A model generated the notes under the pieces. It was not told the origin of the DNA, searched no databases, and saw only the letters and a program-made list of their open reading frames with translations. Position numbers and translations under genes: made by a program. 64,000 nucleotides of DNA from Hymenobacter sp. J193 (GTDB lineage: Bacteria > Bacteroidota > Bacteroidia > Cytophagales > Hymenobacteraceae): the NCBI RefSeq assembly GCF_024700075.1, contig NZ_JAJONE010000004.1:124001-188000 (forward strand), given 5' to 3'. Positions 1 to 64,000 of the stretch are shown piece after piece (positions within the stretch are counted from its first letter, which is position 1; each line of letters begins with the position of its first letter).

Positions 1-804
1 GCGGGCCAGCACGTCGTCGTGGGTGGCACCCTCGGCCAGCACCACGTGGGCGCTGAGGGCGTTGACGCCCGAGGTGAGCGACCAGGCGTGCAGGTCGTGC
101 ACAGCCGCCACGCCCGGCTCGGCCAGCAGGCCCTGGCGCAGGGCTTCCAGGTTCACCTCGGCCGGGGTGCCTTCCAGCAGCACGCCCACGGCCTCCTTGA
201 GCAGGGTCCAGGTGCGCGGCAGAATGAACAGGCCGATAAGGGCCGAGAGCAGCGGGTCGGCGTAGTACCAGCCGGTGGTGAGCATGATGATGCCCGCCGC
301 GATGACGCCGATGGAGGTGAGCATGTCCGAGAGTACCTCGAAGTAGGCGCCTTTCATGTTCAGGCTCTCGTCTTTGCCCTGGCGCAGCAGGTACATGCAG
401 TACAGGTTGATTACTAACCCCGCCCCGGCAATCCAGAGCATGGAGGTGCTTTCGACCTTGGGCGGGTCCAGAAAGCGGAAATAGGCCTCGTAGAGAATGT
501 AGAGCGAAATCAGGATGAGCACCACCGCGTTGGTGAGGGCCGCCAGGATTTCAAAGCGGTAGTAGCCGTAGGTTTTCTCCGGGGTGGCCGGCTTTTCGGC
601 GAAACGGATGGCCAGCAGGGCCAGCCCCACGCCGGCCACGTCGGTGAGCATGTGGCCGGCGTCGGCCAGCAGGGCCAGGCTGCCAGTGAGGTAGCCGCCG
701 ATGACTTCGGCCACCAGGTAGGCCAGCGTTAGGAAAAACACGATGGTCAGCTGGCGCTTGTTGCGCGAAGCGGCACTGCCGCTCATGCCGTGGGCCCCGC
801 TCAT
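1..804 (-). CDS. czcD: Cation diffusion facilitator (CzcD-like), 3' end outside window
   Basis: A cation diffusion facilitator, an inner-membrane antiporter exporting Zn2+, Co2+ or Cd2+ for protons. My minus-strand translation starts MSGAHGMSGSAASRNKRQL and continues into a first membrane helix, then LLADAGHMLTD, which carries the HxxxD metal site of helix II. Several more helices follow, then the cytoplasmic C-terminal domain with the typical VHDLHAW. 268 codons are visible; about 30 more should lie beyond position 1. The ATG at 804-802 overlaps the TGA of the upstream ATPase (ATGA), so translation is probably coupled. A second in-frame ATG lies at 786. It is the last visible gene of the minus-strand zinc/cobalt/cadmium cluster. 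Family assignment is firm; the exact metal is inferred from context. Confidence 0.93.
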   Translation of the reverse strand, partial: MSGAHGMSGSAASRNKRQLTIVFFLTLAYLVAEVIGGYLTGSLALLADAGHMLTDVAGVGLALLAIRFAEKPATPEKTYGYYRFEILAALTNAVVLILISLYILYEAYFRFLDPPKVESTSMLWIAGAGLVINLYCMYLLRQGKDESLNMKGAYFEVLSDMLTSIGVIAAGIIMLTTGWYYADPLLSALIGLFILPRTWTLLKEAVGVLLEGTPAEVNLEALRQGLLAEPGVAAVHDLHAWSLTSGVNALSAHVVLAEGATHDDVLAR

Positions 805-3062
805 GCTGATGGACCGGAATGATGGTGCGGGCCTTCGCGCAGCTCGCGGGGCATGGACTCAACGACCGACAGGTTTTTCTGGGCCAGTGGGGCAGCAGGC
901 GCAGCCGGTGGCGTACCGCCCGTGCCAGGCGTGGCGTAGTCCATGCGCTGGATGCGCACGGCGTTGAGAATGGCCAGCAAGGCCACGCCTACGTCGGCAA
1001 ACACGGCTTCCCACATGGTGGCCAGGCCGCCGGCGCCGAGGATGAGCACGATGCCCTTCACGATAAAGGCCAGCCAGATGTTCTGCCACACCACCGAGTG
1101 GGTGGCGCGGGCAATGCGCCGGGCGGTGGCAATCTTGCTGGGGTGGTCGGTCTGAATGACGACGTCGGCCGTTTCGATGGTGGCGTCGGAGCCCAGGCCG
1201 CCCATGGCAATGCCCACGTCGGCCAGCGCTACCACGGGGGCATCGTTCACCCCATCGCCCACGAAGGCCAGCTTGCGGCCCGCGTCCTTGTATTCCTGCA
1301 CGTAGCGGGCCTTGTCTTCGGGCAGCAGCCCGCCGTGGGCCTCGTCAATGCCCAGCTCCTTGGCCACGCGCTGGGTGATGCTGTCCTTGTCGCCGGAGAG
1401 CATCACGATTTTGGTGATGCCGTCGGCGCGCAGCTCCTGAACCGTGCGGGCGGCGTCCTCTTTGGGTGAGTCGGCCACGGTGACGTAGCCGGCGTACTTG
1501 CCATCCACAGCCGCCACCACGATGCTGTCCAGAATCTGGTCAACTTCAGTAGGATAAGGCACGCTGAATTTGGTCAGCAGCTTGGTGTTGCCGGCCAGCA
1601 CGTCTTTGCCGTCCACTTTACCGCGCATGCCGTGGCCGGAAATCTCTTCCACGTTCTCCACCGAAACGCCCTGCACCGCCGCGCCCACGTGCAGCACCAC
1701 GGCCTTGGCGATGGGGTGGGTGGATTTGGTTTCCAGCGCGCCCACCAGCCGCAGCAGCTGCGCGGACTCCAGGCCCGGCGCGGGCTGCACCTGCTGCACG
1801 GCAAATACACCCTGGGTGAGCGTGCCGGTCTTGTCCATGACTACCGTGTCGAGCTCGCGCATCACGTCCAGGAAGTTGGAGCCTTTGAAGAGAATGCCCG
1901 CTTTGGACGCGGCGCCGATGCCGCCGAAGTAGCCCAGCGGAATGCTGATGACCAGCGCGCAGGGGCAGGAGATGACCAGGAACACCAGGGCCCGGTAGAG
2001 CCAGGTGCGGAACACGTAATCGTCCACCACGAAGTAGGGCACCAGCACCAGCAGCACGGCCAGGGCCACCACGATGGGCGTGTAGACCTTGGCGAACTTG
2101 GTAATGAACTGCTGGGTCTTGGCCTTGCGGCCCACCGCGTCCTGCACCATGGCCAAAATGCGGGCCAGCTTGGTGTCCTTATAGCCGGCCGTCACGGCCA
2201 CCTGAATCAGGCTCTCCAGGTTGACCATGCCGGCCAGCACGGCCTCGCCGGCCTGCTTGGTCTGGGGCACGGACTCCCCGGTCAGGGCGGCGGTGTTGAA
2301 AGAAGCCGGGCCCTTGGTCAGCGTGCCGTCCAGGGCCACTTTTTCGCCCGGCTTCACCTCGATGGTGTCGCCGACTACTACCTCCTTGGGGTCGAGCACC
2401 AGCGGCTGCCCGTTGCGGATGACGGTGACTTCGGTGGCCTGGATTTCGAGCAGGGCCCGGATGCTGCGCTTGGCGCGGTTCACGGCCGCGTCCTGAAACA
2501 GCTCGCCCACGGTGTAAAACAGCATCACGGCCACGCCCTCCGGGTACTCCCCGATGGCAAAGGCCCCGAGCGTGGCGATGCTCATGAGCAGAAACTCGTT
2601 GAACACGTTGCCCGAGGGGATGCTGAGCACGGCGGCTTTCATCACCTTCCAGCCCACAAGCAGAAAGGCCACCCCGTACCAGGCCAGGCGCACGTATTTA
2701 GTAAACCAGGTTACGTCGTAGTAGTCCAGGGCCAGGCCGCCCAGCAGCAGGGCCAGGGCCACGCCGGGCCACAGGTAGGGGTTGGCACCCACCGGGCCGT
2801 GGTCGTGGTCGTCGCCGCTGGCGTGGTCGTGGCCGGCGTGCTCGTCGGCAGCCTGGCCGGCCAGGTCCACGACCTTTTTGCCGGCGGGGTGGTCGTGGCC
2901 TTCGTGGTCGCTGTGGTCGTGGCCGGGCACGTCGTGGCCTTCGGGCGCGGCGGCGGCTTCGGGCGTGAGCTGGTCGCGGCTCAGGGCGCCCACGTTTTCG
3001 AGCTTCGCCTGCTTGGCGGTGTTGAGCTCTTCGTCGGTGTTGGGGGAGGTTGGGTCAGGCAT
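801..3062 (-). CDS. zntA: Zn/Cd/Pb/Co-exporting P1B-type ATPase (ZntA/CadA type)
   Basis: An inner-membrane ATP-driven heavy-metal exporter of 753 residues. The P-type motifs are all present: TGES at 261-264, the transmembrane metal site CPC at 366-368, phosphorylation site DKTGT at 410-414, HP at 449-450 and GDGVND at 602-607. There is no CxxC HMA domain. Instead residues about 43-90 are rich in His and Asp (HDHSDHEGHDH, HAGHDH, GDDHDHG), and a short His run HHH stands near the C-terminus. His-rich tails of this kind are typical of zinc-type pumps. The gene lies in a minus-strand cluster with RND and CDF exporters and overlaps the CDF start by 4 bp. Zn/Cd/Co specificity is inferred from the tail and the neighbours; the family is certain. 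Confidence 0.95.
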   Translation of the reverse strand: MPDPTSPNTDEELNTAKQAKLENVGALSRDQLTPEAAAAPEGHDVPGHDHSDHEGHDHPAGKKVVDLAGQAADEHAGHDHASGDDHDHGPVGANPYLWPGVALALLLGGLALDYYDVTWFTKYVRLAWYGVAFLLVGWKVMKAAVLSIPSGNVFNEFLLMSIATLGAFAIGEYPEGVAVMLFYTVGELFQDAAVNRAKRSIRALLEIQATEVTVIRNGQPLVLDPKEVVVGDTIEVKPGEKVALDGTLTKGPASFNTAALTGESVPQTKQAGEAVLAGMVNLESLIQVAVTAGYKDTKLARILAMVQDAVGRKAKTQQFITKFAKVYTPIVVALAVLLVLVPYFVVDDYVFRTWLYRALVFLVISCPCALVISIPLGYFGGIGAASKAGILFKGSNFLDVMRELDTVVMDKTGTLTQGVFAVQQVQPAPGLESAQLLRLVGALETKSTHPIAKAVVLHVGAAVQGVSVENVEEISGHGMRGKVDGKDVLAGNTKLLTKFSVPYPTEVDQILDSIVVAAVDGKYAGYVTVADSPKEDAARTVQELRADGITKIVMLSGDKDSITQRVAKELGIDEAHGGLLPEDKARYVQEYKDAGRKLAFVGDGVNDAPVVALADVGIAMGGLGSDATIETADVVIQTDHPSKIATARRIARATHSVVWQNIWLAFIVKGIVLILGAGGLATMWEAVFADVGVALLAILNAVRIQRMDYATPGTGGTPPAAPAAPLAQKNLSVVESMPRELREGPHHHSGPSA

Positions 3063-3110
3063 GGGAATAAGAATGTCAGGGGTAAGAGTAAGGCGGCGGG
3101 CAGCCCGGGG

Positions 3111-3725
3111 CTACCAGTCCACGAAAAAGCCGGCCACGCCCACCAGCACGAGCACCGCGCCGGTCAGGCGCCGCTCGTGTTGGGCGAGCCCGTCCACGTT
3201 GAGGCGGCCCAGGCCGCGGTGGGCCAGCGCTACCAGCGCGCACATGGCCGACACGGAGGCCAGCAGGTACACGCTCATGAGCAGGGCCAGCGCGGCCGGG
3301 CCGTGGGTGCCGGCGGCCAGAAAGAAGGTCTGGATTTCCAGGCAGGGGGCCAGGAACATGGTGGCGGCCAGCCCCAGCACCACCCGCCGGCGCGGCGTGC
3401 GCTGGCGCACCGGCCGCGGGTCGGGGTGGGTGTGGCCGGGCCCGGAAAAGGCGTACAGCACGCCAATAACGATGAGCAGCAGCGGCGCCACCCAACCGGC
3501 AAACTGCTCGAAGCGGGCCGAAAGGCGCCAGCCGAGCAGCCCCAGGGCCAGCCCGATGCCCACGGTGCTGAGCACGTGGGCCAGCCCGGCCACCATCGTC
3601 ACCCCCACCGCCCGCCGCAGGGGCCAGCCCTCGGCGCGCGCCACGGCCAGCACGGGCGCCCAGTGGTTGGGAATGGCGGCGTGCAGCAAGCTGAGCACCA
3701 AAGCACCGGTGAGGAGTTCCAACAT
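3111..3725 (-). CDS. NicO/RcnA-like polytopic membrane protein
   Basis: A 204-residue membrane protein with about six hydrophobic segments. The start chosen is the ATG at 3725, 5 bp after the ynfA stop. The frame stays open further upstream, but that part lies inside ynfA and would need a GTG. Helix I contains HAAIPNHW, resembling the HxxxxDH-type motif of nickel/cobalt transporters of the NicO/RcnA group. A short His/Pro segment (GPGHTHPDPR) follows helix III, and APCLEIQTFF begins a later helix. Its place between ynfA and zntA in the same minus-strand run suggests a metal or metalloid export role. The NicO link is a motif-level inference; substrate is unknown. Confidence 0.6.
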   Translation of the reverse strand: MLELLTGALVLSLLHAAIPNHWAPVLAVARAEGWPLRRAVGVTMVAGLAHVLSTVGIGLALGLLGWRLSARFEQFAGWVAPLLLIVIGVLYAFSGPGHTHPDPRPVRQRTPRRRVVLGLAATMFLAPCLEIQTFFLAAGTHGPAALALLMSVYLLASVSAMCALVALAHRGLGRLNVDGLAQHERRLTGAVLVLVGVAGFFVDW

Positions 3726-3730
3726 ACGAG

Positions 3731-4060
3731 TTACGAACGGGGCCAGAACAGGATAACGGCCAGGCCGAGCATGATAACCGTCCCGCCCAACACATCGAAC
3801 CGGTCGGGCCGGAAGCCGTCGAAGTACCAGGCCCAGGCAATTGACATGACGACGAACACGCCGCCGTACACGGCGTAGGTCTTGCCGAAAGAAGTGGATT
3901 GCCACGTGGCCACCCAGCCGTACGCGACGAGCAGCCCGGCCCCCAGCAATCCTACCCAGGCCGGACGGTCCGCTTTGAGCCACTGCCACATCAGGTAGCC
4001 GCCCCCGATTTCGCAGAGGCCGGCGAGAAAAAACAGGAACAGGGGCTGCAGGTAGCTCAT
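3731..4060 (-). CDS. ynfA: YnfA family (UPF0060) small membrane protein
   Basis: A 109-residue protein made almost entirely of four hydrophobic helices. The patterns FFLAGLCEIGGGYLMW near the start and KTYAVYGGVFV in the middle are the two conserved blocks of the YnfA/UPF0060 family, which is small-multidrug-resistance-like in fold. Length matches the family (about 108). It sits directly ahead of the NicO-like gene (5 bp spacing) and after the RND adaptor gene (43 bp), so it is probably cotranscribed with the zinc/cobalt exporters. YnfA relatives have been linked to drug and metal tolerance, but a substrate cannot be read from the sequence. Confidence 0.85.
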   Translation of the reverse strand: MSYLQPLFLFFLAGLCEIGGGYLMWQWLKADRPAWVGLLGAGLLVAYGWVATWQSTSFGKTYAVYGGVFVVMSIAWAWYFDGFRPDRFDVLGGTVIMLGLAVILFWPRS

Positions 4061-4103
4061 CGGTTGGGATAAGGTGGATTGAACGCGTTTGCCGGCCGCG
4101 CGG

Positions 4104-5282
4104 CTATTCTTCCTCTTCGGCGTTTTTCATCTTGGCCAGCAGCGAGTAGGCGCCGTCCGTGACGAAGGTGGTCGTGGCCGCCACTCCTTCGGGCAGGGTG
4201 ACTTCGGTGAAGTTGTCCTCGCTGCGGCCCAGGGTTACCGGCACCAGGCGGTAGCGGCCGGCGGCTTCCACGGCAAAGGCGTAGTTCTTGCCCTCGAAGC
4301 GGACCAGGGCCGCGTCGGGCAAGGTCGGGGCCTGGGTGCGGCCGGTTTCAATCAGGGCCCGCACGTAGAGGCCGGGCAGCAGGGCGGGGTCGTTTTCCTG
4401 GTCCAAATGGCCGTGCACGCGCACCGTGCGGTCCTCGCCAATGGCCTTACCGACCAGGTAGACGCGGGCCGTGCGCTCGCGGCGCGAGCCGGCGGAGTCG
4501 CTGGCCAGCGTAAAGCGAATGAGTTGGTTCTTCTGCACCCGGGCCACGTCGCGCTCGAAGACGGTAAGCTCCACGTGCAGGTGCTCAGGGTCCACGATTT
4601 CAAACAGGGCATCGGTGGCCGTCACGGCCTGCCCCACCGTGACGTTGACCGTGCGCACGAAGCCCGCCCGCGGGGCACGGAGGCTGGCCGTGGTGACGAT
4701 GCGCCCACCCACGGGTAGGCCGGCCAACCGCAGCCGGGCCGCCTGGGCGTTGGTTTGCACCTGCAGGGCCCGATAATCGGCCTGGGCGCGCTGGTAGTTT
4801 TTCTGGGGGGCTACTTCCTGCTCGTAGAGTTCTTTTTGGCGGGCCAGCTCGGTGCGGGCGTAGTCGAGGCGGGCGCGGGTTTCGAGGTAGTCTTGCTGCA
4901 GGGTCACGAACTCGGGGTTGCGGATGGTGGCCAGCACCTCGCCCTTGCGCACGCGGGCCCCCTGCAGCAGCTCCGTATTCTCCACGAAGCCGCCCAGTGG
5001 GGCCGTGATGTTGACGGTGCTTTCTGGGGGCACGTCCAGGGTGCCGGTCACGGCCAGCCCTGCGCCCATGGGCCGATCGGTCAGGCGGGCGGTTTTCAGG
5101 CCCGCGGCCTGCTGTTCGGCCGCGGAGAGGGTCACCATATCGGAAGCTTCTTCGGCTTCACCGGCTTCACCGGATTCCTGGCCTTTGGCAGCGGGTTCGG
5201 CCTCCGCGGTTTCTTTCTTGTCAGCACCGCAGCCGGCCAGGGTTAGGCTGAGCAGCAGGAGTAGGGATGCAATCTTATTCAT
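4104..5282 (-). CDS. czcB: RND efflux periplasmic adaptor (CzcB/CusB type), lipoprotein
   Basis: A membrane-fusion protein of 392 residues linking the inner-membrane RND pump to the outer-membrane channel. It begins with a lipoprotein signal ending LTLAGC, so it should be anchored in a membrane by a lipidated Cys. An acidic low-complexity linker (residues about 25-50) follows, then a barrel-sandwich half (GAPLGG-type lipoyl part, GARVRKGEVLATI), a coiled-coil hairpin around residues 130-180, the second lipoyl half (APRAGFV) and beta-barrel/membrane-proximal domains. The C-terminus ends in Glu repeats. The gene follows the pump gene by 34 bp on the same strand, so the three functions of the efflux complex come from two adjacent genes. 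Confidence 0.93.
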   Translation of the reverse strand: MNKIASLLLLLSLTLAGCGADKKETAEAEPAAKGQESGEAGEAEEASDMVTLSAAEQQAAGLKTARLTDRPMGAGLAVTGTLDVPPESTVNITAPLGGFVENTELLQGARVRKGEVLATIRNPEFVTLQQDYLETRARLDYARTELARQKELYEQEVAPQKNYQRAQADYRALQVQTNAQAARLRLAGLPVGGRIVTTASLRAPRAGFVRTVNVTVGQAVTATDALFEIVDPEHLHVELTVFERDVARVQKNQLIRFTLASDSAGSRRERTARVYLVGKAIGEDRTVRVHGHLDQENDPALLPGLYVRALIETGRTQAPTLPDAALVRFEGKNYAFAVEAAGRYRLVPVTLGRSEDNFTEVTLPEGVAATTTFVTDGAYSLLAKMKNAEEEE

Positions 5283-5316
5283 GGAAATCGGGTCAAGTCA
5301 AAGAGTGGATGAGACT

Positions 5317-9720
<4,404 letters not shown>

Positions 9721-9915
9721 CCGTTGCTGTGGGGGTTAGGTCTAACACTTTCGAAAAAGACCCTGCGACCCGGCGGTTCCGGCTGCTAAAGCGGGAACGG
9801 CGGGGATGGAACGCACCCGGGAGCCAACGCCACGCGTTGACAAGCTCCGACGGGTCAACTCCGCTCGGGAGTTGGCCGCCCGGAGAGGGTGGTCAGCAGG
9901 AAAAAGAGGAAAGGG

Positions 9916-10245
9916 TTAGGCCTGGGGCGGCTGCCACACGGCCCCGAAGTCCCGGGTCGGAACGCCCACAATCAGCCGGCCGTGTTGGGGGCTGCTGCCC
10001 CACTCGGTCACCTGGGGGTACATGGCCAGGGCGCCACTGGTTAGCGTTACCACTACCCCGCCGCAGCAGTGGCACTGGCAGAGCGGCGAGCACCAGTCGC
10101 CCAGCGCGTCCGTGCTGCAGTCCGAATGCGTGGCCGCGGCCACCGTCGATTGGGCCTGGTCCTGGCACACGGTCACCTCGTCCGTGCAAGTCATGCAGGA
10201 GAGCAACGCGAAGTAGCAGGCAAAAAACAGGCTGAGCAGGCGCAT
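9916..10245 (-). CDS. Small Cys-rich exported protein (DUF6660-like)
   Basis: A 109-residue protein starting at the ATG at 10245 (MRLLSLFFACYFALLSC). The longer reading frame upstream lacks a credible start. The N-terminus is a hydrophobic signal sequence followed by closely spaced cysteines: CMTCTDEVTVC, DCSTD, then CSPLCQCHCCGG. Small proteins of this build are common directly ahead of CusA/CzcA genes in Bacteroidota, where they are annotated DUF6660; I recognise the pattern from its context and shape. Eight or more Cys suggest metal binding or disulphide-rich structure in the periplasm. A TACCTTCG element at 10253-10260 (minus) may be a promoter close to the start. Function unknown. Confidence 0.7.
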   Translation of the reverse strand: MRLLSLFFACYFALLSCMTCTDEVTVCQDQAQSTVAAATHSDCSTDALGDWCSPLCQCHCCGGVVVTLTSGALAMYPQVTEWGSSPQHGRLIVGVPTRDFGAVWQPPQA

Positions 10246-10338
10246 GATGCGGCGAAGGTAACAATTCCCGGGGGCCGGAGCTGCTTTTACCGCTAATCGC
10301 CGGCGAAGGTTCCCTCTCCAGCCCATTAGTTGGATTGG

Positions 10339-10818
10339 CTAACCTTCGGGTGAAGCTCCAGGCCCGCACTCCCCCGTTTGCTGAAAGACAACCAGGGCAT
10401 TCTCCCAGTGCGGAGTACCGAAAGCCCGCAGCAGCGGGACCAGCGCCGGGGTCAGGGCAAAGTGCAGCCGGGGACTGGTGCAGGCCAGCGTGGGGTTGTC
10501 GGGGTTGCGCAACACCAGGCCCGTGGCCACCAGCGGCCGCAGCACCTGTTCGCGCATGAGCAGGAACGAGTGCTCGGTGGATGCTTCGCGCCAGCCGTAT
10601 GCCGTGCGCATGAAGTCGCGAATGCCGCGGGCCATGCCCTTGCGTTCGTCGCTGGCTGCGGTCCACGGCGTGTCCGGGCCTACCCCGGCCAGGGCCAGCA
10701 GGGTCAGCCCGGCCAGCTTGCTGCGCAGCGGCGCGGGCAGGTCCAGGGCCGTCAGGATGCGCTGGGCGTCGGTGATGCGGGCGTGATAGATTTCCATGGC
10801 CGGGCCGGCAAGAGGCAT
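10339..10818 (-). CDS. Orphan BsuBI/PstI restriction-endonuclease-type HTH domain protein
   Basis: 159 residues with no signal peptide. The pattern ILTALDLP, LLALAGVGPDTPW, GIRDFMRTAYGW, then RPLVATGLVLRNPDNP and LRAFGTPHWENAL follows the N-terminal helix-turn-helix domain of BsuBI/PstI restriction enzymes almost from end to end, and the protein stops where the nuclease domain would begin. So the catalytic part is absent, and no cognate methylase lies nearby. It is squeezed between the barrel gene (6 bp away) and the Cys-rich gene, in the same direction. It may therefore act as a DNA-binding regulator or be a domesticated remnant. The start could be ATG 10818 or ATG 10797 (MEIYHAR). Domain likeness is from memory of the family pattern. 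Confidence 0.6.
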   Translation of the reverse strand: MPLAGPAMEIYHARITDAQRILTALDLPAPLRSKLAGLTLLALAGVGPDTPWTAASDERKGMARGIRDFMRTAYGWREASTEHSFLLMREQVLRPLVATGLVLRNPDNPTLACTSPRLHFALTPALVPLLRAFGTPHWENALVVFQQTGECGPGASPEG

Positions 10819-10824
10819 GAACTG

Positions 10825-11712
10825 CTAGCGCCGGAAGCTACATCCGAGAAAGTACGTGGTGGGCGTGTCTTTGGTCAGGGCCAGGTTGATGCCCGTGTCC
10901 AGCTGCAGGTTCTCGCCCAGGCGCAGCACGGGCCCGCCGTTGAGCGTGGCGCTCCAAGCGCGGCCCCGGGTGTCCCAGGCGGTGGCAATTTCCACGAAGC
11001 CCCCCAGGGTCTTGTACAAATCGTGGCCCACCGTTAGCGTGGGCGCCAGCTCCAGGAAGTGCTCCCGGGCTTCGCTGTCGCGGTTGAAAGTGGCCTGAAA
11101 CTGCGTGCCCAGGGTAAAATCGTGGGGCAGCTGCACCGAGAACGGCGTAACGATGCCGCCCTCCCAGGCGCCGTTGCCGCAGCTGCGGCCCGTGGGCAGC
11201 TTCACGAAGGGCATCAGGGCAAAGGCCGTGGGGCCCCCGTCGTTGCCCCACAGGTTGCGCTTGAGCCGCACGGTCACGTCGCCGAAGCCCGCCCGCCGGG
11301 TGCCCGTGTCGCCCTCGCCCTCCGTCTGCACGGTGTAGGACTCGACCACTACCTGCAGGTCCACGTTGTGGGTGAGCCCCATTTTCAGGTTGGCGTGGTT
11401 GAACCCCAGCTCCTGTTGCGCAACCGCCTGCCCCGCTAAGCGGGAGCGGCCCAGGCGCAGCACGTCGGTTTCCAGCTGGAAGTGGCCCGCGTCCACCGAG
11501 TAGGCGCTTTCCGTGGCGTCGGGCCGGTCGGTGCTCAGCGGCCGCATCAGGGCCCCGGGCACGGGCTTGAACAAGGTGTAAACCCGTTTGCGGGCCCGCA
11601 GCGTGTCCACGCCGGCGGGGTCCGGGGCGGGCAGCCCGGTGGGGGCTTGCGCCAGCGCGGACAGGCCACCGGTCAGCAGCAGGCCCAGGGAGAGAAGTCG
11701 AAATGCACGCAT
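10825..11712 (-). CDS. Outer-membrane beta-barrel 'transporter' (Phenol_MetA_deg-like family)
   Basis: A 295-residue protein with a signal peptide (LLTGGLSALAQA). The opening RPLSTDRPDATESAYSVDAG is the hallmark of proteins usually annotated as transporter or putative MetA-pathway protein, predicted outer-membrane barrels. The rest is amphipathic strands with an aromatic-rich end, finishing FLGCSFRR. It lies between mntH and the orphan HTH gene on the same strand (82 bp from the mntH stop, 6 bp to the HTH gene). It may let metal cross the outer membrane or only respond to envelope stress. Substrate unknown. Confidence 0.75.
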   Translation of the reverse strand: MRAFRLLSLGLLLTGGLSALAQAPTGLPAPDPAGVDTLRARKRVYTLFKPVPGALMRPLSTDRPDATESAYSVDAGHFQLETDVLRLGRSRLAGQAVAQQELGFNHANLKMGLTHNVDLQVVVESYTVQTEGEGDTGTRRAGFGDVTVRLKRNLWGNDGGPTAFALMPFVKLPTGRSCGNGAWEGGIVTPFSVQLPHDFTLGTQFQATFNRDSEAREHFLELAPTLTVGHDLYKTLGGFVEIATAWDTRGRAWSATLNGGPVLRLGENLQLDTGINLALTKDTPTTYFLGCSFRR

Positions 11713-11793
11713 AGAACACCGGAGCTAAAAGGCAAGGAGAGGGCGTCCCGGGACCAGGGCCCCGGCGAAACCAACCAGTAGCCAGGCGTTAGC

Positions 11794-13173
11794 CTAGCCG
11801 AAAAAAGTCTGCACGAGCAGGTACACGTTCAGGGCGATGATGATGCCCGACACGGTCCAGGCCGTAGCGTTGACCAGCAGGCCGTTGGCAAACACGCCCA
11901 TCTTGGCCCGGCTGCTGGTGAAGAGCACCAGCGGCACCACGGCAAAACTGAGCTGCAAAGACAGAATCACCTGGCTGAGCACCAGCAGCTGGCCGGTACC
12001 CTTCTCGCCGTAAATGAGCGTTACAATCAGGGCCGGTACCACGGCAATGCTGCGGGTAACCAGGCGCCGCAGCCAGGGCTTGAGCCTGATGTTGAGGAAG
12101 CCTTCCATCACAATTTGCCCGGCCAGCGTGCCGGTGAGCGTGGAGTTCTGGCCCGCCGCCAGCAGGGCCACCGCGAAGAGCATGCTGGCCGCGCCTGCCC
12201 CGAGCACCGGCGTGAGCAACTTGTGGGCGTCGTTGATGTCGGCCACGTTGTACATGCCCGTCTTGTGGAAGGTCGCGGCGGCCGTGACCAGGATGGCGGC
12301 GTTCACGAAGAAGGCCAGAAACAAGGCCACCGTCGAGTCGATGGTGGCGAACTTGATGGCCATGCGCTTGCCGGGCTCGGTCTGCTCAATCTGGCGGGTT
12401 TGCACGATGCTGGAGTGCAGATACAGGTTGTGCGGCATCACGGTGGCCCCCAGTATGCCGATGGCGATGTAAAGCATCTGCGGGTTGGTCACCACTTCGG
12501 GGCGGGGCACCAGCCCGCCGAGCATGGCCATGTAGTCCGGGTTCGAGACGATGATTTCGTACACGAAGCAGCCAAAGATGATGACGATGAGGCCCGCCAC
12601 GATGCTCTCAATAACCCGAAAGCCCTTGTTCTGGAAGTAGAGCACCACCAGCACGTCGAGCACCGTGAGCACCACGCCCCAGCTCAGGGGCAGACCGAAA
12701 AGCAGGTTCAGGGCAATGGCCGAGCCAATAACCTCGGCCAGGTCGCAGGCGGCGATGGCAATTTCGCAGAGCACCCAGAGCACCATGGCTACGGGCTTGG
12801 AGTAGTGGTCGCGGCAAGCCTGGGCCAGGTCGCGGCCCGTGACGATGCCCAGCTTGGCCGCCAGGTGCTGCAGCAGCATGGCGAACAGGTTGGAAATTAA
12901 AATCACAGACAGCAGGGTGTAGCCGTAGCGCGAGCCGCCGGCCAGGTCGGTGGCCCAGTTGCCGGGGTCCATGTAGCCCACGGCCACCATCAAACCGGGC
13001 CCCCAGAAGGCAAACAGCTTGCGCCAGAACGAGGCGCTGGCCGGCGGCACCTTGATGGAAGCGTACACTTCGCGCAGCGAAGGCGCGTTGCGCGGCTTGC
13101 GCCAGCCGGGCTCGGCGGCGACCGGGGCCGGCGTTACCGGCAGCGGCGCCGGGGGCATGAGTAAAGTTTCCAT
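11794..13173 (-). CDS. mntH: Nramp-family divalent metal transporter MntH
   Basis: A proton-coupled Mn2+/Fe2+ importer of the inner membrane with 11 predicted helices. Helix 1 contains the metal-binding DPGN (residues about 69-72) and helix 6 the MPHNLYLHSS signature, both diagnostic of Nramp/MntH. I use the ATG at 13173 (METLLMPPAPL), because the longer frame needs a TTG within the promoter. The result, 459 residues, has a Pro-rich cytoplasmic N-terminus of about 35 residues before the conserved core. Two DtxR/MntR-like palindromes lie 36-75 bp upstream, so manganese- or iron-dependent repression is likely. It is the only importer in a region otherwise full of exporters. Confidence 0.95.
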   Translation of the reverse strand: METLLMPPAPLPVTPAPVAAEPGWRKPRNAPSLREVYASIKVPPASASFWRKLFAFWGPGLMVAVGYMDPGNWATDLAGGSRYGYTLLSVILISNLFAMLLQHLAAKLGIVTGRDLAQACRDHYSKPVAMVLWVLCEIAIAACDLAEVIGSAIALNLLFGLPLSWGVVLTVLDVLVVLYFQNKGFRVIESIVAGLIVIIFGCFVYEIIVSNPDYMAMLGGLVPRPEVVTNPQMLYIAIGILGATVMPHNLYLHSSIVQTRQIEQTEPGKRMAIKFATIDSTVALFLAFFVNAAILVTAAATFHKTGMYNVADINDAHKLLTPVLGAGAASMLFAVALLAAGQNSTLTGTLAGQIVMEGFLNIRLKPWLRRLVTRSIAVVPALIVTLIYGEKGTGQLLVLSQVILSLQLSFAVVPLVLFTSSRAKMGVFANGLLVNATAWTVSGIIIALNVYLLVQTFFG

Positions 13174-13208
13174 AGCAGGAGGGATAGGGTGAGCCGGCAA
13201 GGTACAAT

Positions 13209-13248
13209 ATTTAGGCTGCCCTAAATATTTATTTAAGGTAGCCTAAAT
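13209..13248. promoter_or_regulatory. Two tandem DtxR/MntR-like operators upstream of mntH
   Basis: Two 18-bp imperfect palindromes, ATTTAGGCTGCCCTAAAT (13209-13226) and ATTTAAGGTAGCCTAAAT (13231-13248). They are centred exactly 22 bp apart, about two helical turns. Both resemble the TTTAGG...CCTAAA boxes bound by DtxR/MntR metalloregulators. They sit where an mntH promoter would be. No DtxR-type gene is in the window, so a chromosomal regulator is implied. Confidence 0.75.
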
Positions 13249-13612
13249 ACTCATTTTGCTGCTCAATGGTTTGCCTACTCGCTAAGAAATGGTTTGCGTC
13301 AGGATAGCCCCTGCGAAACCGTCCAGTTGGTATTTTGCCGGAAAGCTGGTTTCCGGCAAAACAGCACGGCTTTTAAGTATGTAGTTGACGTTTGCTGCCT
13401 GCTTGTGGCCGAGTCTGTTGTCTCATCGCGTCCCGACGACAGGGCCGAACGCCAGCGAAACCAGAGCCCCTGGCATGGTACCCACTCTTTATGAGCTCAT
13501 CCTCGCTGAGTTTGGCCTTGGTTAAAAGTTTGGTACAAAAGATACTGTGATGGCAAGCAAGGGCTAGGCCGCATTTATTTATCTTCGACTTCCTCAAGGA
13601 GGGCGTGCGCGT
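13249..13612. other. Intergenic stretch between mntH and IS110
   Basis: No credible gene. It contains a perfect 12-bp inverted repeat, TTTTGCCGGAAA / TTTCCGGCAAAA with a 5-nt spacer (13333-13361), which could be an operator or a hairpin. It also holds copy 1 of a 28-nt dispersed repeat (13514-13541). The 3' flank of the IS110 element must lie in the last tens of bases, but its boundary cannot be fixed by eye. Confidence 0.6.
13514..13541 (+). repeat. 28-nt dispersed repeat, copy 1
   Basis: Begins GGCCTTGGTTAAAAGTTT and ends GGTACAAAAG. A near-identical copy lies inverted at 21953-21980. A more diverged inverted copy is at 30262-30289, and a half-length direct copy at 24042-24056. All four are between genes. 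Confidence 0.65.
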
Positions 13613-14698
13613 TCATCCTGTGTAGCCTCGGCTCACTTCTGTGGCCGGGGCTATTTCATGTCTGCTCTGGTGGGCCGTGGGATAGTCGGGATTATACGCT
13701 TGATCGTTTTTCCAGAGCGAGTAGCAGAGCACGAGCAGTTTGCGCATGACAGCAATGACGCCCGGCTTGCCGCTGGGGTGACGCGTACGCAAACGGGCAT
13801 AAAAGGCGATTTGCCGCGGGTTATGGCGCAGGCTGCTGAGCGCGGGCAAATAGAGCGCCGTGCGCAGGCGCGTGTTGCCGCGCTTGGAAATGCGGGTGGC
13901 ATGCGCCGAGAGGCCGCTTTGCCGCTGCACCACGTCCAGGCCGGCATAGGAAGCGAGTTGACGCTCATTCTCGACCAGGGCAAAGCCGCTGGTTTCGGCT
14001 ACCACGATGATGGCTGTCGTCAGCCCAATGCCGGGAATGCTCGTCAACTGCGTCAACTTGCGCGCCAGCTCCGGCTCGGCCGCCAGCAGTTCCGTCAGGT
14101 CCTGGTCCAGCGCTGCCAACTGCTGCAGGATAAGTTGCTGCTGGGCCGCCAGGCGTGCCAATGTTCGGCTATCGGGCTGGTAGCTATGCTGGTAAGCATG
14201 TACGCGGGCTTTGAGCTGCGCCCCTTGCTTGGTCAGCACCTGCCGCTCGCGGGCCAGGGCCCGCAGCTGCCGCAGCGCCGGCGTGGGCGGCTGCCAGGCA
14301 GGCAGCGCCCGCTCCAGACCCAACCGGCAGAGCAAGCGCGCGTCCAGCTGGTCGGTCTTGCTTTTGAGTTCCGTGCTGCGGGCAAAATGCTTCACCTTAT
14401 TGGGCAACAGCACGCTGAGTAGCTGCTGCTGATCGGCTAAAAAGTACGCTAGCTCCTCGTAGTAGACGCCGGTGGCTTCGACCACAAACCACAGCGGAAC
14501 GGCAACCGCTTGCTGCCGGGCCACCCAGCTGAGCAGGCTGGCAAAGCCGCCCAGCGTGTTTTCAAAGGTAGTTTCCTTGCCAAAGAGCAACTGCTGGTGG
14601 CCGTCCACCTGGCCAAAGCAGGCGACAAAGGAGCTCTTGGCAATGTCGATTCCGACAACGTACTTGAGCGGGGGAATCAGGGGTTTTGCGGAGGGCAT
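13613..14698 (-). CDS. IS110-family transposase
   Basis: 361 residues. The N-terminal DEDD (RuvC-like) domain opens with VVGIDIAKSSFVACF and continues with VVEATGVYYEELA and KSKTDQLDARLL, placing the acidic catalytic residues. The C-terminal Transposase_20 domain has LTSIPGIGLTTA, ERQLASYAGLDV and ISKRGNTRLRTALY, including the Ser region used by this family. IS110 enzymes recombine without classical inverted repeats and are guided by a bridge RNA from the element's non-coding end. The ORF is intact and ends GYTG. It lies between the mntH regulatory region and the tetR gene. Confidence 0.93.
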   Translation of the reverse strand: MPSAKPLIPPLKYVVGIDIAKSSFVACFGQVDGHQQLLFGKETTFENTLGGFASLLSWVARQQAVAVPLWFVVEATGVYYEELAYFLADQQQLLSVLLPNKVKHFARSTELKSKTDQLDARLLCRLGLERALPAWQPPTPALRQLRALARERQVLTKQGAQLKARVHAYQHSYQPDSRTLARLAAQQQLILQQLAALDQDLTELLAAEPELARKLTQLTSIPGIGLTTAIIVVAETSGFALVENERQLASYAGLDVVQRQSGLSAHATRISKRGNTRLRTALYLPALSSLRHNPRQIAFYARLRTRHPSGKPGVIAVMRKLLVLCYSLWKNDQAYNPDYPTAHQSRHEIAPATEVSRGYTG

Positions 14699-15015
14699 TG
14701 GGCAAGCAGTAAGCAGATTAAACCATCAGCCGGCCAGGGTTTTGCCACAACTTGTCTCGTACAAATACGGGATACCCGCACGCGGCTTAGGTTCCCTCCA
14801 TACTGTGCAGTCTTCAGGCAAAACGGAAGCAGGGCACGCTTTCTTTGTAGCAACGTCAAGGCCGCAGCCGCGCGTTTGGTTAAACGTGGTGACCCTGCTT
14901 CCTGCGCCAGCTGCCCTTCACCGAAAGGCATCGCAATCATACGAGTTAAACGAGTGGGGGCTTCTGTGCGGGCTAGACGCAACCGGCAACGTGTTGCTCC
15001 CTTAATCGCCTGTCG
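14699..15015 (-). ncRNA. Candidate IS110 bridge-RNA region (non-coding leader of the element)
   Basis: About 310 bp upstream of the transposase start without a credible ORF. This is the position and length in which IS110-group elements carry the non-coding end that is transcribed as bridge RNA. Short pairing segments are visible, for example GCAGGGCACG (14830s) against GTGACCCTGC (14890s). The target- and donor-binding loops could not be assigned by eye. The upper boundary is set just before the TetR operator and is approximate. Confidence 0.5.
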
Positions 15016-15027
15016 GAACTAAGTTTT

Positions 15028-15041
15028 GGACCGAACGGTTC
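15028..15041. promoter_or_regulatory. TetR-type operator 1, upstream of tetR
   Basis: GGACCGAACGGTTC, a 14-bp near-perfect palindrome (one mismatch) 60 bp before the tetR start. A TAACTTGC element just downstream (about 15048-15055) could be the -7 box, so the operator would overlap the -33 region. It resembles the GACCG..CGGTC boxes of several TetR regulators and matches operator 2 at 11 of 14 positions. Confidence 0.7.
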
Positions 15042-15100
15042 TTAATCGTAACTTGCCGGCCCAAAGTCAGTCCAGCCCGCTTTGCTCACCTCACCAGCTA

Positions 15101-15682
15101 ATGTCACGTCCCCAGGAATTTGATACCACGGAAGCGCTGCACCAGGCCATGCGGGCGTTCTGGCGCAAGGGCTACGAGGCGACTTCCCTGACCGATTTGC
15201 TGGCCGCCACGGGCCTGAGCAAAAGCAGCCTCTACGCCACCTTTGGGGGCAAGCGCGACTTGTTCCTTGCGGCTTTTGACGCCTACCGGCAGGCCCGGGC
15301 CCGCGACGCACACCGGGTGCTGCAGCAGCAGCCCGCCCGCCGGGCCATCGAGACCTTTTTCCACTCGCTGTTTGCCGACGTCAATTCAAACGAACCCTTG
15401 CTGGGCTGCATGAGCATCAACCAAGCGGTGGAACTGGCCCCGCACGACCCCGCGGTGCGGCAACGAGTGGTCGAGGACTTGCAGCAGATGGAGGAAGTAT
15501 TGACCCAAGCGATTGAACGTGGCCAGCAGGATGGCTCGGTGGCCAGCCCGCGCCCGGCCCGGGAGCTGGCCCGGCTCCTGGTGTTGGCTTTCCCCGGCTT
15601 GCAGGTCATGGCCCGGGCGGGTTATCGCCGCCAGCAGCTGGACGACGCGCAGCAGCTCCTCTTTACCTGTCTGGACAGGTAG
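15101..15682 (+). CDS. TetR/AcrR-family transcriptional regulator
   Basis: 193 residues from the ATG at 15101 (MSRPQEFDTTEAL). Residues about 8-55 form the TetR helix-turn-helix: AMRAFWRKGYEATSLTDLLA, then TGLSKSSLYATFGGKRDLF. The all-helical ligand-binding half follows, with the typical LLGCMSINQAVEL segment. The frame is open upstream but has only a TTG there, and the operator lies inside that extension, so the shorter start is preferred. The next gene in the same direction encodes an MBL-fold hydrolase preceded by a second operator copy. The regulator therefore probably represses both itself and that gene in response to a small, perhaps electrophilic, molecule (inference). Confidence 0.92.
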   Translation: MSRPQEFDTTEALHQAMRAFWRKGYEATSLTDLLAATGLSKSSLYATFGGKRDLFLAAFDAYRQARARDAHRVLQQQPARRAIETFFHSLFADVNSNEPLLGCMSINQAVELAPHDPAVRQRVVEDLQQMEEVLTQAIERGQQDGSVASPRPARELARLLVLAFPGLQVMARAGYRRQQLDDAQQLLFTCLDR

Positions 15683-15703
15683 CTCTTTTTTTTGCCTTTT
15701 ACT

Positions 15704-15717
15704 GGACCAAACAGTCC
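15704..15717. promoter_or_regulatory. TetR-type operator 2, upstream of the MBL-fold gene
   Basis: GGACCAAACAGTCC, 28 bp before the hydrolase ATG. It shares the palindromic GGAC...GTCC frame with operator 1, supporting direct control of the hydrolase by the upstream TetR protein. Confidence 0.65.
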
Positions 15718-15744
15718 TGAATTTTTCACTTTACCCCACTTCTC

Positions 15745-16214
15745 ATGCAGCTTCAACTGGTTCGCCACTCAACGCTTCGCCTGGACTACGCCGGCGTTAA
15801 ATTTCTCATTGACCCCATGTTCGCCGACCAGGGCGTCTTCCCCGGGCTGCCCGGCACCCCCAACAGCCACCTGAGCAACCCCACCGTTGGCTTGCCCGGC
15901 CCGGTGCAGGACTACACGCAGGTCGACGCCGTGGTGGTCACCCACACCCACTTCGACCACTGGGACGAGGCCGCCAGTGCCCAGTTGCCCAAGCACCTGC
16001 CCGTCTTCACCCAGCACGCCCAGGACCAGGCGCTGATTCGCTCGCAGGGCTTCACCGATGTGCGCCTGATTCAGGGCGCTACTTTCAACGGCGTTTCGCT
16101 GACCCAGACGCCGGGCCAGCACGGCAGCGACGCCGTCATGGCGGTTGCGGGGGAAATGCTCGGGCAGGTTTCCGGCGTGGTGTTTACGCATCCCGAGGAG
16201 AAGACGCTCTACAT
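15745..16214 (+). pseudogene. MBL-fold metallo-hydrolase, 5' part (split by Tn3 insertion)
   Basis: N-terminal 156 codons of a UlaG-like metallo-beta-lactamase-fold protein. It starts MQLQLVRHSTLRLDYAGVKF and contains VVVTHTHFDHWDEAA, the HxHxDH zinc motif, followed by a later conserved TPGQHG. The reading frame continues only five codons into the transposon before a TAG within the inverted repeat. Joining 15745-16214 to 21524-21821 restores an uninterrupted 255-residue protein across TLY-IAGDTVW, which proves the two parts are one gene. The promoter and TetR operator are intact, so a truncated product lacking the last metal ligands may still be made. Confidence 0.93.
16210..16214. repeat. 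Target-site duplication, left copy (TACAT)
   Basis: TACAT directly before the left inverted repeat, matching 21519-21523 after the right one. A 5-bp duplication is the Tn3-family signature and shows simple transposition at this site. Confidence 0.95.
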
Positions 16215-16252
16215 GGGGTTCTTTTAGCAAGTGGACATAATTCTACGCTAAG
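16215..16252 (+). repeat. Tn3-family left inverted repeat
   Basis: Starts GGGGTTCTTTTAGCAAGTGG and ends CTACGCTAAG. It matches the reverse complement of 21481-21518 at 36 of 38 positions by direct comparison. Confidence 0.95.
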
Positions 16253-16276
16253 CCAGGTAAGCTCAGCAGTTGGCAT

Positions 16277-17677
16277 TCATTTACTGGGCGTAAAATTTGT
16301 TTTAGTGCAGGGGGTCATTGTCTGCACGTAGAAAATACCATCGAAGAAATTGGGCCAATTCGCATACTGCGTTTGGTGCCGGATGCCTTGCATGGCAAAA
16401 TACTCGGGCGGTTGGCCCACGAGTTGCGCCCGTAACGGTTGGAAATCCAGGAAGCCATAGGCCAGGTTAGCAGGTAGCCAGCTTTCCAAACTGTTTTTAA
16501 CAGGTGGGCTTAGCGCAGTAGCCGTTGCGGCAACCGTGCGCTGGCTGCTGCCCATACGAGAGATAAAGCCGACGATATACGTTTGCTGACGATTGTGCGG
16601 GAGGTCCATGAATACCTGTCCCATGGGATGCAACGCCTCGTTATCGGCGCGCAGTTGCGCTTGCTCAGCGGGGGTGAACCGAGACTGCACCAAGTAGTCG
16701 CTCCCCCGGCCTTTCACTAGGTGGGCACTGGCGGCCCACACGATGATTTTTTCGTTCTTGAACTGCGTATTGGCTAACCAGTCTAGGTTCGCGGCCATCT
16801 GGGCATCGCGCACATTGTAGGTGGCCGTGCGGTCCTCCGTGTACACCGCGCTTTCCTGCGCAAGGGCATAAAGATTGCGCAGGAGCAGCCGGTTAAACGC
16901 TTCGGCGGGCGTGCCGTCGGTCACTGGCAATTGCGCCGTGAGGGTATCCAGACACGTTTCAAAACGCCTTAATTTGCCTCTTTTATCCTTAATAGCCTTA
17001 ATAGCCCGTGCCTTATCTGGATTATCCAAATCCAGCTTCCCGGTGATGAAATTGCTGGACACCAGCAGCGTGTCTAAAAAGGGCCGAAAGAAATGCCGGT
17101 AAGTGGTGGTCTGCAGAAAGGGCAAGCGGTGGTGCACTAAGTAAGTGTGGAAATAAGTTGGAAACTGTTGTCGACTGTAGTCCGAGTAGAGTTGATTGTC
17201 AAAGCCGGTGATACGCAGGGGACGTGCGCTGCGCGTAGTATGGGGCACGTACTCGTACAACAAATGGTCACATTGCTGGCAGCCAGCCCAGTAGGGGTGA
17301 ATAGTGGTGTGCAAAAAGGCTGCCTGCCGGTCAGCCGCCGTGGCTACCTGCTCCCAGCCGTGATTTAGCGCAAACAGGTCGCCCTCAAAGGCGAGTACCG
17401 TGAAGGCCTTCTGCTCATGCAGGTAGCGCACCAGCCGACTTTTGGCCAAGAAGGTCGCGCCATCTCCATGGTCCTGCTCCCCCAGCATCACAATGCGGGC
17501 CTCGCCGATGGCCTGTCCTACCACGGCTAAATCCGCGTTGTCGTTGTAGTCGGGCTGAATGGAAACAATAGGGGCCACGTGCGCTTGCACATACTTTTTG
17601 ACCCGCGATTGCGCCTTTCCTGGCAGACTAAACAACCCGAGTAGGGTAATGAGTGGCAGGTAACGAAGCGGTAGCAT
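16277..17677 (-). CDS. Erythromycin-esterase-family protein (transposon passenger)
   Basis: 466 residues from the ATG at 17677, which begins a signal peptide (MLPLRYLPLITLLGLFSLPG, cleavage near KAQS). The core matches the erythromycin esterase/EreA-like fold: IVMLGEQDHGDGATFLAKS with the conserved GE..HG, FTVLAFEGDLFALNHG with a conserved Glu, and later VRDAQMAANLDWLA and IIVWAASAHLVKG, with a His near the end of the family core. The gene ends 25 bp inside the left inverted repeat and is the only cargo of the transposon. Family membership does not prove macrolide hydrolysis, since many relatives have unknown substrates. Secretion also differs from cytoplasmic EreA/EreB. Confidence 0.75.
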   Translation of the reverse strand: MLPLRYLPLITLLGLFSLPGKAQSRVKKYVQAHVAPIVSIQPDYNDNADLAVVGQAIGEARIVMLGEQDHGDGATFLAKSRLVRYLHEQKAFTVLAFEGDLFALNHGWEQVATAADRQAAFLHTTIHPYWAGCQQCDHLLYEYVPHTTRSARPLRITGFDNQLYSDYSRQQFPTYFHTYLVHHRLPFLQTTTYRHFFRPFLDTLLVSSNFITGKLDLDNPDKARAIKAIKDKRGKLRRFETCLDTLTAQLPVTDGTPAEAFNRLLLRNLYALAQESAVYTEDRTATYNVRDAQMAANLDWLANTQFKNEKIIVWAASAHLVKGRGSDYLVQSRFTPAEQAQLRADNEALHPMGQVFMDLPHNRQQTYIVGFISRMGSSQRTVAATATALSPPVKNSLESWLPANLAYGFLDFQPLRAQLVGQPPEYFAMQGIRHQTQYANWPNFFDGIFYVQTMTPCTKTNFTPSK

Positions 17678-17764
17678 AAGGAAAAAGTGAGTTTCTAGAG
17701 AATCAGATACCTCGCGCAGCTGGCTAGTTGCACCTCGGCACCTTCCATGAGCCAGGGGAAGCAA

Positions 17765-18367
17765 TTAATTGCCAGACACGGGTGGTAACTGCCCCGTGGG
17801 GACCCCCAAGTGGGCGAGGTAACGGTAAATGGTGGCGCGGCCCACGCCGAGGAGCTGGCCGATTTCGGCTACGGTCTTGTCCTGCTGCAGGTAGAGGGTC
17901 TTCGCCGCCTGGGCTTTGGAGAGGGCCTCCTTCGACAGCCCCTTGGGCCGGCCGCCCTGCCGGCCGCGGGCGCGGGCCGCCGTCAGTCCCGCCTTGGTTC
18001 GTTCGCGGATGATGTCGCGCTCAAACTCGGCCAGCGAGGCAAACAGGTTAAACATGAGCCGGCCCTGGGCCGTGGTCGTGTCCAGGTGGTCCTGCAGGCT
18101 GACGAAGTGCACCCCCTGGTCCTGAAACCCGGTCACCAACGCGACCAGGTCCTTGAGCGAGCGGCCCAGCCGGTCGAGTTTCCAGACCACGAGCGTATCG
18201 CCGGGCCGCAGCCGGGTCAGCAGGTGCTGCAGGGCCGGGCGTTCTTTCACCGAGGACACTTTCTCCTGGGCCACCTCCACGCAGCCGTAGGCCTGCAAGG
18301 CATCGGTCTGCAGGTGTAGGTGCTGGTCGGAGGTACTCACGCGGGCATAGCCGAAAATCATCGCCAT
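17765..18367 (-). CDS. tnpR: Serine resolvase TnpR
   Basis: 200 residues from ATG 18367 (MAMIFGYARVSTSDQ). The resolvase/invertase domain has the catalytic Ser in YARVSTSDQ, then VVWKLDRLGRSLKDL and LMFNLFASLAEFERDIIRER. The C-terminal HTH includes TVAEIGQLLGVGRATIYRYL. It should resolve cointegrates at the res site between it and tnpA and may repress both genes. The frame extends upstream only through a TTG. It lies 87 bp upstream of the esterase-like gene in the same direction, so the cargo could share its promoter. Confidence 0.95.
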   Translation of the reverse strand: MAMIFGYARVSTSDQHLHLQTDALQAYGCVEVAQEKVSSVKERPALQHLLTRLRPGDTLVVWKLDRLGRSLKDLVALVTGFQDQGVHFVSLQDHLDTTTAQGRLMFNLFASLAEFERDIIRERTKAGLTAARARGRQGGRPKGLSKEALSKAQAAKTLYLQQDKTVAEIGQLLGVGRATIYRYLAHLGVPTGQLPPVSGN

Positions 18368-18521
18368 TATTCTCAAGAAGTCAATGGGGGCGAAGATAGC
18401 GAGCCGTTGATTGGTGAGAACAGGAAATGAGACAATCTTTGGTAGCTTTTCGACTCGTCAGAAAGCCGAAGCGGGTGGGCCGCTAAAACGGCCGTTTCGC
18501 GAGACACCTTTTTGCCGCCCC
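18368..18521. promoter_or_regulatory. Probable res site and divergent tnpR/tnpA promoters
   Basis: A 154-bp intergenic region between the divergent resolvase and transposase genes, the usual place of res in Tn3-type elements. It contains a perfect 12-bp palindrome AAACGGCCGTTT at 18486-18497. The three resolvase subsites cannot be assigned with confidence by eye. Confidence 0.5.
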
Positions 18522-21485
18522 ATGCCCGCTACCTTTCTCTCCGAGGCCGAGCGCCTCCGCTACCAGCAGTTGCCCTCCTCCGTGCCGGAAGGCGCGTTGC
18601 GCCAGCACGGCCAGCTGTCGGAGGCCGACCAGCACCTGCTACGCGGGCAACGCCGGGACGTCAACCGGCTCGGGTGCGCCGTGCAGTTGGTCGTGCTGCG
18701 CGTGTTCGCCCACTTGCCCGAGCGCTGGTGGACGCAGGTGCCCGCCGTCCTACTCGACTTTGTGGCGGTACAACTGGCTGTGGATGCCGGCGTATTTTCC
18801 GCCTACGGCCAGCGCGAGGCCACCGTGTACGAACACTTTCAACAGGTACTCGGGCACCTGGGCTGGCGGCGCTGGCAGCCACTGCTCGATACGCCGGTGC
18901 TGGAAGCGTGGCTGCTGGAGCAGGCGCTTGCGCACGACCAGGAGCGGGTGCTGCTGGAACTGGCCTGCCAACGACTGCGCCAGCAGCAGTTGGTGCGCCC
19001 GTCCGTAGTGGAGCTGGAGCGCCTGATTGGCTCGCTCGTGGAGCAAGCGCACACGGAAACGTACCGTCGGCTGGCCCCGGTGCTCACGCCCACCGTGGAG
19101 GCGCAGCTCGATGCCCTGCTCGTGGTGGAGGACCCGGAGCGGCGCACCCGCCACGGCTGGCTCCTGCAGCCGCCCACCCGCAGCACGCCGGCCACCATCC
19201 GCGCCACGCTGGACAAGCTGCGCTTTTTGCGGGCGCTGGGGGCGGGCGAGTGGAACCTGGCGGCCCTGCACCCGAACCGGCAAAAGCGGTTGGCGGGCCT
19301 GGCCCGCCACCGCAGCAACCAGGCGCTGCAGCGCCTGGCCCCGGCCAAGCGCTACCCGCTGCTGCTGGCTTTTGGCCGCGAGATGCTGCTCGAACTCACC
19401 GACCTGGTGCTGAAGATGGCGGACGAATACTGGGAAACGGCCCTGGCGCGGGCGCGCCGGGAAATGGAGGAGTACCAGCGCGCCACGGCCCGCGCCAAAG
19501 ACCAGGTGCTGGCCACGCTGGGCCACGCCGTGGGCCTGCTGCTCGACGAAGCGCACGTGCCCGGGGAAGACCTGCGGGCGCAGATTTACGCCCGCGTCCC
19601 CCGGGCCGAACTGCAGCAGGCCCTGGCCACCGCCCAGGCCCTGACGCAGCCCGCCAAGCGCTCCTACCTGGAGTTTCTCGAAGCCCATTACGCGGCCATC
19701 AAGCGCTTTTCGGCCCCGCTGCTGGCCGACCTGGACTGGGAGAACGCCTTCACCGGCGACGACTTCTTCGCCGCCCTGCTGGTGGTGCGCGACTTGCTGA
19801 CCGGCACCCGCCGCCAGTTGCCGCCCCAGCCGCCCCGGGCGTTTATGGCACCGGCCTGGCAGGCGTTTGTGGGCGCGACGGGTGGGCCGCTTTCGGTGCC
19901 GGCCTACGCCCTGAGCGTGCTGGCCACCCTGCGCGAGCGGTTGCGCTCGGGGGACGTGTACGTGCGCCACTCCCGCAAACACGCCAGCCTGGACAGCTAC
20001 CTCATTCCGCTCAACCAATGGCCCGCGCTGCGGGCCGACGCCTGCGCCCAGCTGGGCTTGCCCGCCGTCCCAGTGCAGCAATTGGACGACCACCTGCACG
20101 AGTTGGAAGGGCACCTGCCGCGCATGGAGCAGATTCTACGGGAAGGCGGCGACATCCGCCTCAACGCGCAAGGCGAATTGGTGGTGACCCCGCTCGCCGC
20201 GGCCGAGGTGCCGGTCTCCGCCCAGGAATTGGCCGCGCAGGTCGGCCAGCGCCTGCCGCTGGTGGAACTGAGCGAGCTGCTGGGCGAAGTGGATGCCTGG
20301 ACCGGCTTCTCCCGCGTACTCCTGGGCCCCGAGCCGGTGGCGGCGCAGCGGGCGCTGCTCTACGCCGCGCTGCTGGCCGCCGCGTGCAACATCCCGCTCA
20401 CGGACATGGCCCGCAGCACCGCCCTGGACTACCAGGCCCTGTGGTGGGTGGCCAGCAACTACCTGCGCGAAGACGCGCTCAAGCAGGCCACCACGTGCCT
20501 GGTCAATTACCAGTACCGCCAGCCATTGGCCGCGGCCTGGGGCGGTGGAACGCTTTCCTCGTCCGATGGGCAGCGCTTTCCCGTGCGCGGCCACGTGCGC
20601 GCCGCCCGGGCGCTGCCGCGCTACTACGGCTACGGCCAGGGGCTCACCTTTTACACCCACACGGCCGACCAGTATTCGCAGTTCGGCAGCCGGGCGATTG
20701 CCTCCACCGTCCGCGACGCCACCTACGTGCTCGACGAGGTGCTGGGCAACGAAACGGAGCTGCCCCTGCTCGAGCACACCACCGACACGCACGGCTACAC
20801 CGACCTGGTCTTTGCCCTGTTCGATTTGCTGGGCCTGCGCTTCTCGCCCCGGCTGCGCGATTTGAAGGACCAGCGCCTGTGCAAAATCCAGGGCCGCGAC
20901 CTGGTCTACCCCTCCCTAAAATTCACGGCCCGCTTCCACCCCGAATTCGTGCGCCGCCACTGGGACGAGCTGCTACGCGTGGCCGCCTCGTTGAAGTTGG
21001 GCTACGTCACCTCCTCGCTGCTCATCAGCAAGCTGCAGGCCTACCCCCGGCAGCACCAGCTCACCACACTGCTGCAGGAATACGGCCGGCTGCTGAAAAC
21101 CAACTTCATCCTGCGCTACCTGCAAAGCCAGCCGCTGCGCCGCCGCATCCACGCCCAGCTCAACAAAGGCGAGCAGCTGCACGCGCTGCGCAGCTGGCTC
21201 TGGTTCGGCGGCGACGGGGCCCTGCGCCGCCAGCAGGACGAGCAGCAGCAGGAAACCGTGCGCTGCCTGAACCTGCTCACCAACCTGGTCGTGGTCTGGA
21301 ATACCCGGTATATGCAGGAAGTGGTCGCCCAGCTGAGGCGTGAAGGGGAAGCAGTCGCTGCCGAAGACCTGCGTTTCCTCTCGCCGGCGCGCTACCGGCA
21401 CATCAATCGCCTCGGGCGCTACTCGTTCCTGCCCGACGAAACCGGGCTCCTGGCCGGACTACGGCCATTAAGAACCGGCGCTTAG
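18522..21485 (+). CDS. tnpA: Tn3-family transposase TnpA
   Basis: 987 residues from the ATG at 18522 (MPATFLSEAERLRY); the frame upstream is open but runs into the res region. Length and architecture fit TnpA of the Tn3 family: an N-terminal DUF4158-like DNA-binding part and a C-terminal DDE catalytic domain. The latter includes HGYTDLVFALFDLLG, FSPRLRDLKDQRL and LTNLVVVWNTRYMQ, with conserved NLVVVWNT near the end. The stop codon overlaps the right inverted repeat by 5 bp. No frameshift or internal stop, so the transposon should be autonomous. Confidence 0.96.
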   Translation: MPATFLSEAERLRYQQLPSSVPEGALRQHGQLSEADQHLLRGQRRDVNRLGCAVQLVVLRVFAHLPERWWTQVPAVLLDFVAVQLAVDAGVFSAYGQREATVYEHFQQVLGHLGWRRWQPLLDTPVLEAWLLEQALAHDQERVLLELACQRLRQQQLVRPSVVELERLIGSLVEQAHTETYRRLAPVLTPTVEAQLDALLVVEDPERRTRHGWLLQPPTRSTPATIRATLDKLRFLRALGAGEWNLAALHPNRQKRLAGLARHRSNQALQRLAPAKRYPLLLAFGREMLLELTDLVLKMADEYWETALARARREMEEYQRATARAKDQVLATLGHAVGLLLDEAHVPGEDLRAQIYARVPRAELQQALATAQALTQPAKRSYLEFLEAHYAAIKRFSAPLLADLDWENAFTGDDFFAALLVVRDLLTGTRRQLPPQPPRAFMAPAWQAFVGATGGPLSVPAYALSVLATLRERLRSGDVYVRHSRKHASLDSYLIPLNQWPALRADACAQLGLPAVPVQQLDDHLHELEGHLPRMEQILREGGDIRLNAQGELVVTPLAAAEVPVSAQELAAQVGQRLPLVELSELLGEVDAWTGFSRVLLGPEPVAAQRALLYAALLAAACNIPLTDMARSTALDYQALWWVASNYLREDALKQATTCLVNYQYRQPLAAAWGGGTLSSSDGQRFPVRGHVRAARALPRYYGYGQGLTFYTHTADQYSQFGSRAIASTVRDATYVLDEVLGNETELPLLEHTTDTHGYTDLVFALFDLLGLRFSPRLRDLKDQRLCKIQGRDLVYPSLKFTARFHPEFVRRHWDELLRVAASLKLGYVTSSLLISKLQAYPRQHQLTTLLQEYGRLLKTNFILRYLQSQPLRRRIHAQLNKGEQLHALRSWLWFGGDGALRRQQDEQQQETVRCLNLLTNLVVVWNTRYMQEVVAQLRREGEAVAAEDLRFLSPARYRHINRLGRYSFLPDETGLLAGLRPLRTGA

Positions 21486-21518
21486 CGTAGGATTATGTCC
21501 ACTTACTAAAAGAACCCC
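21481..21518 (-). repeat. Tn3-family right inverted repeat
   Basis: Ends AAAGAACCCC at 21518; its reverse complement starts GGGGTTCTTTTAGTAAGTGG. It is followed immediately by TACAT (21519-21523), the right copy of the target-site duplication. Confidence 0.95.
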
Positions 21519-21523
21519 TACAT

Positions 21524-21821
21524 CGCCGGCGACACGGTCTGGAACCAGGACGTGGCCAACAACCTGCGGCAGTACCAGCCCGAGGTGGTGGTGCTCAACG
21601 CGGGCGACAACCAAATCACCGGACTCGGCTCCATCGTCATGAATCAGGAGGATGTCTACGCAGTGCACCAGGCGCTGCCCCGGGCCACGCTCGTCTCCAC
21701 CCACATGGAAGCCACCAACCACGCCACGCTCTCGCGCCAGCAGTTGCGCGCCTTCGCCGCCGAAAAGGGCATGACCAACCAGGTGTTGGTACCTGCGGAC
21801 GGAGAAGCCTATTTCTTCTAA
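21524..21821 (+). pseudogene. MBL-fold metallo-hydrolase, 3' part (split by Tn3 insertion)
   Basis: Carries the C-terminal 99 codons of the hydrolase begun at 15745. The visible frame reads IAGDTVW, where the Asp is the bridging metal ligand of MBL proteins, then VVVLNAGDNQI and STHMEATNHATLSR with a late His, ending EAYFF. It has no start of its own, and the frame is fused only to a few transposon codons. It is therefore silent unless the transposon leaves precisely. Confidence 0.92.
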
Positions 21822-21877
21822 TGCCGGTCGTATAGTTCGGGAATCAAATCCTGACGACTGACTGCTCTAACGGGCAA

Positions 21878-21917
21878 CAACAAAGCGTTTCCATCGCAAG
21901 AAGGAAACGCTTTGTTG
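21878..21917. terminator. 15-bp perfect hairpin, probable bidirectional terminator
   Basis: Arms CAACAAAGCGTTTCC and GGAAACGCTTTGTTG pair perfectly around a 10-nt loop, 57 bp after the hydrolase stop. There is no long T-run on either side, so factor-independent termination is likely but not certain. Confidence 0.65.
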
Positions 21918-21952
21918 GCTTTGGTTAGGAACCCCTTAATTGTCCCGGTTAG

Positions 21953-21980
21953 CCTTTGTACTAAACTTTTGACCAAGGCC
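21953..21980 (-). repeat. 28-nt dispersed repeat, copy 2
   Basis: Reverse complement begins GGCCTTGGTCAAAAGTTTAG and ends TACAAAGG. It differs from copy 1 at only a few positions and is in opposite orientation. Confidence 0.65.
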
Positions 21981-22173
21981 GAGTTTGTGGCATTGACTGT
22001 ATAGGTAATCAGCCTTCCCTAGCTCCTTGGTTTCCATTGTTGAGGAAAACGGGACGCTCCACCGTGCCAAGACGGCATGCCGGACAACGAGCGTCCGCCC
22101 CACTCAGCTACCATGAGATACCAGTTCCGTTCTCTGAACAGTTGGGCAACATACAAGCTCCTTCCCTGTCCTA

Positions 22174-23103
22174 CTAGCGCAAGCCTTGCATCTTCAGAAA
22201 CAAGCCACCCGGATTTTTGGTAGCCTTGATTTTATCAGTCTTCAGCTTGTAGATAAAGGCAAACAAGGCATCCACGTGCTTGGGCGACTGCAGAATCTCC
22301 TGCACCAGCTTGGGTTCGGCAATACCTAGGGTTTCGAGGTGTTTGCGGGCCAGTTGCATCTTGGCGTCGTCGGCCTCCAGCTCGAAGGGGATAGGCAGTT
22401 GCTGAGGTACCTGGGTGTTGACGTAGAACTTGATGCTTTGGAAGGAGCGACCCTTTTTCAGGAGCTCGTACTTGATGCGCAAGTCGGTGTGCTCGTTTAT
22501 CTGCGTCGTGGCCACGTCGAGCACGTACTTCTGCAAGGAGGAAATCTGGGCGTACTGCTCGGGCTCTTTACCAGCTGGGTCCTTGAGCTTGAGCATGCCC
22601 TTGAACTCATCCAGGGAGTAGGTCTTAGTCTCCCCGATGTCCTTCCACTGCGAGGCCAGCTGGTAGATGCGCTTGGCGTACTTGCTGCTCAGGCTAAAGG
22701 CAGCCTGCAGGCGGTAAGACGTGAAGTTGCTCTTCAGGTCAATGAGGAAAGGCCGCATGCGCTCGGATATCTCCAGCTCAATGGTGCCCTCGCCCTTGCG
22801 GTACAGCGCCGAGGCCAGCAGACTCACCTGCAGCAGGGTTTTGCCGGTCTCGATGTGATAGACCCGGCTGTTGAGGTTCTCAGTGGATTCGAGCAGCTGC
22901 TTGTAGTTCCAGGTGCGCCCGGTCATCTCCATCAGCTCCTGGACCCGGATTTCGTAGATGGTGCCGGCCTTGTCCTGCTTGGTGAGCTTAGAGAGGAGCG
23001 AGAAGACGATGTCCATCTCGCAGGCACTCATCTCGTAGCGGGCCGTCGTCAGCGCGTTATGCTGCCGAATTTCTATCGGGACGGTGGATTCGGGCGCGGC
23101 CAT
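22174..23103 (-). CDS. rep: Plasmid replication initiator, Rep_3 family
   Basis: 309 residues, no signal peptide. The N-terminal winged-helix domain has ALTTARYEMSACEMDIVFSL and EIRVQELMEMTG, the pattern of Rep_3/RepB-type initiators. The second winged helix includes YAKRIYQLASQWKDIG and YSLDEFKGMLKL. Such proteins bind iterons as monomers to open the origin and as dimers to repress their own gene. It is transcribed away from the iteron array at 23209-24004, and a TATGTTTG promoter box lies 26 bp before the ATG. This gene and the array are the main evidence that the window is a plasmid. Confidence 0.92.
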   Translation of the reverse strand: MAAPESTVPIEIRQHNALTTARYEMSACEMDIVFSLLSKLTKQDKAGTIYEIRVQELMEMTGRTWNYKQLLESTENLNSRVYHIETGKTLLQVSLLASALYRKGEGTIELEISERMRPFLIDLKSNFTSYRLQAAFSLSSKYAKRIYQLASQWKDIGETKTYSLDEFKGMLKLKDPAGKEPEQYAQISSLQKYVLDVATTQINEHTDLRIKYELLKKGRSFQSIKFYVNTQVPQQLPIPFELEADDAKMQLARKHLETLGIAEPKLVQEILQSPKHVDALFAFIYKLKTDKIKATKNPGGLFLKMQGLR

Positions 23104-23128
23104 ACGCAGCTACTGGGGTGATACCAAG

Positions 23129-23136
23129 CAAACATA
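23129..23136 (-). promoter_or_regulatory. -7 box of the rep promoter
   Basis: TATGTTTG on the minus strand, an exact fit to the Bacteroidota TAnnTTTG element, 26 bp ahead of the rep ATG. Iterons start 73 bp further upstream. Confidence 0.65.
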
Positions 23137-23208
23137 CGGCTTAAATCGGAAACTAATAGAGCCAAATCCTGAATCTATGAGCAGCCGGAATGCCTGTGGT
23201 GGTGCTGA

Positions 23209-23535
23209 CTTATAAAAGCTATTAGTTAGACTTATGAAACCTATTAGTTAGCTGGTCGCGAGTTTTCGGCGAGGCTTATAAAAGCTATTAGTTAGACTTA
23301 TAAAAGCTATTAGTTCGCAGCCGGTCAGAAGGGAGCTTCAGGAGCGTTGTTTCACCAGTGACTTATAAAATCTATTAGTTCGCCAGCATAGGGTGTAATG
23401 ATAGCCATGGATTCCACCTCTATTAGTTAGCTTATCAAAGCTATTAATTTGGCTTATGAAACCTATTACCCCGCTTATGAAACCTATTACCCCGCTTATG
23501 AAACCTATTAGTTGGCTTATGAAACCTATTACTAA
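23209..23535 (+). repeat. Iteron array of the replication origin
   Basis: At least ten direct copies of a 19-nt unit close to CTTATAAAAGCTATTAGTT, starting at 23209, 23231, 23275, 23297, 23362, 23431, 23453, 23474, 23495 and 23516. Two subtypes are visible: TATAAAAGC and TATGAAACC. Paired copies are 22 bp apart in the first half and 21 bp apart in the last four. A partial copy (CTATTAGTTAG) stands just before 23431. Beside a Rep_3 gene, these are Rep-binding iterons. Confidence 0.9.
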
Positions 23536-24041
23536 AGCCGCTTAAGATACTGAGGTACAAAAAGTTGCGAGCCCTGCAAATACCTTAAATACTTAAAATA
23601 CTCACAAGCTTGTTGAAGCTAGAGTACAAAAGCTTATAAAGTGGTGGTTTAGGGCGATACCCGAACGAAAACAACAAAAAAGGGAGTCTAAACAAGCACA
23701 AAATCGGATTGCACTTTTTAAAGAATTTTTTACCTTTTTCTGCTATTTAGAACATCCCTGTATACCTCAAAGGTAACTTAAAAACTACGCTGATAACTCA
23801 CAGATGGCTCATTAATAGATTTTATAAGTGTCGTAAGAGACTTTCGGCAGCTTCTGCAACGGCATCCGAAACAGCGCAAGGAGGTGTCCATGGACATGAT
23901 AGCAATGCCAATAGTACCTTCTGGACTTATAAAACCTATTTTTTAGCAGACTTTATGGCCTACAGTTCAGCTGAGCAGGTAAGTGAACTAATAGGTTTTA
24001 TAAGCCAAAATGCGGGGTAGCGCCATCAGGCAGCAGAGTTA
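23536..24041. other. AT-rich part of the replication origin with outlying and inverted iterons
   Basis: No gene. The stretch 23560-23830 is much more AT-rich than its surroundings and may be the DNA-unwinding region. A direct iteron-like copy starts at 23926 (CTTATAAAACCTATT). An inverted copy lies at 23986-24004 (AACTAATAGGTTTTATAAG) and an inverted half copy at 23814-23828. Inverted copies away from the main array could serve Rep autoregulation or handcuffing. I see no good DnaA box. Confidence 0.65.
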
Positions 24042-24056
24042 GCCTTGGTCAAAAGT
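24042..24056 (+). repeat. Dispersed repeat, copy 3 (half length)
   Basis: GCCTTGGTCAAAAGT, identical to the core of copy 2, directly after the STAND gene stop on its downstream side. Confidence 0.55.
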
Positions 24057-24060
24057 ATCT

Positions 24061-27000
24061 CTATCCGGCAATCGCTTCGTCCGCTGGATACCGCTTGGTA
24101 GCTGTTTCTTCCTCTGCATCCTGGTCATAGCGCCGGGAACGCTTCAACCTTTTTTCCACGTGTAGCACCGGCTCAAAACGAAGTAGCTGGGCCAGCGCCT
24201 CAGCTGATGCCACGACCAGCCATCCCTCCCCTGCTTCACTGTTGGTATGCGGAGGTGGCATGTCCACGTTGCCGCTCATCCAATAAACGGATTCCACCAG
24301 CAGTTCTCCATCTTGGTTTTGCCACCCAAACAGCTTGCCGGGCGCGGGCTGCCAGCCCAACGATTTTGCAAGCGCCGGATTAAAGGCTAGCCAAGCCGAT
24401 TGCTGGGTAAGGGAATTGAGCTGCTCCCGGCCAATAATGAGGGCGCCTGAGCTGGGCTGGAGGTCACGGTAGGCGTCGGTTGGACAGTTGAAGACCAAGT
24501 CAAGGCTCGTCAACTCCTCATCGGATTCTTCTTCCGCTGTCAGTTGACACTGATACTCTTCAGTAGCGGCATTCCAGTCCAACGTATGCAGGTGCGTGTC
24601 CTCCCCGATAACTAGCCAGCCCGGCCGGTAGACTGGCAGGGTCGTTGTGCGAAGCTGTTCGGCCGCCGCTACCTCGCTTACCCACTCCTTAGCCAGGTGC
24701 TCATAACGTTCGCGTTGCAGCGACTGAACGCAGGGCGGCTTGGCCACCTCGGAGAATGAATAGGCTTGGTAATCGGGCATGGCTAAGTCAGCAGCGGCCA
24801 CAGCAGCGAGCGGCAGAACCCCGGCATCTAGCAACTCCGTCACCACATGCAGCAGGGCCCGCCGAGCGGTTGCTACTCGGGGCCAAGTCAGCTTATATTT
24901 CAGCCTGGTGGCACGCAGTTGCGCGCTCAAATCTTTTTGATACTCATCAGTCCATCGGGCTGGGTCATCCAATTCGGCCATGATGGTGCTGGCCCGGTGA
25001 TACAGGGCGGCTGTCTTCAAGCCGGCCCGGCTCGCCAGCCAGGCAAGGGTACCGTCGTACGGTCTCACCAACTGATGCGGAGAGACATCCTTACCTCCTA
25101 TCGTGCTTGGTGCTGCCTCGGCGAATTGCAAGCGATAAGTAGCTGGCAAGGGCTTTGACGCAATAACTGGTAAGGGTGTGTCTGCGGCTGTAAGCAGCCG
25201 CCGGGCTGCTTGCCGCAACTGGTAATTGCGGGCTACCGCCAGCTTTAATAGTGCTGGCGTAAACTCCGCATAGGTCACGACTATCCGCGTGGGCACCCGC
25301 AGTAACACTTCTAAAAAGAGTTCGACTTCCGACTCCAAGCCCGTACTCAGATGATGCAGCTGCTGCAGCGCCTCTGCGTGGCCTCGTTCGACCAGTTCCG
25401 CGAGTTGTCGCCGCATGGGCTGGCTTACGGCCGCCATGGGCGAATCGGCCAGATATGTCAGCAGTTCCACTAGCACTCGGCCCAGGCTTGCGGGGCTGGC
25501 TTGCAGGTCGGGTAGATTAGGAGCAGCCGCACTGTTGCCCAGCAGACGCTGCACGTAGCCAAATATCTCGTCCCAAATTACTTCCAAGCTAAAGTCGGTC
25601 CGTAATACCGGCAAGATGTCGTCCAAGCTTTCAATGTAGATGCTAGGATACTTGCCTTCAATCAAATCCTGCGTAAAGGTGGTAAACGCGCGCTCCCGGC
25701 CTTGTACTGGCTCAAATTCCTGTAGCACTTGGAACGCATGCAGGCGGCTACCTCCATCATGCCCCTTTACCCAACCTGACGAGCTTGAAGCCGCTACAGC
25801 CCGCTCGGCTAGTTGCAAACCGAGCGTGTGATTATCAAGCTGCCGGGCCAACTTACTGAGCGTGCTATAGCCGGCGGCCCGGTAATGGCTGTTTTGCAGG
25901 CGGTCGGCTACTGTGCTCAGCTGCTCGGTCGTCAATATCGGTGCTAGCTGGTGCAGGACCGGGCTCCAGTCAAACCAGGAATTACCGTAGTCTTCCTGCG
26001 CCAGCAGGTCCGTTAGGTCATCGTAACTGCTCACGCGAGCGAGCACCTCGTCCTCAGTCAGCTTTTGGTAATTAGGCTGCACGGTGAGCATGTTGGAGGA
26101 AGTCGTGTTGTCGTCTTGGCCAGTGGGAGCAGGCAAAGCAAAAGCCGGGTAGTAATCGGTTATTGCATGGCCCTTGGCAGTCACGAAATCTTCTACCTCC
26201 TTGAGCAGCCCACGGCGCGTTTCCGATAAGGCGCGGCACGTGATGCTGTCGAGCAGAAACGGTACGTGCGCGGTAAACAGGCCAGCACCCAGCAGCGCGT
26301 AACCTTTTTCCAGCAGCCGGCGCAGCAGCCGATAACGCTCCTCCTGGTCATGCCACAGTACAACCGTCCCATAGAAGCGCACGCCGTCCGCGTATTCTGC
26401 TGCTGTCGCAGCTTGGTCAAGATAGGCTAGCATGAACATGGCGAGTCCATCCTCAAAGTCCAGCAGGCCGTACTGCAGCTGCCATTTGAGCTGTAGGAGG
26501 CCGCTGCCCATGTTCCAGGCAAGGGTGGCCCCCAGCACGCTGGACGCCGCTTCCCAGAGCGTGCCGCCTTCGGTGGTATCGCGCACGAATGGCAACTGAC
26601 CCAGAAACCAACCTAGTCGCTCGGGCGCCTGCGCGGGCTGCTGTTGATTTACCTGTCGCAGCCAACTTAGCCAGGTATTAAGTTGATAGTCCTTGCGGTA
26701 GCCGACGCCGATGGACTGCTGCAGGGTCTGACGTAGCCAGTGCTCGGCGCGGGCCGGGTTACCGGCCGCCGCCCAGGCCTGCGCCTGCGCCTGGCATTCT
26801 CTGACCCGGGCATCCACATCCTGCCCGTCGAGCATCGTTGCCTCCAGCCCTTCCAGGCGTTGGCTGACCCCAGCCGGGTCGTGACCATTCGCCAGTAGCG
26901 CCACCAACAGGCTGCGCTGTACCGTCGCTGGCCACCATTGGGGCCGGTCGGCAACCTCTTGGTCTACTAGCTCCAGCAACTCAGCCAGCGCGGGCGAGCC

Positions 27001-29331
27001 GTGAACAGCCACCACCTGCACCAGAAAATCGAAGTAGGCCTCGCGCAGAATCAAGAGGCGGTAAGCGTAGCGCTGCCGGTGATGCACCAGCCCGTAAAAG
27101 GCTCGCATCAGCGGCCGCAGGCGTTGTGGCAGTCCTCCTTTCGCTATCCGCTGGCCGGCGAGTCCTTCGGCCCAGAGTTCCGCCAGAAGCGCTAGTTGTC
27201 GCTGGAAATTCACTACAGGTTCTTCATCTGACCCGGAAGGAGCGGCCGGTACGGCCACCAGCATAGATACCCCTTGCCCAATGAGCCAGCGCAGCTTTTG
27301 CAGCAGAATAAACGGCCAGAATTCCGCCAGCGTAGTATCCCGAGCATCCAAATCCCGGCCAGTCAGAAGGAACGATGGAACCCCTGTCAGCCATTGGCTG
27401 ACCGAGACTGGGTCACGGTTTACGTGATAAAGCAAATCGGCGATGTGGACCCGGGGGGCACCCCGCATCCGGTCAATTGGAAACTCCGCAAGCAGCACTG
27501 CCAAGTAGTAAGCGGCCCGGGGCTGGTCGCCGTCGGCCAAGCACTGCGTAATGGCGGCTTGCAGTACCTCGGAAAAGTACTGCATCTGCCGCTCGTGCGG
27601 TGGGCGGAACTCGGCCAGCACCAATTCCAGCTGCTCCCAGTGCCGCACATCGACCAATCGGGTGGCCAAGTCCTGCAGCAGAGAAAGCCGCAGATTAACG
27701 GTCCACTCGGCCACTGAGCGCCGCAGACCGGTTTCATCAAGTACCTGAATGTTATTTAGCCGGGTTAACAGCCGGGGTAATTCCTGAAAGTGTACGGCTA
27801 CTTCCACCCACCGCGCCAGCGTTCGTTCGGTAACATCCTCATCGTGGCCGTTTTCGATGATAATTGCCTCCTCCTGCACCATCGCAGGCTCGGCCAGACT
27901 CAGCAGCATGGCGGCCTCGGGCTGGTCACCGGCATCGTAGAAGACCTGGGCCGCGTATAGGCTGAAGGCATCATTTTCCCTCAGGGTGCGGCCCTCGCGT
28001 AGGTATTGCCGGGCGCGGGTCAGCTGTCCTAGCTGTATCAGGTCATCAACAAAATTGGATGGGTCTACCATCCGCAGGCGGCTCTCCAGTTCCGCATATA
28101 CCAAGACGTAGCGCGTCAGGGCCACCACGTCCTGAGTCTGTCGGGCAACCTCCAAGCCCAACCGGATATCGCGCCGGATGTCAGCCACCGGCCGGAAGCG
28201 CAGCAACTGGTCCCCGAAGTGGGCAGGAGTAGCCAGACGCTGAAACTGCGCGAAGTCTCCGGCCCGAAACCAGTGGCCCAGGGCCAGCCAGTCAGGCTCA
28301 ACATCCGAGGCTTCGTAATACGTGGCCAGCTGCCGGTGAAAAGCGGCTTCCGCCGTTGCATCGGGTCGGCCCGTCAGCGGGTCCAACGCAGTCTGCTGGA
28401 TTAGAAACTGCCGGAAAGAGTTGTGGAAAAAGGTCCAGCTGTCGCCTACAATGTAGAAGAGCACCTTGGTTTTATCGACCAGCGTTTGGAGCAACTCTTT
28501 CTTAACCGACCATTCCCGTACAAAATCTAGGTTGATAGTGTCTGTGATGTGCGCCAGCAGGCCTAGCAGGTTCACCAGTTTCGGTTTCGGCTTGATAGCC
28601 TTCCATATTTTGCGGTAGTAGACCTCGATGTTGCCGCTGATACGCCCGAAGCCAACGAGGGCCGTATCCCGGTCGGCCGCCTGCCGGATTCTCTCCAACA
28701 GGTAAGCCAAGTACAGCGGGTGGCCCTGCGACTTATGGAGGATGAGTCGCTGCTGCTCCGGAGTTAGGGGTGGGTGCAGGTCTGCCGCTTCAATGAAGCG
28801 CAGTACCTCCCGGCGGTTCAGCGGCTCGATAGTTACGGCACGCTCCTCGTCCCGCCAACTCGCCTGAATCTCCTCACTAATGTCCGCTAACTCAATCGAC
28901 TGGCTGCCCAGAACTATGAATACCCCAGCGGGTAGTGCTACTGGTACGGGTAACTCGCGCAATAAGCTGTGCACGGTATCGGTGTACTCCCGGGGCACGT
29001 GGTCGAGCCCATCGATAAACAGGATGGTACGTTGCCCCTCCTGTTCAAAGTTTTCACCCAACAGCCGCAGCTGCTCATAGAATACCTTGCGCAGAAAATC
29101 CAAATCCTGGTAGGGCAACACATCGCGGGGGTAGATGCCCTCGGTTTTGAGTTGGAAGACCAGGTCGAAGAAAAAAGCTTTGGAATCGCCCCGGGCTTGG
29201 TAATTCTTCTCCGGATTCGTGAAATCAAAGGCGAAGTAGCGGATGATGCGCTCTGTAGGGAAATGCGCCCGCCGTTCATCCGCCCACTGCGTGAGCAGTG
29301 TCGACTTGCCCGCTCCTGGTGTACCAGTCAA
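24061..29331 (-). CDS. Very large STAND/AAA NTPase, probable C-terminal part of an Avs-like defence protein
   Basis: 1,756 codons beginning within GTPGAGKST, a perfect Walker A. Walker B is TILFIDGLDHV (about 102-112), followed by VFIVLGSQ. A winged-helix-like part follows (GHPLYLAYLLERI, FFHNSFRQFLIQQ). Then come more than 1,300 residues of helical, TPR/HEAT-like sequence and a final beta-rich region (LVVASAEALAQLLRFEP). The frame has no ATG at its head; its first codon is the TTG inside the P-loop strand. It overlaps the end of the upstream nuclease gene out of frame, and restoring one T makes GGYLFLTGTPGAGKST continuous. So this is very likely the rest of one roughly 2,030-residue protein. 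Nuclease-STAND-sensor order is that of Avs (AVAST) antiphage NTPases; target recognition cannot be predicted. Confidence 0.7.
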   Translation of the reverse strand: MTGTPGAGKSTLLTQWADERRAHFPTERIIRYFAFDFTNPEKNYQARGDSKAFFFDLVFQLKTEGIYPRDVLPYQDLDFLRKVFYEQLRLLGENFEQEGQRTILFIDGLDHVPREYTDTVHSLLRELPVPVALPAGVFIVLGSQSIELADISEEIQASWRDEERAVTIEPLNRREVLRFIEAADLHPPLTPEQQRLILHKSQGHPLYLAYLLERIRQAADRDTALVGFGRISGNIEVYYRKIWKAIKPKPKLVNLLGLLAHITDTINLDFVREWSVKKELLQTLVDKTKVLFYIVGDSWTFFHNSFRQFLIQQTALDPLTGRPDATAEAAFHRQLATYYEASDVEPDWLALGHWFRAGDFAQFQRLATPAHFGDQLLRFRPVADIRRDIRLGLEVARQTQDVVALTRYVLVYAELESRLRMVDPSNFVDDLIQLGQLTRARQYLREGRTLRENDAFSLYAAQVFYDAGDQPEAAMLLSLAEPAMVQEEAIIIENGHDEDVTERTLARWVEVAVHFQELPRLLTRLNNIQVLDETGLRRSVAEWTVNLRLSLLQDLATRLVDVRHWEQLELVLAEFRPPHERQMQYFSEVLQAAITQCLADGDQPRAAYYLAVLLAEFPIDRMRGAPRVHIADLLYHVNRDPVSVSQWLTGVPSFLLTGRDLDARDTTLAEFWPFILLQKLRWLIGQGVSMLVAVPAAPSGSDEEPVVNFQRQLALLAELWAEGLAGQRIAKGGLPQRLRPLMRAFYGLVHHRQRYAYRLLILREAYFDFLVQVVAVHGSPALAELLELVDQEVADRPQWWPATVQRSLLVALLANGHDPAGVSQRLEGLEATMLDGQDVDARVRECQAQAQAWAAAGNPARAEHWLRQTLQQSIGVGYRKDYQLNTWLSWLRQVNQQQPAQAPERLGWFLGQLPFVRDTTEGGTLWEAASSVLGATLAWNMGSGLLQLKWQLQYGLLDFEDGLAMFMLAYLDQAATAAEYADGVRFYGTVVLWHDQEERYRLLRRLLEKGYALLGAGLFTAHVPFLLDSITCRALSETRRGLLKEVEDFVTAKGHAITDYYPAFALPAPTGQDDNTTSSNMLTVQPNYQKLTEDEVLARVSSYDDLTDLLAQEDYGNSWFDWSPVLHQLAPILTTEQLSTVADRLQNSHYRAAGYSTLSKLARQLDNHTLGLQLAERAVAASSSSGWVKGHDGGSRLHAFQVLQEFEPVQGRERAFTTFTQDLIEGKYPSIYIESLDDILPVLRTDFSLEVIWDEIFGYVQRLLGNSAAAPNLPDLQASPASLGRVLVELLTYLADSPMAAVSQPMRRQLAELVERGHAEALQQLHHLSTGLESEVELFLEVLLRVPTRIVVTYAEFTPALLKLAVARNYQLRQAARRLLTAADTPLPVIASKPLPATYRLQFAEAAPSTIGGKDVSPHQLVRPYDGTLAWLASRAGLKTAALYHRASTIMAELDDPARWTDEYQKDLSAQLRATRLKYKLTWPRVATARRALLHVVTELLDAGVLPLAAVAAADLAMPDYQAYSFSEVAKPPCVQSLQRERYEHLAKEWVSEVAAAEQLRTTTLPVYRPGWLVIGEDTHLHTLDWNAATEEYQCQLTAEEESDEELTSLDLVFNCPTDAYRDLQPSSGALIIGREQLNSLTQQSAWLAFNPALAKSLGWQPAPGKLFGWQNQDGELLVESVYWMSGNVDMPPPHTNSEAGEGWLVVASAEALAQLLRFEPVLHVEKRLKRSRRYDQDAEEETATKRYPADEAIAG

Positions 29332-29341
29332 AAAAGATAAC
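29328..29341 (-). other. Frame junction C-TTTTTT-G between nuclease and STAND parts
   Basis: On the minus strand the bases run TATCTTTTTTGACTGG. Frame 0 reads Y-L-F-stop; a -1 slip on C-TTT-TTT-G, or one more T in the run, reads Y-L-F-L-T-G into the Walker A. Either programmed slippage or a single-base deletion (biological or technical) fits. Confidence 0.7.
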
Positions 29342-30155
29342 CTCCAGAATGGGCGGCTAACTTCGCTTCTAATTGCGCGATGGTGCCCCGGATGGGCTGG
29401 TATCTAGCTTTATCAACGAACAGTTCGTGGGTGAATGTCGTCTCGAAGCGCGCTTGCCAGCCTAGTGCCGAGATAAGGTGGCTGCGGTTTAGCTGCACCG
29501 GCCGGTCAGGATGGCCCACGCTCTCCAGCAGGTAGGAGCGGAAATCGTTCAGGTCGCCGTCCAACTGATTATGCCCAGCTCGCACGACGCTGAAATCCTT
29601 GGCTTGGTAGGCTGGCTCAAACGTAAAATGTGCTGCAAACTCTTCGAATTCTGCCCGGCTGACTTTGCTGGCCCGGACGAGTCGGGTTATTATCGGCTGC
29701 CATTTGGCTGGCACGGGCTGCCGGGTTTGCAGGGGTTGCCAGGCCTCGGCGAAGAACGCGGCGGTAGAACCGACGACGGCCTTTTTGTGCGCAATCCTGT
29801 CTTTGGTGGTCAGGCACTTATTGGTGAGCAGGTGCGCAAGTACCTGCTTTGGCTCCGACTGATATTTGGTGCGCAGTCCCTGCCAGCTGCTCACCAACGA
29901 AGGCAGCAGTTGGCTAAAGTCGTTTAGCGAGATAGCGGCCCCGGAGATAGTCCATTTGACCTGATAGGCAAAAACCGTCGTCGGCGTGGCGTAGAGAATG
30001 TCATCCAACTGCTGGGCCTCTGGGTCGGCCACCCGGACCCATTCTAGGGAGTTGTGCAGCAGTTGCCGGTAGGCTAGCCAGGCAAACTCTCCAAACTGCG
30101 GGAGAAAGCCACCGATAGCTTGTCGTTCACCTTTCGCTGATATTGGTTTGTTCAT
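29328..30155 (-). CDS. Cap4/DUF4297-like nuclease domain, N-terminal part of the Avs-like protein
   Basis: 275 residues. The first 70 contain GGFLPQFGEFAWLAYRQLL, then DDILY (Asp 51-52) and FAYQVKW (Gln 65, Lys 67), an acidic pair followed by QxK. This is the PD-(D/E)XK pattern of Cap4-type dsDNA endonucleases used as effectors in CBASS and Avs systems. The rest is helical, including LARASK-like and SRAEFEEFAAHF segments. The frame ends SGGYLF-stop exactly where a P-loop strand should begin; the NTPase continues one base away. As read, only the nuclease would be made without frameshifting. Nuclease family is inferred from motif and architecture. Confidence 0.68.
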   Translation of the reverse strand: MNKPISAKGERQAIGGFLPQFGEFAWLAYRQLLHNSLEWVRVADPEAQQLDDILYATPTTVFAYQVKWTISGAAISLNDFSQLLPSLVSSWQGLRTKYQSEPKQVLAHLLTNKCLTTKDRIAHKKAVVGSTAAFFAEAWQPLQTRQPVPAKWQPIITRLVRASKVSRAEFEEFAAHFTFEPAYQAKDFSVVRAGHNQLDGDLNDFRSYLLESVGHPDRPVQLNRSHLISALGWQARFETTFTHELFVDKARYQPIRGTIAQLEAKLAAHSGGYLF

Positions 30156-30393
30156 GAGCTGCCCCTAATGCCTAAGGTGCAAAAATGCGCGTTTCCAAGT
30201 TTCAAATACTCATCCCTCCTAGTCGATGCTAGCACAAGAGTAGATTATCTTTCACACACAACTTTAGGACTAAAGCTATAACCAAGGCCATCCCTATATG
30301 CGTTAAGTGTATGCATCCGGTACATAATAGGCTTTGTCCATTCAAATCAGTTGATTGGCCTAGTGCATAGGATAATCAGTTTCAACTAAGTCA
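30156..30393. other. Divergent promoter region with repeat copy 4
   Basis: A 238-bp AT-rich region between the nuclease gene (minus) and the unknown gene at 30394 (plus). Positions 30262-30289, read on the minus strand (GGCCTTGGTTATAGCTTTAG onward), are a diverged copy of the 28-nt dispersed repeat. Nothing else is recognised. Confidence 0.5.
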
Positions 30394-31305
30394 ATGACAC
30401 GAATAGCTGGTATCATACCATACCCTGTATCTTCATATACTCAGCTGCAACTGCTGAAACAGTCACTCTTGCTATGTGACTTAGTTGGCTTTTTCGCAGT
30501 GGATAGCCAAGTGATGTCACTAAGAAGTAATTCATTCCGCTACCCTGTGCTCGGGCATATAGCGAATGAACTGGAATCTCTGTTGGAGTCTGGTTACTTA
30601 ATAGAGGCAATCAAAACGAAGGAGACGTTTTCTTTTAAGGCTAATGACCCAGTGGCGGCAGAATTCATCAGTGAAGGTGAGTTAATCAACAGTATCGATA
30701 GAAGGCTAGGTAAGAAGAAATATGATATATTAGATAGAACCAAGGATTATGACACAATAGAAGAAGCAAAAGCTCGCTTGGCTTGCCTTAAGTTAAATTA
30801 TGAGGATAATGATTTTACTGCTGTACCCCTCGTAAGGCAGTTAAGGTTGCCCAAAGGAAGTAAGGCAACACAGGCTGATGTTATTAAGCTGGTGTTGAGA
30901 GAGATTCCAATTCCTGATGAACAGACATCATGGGAAAAGATATTTCAATTCAAAAGCGACCCCAATAACAAAGGAAGGTTGGCAGTTCTGAAAGATTGGA
31001 TGAATAAGGCTATTAGCTCAAATAGGCCTGCTACTGAAATAAGTGACGAGCTAGAAGCTTTACTGTTTCAATATCGAAGAAGCTTGGAAATCCATAAGAT
31101 TAAATTCAGAACAGGAACGCTACAAACACTAGTTGTTGGAACCGCAGAGTTACTTGAGAATGCAGCGAGGCTTAAATTCTCAGCGATTGCTAAAAGCATC
31201 TTTTCTGCTCAAACCGCCCGTGCGGAATTGTATAATGCTGAGTTGACTTCACCAGGGAGCGCTCTTGCTTATTTATATAAGGTAGGTGAAGAATTTAATA
31301 AATAG
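30394..31305 (+). CDS. Unknown protein, AT-rich gene
   Basis: 303 residues, not recognised. It starts MTRIAGIIPYPVSSYTQLQLL, has no clear signal peptide or long membrane helix, and is mostly helical with charged segments (EELEALLFQYRRSLEIHKIK-like). A hydrophobic region lies near residues 240-260 (LQTLVVGTAELLENAARL). Codon use is clearly more AT-rich than the metal-resistance genes (many AAT, TTA, AGA), which points to separate acquisition. It is divergent from the Avs-like gene and convergent with the graspetide-linked membrane gene (16 bp between stops). It could belong to the defence island, but no function can be assigned. Confidence 0.7.
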   Translation: MTRIAGIIPYPVSSYTQLQLLKQSLLLCDLVGFFAVDSQVMSLRSNSFRYPVLGHIANELESLLESGYLIEAIKTKETFSFKANDPVAAEFISEGELINSIDRRLGKKKYDILDRTKDYDTIEEAKARLACLKLNYEDNDFTAVPLVRQLRLPKGSKATQADVIKLVLREIPIPDEQTSWEKIFQFKSDPNNKGRLAVLKDWMNKAISSNRPATEISDELEALLFQYRRSLEIHKIKFRTGTLQTLVVGTAELLENAARLKFSAIAKSIFSAQTARAELYNAELTSPGSALAYLYKVGEEFNK

Positions 31306-31321
31306 ACCCTGAACTCTTCAC

Positions 31322-32089
31322 CTACGGTTGCTTCTTACCTTGGCTTAAAGAGTCTTTTTGTGCTCTTAGGGGGTACTCATATTTCACCATACTATCTGCT
31401 ACAGCATTAGAGGAATGGGTACGAGCCTGTTGCCTGAGGTTAAGTACAGAACCATCCACTAACTGCACTTTGCTGGGCTCTTCCTTTTTCAAAAACAGCC
31501 CTATACATACAAACAAAATTAGCGTGGACGTAAGAAGAAGAGCGGTTGAGAAGGAGTGCGCCGCATAATTTAAGAAGTTAGCTTTCTGATTATTATTGCT
31601 CGAATTGCGCTTAACAGAATTGTAGTAGTCGACAATCAACTCACTCTTGTATTGATTGCCTGAGTCGACATTAGCAGGTATGGTCTCATCATTATACTCC
31701 TTAAATATATTGTCGGGACTCGGCTGCATGTATTGCCATTGCAATACTTTATTCAGCATCGAAGCGTGATATATTGAATTAGTAAAGAGTATTATGGTAG
31801 CCACGAAAAGCGCCGTTATTAGGTACAGCAGTGGTCTGGGTAGCTGGCTAAGGCTATCGGCGATGAGTGGTGTGATAATGCCTACCAAGGATAAAATCAG
31901 GCCTGCCTGTCCCAGCAACTGACCGGCTTTGCTCTCTAGCGTTTCCTTACGCTCGTCCTCCTTCTCAAACGTGTCCTTTATGAACTCTAGGTGCTGGTCC
32001 AAGGTAGTTGAGGTAGGCAACAAATTTGCCGTTAACGTTGGGGTGTTGGTGGGGGGAGAGGACTGGCTTATGGGGTAGAAAGAAGCCAT
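31322..32089 (-). CDS. Three-helix membrane protein next to graspetide genes
   Basis: 255 residues. A cytosolic acidic coiled segment (IKDTFEKEDERKETLESKAG, about 37-56) leads into two hydrophobic helices (about 60-80 and 85-105). A soluble, polar part of about 75 residues follows, then a third helix (LLLTSTLILFVCIGLFL) and a charged tail. The helix-hairpin with an acidic N-terminal coil resembles SLATT/2TM-type membrane proteins found in bacterial conflict systems, but I cannot assign a family. It lies 76 bp downstream of the ATP-grasp gene on the same strand, so it may be the export, immunity or membrane-effector component of the cluster. Function unknown. Confidence 0.6.
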   Translation of the reverse strand: MASFYPISQSSPPTNTPTLTANLLPTSTTLDQHLEFIKDTFEKEDERKETLESKAGQLLGQAGLILSLVGIITPLIADSLSQLPRPLLYLITALFVATIILFTNSIYHASMLNKVLQWQYMQPSPDNIFKEYNDETIPANVDSGNQYKSELIVDYYNSVKRNSSNNNQKANFLNYAAHSFSTALLLTSTLILFVCIGLFLKKEEPSKVQLVDGSVLNLRQQARTHSSNAVADSMVKYEYPLRAQKDSLSQGKKQP

Positions 32090-32165
32090 AGTAGTAAAAC
32101 AAGCGCTTGAGCATAGGCAAGGGGGATAAAAACCAACTTTTCTACTAAGTTGAAAAGCGAAAGAT

Positions 32166-33083
32166 TCACGTAGTCAATTCACGAATCAGCGCACTTGAAA
32201 TGGGCAGGCCACATTCCATTTCCATCCAAGCCCATTGACCGTTGGGGTTGATTTCCAGAAAATAATATTGGCCATCGGTCGCTTTTATTAGGTCTATTGC
32301 TCCAAAGTTGAGGTTTAGTGCGCTAACCAATGAGCGGCAGCGGTCTGCCATGGATTCTGGCAATACATATGGCTGAAAGGCAAGCTTTTCCTTGCGCCAG
32401 TCGTGCTGTGTGGTTGCGTATGCCTGTGAATCAACTGAGGCAGCAAAAACGTGCTGGCCTACTACGGTTACACGTATTTCGTAGGCTTTGGGGATGTTAC
32501 GCTGGAAGATACTGGGTGTAAGAAAGTACCGGTCTAACTGGGCAATATGTTCAGGTCTGACTTTATTCGTAAATACAACCTGCTTGTAGCTATCGAATAG
32601 GATTTTATTATTGAAAATGGGCTTTATGATAATATCCCCGTCATGCTTATGATAAAAATCAACTATGGACTGCCGTTGATTCGTAGCAAGCGTTTCCGGA
32701 ATAATGAAACCCAACTCCACGGCCTTCCTAAGGTTGACAAGCTTATTTTCCGCTTTGTAGATGTGCTCCGGTTGGCTAACCCATTTGCAGTCAATCAGGT
32801 GATAGAAGTTGTTTAGTAGTGCCAACAACTCACTGGCAATGTAATCCGCTACGTGCGCGTCCTCCAGTGTCACAATGGGCTTTTTGACCCGCCGAAACCA
32901 GACCGCGGTAAATCGCTCGATGTTTCCGAGACTTAGCTGAAAACCTCCCGAGAAGCCTATCGAGTACGGGTATTCAGCCAAATCCTCACAGTTCAGCCGG
33001 AAGTAAGGTATAGAGGCCGCATTCAGTTGGTTGATGACAAAGTCAGCGGTAAAGTCTTCCTTATGAGTAATGATGAGTATCAT
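32166..33083 (-). CDS. ATP-grasp ligase of the MvdC/MvdD (graspetide maturase) family
   Basis: 305 residues from ATG 33083 (MILIITHKEDFTADFVINQL). The pre-ATP-grasp part includes IPYFRLNCEDLAEY and FTAVWFRRVKKP, characteristic of microviridin-type ligases. The ATP-grasp core follows, with DIIIKPIFNNKI, then the C-terminal metal/ATP-binding loop YFLEINPNGQWAWMEMECG. Such enzymes join Thr/Ser or Lys side chains to Asp/Glu in a ribosomal precursor as omega-esters or amides. Its start overlaps the precursor stop in TGATG, implying coupled translation. The adjacent precursor with repeated Thr and Asp/Glu blocks supports a graspetide function. Confidence 0.85.
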   Translation of the reverse strand: MILIITHKEDFTADFVINQLNAASIPYFRLNCEDLAEYPYSIGFSGGFQLSLGNIERFTAVWFRRVKKPIVTLEDAHVADYIASELLALLNNFYHLIDCKWVSQPEHIYKAENKLVNLRKAVELGFIIPETLATNQRQSIVDFYHKHDGDIIIKPIFNNKILFDSYKQVVFTNKVRPEHIAQLDRYFLTPSIFQRNIPKAYEIRVTVVGQHVFAASVDSQAYATTQHDWRKEKLAFQPYVLPESMADRCRSLVSALNLNFGAIDLIKATDGQYYFLEINPNGQWAWMEMECGLPISSALIRELTT

Positions 33084-33433
33084 CAATCAGTATCGGAGCT
33101 TTCGTGGGTCAGGGTCAGCGTCATGGTTGCTAGCCGAGCAAGCAGGGCGTGGTAACCCGGGTCGCTATCGGATACCTCATTGTGCGTGCGTGTTTCGGTA
33201 GCAGTGTCCAAATAGCGACGGCAATTGTCAAGCTGAGGGTTACGGTCAGTATCCGAATCTTCGTGCATCGTCTTGGTGAAGGTTTCCGTTGCCAAGCGAC
33301 TTAGGGTAATTGCCGGTTCGCTGGTTCCCTTCAGAACAGTAAGATTCAGGGTTTCAGAGTAAGACAATGATGCTGCGAAATCATCATCGCTCAACAACGG
33401 CTGTTCGGCGTATTCAAGAATAAGAGGAAGCAT
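33083..33433 (-). CDS. Graspetide precursor peptide with three Thr-rich/acidic cores
   Basis: 116 residues. After a leader of about 45 residues come three spaced repeats: TETFTKTMHEDSDTD (49-63), TATETRTHNEVSDSD (77-91) and TMTLTLTHESSDTD (103-116, the very C-terminus). Each has four Thr in the register TxTxTxT and then a Glu, with SD(T/S)D closing the unit. Cores 1 and 3 are both introduced by RLA. Multiple cores with ester-forming Thr and acidic acceptors are typical of graspetides, and the ATP-grasp ligase follows with a 1-nt overlap. I know no described group with exactly this core. The ring pattern is unknown, and whether the three cores are cut apart is unclear; no protease gene is seen. 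Confidence 0.8.
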   Translation of the reverse strand: MLPLILEYAEQPLLSDDDFAASLSYSETLNLTVLKGTSEPAITLSRLATETFTKTMHEDSDTDRNPQLDNCRRYLDTATETRTHNEVSDSDPGYHALLARLATMTLTLTHESSDTD

Positions 33434-33539
33434 CTAGGTGTGTAGAGGGGTTGCAAATGGAGCTTTGAAGCTTATCACTACGTCATTGCTTACAAAGCGG
33501 AACCGCGATAAGTTACAATCGCAAGTTCAATAGACAGCA

Positions 33540-34541
33540 TTAGGCCTCAGCGGCTTGCTCTAGGTACAGCTGCTTGTCTTTCCTTCTAGTATGTACCCAA
33601 GGGATTGGGGATAGGTGATAGGCTTCAGGGAGTATTCCGGCCTCGGCAATAAATTTAGTATACTCGATGTCCGATGTGATTATTGGGAAAGAGAACCCGG
33701 GGGCCTGCGCCATCAGAGCCAGCGAAAAAGATGAATAACCAAGCTCTTTGGGCGTCGACTTATTGCCGTGTAAGGACAAATATGCACTCGCCTCCTCACC
33801 ATCGTAAAGCTTGAACTTAGCGTCGTGCATCAGGGCCAAGATGCACACAAAAACTGCTTCAAACTTTTTCCGGAACGGTTTGCTCTGAAATCCGGACAGG
33901 CCCAAGTCTTTGGATACCCTATTCAGAGCCTTGTCGAACTCATGTTGTAACCCAGCGTAACTAATTGCTCCAATTCCAAGGACCGTTCCGCGGATAAACT
34001 TCAATATGTCATCAACCAGATGAATCTCGTGAGGCTTCAGAGTTGGATTAAGGTGATAGAATCCGGCCTCCTTAGTGAAGGACCTTTTCAAAAGCTGATG
34101 AATATCTCTTTTATTTAGATTGTAATATTTGATTAAAATATCATCTGTCAAGTCATCTAAACTATCCAAGACGAAAAGGTGGAAATCAGCTTTTGAAATT
34201 TTCGGCAGGCTGATGTATCCGAGTATCTGGTCAGTATAGTAGCTGTCTGGCATTCTGGGCTCGCGGGTAATAACATTCGATTCGGCCAGTTTCTTCACCC
34301 CTTCCGAAGCCATCTTCATTTTGGCGTATTTCGCATTAATGGCTTTATGGCAGATGCCACGCTCTCTTTGGGGGTGCGCAACAAAGTCTGCTACCTCCCT
34401 CAAAAATGATTCCTCGCGCAGGAATTCTCGCACATCGATGAGCAGCATTTTAATGTCGTACTCATCAAATTGGTCATCAGCAATTCTTTGAATACTTCGG
34501 TTCAGAGAAGCAACCAGCTTTGAGTTGTGAGCCTTTATCAT
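33540..34541 (-). CDS. Unknown soluble protein
   Basis: 333 residues, no signal peptide or membrane helix. The N-terminal part has KMLLIDVREFLREESFLRE followed by VADFVAHPQRERGICHKAIN, a segment I have seen in uncharacterised bacterial proteins without a named domain. The rest is mixed, with YLSLHGNKSTPKELGYSS near residue 270. It lies 27 bp downstream of the tyrosine recombinase and 106 bp upstream of the graspetide precursor on the same strand, so it might be transcribed with either. No function is proposed. Confidence 0.7.
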   Translation of the reverse strand: MIKAHNSKLVASLNRSIQRIADDQFDEYDIKMLLIDVREFLREESFLREVADFVAHPQRERGICHKAINAKYAKMKMASEGVKKLAESNVITREPRMPDSYYTDQILGYISLPKISKADFHLFVLDSLDDLTDDILIKYYNLNKRDIHQLLKRSFTKEAGFYHLNPTLKPHEIHLVDDILKFIRGTVLGIGAISYAGLQHEFDKALNRVSKDLGLSGFQSKPFRKKFEAVFVCILALMHDAKFKLYDGEEASAYLSLHGNKSTPKELGYSSFSLALMAQAPGFSFPIITSDIEYTKFIAEAGILPEAYHLSPIPWVHTRRKDKQLYLEQAAEA

Positions 34542-34568
34542 GGTGCAGTATAAGGAACAGAAGCAACC

Positions 34569-35528
34569 TTACAGGCCTAACTCTTTGGCGGCATTATGCT
34601 GCTGTACATTGTCTAGTCGCGTATAGCGCCGAATCATCGCACTGGTTTTGTGCTTGGTTTGGTTCATAATTTTGCTATCGTCCGCTCCGTTGAGCTTCGC
34701 CACCGTGACAAAGGAAGCCCGCAACGAATGGGCTGTGTAGCCGGGTCCCAAGTAACGCTGCACTAGGGTGTTAATGGTCTGGTCTGAGAGCCGATTAGCA
34801 GTAATTCGGTTGCCCTTGCGAAGCATGACAAACACCGGCCCATCGCTGCGTTCCAGTTGCTCCAGCCATGCCTTGAGGGAACGGATGGGGCACACCGCCG
34901 GCTCAGGGGAGTAGAAAATTGCCTTCTCCTCATAGTCACCCAGTTGATTGGTTTTGCTCTTGCCTAGTGACACGACCAAGCACTCCTCAGTAAAGCGTAA
35001 GTCCTGCAGGTTGAGGGCGGTCAGCTCGGAGCGGCGAAACGCCCCCGTGAAACCGAGTAACAGAATGGCCCGGTCCCGCAGACCGGTCACCGTTTCCACG
35101 TCCAGGCTGCGCACGAGCTGCTTGAGTTGCACAAGTGAAAATGCCGGCGCCTGCTTTTGCCGAACGCCATGTAACCGGCGCACTCCATCCATGAAAATCT
35201 TGAACTGCTTGTCGTCCGTTGGCGAGTCCACACCACGAACCGCATGCGCCTTGCTGATGGCCGCGCAGTGCTGCTCCAAGGTGCCGACCTTTTTGCCGGC
35301 TTCGGCCAGATGGGTACAAAAACCAACCAGCGCATCAACGGGCGCCGGCAGCGCCGAGAAGCCGTGCTCGGTGCACCAGGCGCTGAAGCGCTTCAGGTGC
35401 GCGGCATACGCACGGGCCGTATTGGGTGCGCCGGTCAGCCCGGCCTCGACATAGCGGGCGGCCGCGCCCGTGTGGTGCGCCAGCCCGTGGCCCACGGGAT
35501 TCACGGTCAGTGCGGCGGAGTTTTCCAT
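34569..35528 (-). CDS. Tyrosine recombinase / integrase
   Basis: 319 residues from ATG 35528 (MENSAALTVNPVGHG). The N-terminal SAM-like DNA-binding domain (NTARAYAAHLKRFSAWC) is followed by the catalytic domain. The Arg is in GFTGAFRRSELTALN, the HxxR is in YTAHSLRASFVT, and the Tyr nucleophile is in AMIRRYTRLD. Overall size fits XerC/D-like or integron-like integrases. It stands upstream of unknown gene 33540 and could move the accessory block or resolve plasmid multimers. Inverted AGGTATCG and AGGTATGATA arms just upstream are candidate binding sites. Confidence 0.92.
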   Translation of the reverse strand: MENSAALTVNPVGHGLAHHTGAAARYVEAGLTGAPNTARAYAAHLKRFSAWCTEHGFSALPAPVDALVGFCTHLAEAGKKVGTLEQHCAAISKAHAVRGVDSPTDDKQFKIFMDGVRRLHGVRQKQAPAFSLVQLKQLVRSLDVETVTGLRDRAILLLGFTGAFRRSELTALNLQDLRFTEECLVVSLGKSKTNQLGDYEEKAIFYSPEPAVCPIRSLKAWLEQLERSDGPVFVMLRKGNRITANRLSDQTINTLVQRYLGPGYTAHSLRASFVTVAKLNGADDSKIMNQTKHKTSAMIRRYTRLDNVQQHNAAKELGL

Positions 35529-35542
35529 GCAGCCTATATATA

Positions 35543-35685
35543 AGGTATCGTCACCTGGTTTGGGATATGCCGGCAAGATAGCAGATAGGTAGTGATAAGA
35601 CTTACTAATCGATACCTATTCCTGAAAAGAAAGGTCGCTGTCATCAACGGCCTTCTAGGTATGATAACTAAGACTTATCATACCT
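35543..35685. promoter_or_regulatory. Inverted repeats upstream of the recombinase, possible recombination site
   Basis: AGGTATCG (35543-35550) and CGATACCT (35610-35617) are inverted arms. A tighter perfect 10-bp inverted repeat follows: AGGTATGATA (35657-35666) and TATCATACCT (35676-35685) around 9 nt. GATAAGACTTACTAA and GATAACTAAGACTTA share AAGACTTA. Such arm-core-arm layouts are typical of tyrosine-recombinase sites, but the second hairpin could instead be a terminator of the SEC-C gene. Confidence 0.5.
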
Positions 35686-35695
35686 TATTTAGTGT

Positions 35696-36376
35696 CTAAG
35701 CCGGTCGGTCTGCCTCACCCAAATTGGTTTTCAGTTTTCGCAGGTCTGCTTTGATGCGCGGGCCGATGCTTTTGCCGTGACAATTTTTGTAACGGTCGGG
35801 TCCCTGGCAAAGGCATCGCTTCTTAGGCATACCGCCCATGTAAATGAATCCCTGCAAGGCGTTTTTCAACGCATCGTAATAGTGGTGAAGCTCTAGGGCA
35901 GCGTCGGGTAGCCGCATGTGCATATCATCTCCCCGGGTACCGTAAGCGTGTATCTTGGAAAGCGTTTCGCATACTCGGATAAAATCGTCCACTACAGGGT
36001 TACCAGTGATATTGATTCGCACGTTGTCTGTGTCTTGGCCGGTGTACACAAACCCTTCATTGTCCGAAACGAAAAGCGTGTGTTCGGCCTGCCCTTCCGT
36101 TGGGGTGATGTCTACGAACTCTTCCTGCTCATCTTCCCAGACCGCATGCCTTTCTGCTTCGCATAGGATAGTTGTTTTGTGGATAGCCCAACCGTAATGA
36201 ATTCGCCCGCCATCCCGCTTCACCTTTTCCTCAACATTGGGAAAGCAGTTTAGATGCTTAGCATAAGGTTCCGGCCGGATAAGTACCAACTCGGGTTCAA
36301 ACTCAACCTTCAACTTATCAAGTAGCTTGGTAACGAAAGCATCATCCTTGTCTGGAGGGGTAGTAGCGTGTAGCAT
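35696..36376 (-). CDS. Unknown protein with SEC-C-like zinc motif
   Basis: 226 residues. The C-terminal part has KKRCLCQGPDRYKNCHGK, a CxC...CH arrangement like the SEC-C metal-binding motif of SecA and of many accessory proteins. The N-terminal 180 residues are acidic and not recognised (YGWAIHKTTILCEAERHAVWE, a segment with conserved aromatics). Proteins with a SEC-C tail are frequent in defence and plasmid accessory regions, often of unknown role. Transcribed on its own towards the recombinase, which starts 168 bp downstream. Confidence 0.65.
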   Translation of the reverse strand: MLHATTPPDKDDAFVTKLLDKLKVEFEPELVLIRPEPYAKHLNCFPNVEEKVKRDGGRIHYGWAIHKTTILCEAERHAVWEDEQEEFVDITPTEGQAEHTLFVSDNEGFVYTGQDTDNVRINITGNPVVDDFIRVCETLSKIHAYGTRGDDMHMRLPDAALELHHYYDALKNALQGFIYMGGMPKKRCLCQGPDRYKNCHGKSIGPRIKADLRKLKTNLGEADRPA

Positions 36377-36530
36377 GAGCGCAAGTAAAGGGTAATAGGG
36401 GGTGGAATTAGCCTACCAAAATACGTGGCCAGCTACTGACCATTTTATTGGGCGGCATTGATTAGTGTAAAAGCATCTAGTTAGTACTTTTACCGACCGC
36501 CCTTCCGCTTATTCTACTAGCAAAGTCTAT

Positions 36531-37456
36531 ATGGCAAAACTTTACATTCTTCAATTTCTACTTCTGATTGTCAGCATTCCTACGCTCGCCCAGCGGCCCA
36601 AGCCCGCCGCGGTTACCCTGCCCCCGGCCGATACCGTCTACTTTGACCGCGACTGGGAGCGCACCGAAACACTGGAGGAAGTCAGCTACGCCCGCGTTGC
36701 CCGCCACGATGCCGCCGGCAAAACCATGGGCACGGTGCGGGACTACTTTTATCCGTCCTGGAAAAAGCAGTGGGAAGGCAAGATGGCCAGCGAAGCCCCC
36801 GACAAGCCCACGGGACTGTGTTGCGGCTGGCACGAAAACGGCCAGGTGAGCTTCAAGGGCACCTACGTCAACGGCGTGCAGCAAGCCGACTTTCGCAGCT
36901 GGCGCGACGATGGCCGGGAAATCAAGTGCAAGTCTCTCATGCAGGAGGCGCTGCCGCTGAGCACCGCCTCGATTCACTGCAGCAACTGCATGCACATCAG
37001 CCGCAAAGTCTTCACCGTGGACATTCCCGAAGGCACGGTGGGCATCGTCTACAAGCTGGATGTGCGCGACGAAGGCCAGCCCCCGGTGTCGTGGTCCACG
37101 GCTCTGGCCCTGGCCGGCGTAGTCGGTACGGGCGGCATGTCCGCGCCCGCCCTGCTGACTACGGCGGCTACGGCCCTCACAAAGCAGGGCAACAATGCGC
37201 CGCCCACCGTGAGCACCAAATGCCACTGGTACATCACGCCCGACGAAGCCTCAGCGCAGCAGTTTCTGGACACCAAAGGCTACATCAAGGACGTGAAGAG
37301 CTGCCTGCGCGTGGCGTCCAACACCCCCAGGAAACCCGGCCCATCAGCCTGCCGCCCGGCATCCGCCGGCTCTACGTGTGCGTGAACAACGACAACTACA
37401 CCACCGACGCCACGGCAACGCTGAGCGTGACGGCGCTGGTGCAGACCTGCAAGTAG
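36531..37456 (+). pseudogene. Exported MORN-repeat protein, frameshifted near its end
   Basis: Signal peptide (FLLLIVSIPTLAQ) followed by toxin-antitoxin-like MORN repeats: GLCCGWHENGQVSFKGTYVNG and the next RSWRDDGREI. A downstream region has paired Cys (HCSNCMH, KCHWY). The frame open from 36531 ends at 37385. The natural C-terminus (ISLPPGIRRLYVCVNNDNY, then TALVQTCK) continues in the next frame to 37456. The switch falls at a C5 run (37324-37328), where one extra C would restore continuity (SNTPQETRPISLPPG). Function unknown; possibly a surface or secreted protein. The break may be a sequencing error. Confidence 0.6.
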
Positions 37457-37471
37457 GGAGCCGGCTGCCCG

Positions 37472-39870
37472 TTAATAGTGGAGGGTCAGGCCAGCTCCCC
37501 ACTTGTAGTCGCTGTCGTAGTTGGTGCTCAGCGACACGTACTTGCTGACCATGTAGCGGAAGGCGACGTTGTACTCCCGGTCCGTGTTCACCAGCAAATC
37601 GGCAAAGAAGTTGTTGCTCAGGGGCAGGTCGGTGCGCTCCAGCTGCAGGCGCACCTTGCCGTTGCTGTCCAGGCGCAGCTCCGAGCGCACCAGCAGCGGC
37701 AGCAGGTAGTACAGGCCCACGTCGAAGACGCGCCGGTTGTTTTTGGTGTTCCGCTCCCCTTCCGCCAGCAGCGTGCGGTTGTTGCGGTAATCGAAGCCGA
37801 CGAAGGCGGCGAGAAACTGCCGGTTGTCGAGGTAGCGCAGCAGGTGGGTTTCGGTCTCGAAGTTGCCCTGGTAGTTCGCCCGGCCCTCGAATTCCAGCGC
37901 GTTGCGGTTATTGGAAAGGGTGGTCTCTAGAAAAGCGCCCTGCGAGTGCGCCATCAGGTCGGCCCAGAGGTAGGGCCGGTTGTCTTCCTTTTTCAGCTCC
38001 TTGTAGTCGGTGCGGGCGTACTGGTTCTGCGGGGTGCCTTCGTAGCTCACGATGCGGGCCATGCCGGCCATCATGTGGTAGAGGATGTGGCAGTGGAAAA
38101 ACCAGTCCTGCTCCTCGTTGGCGTCGAACTCGATGGTGACCTTGCCCATGGACTGAATGTCGAAGGTGTGCTTCATCGGCGAGTAGGCGCCCTGGGCGTT
38201 GACGAGCCGGAAAAAGTGCCCGTGCAGGTGCAGGGGGTGGCGCATCATGGTGGTGTTGGTGAACGTCATGCGCACGTTCTCGCCCTTGCGGATGGGAATT
38301 TTGTCGGCCTCGGACAGGGTCTTGTTGTCGAACGACCACACGTAGCGCAGCATGTTGCCGGTCAGGGTCAGGTTGATTTCCCGCCACTGCTTGGTCGAGT
38401 CCAGCGTGGTGGGGTTAAGGGCCCGCAGCTGATTGTAGTTGAAGTCGCCGGCGCTGCCCCCATGCCACTCATTCCGGCCATGCCGCCCATGTCCATGCCC
38501 GCCATGCTGCCCGTGTCCTGCATGCTGCCCATGCTCTTGCCGGCTTTTTCCTGGGCATTTTCGGGTCGGTTCTGCGGCGAGGGCGCCGTGGTGGCGGGCG
38601 GCGCCCCGTGCTGCATGTCCATCCCCGGCATCGGCGAGCCACTAGCTGGCTTCTGGCCTGACATGTCCATGCCTTTCATTTCCCCACTGCCCTGCTGCTT
38701 GGTCATGCCGGCGCCGCCCATATTCATGCCGCTCATGCCCTCCATGCTGTTCATTTCGCGCATCATCTGGAAGTAGTTGATGCGGGGCAGGTCCGGCGCT
38801 TTCATCGGCTCGCCCGCCCCGATGTAGGTAGAGGTGTAGCCCGTGATGTCGTTGGCCGTGGCCCGAAACTCGGCCGCGCCCATGGCGGGCACGGTCACCA
38901 GCAGGTCGTAGGTTTCGGCCGTGGCAATTTCGAGCTTGGTGACCGGGAAGGGCTCCACGTTGATGCCGTCGGCGGCAATCACCTGCATGGGGCCGCCGGC
39001 GTACTGCAGGAAAAAGTACGAGGAGGCGCTGCCGTTGATGACGCGCAGGCGCACCACCTCCCCGGGCTTGGCGTCCTTGAAATAGCCTTTTTCCTGCCCG
39101 TTGGTCAAAAACTTGTTGTAGTAGATGTCGGTCAGGTCCATGGCCGGCATGCGGCACTCCTGCTTGAGCTTGTCTTTGAAGTAGCCGGCGGCCAGGGCCT
39201 CGCCGTAGCTCTGGGTGGCGCCTTTCTGCACGGCAAACCACTCGCCGGTGCGCTTGAGGTAGCGCAGCACTTCCTTGGATTTGTGGTCGGTCCAGTCGGA
39301 GAGCACCAGCACGTACTCCTTCATCTCGTAGGGAATCCGCTTGGGGTGGATAACGATGGAGCCGTACACGCCGTCCTGCTCCTGCAGCATGGTGTGGGAG
39401 TGGTACCAGTAGGTGCCGCTCTGTATCAGGGGGAACGTAAACGTGTGCGTGCCGCCCGGCTCCACGGGGGCTGTGTTGAGGTAGGGCACGCCGTCCTGCG
39501 CGTTGGGCAGCAGGATGCCGTGCCAGTGGATGGAGGTTTCCATGTGCATCTGGTTGTGCACCCGAATCACGGCCGTGTCGCCCTCGTTGAAGGTGAGCGT
39601 GGGGGCCGGAATCTGGCCGTTGATGCCGATGGCCCGGCGGGTGCGGCCGGTGAAGTTGACCAGGCGCTCGTCGACGTACAGGTCGTATTCCACCCGTTTG
39701 CCCACGTAGCTGGTGCGGGGCGTCACGACTTTGCCCTGCAGCTCGGCGGCCGGGGGCGCGGACTGGGTCAGGTGGGGCTCGGTGCCCTTGGCCATGCGCA
39801 TGCCCGGCATATTTTGGGCCCAGGCGGGCAAGGTGGCCAGCAGCGCAGCTAGCAGAAAGAGTACTCGCAT
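37472..39870 (-). pseudogene. copA/pcoA-like: Multicopper oxidase fused to a CopB-like barrel, one-base frameshift
   Basis: Signal peptide (FLLAALLATLPAWAQ) from ATG 39870, then two cupredoxin blocks with SIHWHGILLP and YWYHSHTM copper sites. A Met-rich linker of about 100 residues follows (repeats like GMSGMNMGG, MPGMDM, MAGMDMGG). The third cupredoxin domain has HPLHLHGHFF and FFHCHILYHMMAGM, the type-1/type-3 copper ligands. The last about 180 residues are amphipathic strands like PcoB/CopB outer-membrane proteins (LRLDSNGKVRLQL, finishing GAGLTLHY). The oxidase presumably converts Cu(I) to Cu(II) in the periplasm. The frame breaks at C5 (38457-38461, plus strand) just after the linker; one more base gives GMGGSAGDFNYNQ and a 799-residue protein. 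Follows the DUF2231 gene closely. Confidence 0.85.
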
Positions 39871-39876
39871 CGTCAC

Positions 39877-41055
39877 TTAGTTATTGCTTTTGGGTTGGGT
39901 GCGCGCCGGGTTGTTGTCCTCGAAGCGGTACTTGTCCATCGGGCTGGGCATGGCCATGCCAGGCATTGTTCCGGCGCCCTTCATGTCCATGGCCTTGCCA
40001 TCCTTGCCCTTCATGTCCATGCCCTTCATATCGCCCATGCCGGGCATAGATTCGCCCTTTTTCATGCCTGGCATTCCTGACATGTCGCTCGTTGTTTGAC
40101 GAGTCGTGGCAGGCTTTTGGCCGCTGGCGGGCTGCATGCCGGGCATGTTTTCCATGCCCTTCATCGGGCCCATGTTGCCCATGGCAGGCTGATTCCGGGG
40201 CGTATTCTTCGGGCGGGCGGGCCCCATATCCATGCCCGGCATGTTGCCCATATCCATTTGAGTGGGCTGCCCTTTACGGCTGGGCCCTTGGGCAGAAGAG
40301 CGCGGTGTGCTCATGCCGGGCATGTTCATCCCCGGCATATCCGCCATGGCCCCCGGTCGTGCGGCGCTACGTGTTCGTGCCGGCTGCGATTGGCCGCCCC
40401 GCGGTTGATTGGGCATGGTCATGCCGTCCATCTGTTCCATGGGTTGACCGCGCTGGCCTGGCTGAGCGGCCTTGGGGTCCATGTTCATGTCCTCCATTCC
40501 GGGCTGGGGGTTGTCCGACGTCGTGCCGGTCTCCTCGTTGTGGGCGTCCGCCCCCGAAGTAGGCATGTCCATATCAGGCATTTCTTCATCCCCACCGTGG
40601 CCGTGGCTTTTGTCGAGCAGGTTGCCCTGGGGGCCCACGCCCTCCACGTACACCAGCTGCGCGCCCCGGTGCCCGGCCACGGAAAGCGCGCCGGCCGCCG
40701 CCACCGCCGCTACCAGCACCACCACCTCGTAGGCTCGGCGCTGTACCTTAAAGTAAAACCCGATGCTGGCTAGTAGCAGCGTGATGCCCGAGAGCCAGGT
40801 GGTGTAGCTGGCAAACTGTTCGTGGGCCGCAAATACCGCCGCCGCCCGGGGTGACAAGCCCAGGGGCAGGGCATGAAACACCGTGCTGGCCGCCACCGCC
40901 CCGGCGAAGCCCCCGGCCATTACCGCCAGGGCAATCCAGCGCACCTGGGGCCAGTCCTTGAACACCAGCAGGGCCTGCAACGCCGCGGCCAGCATAATCA
41001 GGACGATGGGTAAGTGCACCACCAGGGGGTGCAGATTGGGAAAATCTGAAAACAT
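39877..41055 (-). CDS. DUF2231 membrane protein with a long Met-rich copper-binding tail
   Basis: 392 residues. Residues 1-140 form four membrane helices of the DUF2231 type (LHPLVVHLPIVLIML at the start, TVFHALPLGL, conserved HRGAQLVYVEG after helix 4). From about residue 150 to the end runs a low-complexity tail of roughly 240 residues dominated by MPGM, MDMG, MKGM units, with a short HGHGGDEE at its head. Met-x-x-Met repeats of this type bind Cu(I) in periplasmic proteins. The tail should face the periplasm next to the multicopper oxidase, whose gene starts only 7 bp downstream and which has a similar Met-rich linker. A copper-responsive promoter lies about 150 bp upstream. Confidence 0.85.
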   Translation of the reverse strand: MFSDFPNLHPLVVHLPIVLIMLAAALQALLVFKDWPQVRWIALAVMAGGFAGAVAASTVFHALPLGLSPRAAAVFAAHEQFASYTTWLSGITLLLASIGFYFKVQRRAYEVVVLVAAVAAAGALSVAGHRGAQLVYVEGVGPQGNLLDKSHGHGGDEEMPDMDMPTSGADAHNEETGTTSDNPQPGMEDMNMDPKAAQPGQRGQPMEQMDGMTMPNQPRGGQSQPARTRSAARPGAMADMPGMNMPGMSTPRSSAQGPSRKGQPTQMDMGNMPGMDMGPARPKNTPRNQPAMGNMGPMKGMENMPGMQPASGQKPATTRQTTSDMSGMPGMKKGESMPGMGDMKGMDMKGKDGKAMDMKGAGTMPGMAMPSPMDKYRFEDNNPARTQPKSNN

Positions 41056-41201
41056 AGAGCCGAATTAGCTAAGGCTGGTGCACGGAAAAACCCCGGCTCA
41101 CCGCTAATAGCAGCGCCGGGGCATTGCCCGATGGACGATGAAGAGGCCGCGCGGACCTCTGGCCCCTCGCCGGATGGTCGTTGCAGTTCTCTGTGATGTA
41201 C

Positions 41202-41258
41202 CATACGTAGGCGGGCCGAGACAATGTTTACACGCAAGGGTCCACCCAGTTGCATAAT
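41202..41258 (-). promoter_or_regulatory. Copper promoter of the DUF2231/oxidase operon
   Basis: Half-site ATTATGCAAC (41258-41249, minus), a TGTAAA-ending second half-site about 22 bp downstream, and a TACGTATG -7-like box at 41209-41202. The layout matches the other copper promoters in the window. Confidence 0.6.
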
Positions 41259-41326
41259 TTCAAGCACCACGGTAGCTGCGTAGGTACACCGTGCCCAGCT
41301 GCCGGCCGCTTTAGGGAGTGCCAAAA

Positions 41327-41360
41327 CGAAAAACGCCCGGCCACAGGGTCAGGCGTTTTA
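41327..41360 (-). terminator. Hairpin terminator after the Cys-rich gene
   Basis: On the minus strand AAAACGCC pairs with GGCGTTTT, with partial pairing inside, followed by TTCGTTTTGG, 17 bp after the stop at 41377. Confidence 0.6.
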
Positions 41361-41376
41361 AGCAGCATCGGGTAGC

Positions 41377-41574
41377 TTACTTAGCGGCGCAGCAGCTGGG
41401 GGCTCCTGCCGTGCAGGCCGGAGTGCCGGCCTGGGCGCAGTTTTGCACCAATGGGCAATCGGGGGTGCCCTTCAGCGGGCAATCAGCCGCGGCGGACGTG
41501 GGGCTGGTGAAGCCAAACAGCGCACCAGCGGAGAGCAACGCCGCAGCGCTGAACATCATCATCTTGTGTTTCAT
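41377..41574 (-). CDS. Small exported Cys-rich protein
   Basis: 65 residues: a signal peptide (MMMFSAAALLSAGALFG, cleavage near SAAA) and a mature part of about 35 residues with six Cys and repeating Pro-Leu/Pro-Ala spacing: DCPLKGTPDCPLVQNC, then GTPACTAGAPSCC. The spacing suggests a small metal-binding or disulphide peptide in the periplasm. It lies between the CopZ-like gene and the DUF2231/oxidase operon, on the same strand, with its own hairpin terminator. I know no named family. Confidence 0.7.
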   Translation of the reverse strand: MKHKMMMFSAAALLSAGALFGFTSPTSAAADCPLKGTPDCPLVQNCAQAGTPACTAGAPSCCAAK

Positions 41575-41668
41575 CGGTTCTAGTGATTAAGATGGGCCCG
41601 CCGGTACGGCCGCGGGGTAGTTTAAGAATCCACGGTCCGTACGTCGTGGGTAGCACTCAAAAGAGAAA

Positions 41669-41875
41669 TTAGGCCTTGGTAGCCTTGAAGCCGGCATCTT
41701 CCACCAGGGCCAGCACCTGCTCCTCGGTCACGTCGCCGGTCACGGTCAGGACCTTGTTGGGATTGGCCGTGTCGACCTGCCAAGTGGCAATGGCCTTCTC
41801 GCCGTTGAGGGTGGGCGTTACGGCTTTGATGCAGCCGCCGCAGTTGATGTTGGTGTTGAATTGAAGCGTTTTCAT
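41669..41875 (-). CDS. copZ: CopZ-like HMA copper chaperone
   Basis: 68 residues, a single heavy-metal-associated domain. The metal site is INCGGCIKAV (Cys 12 and 15 region, CxxC), followed by the usual beta-alpha-beta pattern ending VLALVEDAGFKA. The loop after the CxxC is typical of copper chaperones that hand Cu(I) to CopA or to a sensor. A strong copper promoter (AAATCATGCAAG plus TACTTTTG) stands 51-109 bp upstream. Symbol by similarity of fold and context. Confidence 0.88.
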   Translation of the reverse strand: MKTLQFNTNINCGGCIKAVTPTLNGEKAIATWQVDTANPNKVLTVTGDVTEEQVLALVEDAGFKATKA

Positions 41876-41925
41876 GGTAGTAAATGCATGGCGCCCTTGG
41901 TGGGCGGGTTCGGGTTTAAAACACC

Positions 41926-41984
41926 CAAAAGTAGCGGCACGTGCCCGGGAAGGGGTACAGAATTAAGCTTGAGGCTTGCATGAT
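41926..41984 (-). promoter_or_regulatory. Copper promoter of the CopZ gene
   Basis: On the minus strand: half-site ATCATGCAAG (41984-41975), second half-site AATTCTGTAC beginning about 20-21 bp later, and a perfect TAnnTTTG box, TACTTTTG (41933-41926), 51 bp from the start of the first half-site. The same three elements at the same spacing occur at 42714-42772. Confidence 0.72.
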
Positions 41985-42035
41985 TTGTATCAGCTGTGCC
42001 GCTACTGGCCCGCCTATCACGGCGCAGGACTTGCT

Positions 42036-42680
42036 TTAATGATGACTCATGCCCCCGCTTAGCAGGTGTTTGCCAACGACAAAGAGCAGCAGCAGCACCA
42101 GCCCGGCGATGAGCAGATAGCGGCCCCAGGGCTTCGGCAAAGCAGCGGCGTGACCCGCGGCCACGGCTTGGGCGTGGGCCTGCTGTTGCTGCCGCCACTT
42201 ACCGATGCGTCCCCAGGGTTTGTAGACCGAAATGGCGGTGGCCGCCAGCAAGACCACCAGCGCGGCGGCGGCATCAGCCAGCAGCTGCAGGCGTAGCCCG
42301 CGCAGGTCAGTCGTGGATAGGTCGGACTTGGCGGCTACCTCGGCCAGGTAGGTAACGGGCTGCATGTGCAGCAGCAGCAAGAGCGTGGCGCCCACTGTGA
42401 GCACCAGTTTCACCAGCACCCAGTAGTGCTTGAACAAGCCCCAGGGCGTACCCAGCGCCTGCACCACGCCGGTGGCCAGCGCGGCCAGGCTGGAGGGCAC
42501 GATAACAAACCAGCCGCTCAGGCCCATGGCCAGGTAGGCCGTGCGCACCAGTAAGGCATCGGAGCTGGTCAGGCCGGTGATGGCCAGGGCCAGGAACACG
42601 GCCACGGCTCCGAGCCAGCCCACCGAGAACGTGATGTGGGCGGTGAGCAGGAATTTGCGCAGGGCGGGAGCCAGGGTCAT
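42036..42680 (-). CDS. Conserved polytopic membrane protein of the copper cluster
   Basis: 214 residues from ATG 42680 (MTLAPALRKFLLTAHITFS). Five hydrophobic helices; the first has HITFSVGWLGAVAVFLAL, then GLSGWFVIVPSSLAALATG, TPWGLFKHYWVLVKLVL and LLLLLHMQPVTYL. The C-terminus ends SGGMSHH. These conserved blocks are recognisable in uncharacterised membrane proteins of Bacteroidota and Proteobacteria, sometimes annotated DUF2269-like; I cannot assign a reaction. A copper promoter identical in layout to that of CopZ lies 34-92 bp upstream, so copper or redox stress is its likely context. The frame is open further upstream through the promoter, which argues for the start chosen. Confidence 0.75.
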   Translation of the reverse strand: MTLAPALRKFLLTAHITFSVGWLGAVAVFLALAITGLTSSDALLVRTAYLAMGLSGWFVIVPSSLAALATGVVQALGTPWGLFKHYWVLVKLVLTVGATLLLLLHMQPVTYLAEVAAKSDLSTTDLRGLRLQLLADAAAALVVLLAATAISVYKPWGRIGKWRQQQQAHAQAVAAGHAAALPKPWGRYLLIAGLVLLLLFVVGKHLLSGGMSHH

Positions 42681-42713
42681 CAGCGGGGTATTTATGACGG
42701 GTAAACGACCCCG

Positions 42714-42772
42714 CAAAAGTAGGAGCGCCGCCCATGCCCGGCGTACAGAATTAGGCCGCGAACCAGCATGAT
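42714..42772 (-). promoter_or_regulatory. Copper promoter of the 42036-42680 gene
   Basis: Minus strand: ATCATGCTGG (42772-42763), then AATTCTGTAC at the same offset as in the CopZ promoter (GTACAGAATTA on the plus strand at 42743-42753), then TACTTTTG (42721-42714), again 51 bp from the first half-site start. Confidence 0.7.
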
Positions 42773-42797
42773 TTCCACGCCGGAACCCAAGAAAAAA

Positions 42798-42822
42798 GCC
42801 AGCCCGTACGCGACGGGCTGGC
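42798..42822 (-). terminator. Intrinsic terminator of the copper-storage gene
   Basis: Perfect 10-bp stem GCCAGCCCGT / ACGGGCTGGC with a 5-nt loop. Read on the minus strand it is followed by TTTTTTC, 21 bp after the stop codon. Confidence 0.85.
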
Positions 42823-42843
42823 TTCACACGGTATCAATAACAA

Positions 42844-43179
42844 TTAAGCGGCGATGCCCTGGCGGCAAGCCTGCTCGCAGCGGCGGCAAGCCTCGGCGCA
42901 CTCCTTGCAGTGCTGGGAGTGGGCGCCGTGCTTCTCGCACTCGTCGGCGCAGGCCTTACAGATTTCAGCACACTCCTTCAGCAGATGGGCGGCGTGCTCC
43001 GAGCCGCGGGCCACGAGGCGGGCGGTGAGGGCACACACGTCGGCGCAGTCGCGGTCCAACAGGACGCAGCGGGCCATCATCTTCACGTTGTCTTCCTGCA
43101 GGCAGGCCGTGGCGCAATGCTCGCAGGCGGCGATGCAGGCATTGAGGGCGTCGAGCAGGCTTTGGTTTTGGGTATGCAT
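42844..43179 (-). CDS. csp: Cys-rich four-helix-bundle copper-storage protein (Csp-like)
   Basis: 111 residues from ATG 43179 (MHTQNQSLLDALNAC). About 17 Cys are arranged with CxxxC and CxxC spacing along amphipathic helices: CIAACEHCATAC, CVLLDRDCADVC, CAEICKACADEC, CKECAEACRRCEQAC. This is the Csp/DUF326 pattern in which the Cys line the core of a four-helix bundle and bind many Cu(I) ions. There is no signal peptide, so it resembles cytosolic Csp3. A copper promoter lies upstream and a strong terminator downstream, giving a monocistronic unit. The longer upstream frame runs into the promoter and is rejected. Confidence 0.9.
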   Translation of the reverse strand: MHTQNQSLLDALNACIAACEHCATACLQEDNVKMMARCVLLDRDCADVCALTARLVARGSEHAAHLLKECAEICKACADECEKHGAHSQHCKECAEACRRCEQACRQGIAA

Positions 43180-43229
43180 GGGAAAGGTATATAAGTGAAC
43201 AAACAAGGCAACCCGACCGGGCTGCTGCC

Positions 43230-43288
43230 TAAGTATACCTCCCCCATGGCCCACGGTTTTGCATATTACTTCCCATCCCTTGCATGAT
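43230..43288 (-). promoter_or_regulatory. Copper promoter of the copper-storage gene
   Basis: Minus strand: ATCATGCAAG (43288-43279), AATATGCAAA (43267-43258) exactly 21 bp on, then TATACTTA (43237-43230) as a degenerate TAnnTTTG box 51 bp from the first start. Here both half-sites are nearly identical, which shows the direct-repeat nature of the element best. Confidence 0.72.
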
Positions 43289-43296
43289 TTGGGGCC

Positions 43297-43896
43297 TCAT
43301 CCCCCCACAACCGCAGCCATTTCGGCCCGCAGCAGCCGGCGATACGCGGAAGGCGAGCAGCGGGCCAGGCGCCGGAACTGGCCGGAGAAGTGCGCCAGGC
43401 TGGCGTAGCCCAGGCGCCGGGCAATGAGCCCCACGCTCAGGGAAGACGAAGTCAGGAGTTCCTGGGCATAGGCCAGGCGCTGACTAATAATGTAGGCCGC
43501 CAGCGTCTTATCGCCCACCAGGCGGGCAAAGGCCGCGCTGAGCTGCCCGTAGGTCAGGTCCAGCTCCCGGGCTACCGCCGCCCCAAAAGCCCGGTGCCGC
43601 AGGCTTTCACCCGGCTCGCGCAGCAGGCGGTTCACCGCCACGCTGACCCGTTCCACCAGGGTCTGGTGAAAGGTTTCGAGCAGGGCAAACCGCGCTGCTT
43701 CCAGCGTGGCCCGCAGGCGGGGCCAGTCCAGCTCCTCGGCCGTGCCCGCCACCGTGGCCGCGCCCAGGCGCACGTCGAGCACCTGCAAGCCCAGGCCTTC
43801 CAGCTCCTGCCGAACCACCCGGATACCGCGCGCGCACACCATGTGCTTGATGTAAAGCACAGTGGTGGGCGCAGCAGAATCGTGGCGATTAGGCAT
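43297..43896 (-). CDS. AraC-family regulator with N-terminal HMA-like domain (degenerate CxxC)
   Basis: 199 residues. The first about 70 follow an HMA/ferredoxin-like pattern: VLYIKHMVCARGIRVVRQEL, LGLQVLDVRLGAA, FALLETFHQ. The metal motif reads C-A-R-G, so the second Cys of the usual CxxC is a Gly; the paralogue at 57133 keeps CPQC. The C-terminal 100 residues hold two AraC helix-turn-helix units (FGAAVARELDLTYGQLSAAF and VGLIARRLGYASLAHFSGQF). It is the last gene of the cus operon, 3 bp after cusA. A copper-sensing activator of the repeated copper promoters is likely. The missing Cys may make this paralogue metal-blind or differently tuned. Confidence 0.85.
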   Translation of the reverse strand: MPNRHDSAAPTTVLYIKHMVCARGIRVVRQELEGLGLQVLDVRLGAATVAGTAEELDWPRLRATLEAARFALLETFHQTLVERVSVAVNRLLREPGESLRHRAFGAAVARELDLTYGQLSAAFARLVGDKTLAAYIISQRLAYAQELLTSSSLSVGLIARRLGYASLAHFSGQFRRLARCSPSAYRRLLRAEMAAVVGG

Positions 43897-43899
43897 AAC

Positions 43900-46800
43900 C
43901 TAGCGGGTAGGCAGCACCGGATTCAAATCCGAGGGCGGCGTAAGCGGCTGCGCGTTGAGCTCCTGCGGGTGGTCGTCCAAACCCGTTTCCTGGTGAGAGG
44001 CGAAGTACTGCGCCAAGGCCTTCTCCCCTACCAGCCAGAACACCACCGGCGTCACGATGATGTCGAGGAAGGTGGACGAGAGCAGGCCCCCGAGAATGAC
44101 GGTGGCCACCGGATACAGGATTTCCTTGCCCGGCGCGTCCTTGGCCAGCGTAAGCGGCACCAGGGCCAGGGCCGCCACCAGGGCCGTCATCAGCACCGGC
44201 ACCAAGCGTTCCAGGGAGCCGCGAATAATCATGGGGATGCCGAACTTCTCGCCTTCGTGCTCCACGAGGTGGATGTAGTGCGAAATCATCATGATGCCGT
44301 TGCGGGAGGCAATGCCGGTGAGCGTGATGAAGCCCACTAGCGAGGCAATGCTGAACGTGCCGCCGGTGAGCAGCACGGCCACCACCGAGCCGATGAGCGC
44401 CAGCGGGATGTTGAGCATAATCTGCCCCACCATGTAGCTGGACTTGAAGTGCGAGAACAAGACCAGGAAGATGCCGGCCAGCGAAAACAAGCTCAGCCAG
44501 AGTATTTTCTGCGAGGCCGACTGCTGGCTCTCGAATTGCCCGCCGTAGGTGAGGTAATACCCGGGGGGCAGCTTCACCTGCGCATTCACTTTGGCTTGAA
44601 TCTCCTTGACCGTGGAGCCCAAATCGCGCTCGGCCACGTTCAGGGAGATGGTGATGCGGCGCTGGGTGTTTTCGTGGTTGACGGTGTTGGGGCCCGGCTC
44701 GTACACGATGTCGGCTACCTGGCTCACCGGAATCATCGCGCCCGTGGGCGTTTCGATGCGGGTCTGGCCGATGGCGGCGATGTCGTTGCGCTGGGCTTCG
44801 GGCAGCTTCACCACCAGGTCGAAGCGCTTCTGCCCGTCGAGCATCTGCGAGACCACGGCGCCTTGGAACAGCGTTTCGAGGTCGCGCACCAGTTCGCCGC
44901 GGGCCATGCCGTAGGCGCGCAGGGCATCGTCCTTGGGCCGGATGAGCAGCTGAGGAATCTGAACCTGCTTCTCCACCTGCAGGTCCACCACGCCCGGTAC
45001 GGTAGATGCGGCAGTGCGCACCTCGTTGGCGTAGCGGCGCAGCTCTAGCAAATCGTTGCCAAACACTTTGATGGCCACCTGGGCGCGCACGCCCGACAAC
45101 AGGTGGTCGAGGCGGTGTGAAATGGGCTGGCCGATGTTCACGTTCACGCCCGTAATCAAACTGAGCTTCTCGCGCATGTCGGCCAGGATTTCGTCGCGGC
45201 TGCGCATGGTTTTGCCTTCCTTCTCCAGCTCGGCTTCGGTCTTGAAGGCCACCTCGATTTCCGAGTTGTTCACCGACTCGGCGTGCTCATCTAGTTCGGC
45301 CCGGCCCGTCCGGCGCGCGGTGTAGGCCACTTCCGGAATTTTGAGCATCTGCTGCTCGCCCAGGCTGCCCAGGCGGTTGGATTCGGTGAGCGAGGTGCCG
45401 GCCGGGGCCGAGAAATTGACCGTGAGCGAGCCTTCGTTGAAGGGCGGTAAAAACTCGGTGCCGAAAAATGGAATTAGCGCCATGGCTGCCACGAACAGCG
45501 CCCCGGTCACCCCAAGGATGGCTTTGGGGTGCTGCAGGCCCCAGCCCAGCAGGCGGGTGTCCTTTTTCTTGAGCCAGCGCACCAGCCCACCGTCGGTTTC
45601 GGGGTGGTCCATCTGCTTCATCTGGGGCAGCAAATAGTAGCAGAGCACCGGCGTGACGGTGAGCGACACGAATAGCGAGGCCACGATGCTGGTGATGTAG
45701 GCAATGCCCAGCGGCGCGAAAATGCGGCCTTCCATGCCTTCCAGCGCGAACAGGGGCAAAAACACCAGCACCACGATGATGGTGGCGTACACGATGGAGT
45801 TGCGCACCTCGGAAGAAGCGGCATAGATGACTTTTAAGACGGGCTGGGGATACGCTTTTTGCTTGTTTTCGCGGAGGCGCCGGTACACGTTTTCCACGTC
45901 CACGATGGCATCATCCACCAGCTCGCCGATGGCAATGGCCAGGCCGCCGAGCGTCATGGTGTTGATGCTGATGCCCGCCGCCCGGAACACCAGCGCCGTA
46001 ACCAGCAACGACAACGGAATGGCCACCAGCGAAATAAAGGTGGTGCGCACGTTCAGCAGAAAGGCAAACAGCACGATGACGACCAGAATGGCGCCGTCGC
46101 GCAGGGCTTCCTCCACGTTGGAAATCGAGGACTCGATAAACTCGGACTGCTTGAACAGGCGCGTATTCACCTGCACGTCATTGGGTAAAGAGGGCTTGAG
46201 CTCCACCAGCGCTTTTTCCACGGCTTCAGTCAAACCCACGGTAGCCGCTCCGGGCTGCTTTTCGATGCTCAGAATCACGGCGGGCTTTCCGTTCACGCTG
46301 CCGTCGCCGCGCTTGAAGCGGGCCCCGAACTCCACCTTGGCAATGTCCGCTACACGTATGGGCGACTGCTCGCGGTAGCCGACGATGATGTTCTCGATGT
46401 CGGTGACCGAGCGCAGCCGGCCCAGGTTGCGAATCAGTACTTCCGAGCCGTTGCGGTCGAAGAAGTTACCCGTGGTGTTCAGGTTAGATTGGCGCAGGGC
46501 CTCTTCCACCTGGTTCACGGTCAGGCCGGTGGCGTTCAGCCGGGGCATGTCGAGCAGCACCTGGTACTGCAGGTTGTCGCCCCCGATGGGAATGACCTGG
46601 GCCACGCCCGGAATGGATAGCAGGCGCTGCCGCACGGTGTAGTTGGCCAGGGTGCGCAGGTCGGCCGCGTTGGTTTCCTTGCCGCCCGATAGCCCCACCA
46701 GCATAATCTGGCCCATGACCGAGGAGATGGGCCCCAGCACCGGCGTGATGCCTTCGGGCAGCTGCTCGCCGGTGGTTTGCAGCTTCTCGCTCACAATCTG

Positions 46801-47121
46801 GCGGGCGGTGAAGATGTCGGTGCCGTAGTCGAACTCCACGAACACCATGCCCAGGCCGATGGCCGAGTTGGAGCGCACGGCCGACACGCCGGTGGCCCCG
46901 TTCAGGGCCGTTTCCACGGGCAGCGTCACCAGGGCTTCCAGCTCTTCGGGCGCCATGCCGGGCGCTTCCAGAAACACGGTCACGCGGGGGCGGTCCAGGT
47001 CGGGCAGCACGTCCACGGGCAGCTGCCGGGCCGTGTAGGAGCCGGCAATCAGGAGACCCACGGCAAAGGCCAGCATCAGCAGCCGGTTTTGCAGGGCAAA
47101 GCGAATTATCTTGTCTAGCAT
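43900..47121 (-). CDS. cusA: CusA/CzcA-family heavy-metal RND pump
   Basis: A 1,073-residue inner-membrane proton-driven pump with two 6-helix repeats and large periplasmic loops. N-terminus MLDKIIRFALQNRLLML and the helix IV block GGLAIAIGELVDDAIVDVEN are those of heavy-metal RND proteins. The porter domain has ARRTGRAELDEHAESVNNSE where E. coli CusA has its TGRAE segment. I do not see an obvious methionine triad there, so copper/silver specificity rests on operon context. Unlike the pump at 5317 it has no fused TolC part; the channel is a separate gene (49570). It follows the NTF2-like gene by about 100 bp and ends 3 bp before the HMA-AraC regulator. Confidence 0.93.
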   Translation of the reverse strand: MLDKIIRFALQNRLLMLAFAVGLLIAGSYTARQLPVDVLPDLDRPRVTVFLEAPGMAPEELEALVTLPVETALNGATGVSAVRSNSAIGLGMVFVEFDYGTDIFTARQIVSEKLQTTGEQLPEGITPVLGPISSVMGQIMLVGLSGGKETNAADLRTLANYTVRQRLLSIPGVAQVIPIGGDNLQYQVLLDMPRLNATGLTVNQVEEALRQSNLNTTGNFFDRNGSEVLIRNLGRLRSVTDIENIIVGYREQSPIRVADIAKVEFGARFKRGDGSVNGKPAVILSIEKQPGAATVGLTEAVEKALVELKPSLPNDVQVNTRLFKQSEFIESSISNVEEALRDGAILVVIVLFAFLLNVRTTFISLVAIPLSLLVTALVFRAAGISINTMTLGGLAIAIGELVDDAIVDVENVYRRLRENKQKAYPQPVLKVIYAASSEVRNSIVYATIIVVLVFLPLFALEGMEGRIFAPLGIAYITSIVASLFVSLTVTPVLCYYLLPQMKQMDHPETDGGLVRWLKKKDTRLLGWGLQHPKAILGVTGALFVAAMALIPFFGTEFLPPFNEGSLTVNFSAPAGTSLTESNRLGSLGEQQMLKIPEVAYTARRTGRAELDEHAESVNNSEIEVAFKTEAELEKEGKTMRSRDEILADMREKLSLITGVNVNIGQPISHRLDHLLSGVRAQVAIKVFGNDLLELRRYANEVRTAASTVPGVVDLQVEKQVQIPQLLIRPKDDALRAYGMARGELVRDLETLFQGAVVSQMLDGQKRFDLVVKLPEAQRNDIAAIGQTRIETPTGAMIPVSQVADIVYEPGPNTVNHENTQRRITISLNVAERDLGSTVKEIQAKVNAQVKLPPGYYLTYGGQFESQQSASQKILWLSLFSLAGIFLVLFSHFKSSYMVGQIMLNIPLALIGSVVAVLLTGGTFSIASLVGFITLTGIASRNGIMMISHYIHLVEHEGEKFGIPMIIRGSLERLVPVLMTALVAALALVPLTLAKDAPGKEILYPVATVILGGLLSSTFLDIIVTPVVFWLVGEKALAQYFASHQETGLDDHPQELNAQPLTPPSDLNPVLPTR

Positions 47122-47222
47122 CGGTGGTTAGCGCAAAGAGGAAGAAGCGAGAGCGGCCGGGTGGCCCCTCCCCTCCCGGAATCGGCAGCATCCCGGGCCG
47201 CAGCCCAGGCCCGCCGGACAGC

Positions 47223-47735
47223 TTATTTTTTGACGCGGGGGGTGCGCGCCGACGAGTGGGTGCTCATGATTTGCCACTGCCCGGCGGCGTTTTTGCGCAG
47301 CACCGAAGTGGCCACCCCGCGGCGCACGATGGGCGCCTTGGCTTCCTTGTCCTGAGGGCCTTTTTTGAGGTTGATGGTGTAGGTGTAGGTTTCCGTCGCA
47401 AAAGCGTAGGGACCGTCGACCTGCACGGTGGCTTTGTAGTCGCTGAAGGTGAAGGCACTGAATTCCTTGAGCTCGGGAGCCAGGTGATGCTCGGCGTAGT
47501 GCCGGTAGGTGCCTTCCACCCCACCCGACTCGAACACCTGGGAGTTGGCCGTGAACAGGCGGGCCGTGCCAGTAGTGTCGAGCTTTTGCACGGCCTGCTG
47601 GTACTTGGTCAGCACCGCTTTCACCGCAGTCTCGTCGGCGGCGGAGCTGGCGGCCGGGGCCGTCTGGGCCCGCGCTGTCGCGGCAGTGAGAGAAAGCGTG
47701 GCGGTCAGCGCCGCGAAAGCAAAGAGGTTTTTCAT
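47223..47735 (-). CDS. Exported NTF2/SnoaL-like (DUF4440-type) protein
   Basis: 170 residues from ATG 47735 (MKNLFAFAALTATLSL); signal peptide cleaved near ARAQ. The mature part has the cone-shaped NTF2-like pattern: ETAVKAVLTKYQQAVQKLD, ARLFTANSQVFESGG, then a long beta sheet (FSDYKATVQVDGPYAFATE) ending IMSTHSSARTP. Such proteins bind small molecules or metals in a central pocket. It lies between the adaptor and pump genes, 34 bp after cusB. A periplasmic helper role is an inference from position only. Confidence 0.78.
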   Translation of the reverse strand: MKNLFAFAALTATLSLTAATARAQTAPAASSAADETAVKAVLTKYQQAVQKLDTTGTARLFTANSQVFESGGVEGTYRHYAEHHLAPELKEFSAFTFSDYKATVQVDGPYAFATETYTYTINLKKGPQDKEAKAPIVRRGVATSVLRKNAAGQWQIMSTHSSARTPRVKK

Positions 47736-47769
47736 GGGGAGGGAGGAAGCTGCCACCGCGGAGCGGGAC

Positions 47770-48915
47770 TTATTGATTGAGGTAAATGGATTTGAGCTGG
47801 TAGGTGCCAGTGGTCACCACCCGGTCGTTTTCGTTGACCTGGCCCTGCACCAGCACCGTTTGCTGGCCGTTCACGGCCCCGGGCTGCACAAAGCGAATCT
47901 TAAAGCGCTCGGGCTCGGTGTGCACAAATACCACGGGCTTGCCATTGAGGTCGGTAATGGCCGAGGTAGGCACCACCAGCTGCGGGGTGCCGCCGCCGGT
48001 CTGGCCTACCACCTGCACGTTCACGGCCTGGCCGGCGCGGTAGGCGCTGCCTTCCTGAGCGTCAAGCTCCAGCACCAGCTGGCGGGCCTGGTTCACGGGA
48101 TTGACCACGTTGCTGAACACCACGAGCCGGGCGGGCACACCGGCCTGCCCTTGCAACCCTTCGACTCGAAACCGGGCGCCGGGCGTCACCTTGGCCAAAT
48201 CCTGGGCAAACACTTGGGCCTCCACGCGTAGCTTGCCGGGGTTGATGACGCGGAACAGCTCGTCGCCCTGGCTCACCTGCTGGCCCACGGCGAGATTAAA
48301 CACGTCCACCGTGCCGCTCACCGGCGAAGTGATGCTGACGCGGCGCTGGCCGGCCTGCCCGTTCTGGATGCCGGCGTTCTGGCGCGCCTGGCGCAGGCGC
48401 AGCTCAGCGGCCACCACGTCCTTGCGGGCGGCGATATCGGCGATGCTTTGCAGGCGGGCGTAGTCCTGCTGGGCGGCGCGCAGCTCGGCCTGGGCGTTGG
48501 CCCGCTCGGTGCTCAGCCCGATTTGCTGGGTGGCGTCGAGCGTTTGCTCGATGACGGCCAGCGTCTGCCCGGCCCGTACGGTCTTGCCCACCTGCGCGGC
48601 GAGGCTTATGATGCGCCCCGTCTGAGGCACCACTACGCGGCCTTCGCCCCCGGCCGCGGCCGATACCGTGCCGTAGAGCGTGGCCCGGCTGTAGGTAGTG
48701 GAGAATGCGGCCAGGTTGGTGCGCACTTCGAATAGAAACTGGCTTTCCTTGGGCAGCAGCACCTCGTCGGTCGAGGCCACGCCGGTGCTGGCCTTAGCCT
48801 CGCCGCCGTGGTCCTCGCCGCCGTGCGCCCGCACCAGGCCCGGGGGAGGGAGTAGTACCGTCAGGACCAGTCCCGCGGCGGCCGTGGCCGCCAGGAATTT
48901 ATGCTTGGTTTTCAT
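47770..48915 (-). CDS. cusB: RND efflux periplasmic adaptor (CusB type)
   Basis: 381 residues. Signal or anchor helix (FLAATAAAGLVLTVLLPPP), then a short metal-binding His/Asp stretch HGGEDHGGEAK, an N-terminal beta domain, lipoyl halves (GRIISLAAQVGKTVRAGQTL and SPVSGTVDVFNLAVGQQV), a helical hairpin between them (about residues 130-195), and barrel/membrane-proximal domains with LVVPTSAITDLNG. Connects CusA to the TolC-like channel encoded two genes upstream. The HGGEDHG element recurs in the neighbouring gene at 48928, hinting at metal hand-over. Confidence 0.92.
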   Translation of the reverse strand: MKTKHKFLAATAAAGLVLTVLLPPPGLVRAHGGEDHGGEAKASTGVASTDEVLLPKESQFLFEVRTNLAAFSTTYSRATLYGTVSAAAGGEGRVVVPQTGRIISLAAQVGKTVRAGQTLAVIEQTLDATQQIGLSTERANAQAELRAAQQDYARLQSIADIAARKDVVAAELRLRQARQNAGIQNGQAGQRRVSITSPVSGTVDVFNLAVGQQVSQGDELFRVINPGKLRVEAQVFAQDLAKVTPGARFRVEGLQGQAGVPARLVVFSNVVNPVNQARQLVLELDAQEGSAYRAGQAVNVQVVGQTGGGTPQLVVPTSAITDLNGKPVVFVHTEPERFKIRFVQPGAVNGQQTVLVQGQVNENDRVVTTGTYQLKSIYLNQ

Positions 48916-48927
48916 ATCGGGGGAGCA

Positions 48928-49557
48928 TTAAGGGAAGGGGGTGCGGCGGCTGGCGGTCAACGCCTGCTCCGAGGTTTGCAGCACAGGCTCCGGGGCTTGG
49001 CGGCGGCGCCGCATAAGCAGGGCCGTCAGGCCGATGCCGAGTGCAAAGGCGCCGACCAGGGCCAGAATGGTTTTCCAGGACGAGAACAGCGACGTGGCCG
49101 CAGCAGGGGCCGCGGCCGCTACGGGCAGCTTCTCCCCTACCTTGATGCCTTCAAGTAGCAGCAAATCAGCCGTCTCGCCGGCCACGACGTTGAGGGCAAA
49201 GCTGTAGGCCTTGTTGGCGGGAAACTGGCCTTCCACGAGGTACACGCCCGGCTCCTGCTCGGTCACCGCCCACTTCAGGGTGGCGTCTTCCGGGGTGGTG
49301 AGGGTGAGCTTAGCCCCTTTGATGGGGGCGTTGCTGGCGTAGTCGGAAAGGAACAAACGCAGGTCGGCGGGCTTTCCCCCTTCCAGAGGCTCGTAGCGCA
49401 GCAGCGCCTCGAACTGTTCCGAAAGCGCGGCCACCGAAAACGACGTCGCGCCGGCCGCGGTGCCCGCTTTGGGCCCGTCGCCGTGGTCTTCGCCCCCGTG
49501 GGCATAGGCCGTGCCGCTTAGCAGCAGGCCCAGCAGCAAAATCAGGAGTTGTTTCAT
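48928..49557 (-). CDS. Exported membrane-anchored protein with HGGEDHG metal motif
   Basis: 209 residues. A signal peptide (LLILLLGLLLSGTAYA) is followed immediately by HGGEDHGDGPK, the same motif that starts mature CusB. A predicted beta-rich domain follows (LRLFLSDYASNAPIKGAKLTL, TEQEPGVYLVEGQFPANK), like adaptor N-terminal or Ig-like folds. A single helix (ILALVGAFALGIGLTALLM) and an RRRR stop-transfer signal lie near the C-terminus. It lies between the TolC-like gene and cusB with 12-bp gaps on both sides. Probably an accessory metal-binding subunit of the efflux system. Family not named. Confidence 0.7.
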   Translation of the reverse strand: MKQLLILLLGLLLSGTAYAHGGEDHGDGPKAGTAAGATSFSVAALSEQFEALLRYEPLEGGKPADLRLFLSDYASNAPIKGAKLTLTTPEDATLKWAVTEQEPGVYLVEGQFPANKAYSFALNVVAGETADLLLLEGIKVGEKLPVAAAAPAAATSLFSSWKTILALVGAFALGIGLTALLMRRRRQAPEPVLQTSEQALTASRRTPFP

Positions 49558-49569
49558 GATGGTTGACGG

Positions 49570-50817
49570 TTATTCGCCCCGCAGGTAGTTAAGCTCGACC
49601 AAAGCCTGGCGGTAGTCGCGGATGGTGGTCAGGTAGGTGTTCTGGATGGCAAAGGCCTGGTTCAAACTCATAATGAGCTGCAGGTAACTGACTTCCCCGG
49701 CCCGGAACAGGCGCTGGGACTGGCTGATAATAGCCCGCGACTGGGGCAGCCCGGTCTGCTCGTAGTAGCCCAGCGAGGCCGAGAACTTGCGCGTATCGGC
49801 CAGCGCCTGCTGATACTGACTACTGAGCTCCAGGCGCTGGGCCTGCAGCTGGTAGCTGGCGGCCTGGGAGCGGGCGGTGGCCGCCTGCAGCTGGGAGCGG
49901 TAGGTCCAGAACCAGATGGGCACCGAGACACCGAACTGGAAACGGTACTTCAGCGCCGAGTTCTCAAAGGCCTGGTTCTGATAGCCCACCGTCAACGCGG
50001 GGGTGCGGCGAGCGCGCACCAAGCTGATGCCCGACTGGCTCAGGGCCACGTTCTGGGTGGCGGCGGCCAGCGTGGGGCTGCGCACCAGGGCTGTGCTGTC
50101 TTCGGCCGGCAGGCCCGCGAGCAAAGCCGTGCCCGTTTGGGCCAGCTCCGTGCCGGTGCGGCCCAGGTCGGTGCTGGTGGCCAGCGCCTCGTTGGGCCGG
50201 CCCATCAATAGGCCCAGGCGGCGCTGGGCGGCCTGCCGGTCGGCGGTGGCCTGCTGCAGCTGCACGGTCACTTGCCGGGCTTCGGCGTCGGTGCTGATGC
50301 GCTGCAGCGAGGTGACTTCGCCGGCCGTGAACAGGCGCTCGGTAGCTACACGCAGCACCCGGAACAGGCTGTCCTGGTAGGTAAGCTGCCGCACCTGCGC
50401 TTCCGCGAACTGCAGGGCCAAATACGCCAGGCGGGTGTCGCGCAGCACGCTGGCCCGGCTTACTTCGCGGTTGCGTTCGGCCAGGGTAATGCCCGCTTGC
50501 GCCACCTTAGACTGCTGGCGGTAGACGTTGGGCAGGTCGATGGTTTGCACCACGCCCGGGGCCCACATCTCGCCCGTGGGGGCTGAGAACAGAAAGTCCG
50601 GGTTGGCCGGCGCAAACGAGCCGCGCTTGAGGGCCCGTTGCTCCTCGATTTCGCGGTCGGATTGCCGCAGCCGCGGGTGCCGGCGCAGGGTCTGGGCTTC
50701 GGCGCTGTCCAGCCCGATAACGGTTTGCGCGCGCACCCCGGCCGGGCCCAGCCCCAGGAGTACCAGGGTCAGCAGCAGCAGTCGGTTCGCCGCACGTTTC
50801 ATTTTCAAGTACTTCAT
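49570..50817 (-). CDS. cusC: TolC-family outer-membrane channel (CusC type)
   Basis: 415 residues with a signal peptide ending GVRAQ. Two structural repeats of an outer-membrane efflux protein are visible: long amphipathic helices (DREIEEQRALKRGSF, LQRISTDAEARQVTVQLQQA) alternating with strand segments (ALTVGYQNQAFENSALKYRF, FGVSVPIWFWTYR). The end carries LFRAGEVSYLQLIMSLNQAF, a conserved OMF segment. It heads the close-packed group cusC-48928-cusB-NTF2-cusA-araC. No copper half-site is seen in the 104 bp upstream, so the operon probably begins further up, at 54099. Confidence 0.92.
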   Translation of the reverse strand: MKYLKMKRAANRLLLLTLVLLGLGPAGVRAQTVIGLDSAEAQTLRRHPRLRQSDREIEEQRALKRGSFAPANPDFLFSAPTGEMWAPGVVQTIDLPNVYRQQSKVAQAGITLAERNREVSRASVLRDTRLAYLALQFAEAQVRQLTYQDSLFRVLRVATERLFTAGEVTSLQRISTDAEARQVTVQLQQATADRQAAQRRLGLLMGRPNEALATSTDLGRTGTELAQTGTALLAGLPAEDSTALVRSPTLAAATQNVALSQSGISLVRARRTPALTVGYQNQAFENSALKYRFQFGVSVPIWFWTYRSQLQAATARSQAASYQLQAQRLELSSQYQQALADTRKFSASLGYYEQTGLPQSRAIISQSQRLFRAGEVSYLQLIMSLNQAFAIQNTYLTTIRDYRQALVELNYLRGE

Positions 50818-50921
50818 AGAATCAGGTTAACGCCAGTCATAGGGCCGCCCACCGTTGCAGCAGCAGACGGCCCAAGACGGAGAAAGGCCCGGACGCACTG
50901 CGCCCGAAAAACAGGCTCCGC

Positions 50922-51479
50922 CTAGGCTTTTTTGACCAGGGCCATGCCGCACTTGGGGCAGCTGCCGGGCTTGTCGCTGGCACTGCCCTCGCAGTTCATG
51001 GGGCAGGTGTAGGCAGCTGTCACCGACTTGCCGGCCTTGGCGGCCGTGTCCAGCTTGTCAAAGCGCACGTTCAGGGCCTCGCTGCCGTTTTTCAGGCTCA
51101 CGATGGCGGTGCGGGCTTTGGTGCCGGCGGGCAGCTTGGCCACCACGTAGTCGGTGCCGCCGGCCGTGAGCGGCACGGTCGTCGTCTTGTTGTCGGTGGT
51201 CTGCACCATCACCGAGCCCGTCAGGGTCTTGTTCGGCACGGCGGCCATCTTGTCGCCCAGCAGGTAGATGCGCAGCTCGGTGGGCTGCTGCACGAGCTCC
51301 ATGTGGTAGGGTTTGGCCGAACGCACCATGCCGCCGTGCGGCGAGGCATGGGCGTGGGTTTCGCCGGGGGCGATGTGCTTGTCCGCGGCGCCCGCGCCGT
51401 GGGCGTGCTGGGCCTGCGAGGCCAGGGGAGCGAGGGCAAAAAGCGCGGCGGCAACGAATGAAATCTTTACAATCTTCAT
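50922..51479 (-). CDS. Exported protein with C-terminal heavy-metal-binding domain
   Basis: 185 residues from ATG 51479; signal peptide ends SQAQ, followed by His-rich HAHGAGAADKH and ETHAHASPHGG. The middle is a beta-rich domain (VRSAKPYHMELVQQPTELRI). The C-terminus is a heavy-metal-binding domain: YTCPMNCEGSASDKPGSCPK followed by CGMALVKKA, like the CPM...CPxCGM zinc/copper module. A close paralogue starts at the right edge of the window (63688-64000). Likely a periplasmic copper binder of the cus operon. Confidence 0.82.
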   Translation of the reverse strand: MKIVKISFVAAALFALAPLASQAQHAHGAGAADKHIAPGETHAHASPHGGMVRSAKPYHMELVQQPTELRIYLLGDKMAAVPNKTLTGSVMVQTTDNKTTTVPLTAGGTDYVVAKLPAGTKARTAIVSLKNGSEALNVRFDKLDTAAKAGKSVTAAYTCPMNCEGSASDKPGSCPKCGMALVKKA

Positions 51480-51568
51480 GGGAAACGGGATAACCGGTAT
51501 GGTGGGAAGGGGTGAGAATGGGAGCAGGTCGCGTCCGCCAACCGGCGGCGCCACCTGCCTCCCGGGAA

Positions 51569-52279
51569 TTACATCTTGTCGGTGTTCTTGTCGTGCCAGG
51601 CCTTGAAATCGGCGATTTCCTTCTCCTGGGCAGTAATCATCATCTGCGCCATTTCCTTGAGCTTGGTGTCCTTGCCGTGGGCCAGCTCGGCCTTGGCCAT
51701 GTCCACGGCGCTCTGGTGGTGCACCGTCATCAGCATGTTGAAGTTCATGTCCGGGTTGGCCACGGGCTTGGGCATGTTTTGCATCATGCCGTCCATCGAG
51801 GCCTTCATCTTGCTGGTGAAGGGGTCGGCCGGGTCGTTGGGCTGGTAGTTGGTGGGGGCGCTGTCCAGGCGGGTGGCCACGGCTTCGAGCTCGGTGATTT
51901 CCTTGAGCTGGTCGGCTTTGATTTTCTCGGCCATCTGGCGCATGGTGGCGTCCTTGCCGTCGCGCAGCTCGATGTCGGCCATGGCCACGGCGCCCTTGTG
52001 GTGCTCCAGCATGTGGTGGGCAAAGTCGTGGTCGGTGTTGCCCTTGGGCTTGCTGGCCTCCATCTTCTGCATCATCTCATTCATCGAGGCCATCAGGGGC
52101 GATTCGCCGGCCGCGGCCCCAGCCGAGTGGTCCATGCCGGCCATGTCACCGGAGGCGCCTTCCGTGGTGGTGGTCTCGCTGGTCGTGGCCGTCGAATCGG
52201 CGGCTTTGTCGCTGCTGCAGCTGGCTACCAGCAGGGAGCCCGAGCAGAGGGCGGCGAGGAAAAAAGCGGACTTTTTCAT
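51569..52279 (-). CDS. DUF305 lipoprotein (periplasmic copper binder)
   Basis: 236 residues with a lipoprotein signal (SGSLLVASC). After a Thr/Ser linker and GDMAGMDHSAG come two DUF305 half-repeats with the conserved HHxxAxxMA pattern: FAHHMLEHHKGAVAMADIEL and MLMTVHHQSAVDMAKAELAH, each followed by LKEMAQxxI-type helices. DUF305 proteins have a ferritin-like helical fold and are recurrent in copper-resistance clusters. It is one of three in the window (also 57865 and 61914), in the series between the two HMBD genes. Confidence 0.88.
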   Translation of the reverse strand: MKKSAFFLAALCSGSLLVASCSSDKAADSTATTSETTTTEGASGDMAGMDHSAGAAAGESPLMASMNEMMQKMEASKPKGNTDHDFAHHMLEHHKGAVAMADIELRDGKDATMRQMAEKIKADQLKEITELEAVATRLDSAPTNYQPNDPADPFTSKMKASMDGMMQNMPKPVANPDMNFNMLMTVHHQSAVDMAKAELAHGKDTKLKEMAQMMITAQEKEIADFKAWHDKNTDKM

Positions 52280-52340
52280 GGGTTTGGTTGGGTTAGTGGA
52301 AAAATGAAATGGGAAGCAGGGACGGGGCTACGCCTTCGCG

Positions 52341-53288
52341 TTAAGCCTTCACGTTGATGGTGAAGTCGCCGGTGTGAATCTTGCCGGCGTGGTTGAACTG
52401 CAGGAATACGCGGTACAGGCCGGGCTTTTCGAAGTTGGTGTTGAAGCCGATGTTGGGACCTTTGTCGGCCTGGTCGTTGGGGTGCACGTGCAGGTACTGC
52501 TCGGTGTCCTCGCTGATGACCACCACGTGACCTAGGGCACCGAGGTAGTTGGCCAGGTCGGTCACCGGCTGGCCATCCTTGCTGATGTTGATTTTCATGC
52601 CCAGCAGCTGGCCCACTTTCAGGTCCTTGTCGAAGGAAAGGGTGGCCTTATAGCCGTCCTTGTCCCACTGCATGTCGTCGTTTTTGAACTTCACCGGGGC
52701 ATAGGCCGCGCCTTTTACCGTGAGCGGCTGGCGGCCCAGCTGGTGGCCGGAGCCCGTGGGCGTGTAGTCCTGGAACAGCACGTACTCGCCGCCCTTGGGG
52801 AAGGTGTACTGCACCTTGTAGTCGCCGGCCGCGGTGTACTCGGGGTGTTCGTGGTAGAACTGGCCGAGGTCTTTGCTGACGATGATGAGGTGAATTTTCT
52901 TCTCGTGCACCACGTCCAGGGGCACGGGTGCGGAGCCCTTACCCGTTTCCACCGGCGTAAAGGCCAGCGTGGTGGGCTGCCCGGCGGTGACCTGCGTGGG
53001 GGTGGGCACCATTTTCATCTCATAGGTTTTGCCGTTGGCCACCTTGTCGTTGTGCTCCAGGTTCATGCCGCACTTGGGGCACTTGTCGCCTTCCTTGGTG
53101 CTGGTGACCTCGGGGTGCATGGGGCAGGCGTAGGTGTGGCCCCCGCCGTGCTCGGCGGTGCCTTCGGCCGGGCCGTTGGTGGGCGTGGTGACGGTGTCGG
53201 TGGTTTTGCTGGACTCGGTTTCGGACGAGCAGCTAGTGGCAGTGAGCAGGCCGGCCAGGGCCAGCAGGGAAAGCGGGATGCGGTACAT
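52341..53288 (-). CDS. Lipoprotein with heavy-metal-binding domain and copper-type beta domain
   Basis: 315 residues from ATG 53288 (MYRIPLSLLALAGLLTATSC), a lipoprotein signal. Residues about 45-80 are a heavy-metal-binding domain: GHTYACPMHPEVTSTKEGDK followed by CPKCGMNLEH. Two beta-sandwich units follow with HLIIVSKDLGQFYHEHPEY and, near the end, HVVVISEDTEQYLHVHPND, both with a conserved HxHP element, ending GKIHTGDFTINVKA. Proteins of this build are frequent in Bacteroidota copper/silver clusters. Position between the small membrane gene and DUF305 supports a periplasmic copper-binding role. Confidence 0.8.
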   Translation of the reverse strand: MYRIPLSLLALAGLLTATSCSSETESSKTTDTVTTPTNGPAEGTAEHGGGHTYACPMHPEVTSTKEGDKCPKCGMNLEHNDKVANGKTYEMKMVPTPTQVTAGQPTTLAFTPVETGKGSAPVPLDVVHEKKIHLIIVSKDLGQFYHEHPEYTAAGDYKVQYTFPKGGEYVLFQDYTPTGSGHQLGRQPLTVKGAAYAPVKFKNDDMQWDKDGYKATLSFDKDLKVGQLLGMKINISKDGQPVTDLANYLGALGHVVVISEDTEQYLHVHPNDQADKGPNIGFNTNFEKPGLYRVFLQFNHAGKIHTGDFTINVKA

Positions 53289-53355
53289 AAAAGGGGAATG
53301 GGGTTGAACAGATTGGGGGCTACACTGGGTAGCGTAGAGTACTGCTACCGGGCAG

Positions 53356-53487
53356 CTAGGCCTGCCATTGCTGCCAGAGCACAAAGCCCAGCACGGCAGC
53401 TACCGCAGCATAGAGCAGGTAGGAAAGCAGGCGACGAACCGGGCCTTTAGGAGCGGGTGCGCCGGCTTCTTCGCAACAACTTTTCAT
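53356..53487 (-). CDS. Small single-helix membrane protein with CC motif
   Basis: 43 residues from ATG 53487 (MKSCCEEAGAPAPKGPVRRL). A Cys-Cys pair at the N-terminus, a positive hinge, one membrane helix (LLYAAVAAVLGFVLW) and QQWQA at the end. Small proteins of this shape occur next to copper genes in Bacteroidota. It could be a Cu(I) relay at the inner membrane. It is short and could be missed by automatic annotation. The longer reading frame upstream has no reliable start. Confidence 0.6.
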   Translation of the reverse strand: MKSCCEEAGAPAPKGPVRRLLSYLLYAAVAAVLGFVLWQQWQA

Positions 53488-53557
53488 TGTTCGGCGAGGG
53501 TAAAACCAGGAAGATGAGGGGGGCGCAACTAGGCGCCGGGCGGACACGACAATGCAA

Positions 53558-53599
53558 AGGCCCGCCCCGGACATAGCAGAGCTATGCCAGGGCGAGCCT
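53558..53599. terminator. Hairpin between the His-rich gene and the small membrane gene
   Basis: AGGCxCGCCC (53558 on) pairs with GGGCGxGCCT (ends 53599), with an inner perfect CATAGC / GCTATG stem. No T-run, so attenuation or partial termination is possible inside the proposed operon. Confidence 0.5.
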
Positions 53600-53616
53600 A
53601 GTGCGCGTCAAACCAA

Positions 53617-54099
53617 TCAGACCGTCAGGGACTGAATAAAGATTCGGATGTCGGGTATTTTGGGGGGCAGGTGCTCGCGGAGCACCAGAACGACCGAATG
53701 CGTGCGGTCCCACTGTCCGGCAGCGGGCCGGAAAGAGAAGTCACTGCTGGCCGGCAGCAGAGCCGGCGCGGACGCGAGCAGCTGCTTTTCGCCGGGCGTG
53801 GCGAGCGACTTAAGAATAGCAGCCGAGTTGTCCTTGCAGCAGTCATCCTGGCCCGCGGGCTTGGAATTGTGCTTGGCATGGTCATGCTTGGCTTTCGTGG
53901 ACTTCTGCTGGACCGGGGCTTTGTCGTGACCGTGGCAGCCGGGATGCGAAGGCTTCTGCGCTGGGGTGAACTTAGCCATCGGCGCCGCCGCCACCGGGTT
54001 GATGGTCGCGCAGTAGCACTGGCCCACGAACACGTTGACGAAGACGAGCAGGAAGCTCGTCGCCAGCAAACGGCGGAAAGGGAACAGGCTACGGAACAT
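53617..54099 (-). CDS. Exported His/Lys-rich protein of the copper cluster
   Basis: 160 residues. A signal-like helix (LLATSFLLVFVNVFVGQCYC) is followed by a low-complexity stretch rich in His, Lys and Cys (SHPGCHGHDKAP, KAKHDHAKHNSKPAGQDDCC), then a more ordered end (HSVVLVLREHLPPKIPDIRI). It resembles small exported proteins found at the head of CusABC operons in Bacteroidota. The gene is divergent from copA, is preceded by TACTTTTG at 54126-54119 (minus), and may head the long minus-strand operon down to 43297. Metal binding is inferred from composition only. Confidence 0.65.
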   Translation of the reverse strand: MFRSLFPFRRLLATSFLLVFVNVFVGQCYCATINPVAAAPMAKFTPAQKPSHPGCHGHDKAPVQQKSTKAKHDHAKHNSKPAGQDDCCKDNSAAILKSLATPGEKQLLASAPALLPASSDFSFRPAAGQWDRTHSVVLVLREHLPPKIPDIRIFIQSLTV

Positions 54100-54477
54100 G
54101 AGAGGCGCTAAGCAACCGCAAAAGTAGACTTCTCCACGAAAAGGCGGTACTGCCTATTTACCCCATTTCTAAATAAAGAGTTTCCGGGCCGTTCGCGCGG
54201 CAGGCCGCTTAGCCTCTAAAAAGGACCGCAAAGGGCTACCAAGCCGTTTTAAGCGGCGGTTAGGCGAAATGCCCCCAATTGATGACCGCAAAATTATGCA
54301 AGCCTTCGGCCGGATTATGTAAATCCATTGCCGGCCCACTACGTGCAAATTATGCAAGTTTCAAGTGGGATTCCGTACCAACCCCGCCGCAGATGCGCCG
54401 TTCCTTTGTAAGGAGCTTTCTAGCCTGGGGAACAATGTGTTTCCCGGCCCAATGCAGCATTACAGCTGCTTATTTTT
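54100..54477. other. Divergent control region between the cus-side operon and copA
   Basis: No gene. It holds a -7 box TACTTTTG for the minus-strand gene (54126-54119), and two complete copper elements for copA (54293-54323 and 54349-54379) with a TTCCTTTG box at 54401-54408. The copA leader is about 65 nt. Confidence 0.65.
54293..54408 (+). promoter_or_regulatory. Double copper promoter element of copA
   Basis: Element A: ATTATGCAAG (54293) and ATTATGTAAA (54314), 21 bp apart. Element B: ATTATGCAAG (54349) and ATTCCGTACC (54370), also 21 bp apart. TTCCTTTG at 54401 is 52 bp from the start of element B, as in the other copper promoters. This is the only promoter in the window with two full copies. 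Confidence 0.75.
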
Positions 54478-56751
54478 ATGGAACCAACAACCAAGACTGA
54501 AACCCTCGACATTGAAGGCATGACCTGCGCGTCCTGCGCTTCCTTCGTCGAAAAGTCCTTGACCCGCACGCCCGGGGTGCAGCGGGCCATGGTCAACTTC
54601 GCCACCGAAAAAGCCACCATCGACTACCTGCCAACTCAAGCCACCCCGGCTACCCTTAAACAGGCGGTCGTCAATGCTGGCTACGGCGTCACCGAGCGAG
54701 CCCCCGATACCTCAGCTGCCGACCGGCAAGCCGAAATCGACCAGCAGAAGGCCCTGGCCTATGTCAAGCTCAAGCGCCGCTTTTGGGTAGCCACGGTGCT
54801 GGCCATCGTCATCATGCCGCTGAGCATGCTCATGCTCTGGCCGGCGATGATGGCCCGCGTGAACATGCAGTGGCTGAACTACGGTCTGCTGGTGCTGACC
54901 ATCCCGGTGCTGCTGTACAGCGGGCGCGAATTCTTTACCTCGGCCTGGAACGGCTTCAAGCACCGGGCCGCCAACATGGATACGCTCATTGCGGTGGGTA
55001 CCGGCGCCGCTTTCCTCTACAGCCTCGCGGCCACGGTGGTGCCCGGCTGGTTTATGCGCCGGGGCATTATGCCCGAAGTGTATTATGACACCACGGCCAC
55101 CATCATTGCCCTGATTTTGCTGGGCAAGGTGCTGGAACTGCGCGCCAAAACGCAAACCTCGGCGGCCATCAAGGCCCTGATGGGTTTGCAGGCGAAGACG
55201 GCCCGGGTGGTGCGCCCCGACGGCCAGGAAGTGGACGTGCCCATTGAGCAGGTGCAGCTCAACGACCTCATCGTGGTACGTCCCGGCGAGAAAGTGGCGA
55301 CTGATGGCCTCATCGAGGAAGGTCGCTCCGCGGTGGACGAGGCCATGCTCACGGGCGAAAGCCTGCCGGTGGAAAAGAAAACCGGGGACCCCGTGTTCGG
55401 GGCCACGCTTAACAAAACCGGTTCGTTCCGTTTCCGCGTGACCAAAGTGGGGGCCGATACCATGCTTTCCCAGATTGTGAAGCTGGTGGAGGACTCCCAG
55501 GGCAGCCGCGCCCCCATTCAGCGCCTGGCCGATAAGGTCAGCGCCATTTTCGTGCCCACGGTGGTGGTCATTGCCATACTCACCTTTGTGCTCTGGTTTG
55601 ACCTCGCGCCCGTGGAAGCCCGTCTGCCTTTGGCCCTGGTCAACTTTGTGGCCGTGCTCATCATCGCCTGTCCCTGCGCCCTAGGGCTGGCCACGCCCAC
55701 GGCCATTATGGTCAGCACTGGCAAGGGAGCCGAGCACGGCGTGCTCATCCGCAACGCCGAGGCCTTGGAAAAAGCCCACCAGGTCAACACCGTGCTGCTC
55801 GACAAAACCGGCACCATCACCCGCGGCGAACCGGCTGTGACCGACTTTGTGCCGGCCGAGGGCCAGGACGCCGCCCAGCTGCTGCAGGTAGTGGCCGCAG
55901 TGGAACGGCAGAGCGAGCACCCGCTGGCCGAAGCCGTGGTGCGCTATGCTGACACCCAGCAGGCCCCTATCATTGCCGCCACCGGTTTCCAGGCCATCGA
56001 AGGCAAAGGGGCGCAGGCGTCCGTTAATGGGCAGGCGGTGCTTATCGGCAATTTCCGCCTGCTCGATGAGGCCGGTATTTCGCTTTCATCCGCGGTGCGC
56101 CGGCAAGCCGACGAGCTGCTGGGCCAGGCCAAGACCGTGCTCTACGTGGCCATGAACCAGCAGGCCGTGGGCCTCATCGGCGTGGCCGACACCGTGCGCG
56201 AAACGTCGGCGGCGGCCATCAAACGGCTGCAGGGCATGGGCATCGAAGTGGTGATGATGACCGGCGACAATCCCCAAACCGCGGCGCAGGTGGCCGGGCA
56301 GGTGGGCATCAAGCGCTACTTCGCCGAGGTGCTGCCCGCCGATAAAGCGGGCAAGGTGAAGGAGCTGCAGGCCGAGGGCCGCATCGTGGCCATGGTGGGC
56401 GACGGCATCAACGACGCCCCGGCCCTGGCCCAGGCCGACATCGGGCTGGCCATGGGCGGCGGCACCGACGTGGCCATGGAAGCAGCCGGCATCACGCTCA
56501 TGCGTTCGGATTTACAGGGCGTGGTCACGGCCATTGAGCTCTCGCGCCAGACCATCCGCACCATCAAGCAAAACCTGTTTTTCGCCTTTATCTACAACAC
56601 GCTGGGTATTCCCATCGCAGCGGGTTTGCTCTACCCCTTCTTCGGACTGCTTCTCTCGCCCATGCTCGCGGCCGGCGCCATGGCCCTGAGCTCGGTGTCG
56701 GTGCTCACCAACTCGCTGCGGCTGCGCAGCTTCTCCCCTGCTAAAAACTGA
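54478..56751 (+). CDS. copA: Cu(I)-exporting P1B-ATPase CopA
   Basis: 757 residues. One N-terminal HMA domain with GMTCASC (14-20), eight membrane helices with the CPC copper site (398-400), phosphorylation motif DKTGT (442-446), [14 protein letters not shown] (641-646). The last helix pair carries [11 protein letters not shown] and [15 protein letters not shown], the Asn/Tyr and Met/Ser residues that define copper pumps. It exports cytosolic Cu(I) to the periplasm where the multicopper oxidase and cus system act. First gene of an operon with the cupredoxin and the second HMA-AraC regulator (4-bp and 0-bp gaps), driven by the double copper promoter. Confidence 0.97.
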
Positions 56752-56755
56752 GGTT

Positions 56756-57132
56756 ATGGATACCACTGAAATCATCGTGACCCTGACCGGGCTGGCCCTG
56801 TCGGCTTTTGTCATCTGGTACTTCTTCTTTTCCGCCCGCCAGACGGCCAGCGCCGTTTCCACCGCCAGCGGGGTGCAGGAAGTGGACATCACTGTCAAAG
56901 GGGCTACTCGCCCGACGTCATCGAGGTGGAGCGGGGCAAGCCCGTGCAGCTGAGCTTTTACCGCGACGAGGAAAACTCCTGCTCCGAGGAGCTGCTCATG
57001 CCCGACTTCAGCATCCGCCGCGACCTGCCCGCCTTTAAAACGACCCTGGTGGAGCTGCTGCCCCAGCAGGCGGGTACCTTTACGTTCACCTGTGGCATGG
57101 GCATGCTGCGCGGTAGCTTAGTCGTTAAATAG
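56756..57132 (+). pseudogene. Cupredoxin-domain membrane-anchored protein, one-base frameshift
   Basis: An N-terminal membrane helix (IIVTLTGLALSAFVIWYFFF) and a cupredoxin domain: EVDITVKGGYSPDVIEVERG once the frame is restored, then PVQLSFYRDEENSCSEELLM and GTFTFTCGMGMLRGSLVVK. Cys, Met and His-like ligands in FTCGMGM fit a copper site. The frame breaks at G4 (56900-56903); one more G restores a 125-residue protein ending at 57132. It starts 4 bp after copA and its stop abuts the regulator start, so it belongs to the copA operon. The break may be technical. Confidence 0.78.
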
Positions 57133-57765
57133 ATGCCGCTCATGAACTCCCAACTCCGCTCCGGCTTCACGCTGCCCGCCCCCGGCACCCACCGGCTGCT
57201 GATAAAGAACATGGTGTGCCCCCAGTGCATCCGAGTGGTGAGGGAAGACCTGACGGCCTTGGGCCTGCAAGTACACCGCGTGGTGCTGGGCGAGGCCGAC
57301 GTGAGTACCGCCGACGGTCAGGACCCGGACCTGGAGCCCGTGCGCACCAGCTTGGAGGCCGCGGGCTTTGCCTTGCTCGAAGACCCGCGGGCCCAGCTGG
57401 TGGAGCAAATCAAGACCCTGCTGGTGACGCTCATTCATTATCCCGAGCCGGGCCCGCGCTTGCTGACTTACTCGGATTACCTGGTCCAGCACCTGGGGCG
57501 GGATTACCACTACCTCTCCCACCTGTTTTCCTCCGAGGAAGGGTTGACCATCGAGAAATTCATCATCCGCCAGAAGGTGGAGCGGGCCAAGGAGCTCATC
57601 GGCTACGGCGAGCTGAGCATTGCCCAGGTGGCCGGCCAGCTGGGCTACAGCTCCCCGGCCCACCTCTCGCGGCAGTTCGGACAGGTGACGGGTTTGACTC
57701 CTACCGAATTTCAGCGGTTGGGGCCCGCCAGCCACGCCCGACGCAGCCTGGACGCGCTGCTGTAG
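57133..57765 (+). CDS. AraC-family regulator with N-terminal HMA domain (intact CxxC)
   Basis: 210 residues. Residues about 20-90 form an HMA-like domain: HRLLIKNMVCPQCIRVVRED with an intact CPQC, LGLQVHRVVLGEADV, and AAGFALLEDP. The C-terminal part has two AraC HTH units: SDYLVQHLGRDYHYLSHLFS and LSIAQVAGQLGYSSPAHLSR followed by QFGQVTGLTPTEF. The HMA domain in place of a normal AraC sensor suggests direct Cu(I) sensing or loading by CopZ. It is the last gene of the copA operon and the best candidate activator of the ATYATGCAAG promoters. The paralogue at 43297 has lost the second Cys. Confidence 0.9.
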   Translation: MPLMNSQLRSGFTLPAPGTHRLLIKNMVCPQCIRVVREDLTALGLQVHRVVLGEADVSTADGQDPDLEPVRTSLEAAGFALLEDPRAQLVEQIKTLLVTLIHYPEPGPRLLTYSDYLVQHLGRDYHYLSHLFSSEEGLTIEKFIIRQKVERAKELIGYGELSIAQVAGQLGYSSPAHLSRQFGQVTGLTPTEFQRLGPASHARRSLDALL

Positions 57766-57773
57766 CCTCCGAA

Positions 57774-57834
57774 ATTATGCAAGCAAAAAGGCCAACGGTG
57801 TAAAAACCGGACAGGTGGCCTGGGCGTTTATAAT
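57774..57834 (+). promoter_or_regulatory. Copper promoter of the DUF305 gene at 57865
   Basis: ATTATGCAAG (57774), ACGGTGTAAA exactly 21 bp on (57795), and TATAAT-like sequence at 57829-57834, about 55 bp from the first start. Confidence 0.65.
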
Positions 57835-57864
57835 GCTCACCATCAGACCCCACCGACCGTGAGC

Positions 57865-58479
57865 ATGAACCGCTTATTCCGTTTGCCTATTTACTCCCTG
57901 CTTGTGCTTGTTTCCCTGTTTTCGGCCTGTAAAATGGACCACGACATGGACGATATGAAGCACGACTCTGCGCTGATGAAAATCATGATGGACATGATGA
58001 CGCAGATGGACGCACAGGCCAAGACCCAGGACCCTGACCACGACTTCGCCGCCCAGATGGTGTTGCACCACGATGCCGCCATCAAGATGAGCGAGGAAGA
58101 ACTTCGCGCGGGCAGCAACCAGGAGATGAAGACCATCGCCCAGGACGTCATTACCAAGCAGCGCGCCGAAATCACGCAATTCAACACGTTCCTGAGCGGG
58201 CACCAGCCCACGCAGCCGCTGGTGCCGCAGTTCAACCAAATCCAGAAAACCAACATGGACCGCATGATGGCCGCGAGCAACGCCCGCGCCATGACCATGC
58301 GCACCGACGTGGACTACGCAGCGATGATGATTGACCACCACCAAGCGGCCATCGACAACTCGGAGGCGCTGCTCCAGCACGGCCGCAACGCCACGATGCG
58401 TCAGCTGGCGCAGGCCATCATCACCGACCAGCGCCAGGAGATTGCCACGCTGCAAAACTGGCTGACGCGCAACCGTTAA
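57865..58479 (+). CDS. DUF305 lipoprotein
   Basis: 204 residues from ATG 57865 (MNRLFRLPIYSLLV); a GTG two codons earlier is less likely. Lipoprotein signal ends LFSAC, then Met/Asp-rich KMDHDMDDMKHDSALM. Two DUF305 half-repeats follow: FAAQMVLHHDAAIKMSEEEL with KTIAQDVI, and AAMMIDHHQAAIDNSEALL with RQLAQAIITDQRQEI. A copper promoter precedes it and a strong terminator follows, so it is a single-gene unit. Homologous to the genes at 51569 and 61914. Confidence 0.9.
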   Translation: MNRLFRLPIYSLLVLVSLFSACKMDHDMDDMKHDSALMKIMMDMMTQMDAQAKTQDPDHDFAAQMVLHHDAAIKMSEEELRAGSNQEMKTIAQDVITKQRAEITQFNTFLSGHQPTQPLVPQFNQIQKTNMDRMMAASNARAMTMRTDVDYAAMMIDHHQAAIDNSEALLQHGRNATMRQLAQAIITDQRQEIATLQNWLTRNR

Positions 58480-58497
58480 TACCGGCTTTGCTCCACG

Positions 58498-58528
58498 AAA
58501 AAGGCAGCTCTTGCGGGGCTGCCTTTTT
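58498..58528 (+). terminator. Intrinsic terminator after the DUF305 gene
   Basis: Perfect 11-bp stem AAAAAGGCAGC / GCTGCCTTTTT with a 9-nt loop, 18 bp after the stop. Confidence 0.9.
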
Positions 58529-58582
58529 CATTTCCTGTAAGCAAATGACCGACTAGGTCGTTAGCGGGCTTCTTTCTTGGAA

Positions 58583-59371
58583 ATGTTGACCTTGCTCTGT
58601 TTGTCTGTTTTTCGTTACCTCTTTTACTTCTGCCTTGCCGCCAGCCTGCTTTTAACTGGGTGCCGGTCATCCGCCGTGGTTCCTAATTTTCCCGCGACCC
58701 CCGGGTATCACCACCCGCGCTTGGCCCAGCGCGTTGACTCGGTCACGGTTATCCCGGCCCCTGCGCGCCCCAGCACCCCGCCGCGACGGACAAAGGTGGC
58801 TGTGCAGCCTCCGGTCGTGAGCCCGCAGGTTCCTGTGCCCCGGGTGGAAAGAAAGCCGGCTGGCGAGCTGGGCCAGAGATATGCCAAAGCAGCGCCCGGA
58901 GACACTGTGCGCCGCGCTACCCAGCCGACGCCACCACGCGGCCTGCGTCGGCAGTTCCCGACCAAACTTTTCAGCGCCCAGACGCTGGTGCATTACAGCC
59001 TGCACTTTCTTTTCCCGGCCGTGCTAGCGCTGGTGTTTTTTCCTGCGATGTGGCAGGCCGCCTACCTGATGATGTTGGCCACGATGCTCATGGACCTGGA
59101 CCACCTGCTGGCCAAACCCATTTTCGACCCGCTGCGCTGCAGCGTGGGCTATCATCCGCTGCACTCTTTTTACGCCTTCCCGGTGTATGCGCTGCTCCTG
59201 CTGCTGCCGGCATTGCACCCCGTCGCCGTGGGCTTGCTTTTCCACCTGTTCACCGATACCGTGGACTGCCTGTGGAACTTCAGCCACTGCAACGAGTGCT
59301 ACCTCAGCTCCCGGATTTACGCCTTGCGCAACGGGGTGAAAAAGCTACTGGGCCGCAAGGTGGTTGAGTGA
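58583..59371 (+). CDS. Lipoprotein-signal protein with C-terminal DUF6122-like membrane domain
   Basis: 262 residues from ATG 58583 (a TTG at 58577 is possible). N-terminal lipoprotein signal (AASLLLTGC) and a Pro-rich linker of about 100 residues, then a four-helix membrane domain: TLVHYSLHFLFPAVLALVFF, YLMMLATMLMDLDHLLA, IFDPLRCSVGYHPLHSFYAF and LLFHLFTDTVDCLW. His/Asp residues in the helices (HY..H, DLDHL, HPLHS, HLFTD) are the conserved pattern of DUF6122, which resembles metal-dependent membrane hydrolases. Such a lipid-anchored Pro-rich extension on DUF6122 is unusual. No copper half-site directly upstream. Reaction unknown. Confidence 0.72.
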   Translation: MLTLLCLSVFRYLFYFCLAASLLLTGCRSSAVVPNFPATPGYHHPRLAQRVDSVTVIPAPARPSTPPRRTKVAVQPPVVSPQVPVPRVERKPAGELGQRYAKAAPGDTVRRATQPTPPRGLRRQFPTKLFSAQTLVHYSLHFLFPAVLALVFFPAMWQAAYLMMLATMLMDLDHLLAKPIFDPLRCSVGYHPLHSFYAFPVYALLLLLPALHPVAVGLLFHLFTDTVDCLWNFSHCNECYLSSRIYALRNGVKKLLGRKVVE

Positions 59372-59436
59372 GTCAGGATAGCCGCTTGTACAGCGCCTAG
59401 GCACTCCTAATAAATACCCTGCAGGAGTTCCCGGAA

Positions 59437-59497
59437 ATTATGCAAGCCATAGTTAAGCTTTTATTATTTGTAATCATTCTAAATAAGCCGAACTTTG
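59437..59497 (+). promoter_or_regulatory. Copper promoter of the TonB-dependent receptor gene
   Basis: Half-site ATTATGCAAG at 59437 and GAACTTTG at 59490-59497 as -7 box, 53 bp apart. The second half-site is weak here; an ATTATTTGTAA lies at 59463, out of the usual 21-bp register. Confidence 0.6.
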
Positions 59498-59525
59498 TGC
59501 CATCGTTACCCTTTAAGGCACTCTG

Positions 59526-61805
59526 ATGACCCGTACTTTTTCCCGCGATACCGCCGTTGCACTTGGCAGTCTGGCGTTGGCTACCCTTGCTTTCCTTCCC
59601 ACCGCCCACGCCCAGCAGGCGCCGGCTGCAGACTCCACCCGCCGCCAGACCCTGAGCGAAGTAACCGTGACCGGAGTAGGTCCGCACTTTGCGGCCCCCG
59701 TGGACGGCACCACGATTACGGCCGGCCGCCGCAACGAGCTCATCAAGCCCCGTGAGGTCAATGCTAATCTGGTGCAGAACAACATGCGCCAGGTGATGGC
59801 CCGCGTGCCCGGCCTGATGGTGTGGGAAAACGACGGCTCGGGCCAGCAGATTAACGTGGCCACCCGCGGCCTGAGCCCCAACCGCAGCTGGGAGTTTAAC
59901 ACCCGCCAGAACGGCTACGACATGAGCGCCGACGCCTTTGGCTACCCCGAAGCCTATTACAACCCGCCCATGGAAGCGGTGGAGCGCATCCAGCTGCTGC
60001 GCGGCGGCGCCGGCCTGCAATTCGGGCCCCAGTTCGGGGGCTTGCTCAACTACGAGCTCAAGCGCGGGGCCCGCGACAAGAAAGTTGAGATTGAAACCAG
60101 CAACACGGCCGGCTCTAACGGCCTGTTCAACTCCTACAACGCCGTGGGCGGCACCGTGGGCAACGTGAACTACTACGCCTATTACCGCCACCGGCAGGGC
60201 AACGGCTGGCGTCCCTCCAACCAGTTCACCGTCGACGACTTGCACGGCAACGTGCACGTGGCCCTCACCGAGCGCCTGACCCTAAACGCGGAGCTCACCT
60301 ACCTGACAAACCGCCTGCAGCAGCCCGGCGGGCTCACCGACGCGCAATTCGCGCAGGACAGCCGCCAGAGCACCCGGGACCGCAACTGGCTCAGCACCCC
60401 CTGGCTGATTCCGGCCCTCACCCTGGACTACAAAGCCAGCGAGCGCACCCACATCAACCTGAAGACCTTTGGCCTGGTGGCCGCCCGCAACAGCGTGGGC
60501 TTTGTGGCTGGCCTGCCCGCCTTGGACACCGTAAACCGTCGGACCCGGCAGTTTGCCGCCCGTCAGGTGGACCGCGACGACTACCGCAACCTGGGCGCCG
60601 AGTTGCGCCTGACCCAGGACCTGGACTTTTTGGGGTACACCCACACGTTGGCCACCGGTTTGCGGGCCTACCGGGCCACCACGCTACGCCGCCAGCGCGG
60701 CACGGGCACCACGGGTTCGGACTACGACCTGAGCTTGAGCGGCAACGGGCTTTTTACCAACGAGTTTGATTTCACTACTACCAACGGGGCGGCGTTTGCC
60801 GAACTGCTGCTGCACGCCGGCACCCGCCTGAGCATCACGCCGGGCGTTCGCTACGACTACCTGCGCAACACCAGCACCGGCTACCTGGGCCGGGCCGCCA
60901 ATGGCACCGAAAACCGCTTGCCCGACCAGTCCAGCCAGCGCAACGTGCTCTTGTACGGCCTGGGTACTGAATTCATCGTCTCCCCTACGACCAACCTGTA
61001 TGCCAACTATTCGCGCGCTTTTCGCCCCGTGCTCTTCGGCGACCTGGTGCCGCCGGCCACGGCCGACGTCATCGACCCCAACCTGAAGGACGCCCGCGGC
61101 TACACCGCCGAAGTGGGCTACCGCGGCACCTTCAAGAACTGGCTGCGCTTCGACGTGGGCTACTTCTTCCTCAACTACGAGGACCGCATCGGCACCATCC
61201 GCCGGCCCGTACCCGGCGGCACCGCCGGCCAGACCCAGCAGTTCCGCACCAACCTGGGCCGCACCCAAACCCATGGCTTGGAAGCCTACGCCGAATTGGA
61301 CCTGATTCACTCAATCACCGGCAACTTCAACCTGCCCCACCTCGACCTGTTCGCGGCCCTGAGCCTGCTCGACGCCCGCTACGGGAACCTGCCCGTGACC
61401 ACGCTCACCGGCACGGGCGTCGGCACCCAGATTGTGGAAAGCAACCTGGACGGCAAGTACGTGGAGAACGCCCCGCGCCAGACCCTGCGCACGGGCCTCA
61501 CCTTCGCTCACAAAGGTGTGTCGGTGACCGGGCAGTTCAGCCACGTGGGCAAGGTGTACGCTGACGCCAACAACACCGAGGAGCCCACGGCCAATGCCCA
61601 GACCGGCGCCATTCCGGCCTACCAGGTGGCCGACTTCTCCGCCACCTGGAAGCTAGGCGCCGAGGGCCGCTACCGCCTCAGCGGCGGCGTCAACAACGTG
61701 TTCGACGCGCGCTACTTCACGCGCCGGGCGGGTGGTTACCCCGGCCCGGGCATCCTGCCCGCCGACGGCCGCACGTGGTTCGCGGGCCTGGGCCTCACGC
61801 TGTAA
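59526..61805 (+). CDS. TonB-dependent receptor of the copper regulon
   Basis: 759 residues. Signal peptide (LALATLAFLPTAHAQ), TonB box region TLSEVTVTG, plug domain with VMARVPGLMVWENDGSGQQI and RGLSPNRSWEFNTRQNG, ERIQLLRGGAGLQFGPQFGG, and a 22-strand barrel ending GLGLTL with a typical C-terminal aromatic-rich segment. The plug pattern is FecA-like. No carboxypeptidase-like domain is seen at the N-terminus. A copper half-site and -7 box stand 30-90 bp upstream, so expression probably follows copper. Whether it imports a copper chelate, takes up iron under copper stress or exports is not readable. Confidence 0.9.
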   Translation: MTRTFSRDTAVALGSLALATLAFLPTAHAQQAPAADSTRRQTLSEVTVTGVGPHFAAPVDGTTITAGRRNELIKPREVNANLVQNNMRQVMARVPGLMVWENDGSGQQINVATRGLSPNRSWEFNTRQNGYDMSADAFGYPEAYYNPPMEAVERIQLLRGGAGLQFGPQFGGLLNYELKRGARDKKVEIETSNTAGSNGLFNSYNAVGGTVGNVNYYAYYRHRQGNGWRPSNQFTVDDLHGNVHVALTERLTLNAELTYLTNRLQQPGGLTDAQFAQDSRQSTRDRNWLSTPWLIPALTLDYKASERTHINLKTFGLVAARNSVGFVAGLPALDTVNRRTRQFAARQVDRDDYRNLGAELRLTQDLDFLGYTHTLATGLRAYRATTLRRQRGTGTTGSDYDLSLSGNGLFTNEFDFTTTNGAAFAELLLHAGTRLSITPGVRYDYLRNTSTGYLGRAANGTENRLPDQSSQRNVLLYGLGTEFIVSPTTNLYANYSRAFRPVLFGDLVPPATADVIDPNLKDARGYTAEVGYRGTFKNWLRFDVGYFFLNYEDRIGTIRRPVPGGTAGQTQQFRTNLGRTQTHGLEAYAELDLIHSITGNFNLPHLDLFAALSLLDARYGNLPVTTLTGTGVGTQIVESNLDGKYVENAPRQTLRTGLTFAHKGVSVTGQFSHVGKVYADANNTEEPTANAQTGAIPAYQVADFSATWKLGAEGRYRLSGGVNNVFDARYFTRRAGGYPGPGILPADGRTWFAGLGLTL

Positions 61806-61825
61806 CCGCGGCGTTTAACTCGGAA

Positions 61826-61894
61826 ATTATGCAAGCCTGGGCGGGATTGTCGCAAATCCACGCCCGGGCTTTGCCGTTTTCAAGGTTAGCTTTT
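61826..61894 (+). promoter_or_regulatory. Copper promoter of the DUF305 gene at 61914
   Basis: ATTATGCAAG (61826) and a diverged second half-site TTGTCGCAAA (61847), 21 bp on. TAGCTTTT at 61887-61894 may be the -7 box. Its distance of about 61 bp is larger than elsewhere. Confidence 0.58.
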
Positions 61895-61913
61895 TCATTA
61901 ACGACCGCTACCC

Positions 61914-62548
61914 ATGAACAAGATATTTCGAATGCCCCTGCTCGCGCTGAGCCTGCTCGGGGCTACCTTTTCCGTTACCAGTTGCGACAAGGACGACGAC
62001 AACGGTCTGGAGCTCATCGGCCACGACGAGAGCTGTACATGCGCAACATGCACGAGGGCATGGCCATGATGGAGTCCATGCCCAAGACAGGCGACCCCGA
62101 CAACGACTACTCCACCATGATGATTATGCACCATCAGATAGCCATCAAAAACAGCCAGGAGGAGATTAAAAGTGGGAAAAGTGCCGAGATGAAGGCCATG
62201 GCTCAGACGATTATCGACAAGCAGCAGGCCGAAATCGCGCAGTTCAACGCCTTCCTGGCCGGCCACCCGGCGCATGCCCCGGCCGTGCCCGAGTTCAACG
62301 CCCTGCAAATGATGAACATGATGCAGATGATGAAGGCCGTGGATTTGCGCCCCCTCACCGGTGACCCGGACTTCGACTTTGCCCAGCTGATGATTGACCA
62401 CCACCAAGCCGCCATCGAAAACTCGGACGCACTGCTCAAGTTCGGCCGCGACAACGCCACCAAGGTGCTGGCCCAGCAAATTATCACCGACCAGAAGATG
62501 GAAATCAGGATGCTGCAGGACTTTCTGCTGGCTAACAAGAAATACTAG
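61914..62548 (+). pseudogene. DUF305 lipoprotein, one-base frameshift
   Basis: Lipoprotein signal (LLALSLLGATFSVTSC) from ATG 61914, then an acidic linker DKDDDNG. Two DUF305 half-repeats follow in another frame: STMMIMHHQIAIKNSQEEI and AQLMIDHHQAAIENSDALL, closely like the gene at 57865. The frame from 61914 stops after about 51 codons; the natural sequence resumes near 62033 (MRNMHEGMAMMESM). One inserted base around AGCTGTAC restores 211 residues. Whether it is a real mutation or a sequencing error cannot be told from the window. Confidence 0.78.
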
Positions 62549-62570
62549 GGCTTCCCTCGCTCGTATCCCT

Positions 62571-62598
62571 AAGCAGCGGACCCTTCGGTTCGCTGCTT
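62571..62598 (+). terminator. Intrinsic terminator after the DUF305 gene at 61914
   Basis: AAGCAGCG pairs with CGCTGCTT, with inner GACC/GGTT pairing around TTC, followed by TTCT. Confidence 0.8.
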
Positions 62599-62618
62599 TT
62601 CTACTAACCCCTGCCCCT

Positions 62619-63602
62619 ATGGAAATGCACACTACCCCCTGGGCACCGGATTGGGCTCTCTGGCTCTGGTTTAGCTTGACGCTGCTCTCGGTGCTCTACG
62701 TGGCCTGGGACCTGTTTACCCGCACGCCCGAGATGAAGGTCATGAAGTGGGGCTGGGTCCTGGTCACGCTCTACACCGGCCCGGTGGGCCTGCTTATCTA
62801 CTGGTTCTCCTGCCGCGAGCCCGCGCCGGGCACCCACGAGGCTTTTATAGCGCCGCTGTGGAAGCAGGCCGTGGGCTCCACCATTCACTGCGCGGCGGGC
62901 GACGCGACGGGCATCATCGTGGCCGCCGCCATCACCGGCTACTTTGGGCTGAGCATGGGCGTGGACATCTGGATAGAGTACGCTGCCGGCTTTGTCTTCG
63001 GCCTGTTCATCTTTCAAGCTCTGTTCATGAAGGACATGATGGGCCTGAGCTACGGGGAGGCCCTACGCCAATCCTTTCTGCCGGAGTGGATATCCATGAA
63101 CGCTATGATGGCCGGCATGCTGCCCACCATGGTGATTCTGATGACCCGCGACATGCGGGCCATGGAAGCCACCTCGCCCTGGTTCTGGGCGGCCATGTCG
63201 GCCGCGACGCTGGTGGGCGTGGTGGTCTCCTACCCCGTCAACTACTGGCTAGTTAAAAACCAGCTCAAGCACGGCATGGGCACCGAGCGCGCGTTGGGCA
63301 AAGGCGGCGCGGCACAGGAAGAAGTCAGCGCTTCGGCGCATGCCGGCCATTCTATGGGTGGCATGTCGCACGCCGTGTCCCCAGCAGCGGCGCACGCCGG
63401 GCACGCCATGGCCGCGATGCCCATGAACATGGAAGGCGGAGCCCAGGTGTCGGGCTTGCGCAAAGCAGTGGTTACCTTGATAACGCTGGTGATGCTCGCC
63501 CTCGGCTACTGGCTGGCGGCCCGCTACGGCGACCTGTCCATGCGGCCCGGCGAGCCGATGGAGGCCATGCCTGGCATGGACATACCGGGCCACCGAATGT
63601 AA
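62619..63602 (+). CDS. DUF4396 membrane protein with His/Met-rich loop
   Basis: 327 residues from ATG 62619 (MEMHTTPWAPDWALWLW). Seven to eight helices. The conserved DUF4396 segment STIHCAAGDATGIIVAAAIT follows helix 2, and SFLPEWISMNAMMAGMLPTM and NYWLVKNQLKHGMG come later. A loop of about 60 residues before the last helix is rich in His and Met (HAGHSMGGMSH, HAGHAMAAMPMNM), and the tail ends AMPGMDIPGHRM. Found mostly in copper/silver clusters, so a copper-binding membrane function is likely. It is convergent with the HMBD gene at the right edge; a strong hairpin separates them. Confidence 0.85.
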   Translation: MEMHTTPWAPDWALWLWFSLTLLSVLYVAWDLFTRTPEMKVMKWGWVLVTLYTGPVGLLIYWFSCREPAPGTHEAFIAPLWKQAVGSTIHCAAGDATGIIVAAAITGYFGLSMGVDIWIEYAAGFVFGLFIFQALFMKDMMGLSYGEALRQSFLPEWISMNAMMAGMLPTMVILMTRDMRAMEATSPWFWAAMSAATLVGVVVSYPVNYWLVKNQLKHGMGTERALGKGGAAQEEVSASAHAGHSMGGMSHAVSPAAAHAGHAMAAMPMNMEGGAQVSGLRKAVVTLITLVMLALGYWLAARYGDLSMRPGEPMEAMPGMDIPGHRM

Positions 63603-63604
63603 AT

Positions 63605-63647
63605 AGCCAGCGCGGCCCCAAACAAGTCATGGGGCTGCGCTGGCTAA
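63605..63647. terminator. Bidirectional terminator between convergent genes
   Basis: TAGCCAGCGC pairs with GCGCTGGCTA, with inner GCCCC / GGGGC, a long stem directly after the DUF4396 stop, and A/T-rich flanks suited to both directions. Confidence 0.85.
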
Positions 63648-63687
63648 ATCAGAAGGCAGGCGGTGGCCTGCGGCGGTTAAAAAGCTT

Positions 63688-64000
63688 TTAGGCTTTTTTG
63701 ACCAGGGCCATGCCGCACTTGGGGCAGCTGCCGGGCTTGTCGCTGGCGCTGCCTTCGCACTTCATTGGGCATTCGTAAGCAGTACCGGCCATTTTGCCGG
63801 CTTTGGCGGCCGCGTCCAGCTTTTTCAAACCGGGCGCTGAGCGAGCTGCCGTTGGCTTTCACACTCACGATGGCCGTACGCAGCATCGAGCCGGCGGGCA
63901 GGGCGGCCACCAAATGGTCACCGGTGGGCGTAAGCTTGACCGTGCTGGTTTTGCCCGTCGTGCTGAGCAGCATGACGGAGCCGGTAGTGCGGTCAACGGC
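63688..64000 (-). pseudogene. Exported HMBD protein, paralogue of 50922-51479, frameshifted and cut by the window edge
   Basis: The visible frame at the right edge reads AVDRTTGSVMLLSTTGK and continues to SSLSARFEK, matching the middle of the protein at 50922 (GSVMVQTTDNKT, RTAIVSLKNGS). Then the frame shifts. The C-terminal HMBD (AYECPMKCEGSASDKPGSCP followed by KCGMALVKKA, stop at 63688) lies one base away. The extra base is in the T5 run at 63821-63825 (A5 on the coding strand), where the paralogue has one A fewer. Its 5' end is outside the window, so the number of copies of this gene further on is unknown. Confidence 0.75.

Follow-up and report, generated by a model that had tools for sequence, protein, structure and literature searches.

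How do Bacteroidota sense copper in the cytosol? To our knowledge, this question is not settled. Passages of a Bizionia genome study report MerR and CopY-like proteins that lack copper sites, and can only put forward ArsR proteins together with response regulators resembling CusR (PMC11213822). We examined a plasmid-borne cluster of copper-resistance genes within a stretch of 64,000 nucleotides from Hymenobacter sp. J193 (contig NZ_JAJONE010000004.1, positions 124,001 to 188,000), hereafter the window, where the original prediction placed one promoter architecture in front of at least eight units on both strands. Here we describe the operator shared by these promoters and present HMA-AraC, a family of regulators absent from the literature matches listed for such a copper regulator, as the best candidate for its reader on sequence grounds.

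Organization of the copper cluster

The cluster comprises two arms, each with a gene for an HMA-AraC protein. The left arm includes the following features:

41225..41260, minus strand: weak candidate DUF2231 operator (score 13.1), about 200 bp 5' of the DUF2231 gene 39877-41055
41669..41875, minus strand: CopZ-like copper chaperone (Pfam HMA above cut-off)
41926..41933, minus strand: TACTTTTG, -7 box of CopZ (TTTG at +55)
41951..41986, minus strand: CopZ operator (score 38.9), 108-111 bp 5' of CopZ at four places
42036..42680, minus strand: putative membrane protein (name from the original prediction), 214 aa, no Pfam match
42714..42721, minus strand: TACTTTTG, -7 box of the membrane protein (TTTG at +55)
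42739..42774, minus strand: membrane-protein operator (score 19.0), half-site 1 poor (ATCATGCTGG), half-site 2 strong
42844..43179, minus strand: Csp1-like Cys-rich protein (Pfam DUF326 above cut-off)
43230..43237, minus strand: TATACTTA, -7-like box of Csp, in register, read from the site flank
43255..43290, minus strand: Csp operator (score 33.7), starting 7 bp past the HMA-AraC 2 stop codon
43297..43896, minus strand: HMA-AraC regulator 2 (MVCARG, second Cys lost; HTH_18 above cut-off)
43900..47121, minus strand: CusA/CzcA-family RND pump gene, 5' of HMA-AraC 2 (TIGR00914 above cut-off)

The right arm includes the copA, DUF305 and TonB receptor units:

54291..54326, plus strand: distal copA operator, AAATTATGCAAG ... 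GGATTATGTAAATCC (score 47.6, best in the window), without a -7 box in register
54347..54382, plus strand: proximal copA operator (score 43.9), 125-136 bp 5' of copA in the window and in relatives
54401..54408, plus strand: TTCCTTTG, -7-like box of copA (TTTG at +56)
54478..56751, plus strand: copA, a P-type ATPase for Cu(I) that has an HMA domain (TIGR01511 and Pfam above cut-off)
57133..57765, plus strand: HMA-AraC regulator 1 (MVCPQC; HTH_18 above cut-off, HMA found with a family profile searched against solved structures; AlphaFold2 model)
57772..57807, plus strand: DUF305 operator (score 42.0), starting 7 bp past the HMA-AraC 1 stop codon
57859..58479, plus strand: DUF305/CopM-type protein (Pfam DUF305 and NCBIfam CopM above cut-off)
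59435..59470, plus strand: TonB receptor operator (score 28.5), half-site 1 intact, half-site 2 degenerate
59490..59497, plus strand: GAACTTTG, -7-like box of the TonB receptor (TTTG at +57)
59526..61805, plus strand: TonB-dependent receptor (Pfam)
61824..61859, plus strand: second DUF305 operator (score 36.5), half-site 2 weak
61914..62548, plus strand: second DUF305 gene from the ORF list, with the frame broken between 61914 and 62069 and the DUF305 match in the other frame

The Csp1-like protein scores 52.9 bits against the NCBIfam Csp1 model, below the cut-off of 100, and its probable role, judged from sequence, is copper storage.

Specificity of the operator motif

A search of the window for the half-site ATYATGCAAG, proposed to precede every unit, revealed seven exact matches, every one inside the copper cluster, and matches with one mismatch at 41249-41258, also in the cluster, and at 24363, outside it. 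The first half-site at 42772 is poor. The plain count of 9 by itself is no unusual number, as 5.44 were expected and 11 of 100 shuffled sequences reach 9. The host genome contains 27 raw matches versus 5 for the reversed-pattern control; 22 of them are plasmid matches that correspond to 11 sites, each doubled on two plasmid contigs. All 11 plasmid sites read AAATYATGCAAG, versus none of the five chromosomal matches.

A position matrix was trained on 152 distinct Hymenobacter sites, with the window and the sister plasmid excluded and orthologous promoters of close relatives included. When both strands of the window were scanned, the nine sites named in advance came out as the top nine, with scores from 47.6 to 13.1 and the next at 8.5, in agreement with the claim of a single operator type. 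The maxima of 100 simulated windows averaged 5.8, the largest being 16.0, and eight of the nine sites exceed them all. The exception is the DUF2231 site at 41258, whose score of 13.1 lies within the simulated maxima; seven of the at least eight units claimed are well supported and the DUF2231 unit is weak. A matrix from other genera (24 distant promoters, L234 left out) ranks window operators at positions 1-4, the top match being the distal copA operator, although only this first one exceeds all 60 simulated maxima. The predicted enrichment before copper genes was recovered in the host genome, where two-block matches with 0-1 mismatches (16 raw, 8 unique) all lie at plasmid copper promoters; the chromosome has only seven two-mismatch matches, near the control of five. 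Compared with Rfam at gathering thresholds, the window gave no match, and a sigma-70 scan of 41000-44000, with a model not suited to Bacteroidota, gave one site, near chance.

Geometry of the operator and the -7 box

The best window sites are direct repeats with a 21-bp period. A second half-site about 21 bp downstream had been claimed for all promoters. With at most two mismatches, it was found at both copA sites, CopZ, the membrane protein, Csp and DUF305-57774, but 61826 and TonB 59437 are not among these matches, and the spacing at 41258 is 22 by eye.

The proposed -7 box at fixed spacing is likewise present in a subset of the promoters. Counted from half-site 1, a TAnnTTTG-like box begins at about 52 bp in some window sites, and TTTG falls at 55-57 bp in four of the nine (CopZ, membrane protein, proximal copA and TonB). 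TATACTTA of Csp is in register, but the flanks of the distal copA site, both DUF305 sites and 41258 contain no proper -7 box. The box spacings of 55 and 61 proposed for the DUF305 promoters were thus not confirmed at either one. By eye, several DUF305 promoters share a CCGTTTnnG-like segment at this place. Among 166 Hymenobacter sites (distinct 63-mers out of 226 raw, from fetched sets that partly overlap), the dominant offset of TTTG is +56 of half-site 1 (49 sites); it occurs at +55 to +57 in 63 and is absent there in 103. TGYA of half-site 2 is at +25 in 67/166.

For 25 distant Bacteroidia copA promoters near homologous regulators, a set that includes L234, probably without an operator, and was counted without L214, whose upstream DNA amounts to 20 bp, the self-match analysis has its only peak at 21 bp (z 7.8, next 2.6). 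In 21 of these 25, TTTG is found at +59/60 of the distant motif, the same register as +56 in Hymenobacter. The offset from operator to TAnnTTTG-like box is fixed in both sets. In many sequences the regulator stop codon overlaps with the initial positions of the distant motif, so the conservation of these positions may be coding. The geometry anticipated for class II AraC activation, a 21-bp direct repeat with the proximal half over the putative -33 region, appears to recur in distant genera.

Conservation of the operator before copper genes of relatives

In 922 kb of 51 loci, AAATYATGCAAG occurs 90 times versus 0 for reversed controls, and for 80 of 101 sites a gene of the window-cluster kind lies at most 600 bp downstream on the same strand. 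The usual distances are 75-93 bp before DUF305 and TonB genes, 125-136 bp before copA (proximal site) and 108-111 bp before CopZ. In 17/25 cases, the start of the operator lies between -15 and +60 bp relative to the HMA-AraC stop codon.

Individual sites are conserved to different degrees. The CopZ operator is kept in most of the Hymenobacter CopZ promoters listed. The Csp operator has the same layout in Hymenobacter relatives, mostly as AAATGATGCAAG, and GTATA is retained in their Csp promoters. Half-site 2 of the membrane-protein operator is kept in L156, L157 and L158, together with the box TACTTTTG in L156 and L158 and TACTTTTA in L157; the site is poorly kept in three further homologs (L163, L164, L167). 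Half-site 1 of the TonB operator was also found 5' of the receptor in L076 and L111. For the DUF2231 gene, the one other homolog listed (L166) comes with upstream DNA too short to reach the position of the window's site.

The HMA-AraC regulator family

The two HMA-AraC paralogs of the cluster share 37% identity. Both contain an AraC-type double helix-turn-helix (HTH_18 at 63.6 and 58.9 bits, cut-off 33.6; helices 113-196 in the AlphaFold2 model). The N-terminal domain was found as HMA by single-sequence Pfam scan in only 3 of 26 members at E 1 and missed in 23, and a profile of the 26 members matches HMA of ATP7B (E 7e-20), CopZ (E 2e-5) and CopA chains. The AlphaFold2 secondary structure of this domain, E20-25 H30-42 E46-51 E54-58 H67-76 E80-82, with ten-residue pLDDT means of 90-96 from residue 21 to 90, follows the beta-alpha-beta-beta-alpha-beta order of the HMA fold in the model. 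The metal loop MxCxxC is present in all 40 distinct HMA-AraC 1 orthologs and in most of 65 distant members. HMA-AraC 2 lacks it, having CxRG in 28 of 30 distinct orthologs, with a metal ligand lost. The vicinity of the chromosomal HMA-AraC (L175) yielded no operator.

The presence of two diverged paralogs admits a division of targets, in which the right arm (copA, DUF305, TonB) would fall to HMA-AraC 1 and the left arm (CopZ, membrane protein, Csp) to HMA-AraC 2, one paralog lacking full metal binding. The Csp operator adjoins HMA-AraC 2 and the DUF305 operator HMA-AraC 1, and the third base of ATnATGCAAG differs between the arms (T on the right, C or G on the left): it is T in the listed copA and DUF305 sites, C in CopZ and G in most Csp sites of relatives. 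This base, however, tracks the gene as much as the arm, and we regard such a split as possible but doubtful.

Co-occurrence of the operator and the regulator

The operator and HMA-AraC are statistically linked across genomes. Among genomes chosen by hand out of a larger number with listed copA places, for the most part in order of best score, the operator was found at copA promoters in 11 of 20 with the regulator elsewhere versus 1 of 20 without it (Fisher 0.0012), the location in trans being judged from listed coordinates (in G095 the regulator and copA are separated by about 1.3 kb, and some genomes carry additional regulators beyond those with listed coordinates). L301, counted among the 11 positives, has a low score and no TTTG. 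The other 9 of the 20 trans promoters lack the operator, and G010 has it at copA though no HMA-AraC was detected. In the 120-genome Hymenobacter test, where presence was defined by a paralog 2 search (E 1e-20), the 70 genomes with HMA-AraC, own genome excluded, contain 225 sites versus 22 for the control, and the 49 without it 31 versus 14; three or more sites were found in 37 genomes with HMA-AraC and in none without. HMA-AraC was detected in 154 of 296 sampled Bacteroidia genomes by a paralog 1 search (E 1e-15), and the class-wide pattern gave 387 matches versus 12 for the control in these 154 genomes, compared with 88 versus 12 in the 142 without. All these counts treat related strains as separate though they are not independent. 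The class pattern has no matches in the host's own genome, probably because half-site 2 of Hymenobacter departs from the class consensus.

These counts bear on the possibility that another binder of 21-bp direct repeats, either AraC-type or a LytTR response regulator, reads the operator, and that HMA-AraC is linked to it by neighbourhood and phylogeny only. LytTR regulators likewise use direct repeats with a period of about 21 bp. Genomes G209, G255, G130 and G163 carry 18, 16, 15 and 7 class-pattern matches (together 56 of the 88 in the group without HMA-AraC) and, at E 1e-8, are not matched by the HMA-AraC query, which counts against exclusivity of the link. Listed as 94-99% complete, they have only 1-4 HTH_18 domains each, but they are split into 50-210 contigs and may miss the gene through assembly. 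The matches in G209 and G255 precede genes that are partly stress-type in look and not copper-related. Against another reader stand the difference between the two sets of copA promoters and the restriction of three or more sites in Hymenobacter to genomes with HMA-AraC, and we consider it rather unlikely.

Proposed mechanism of copper-responsive activation

We propose with good confidence that the cluster sites represent one operator read by HMA-AraC, which would act by class II activation with Cu(I) as the likely signal. Sequence comparison establishes the operator with its geometry, its class-wide conservation, its association with copper genes and a statistical tie to the regulator; binding, the copper signal and activation are inferred from these. 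The direct half-sites of the operator are AAATnATGCAAG and approximately AATnnTGTAAAnCC at a spacing of 21 bp, and in canonical promoters a putative Bacteroidota -7 box TAnnTTTG begins some 52 bp after half-site 1. Both half-sites would be bound by HMA-AraC. The CxxC protein 57133-57765 is the most likely binder, either alone or together with its paralog 43297-43896. Since the promoter-proximal half overlaps the predicted -33 region, HMA-AraC binding would recruit RNA polymerase, as AraC does at araBAD. The likely signal would be Cu(I), bound in the copper-chaperone-like domain at its N-terminal CxxC loop.

A repressor relieved by copper could also act at the -33 region, where the proximal half lies; however, tandem direct half-sites at a fixed distance upstream of -33 are typical of AraC-type activators, and repression seems improbable. 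The tandem copA sites and the paralogous cluster on a second plasmid point to local duplication, but while the remaining sequence diverges, the half-sites, the 21-bp period and the -7 offset are retained in different genera and in front of unrelated genes; hence we reject the dispersed-repeat reading and give non-functional relics of duplicated promoters next to no probability.

For activation by HMA-AraC, analysis of sequence alone provides the regulator family, the operator, its placement in the promoter and candidate class-wide targets, namely copA, CopZ, DUF305/CopM, Csp and the TonB receptor. The same switch is found in front of copper-pump genes of many further Bacteroidota with an AraC-family regulator that has a copper domain. 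The operator and HMA-AraC are a likely answer to copper sensing in this phylum. In a broader form, which we favour with somewhat more reserve, HMA-AraC would be a main cytosolic Cu(I) sensor-activator family of Bacteroidia, reading a 21-bp direct-repeat operator at one fixed distance from TAnnTTTG, and the same grammar may serve stress genes through relatives whose metal ligands are altered.

Comparison with known systems

Comparison of HMA-AraC with characterized systems reveals both shared and distinct features. (i) The AraC/XylS activators (araBAD I1-I2, MelR, XylS) likewise have the AraC-type double helix-turn-helix and two direct half-sites 21 bp apart, with the proximal one over the -35 region at araBAD and predicted to cover the -33 region in the copper promoters; unlike them, HMA-AraC is a short protein in which a copper-chaperone-like sensor domain replaces the sugar/effector domain, and its promoters are of the putative Bacteroidota -7 type. 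(ii) The Bacteroidota -33/-7 promoters, with TAnnTTTG, have a similar box, which in those copper promoters that carry it follows the operator at a set distance, whereas the -33 place would be occupied there by the proximal half-site. (iii) CopZ and the HMA domains of ATP7B and CopA share with HMA-AraC the profile match and, with HMA-AraC 1 and most distant members, the MxCxxC loop after strand 1, but in HMA-AraC this domain is fused to a DNA-binding domain. (iv) CueR of the MerR family switches on copA and a chaperone gene in response to cytosolic Cu(I), as proposed for HMA-AraC, although its fold is unrelated and the DNA site of CueR is an inverted repeat within a long spacer.

Operator sites in the window and their genomic setting

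The predicted operator consists of two direct half-sites, the first resembling ATYATGCAAG and the second lying 21 bp further on, followed by a candidate -7 box, TAnnTTTG. It had been proposed at nine positions: 41258 (DUF2231), 41984 (CopZ), 42772 (membrane protein), 43288 (Csp), 54293 and 54349 (copA), 57774 and 61826 (DUF305), and 59437 (TonB receptor). Exact ATYATGCAAG occurs seven times in the window, always inside the copper cluster. With one mismatch allowed, 9 sites are observed against 5.44 expected, and 11 of 100 shuffles reach 9; the case therefore rests on the position and context of the sites. A 36-position matrix was trained on 152 distinct sites from other Hymenobacter loci, close relatives included, and compared with 100 first-order Markov windows (maxima: mean 5.8, largest 16.0). 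The scan with this matrix ranked the nine proposed sites as the top nine (next score, 8.5); eight exceed every simulation, and 41258 falls within the simulated range. The -7 box was claimed for every site; four of the nine have TTTG in register and five do not, among them the distal copA operator (54291-54326), which has no -7 box in register. Its position differs among the window and loci L082, L096, L098, L099, and L111: the window and its close relatives have it 56 bp upstream of the proximal operator, while further Hymenobacter have a similar site at a distance of about 0.9-1.25 kb, separated by different DNA.

The window belongs to contig C4 of a 5.66-Mb genome. C4 (200,696 bp) and C6 (195,109 bp) each carry their copper regions twice, with the copies offset by about 100.5 and 102.6 kb; across seven compared pairs of 3-kb pieces, the copies show 99.8-99.97% identity and small indels. 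Both contigs probably represent circular plasmids whose assembly ran almost twice around, and doubled copies were therefore merged so that each plasmid contributed its sites once. C6 holds a paralogous copper cluster with sites upstream of copA (two), DUF305, and CopZ. All 11 unique plasmid sites share the extended form AAATYATGCAAG, which is absent from all five chromosomal ATYATGCAAG sites. The proposed specificity for copper genes is borne out in this genome, where two-block matches with 0-1 mismatches are confined to plasmid copper promoters. The second DUF305 gene (61914-62548) has a broken reading frame, and the small gene between copA and the HMA-AraC 1 gene (56756-57132) seems broken too; sequencing error is possible for both, since the assembly copies differ by indels.

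Conservation within Hymenobacter

In 51 loci around relatives of the regulator (922 kb), AAATYATGCAAG occurs 90 times, against 0 for the reversed control. When these loci, the window, and C6 are combined, 80 of 101 sites are followed on the same strand, at a distance of no more than 600 bp, by a homolog of a window-cluster gene. Fourteen of the other 21 were inspected; some precede other open frames and some nothing recognisable. The distance from site to start codon is nearly constant within each gene class, with a few exceptions, among them 42, 44, and 215 bp at DUF305. Upstream of CopZ and Csp, and of the membrane protein in three of its six homologs, the surrounding sequence has diverged but both half-sites and the box region remain.

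Among 166 distinct Hymenobacter sites selected on half-site 1 alone, 67 have TGYA of half-site 2 at +25, and TTTG is concentrated at +56 (n = 49), followed by +55 (n = 10) and +57 (n = 4), with at most 7 per offset elsewhere. The third base of ATnATGCAAG appears to track the target gene: T at the copA and DUF305 sites listed, C at CopZ, and mostly G at Csp. Several DUF305 promoters (e.g. L090, L093, and L099) share a CCGTTTnnG-like segment that replaces TAnnTTTG at the -7 position.

The operator across Bacteroidia and its link to HMA-AraC

The HMA-AraC family is present in 154 of 296 Bacteroidia genomes (E 1e-15). A copA-like gene lies within 4.5 kb of the regulator in at least 27 of 59 distant loci, a lower bound because 39 of these stretches span only about 7.6 kb or less. 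In the 25 usable distant copA promoters, self-similarity is maximal at 21 bp (z 7.8; runner-up 2.6 at 10; offsets 10-40), and the Gibbs motif consists of AATnnTnTAA-type half-sites 21 bp apart. TTTG follows at +60 in 17 and at +59 in 4 of the 25, which corresponds in register to +56 in Hymenobacter, counted from half-site 1. In 17 of 25, the operator begins between -15 and +60 bp of the regulator stop codon. Applied to the window, the matrix from other genera placed window operators at ranks 1-4 and 57774, 43288, and 42772 in the top 14; only the rank-1 operator scores above the largest of 60 simulated maxima, 12.7.

Operator and regulator co-occur, in statistics that ignore kinship of the genomes at all three levels. 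At copA promoters, the operator was detected (p 0.05 against shuffles) in 11 of 20 genomes with HMA-AraC encoded elsewhere versus 1 of 20 without (Fisher 0.0012), and TTTG is in register in 10 versus 2, one in each group at a non-significant match. Site counts are higher in Hymenobacter genomes with HMA-AraC than in those without (Mann-Whitney 1.6e-11). Across the class, at least one match to the class pattern is found in 108 of 154 genomes with the regulator versus 33 of 142 without, and at least two in 74 of 154 versus 7 of 142.

Several genomes speak against an exclusive link to copper and HMA-AraC. Four without detected HMA-AraC carry many class-pattern matches (G209, 18; G255, 16; G130, 15; G163, 7); their HTH_18 domains number 2, 2, 4, and 1, respectively. 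The genes behind the G209 and G255 sites are partly stress-like in appearance (presumably CsbD-, YtxH-, YceI-, and OmpA-like), and those in G130 form no clear group. In G098, one site precedes the HMA-AraC gene itself (SxxC type) and another a Csp-like gene. G010, in which HMA-AraC was not detected even at E 1e-3, has a good operator in its copA promoter (L263), and TTTG lies at +59 there. Because sites precede stress-like genes and occur without detected HMA-AraC, the operator grammar, judged from sequence, extends beyond copper. The same two-half-site, fixed-distance promoter was seen in several Bacteroidia, some without detected HMA-AraC, before stress-looking genes that we take to be CsbD-like, YtxH-like, OmpA-like, and others (L338-L342, L345, L348, L349, and L351).

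The HMA-AraC proteins and a proposed mechanism

The family profile matches the HMA domains of ATP7B, CopA, and CopZ; a separate set of matches is to AraC-type DNA-binding domains. The predicted model of HMA-AraC 1 (57133-57765) has a beta-alpha-beta-beta-alpha-beta domain, a helix, and then the AraC domain (mean pLDDT 87.6, pTM 0.79). All of the closest relatives found with the window regulator, at 73% identity or more, come from Hymenobacter, which makes this the probable host genus. C29 and C32 are invariant among 40 distinct HMA-AraC 1 orthologs. HMA-AraC 2 (43297-43896) has lost the second metal-loop cysteine and kept the domain, with CxRG in 28 of 30 distinct orthologs; distant members mostly have CxRC, and some SxxC. 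A third HMA-AraC, on the chromosome (G000:C1:1652534-1653061; 44% identity), lacks an operator-like site up to about 10 kb away.

Most likely, Cu(I) would sit on the CxxC loop of HMA-AraC, which would bind both half-sites, the promoter-proximal half setting it against RNA polymerase at the -7 promoter; the demonstrated part of this mechanism is the DNA side alone. We found no description of the family as a copper regulator in searches of an open-access collection, most subscription journals being outside it. The layout of the distant loci, with the operator starting near the regulator stop codon, recurs in the window, where DUF305 comes after HMA-AraC 1 and Csp after HMA-AraC 2.
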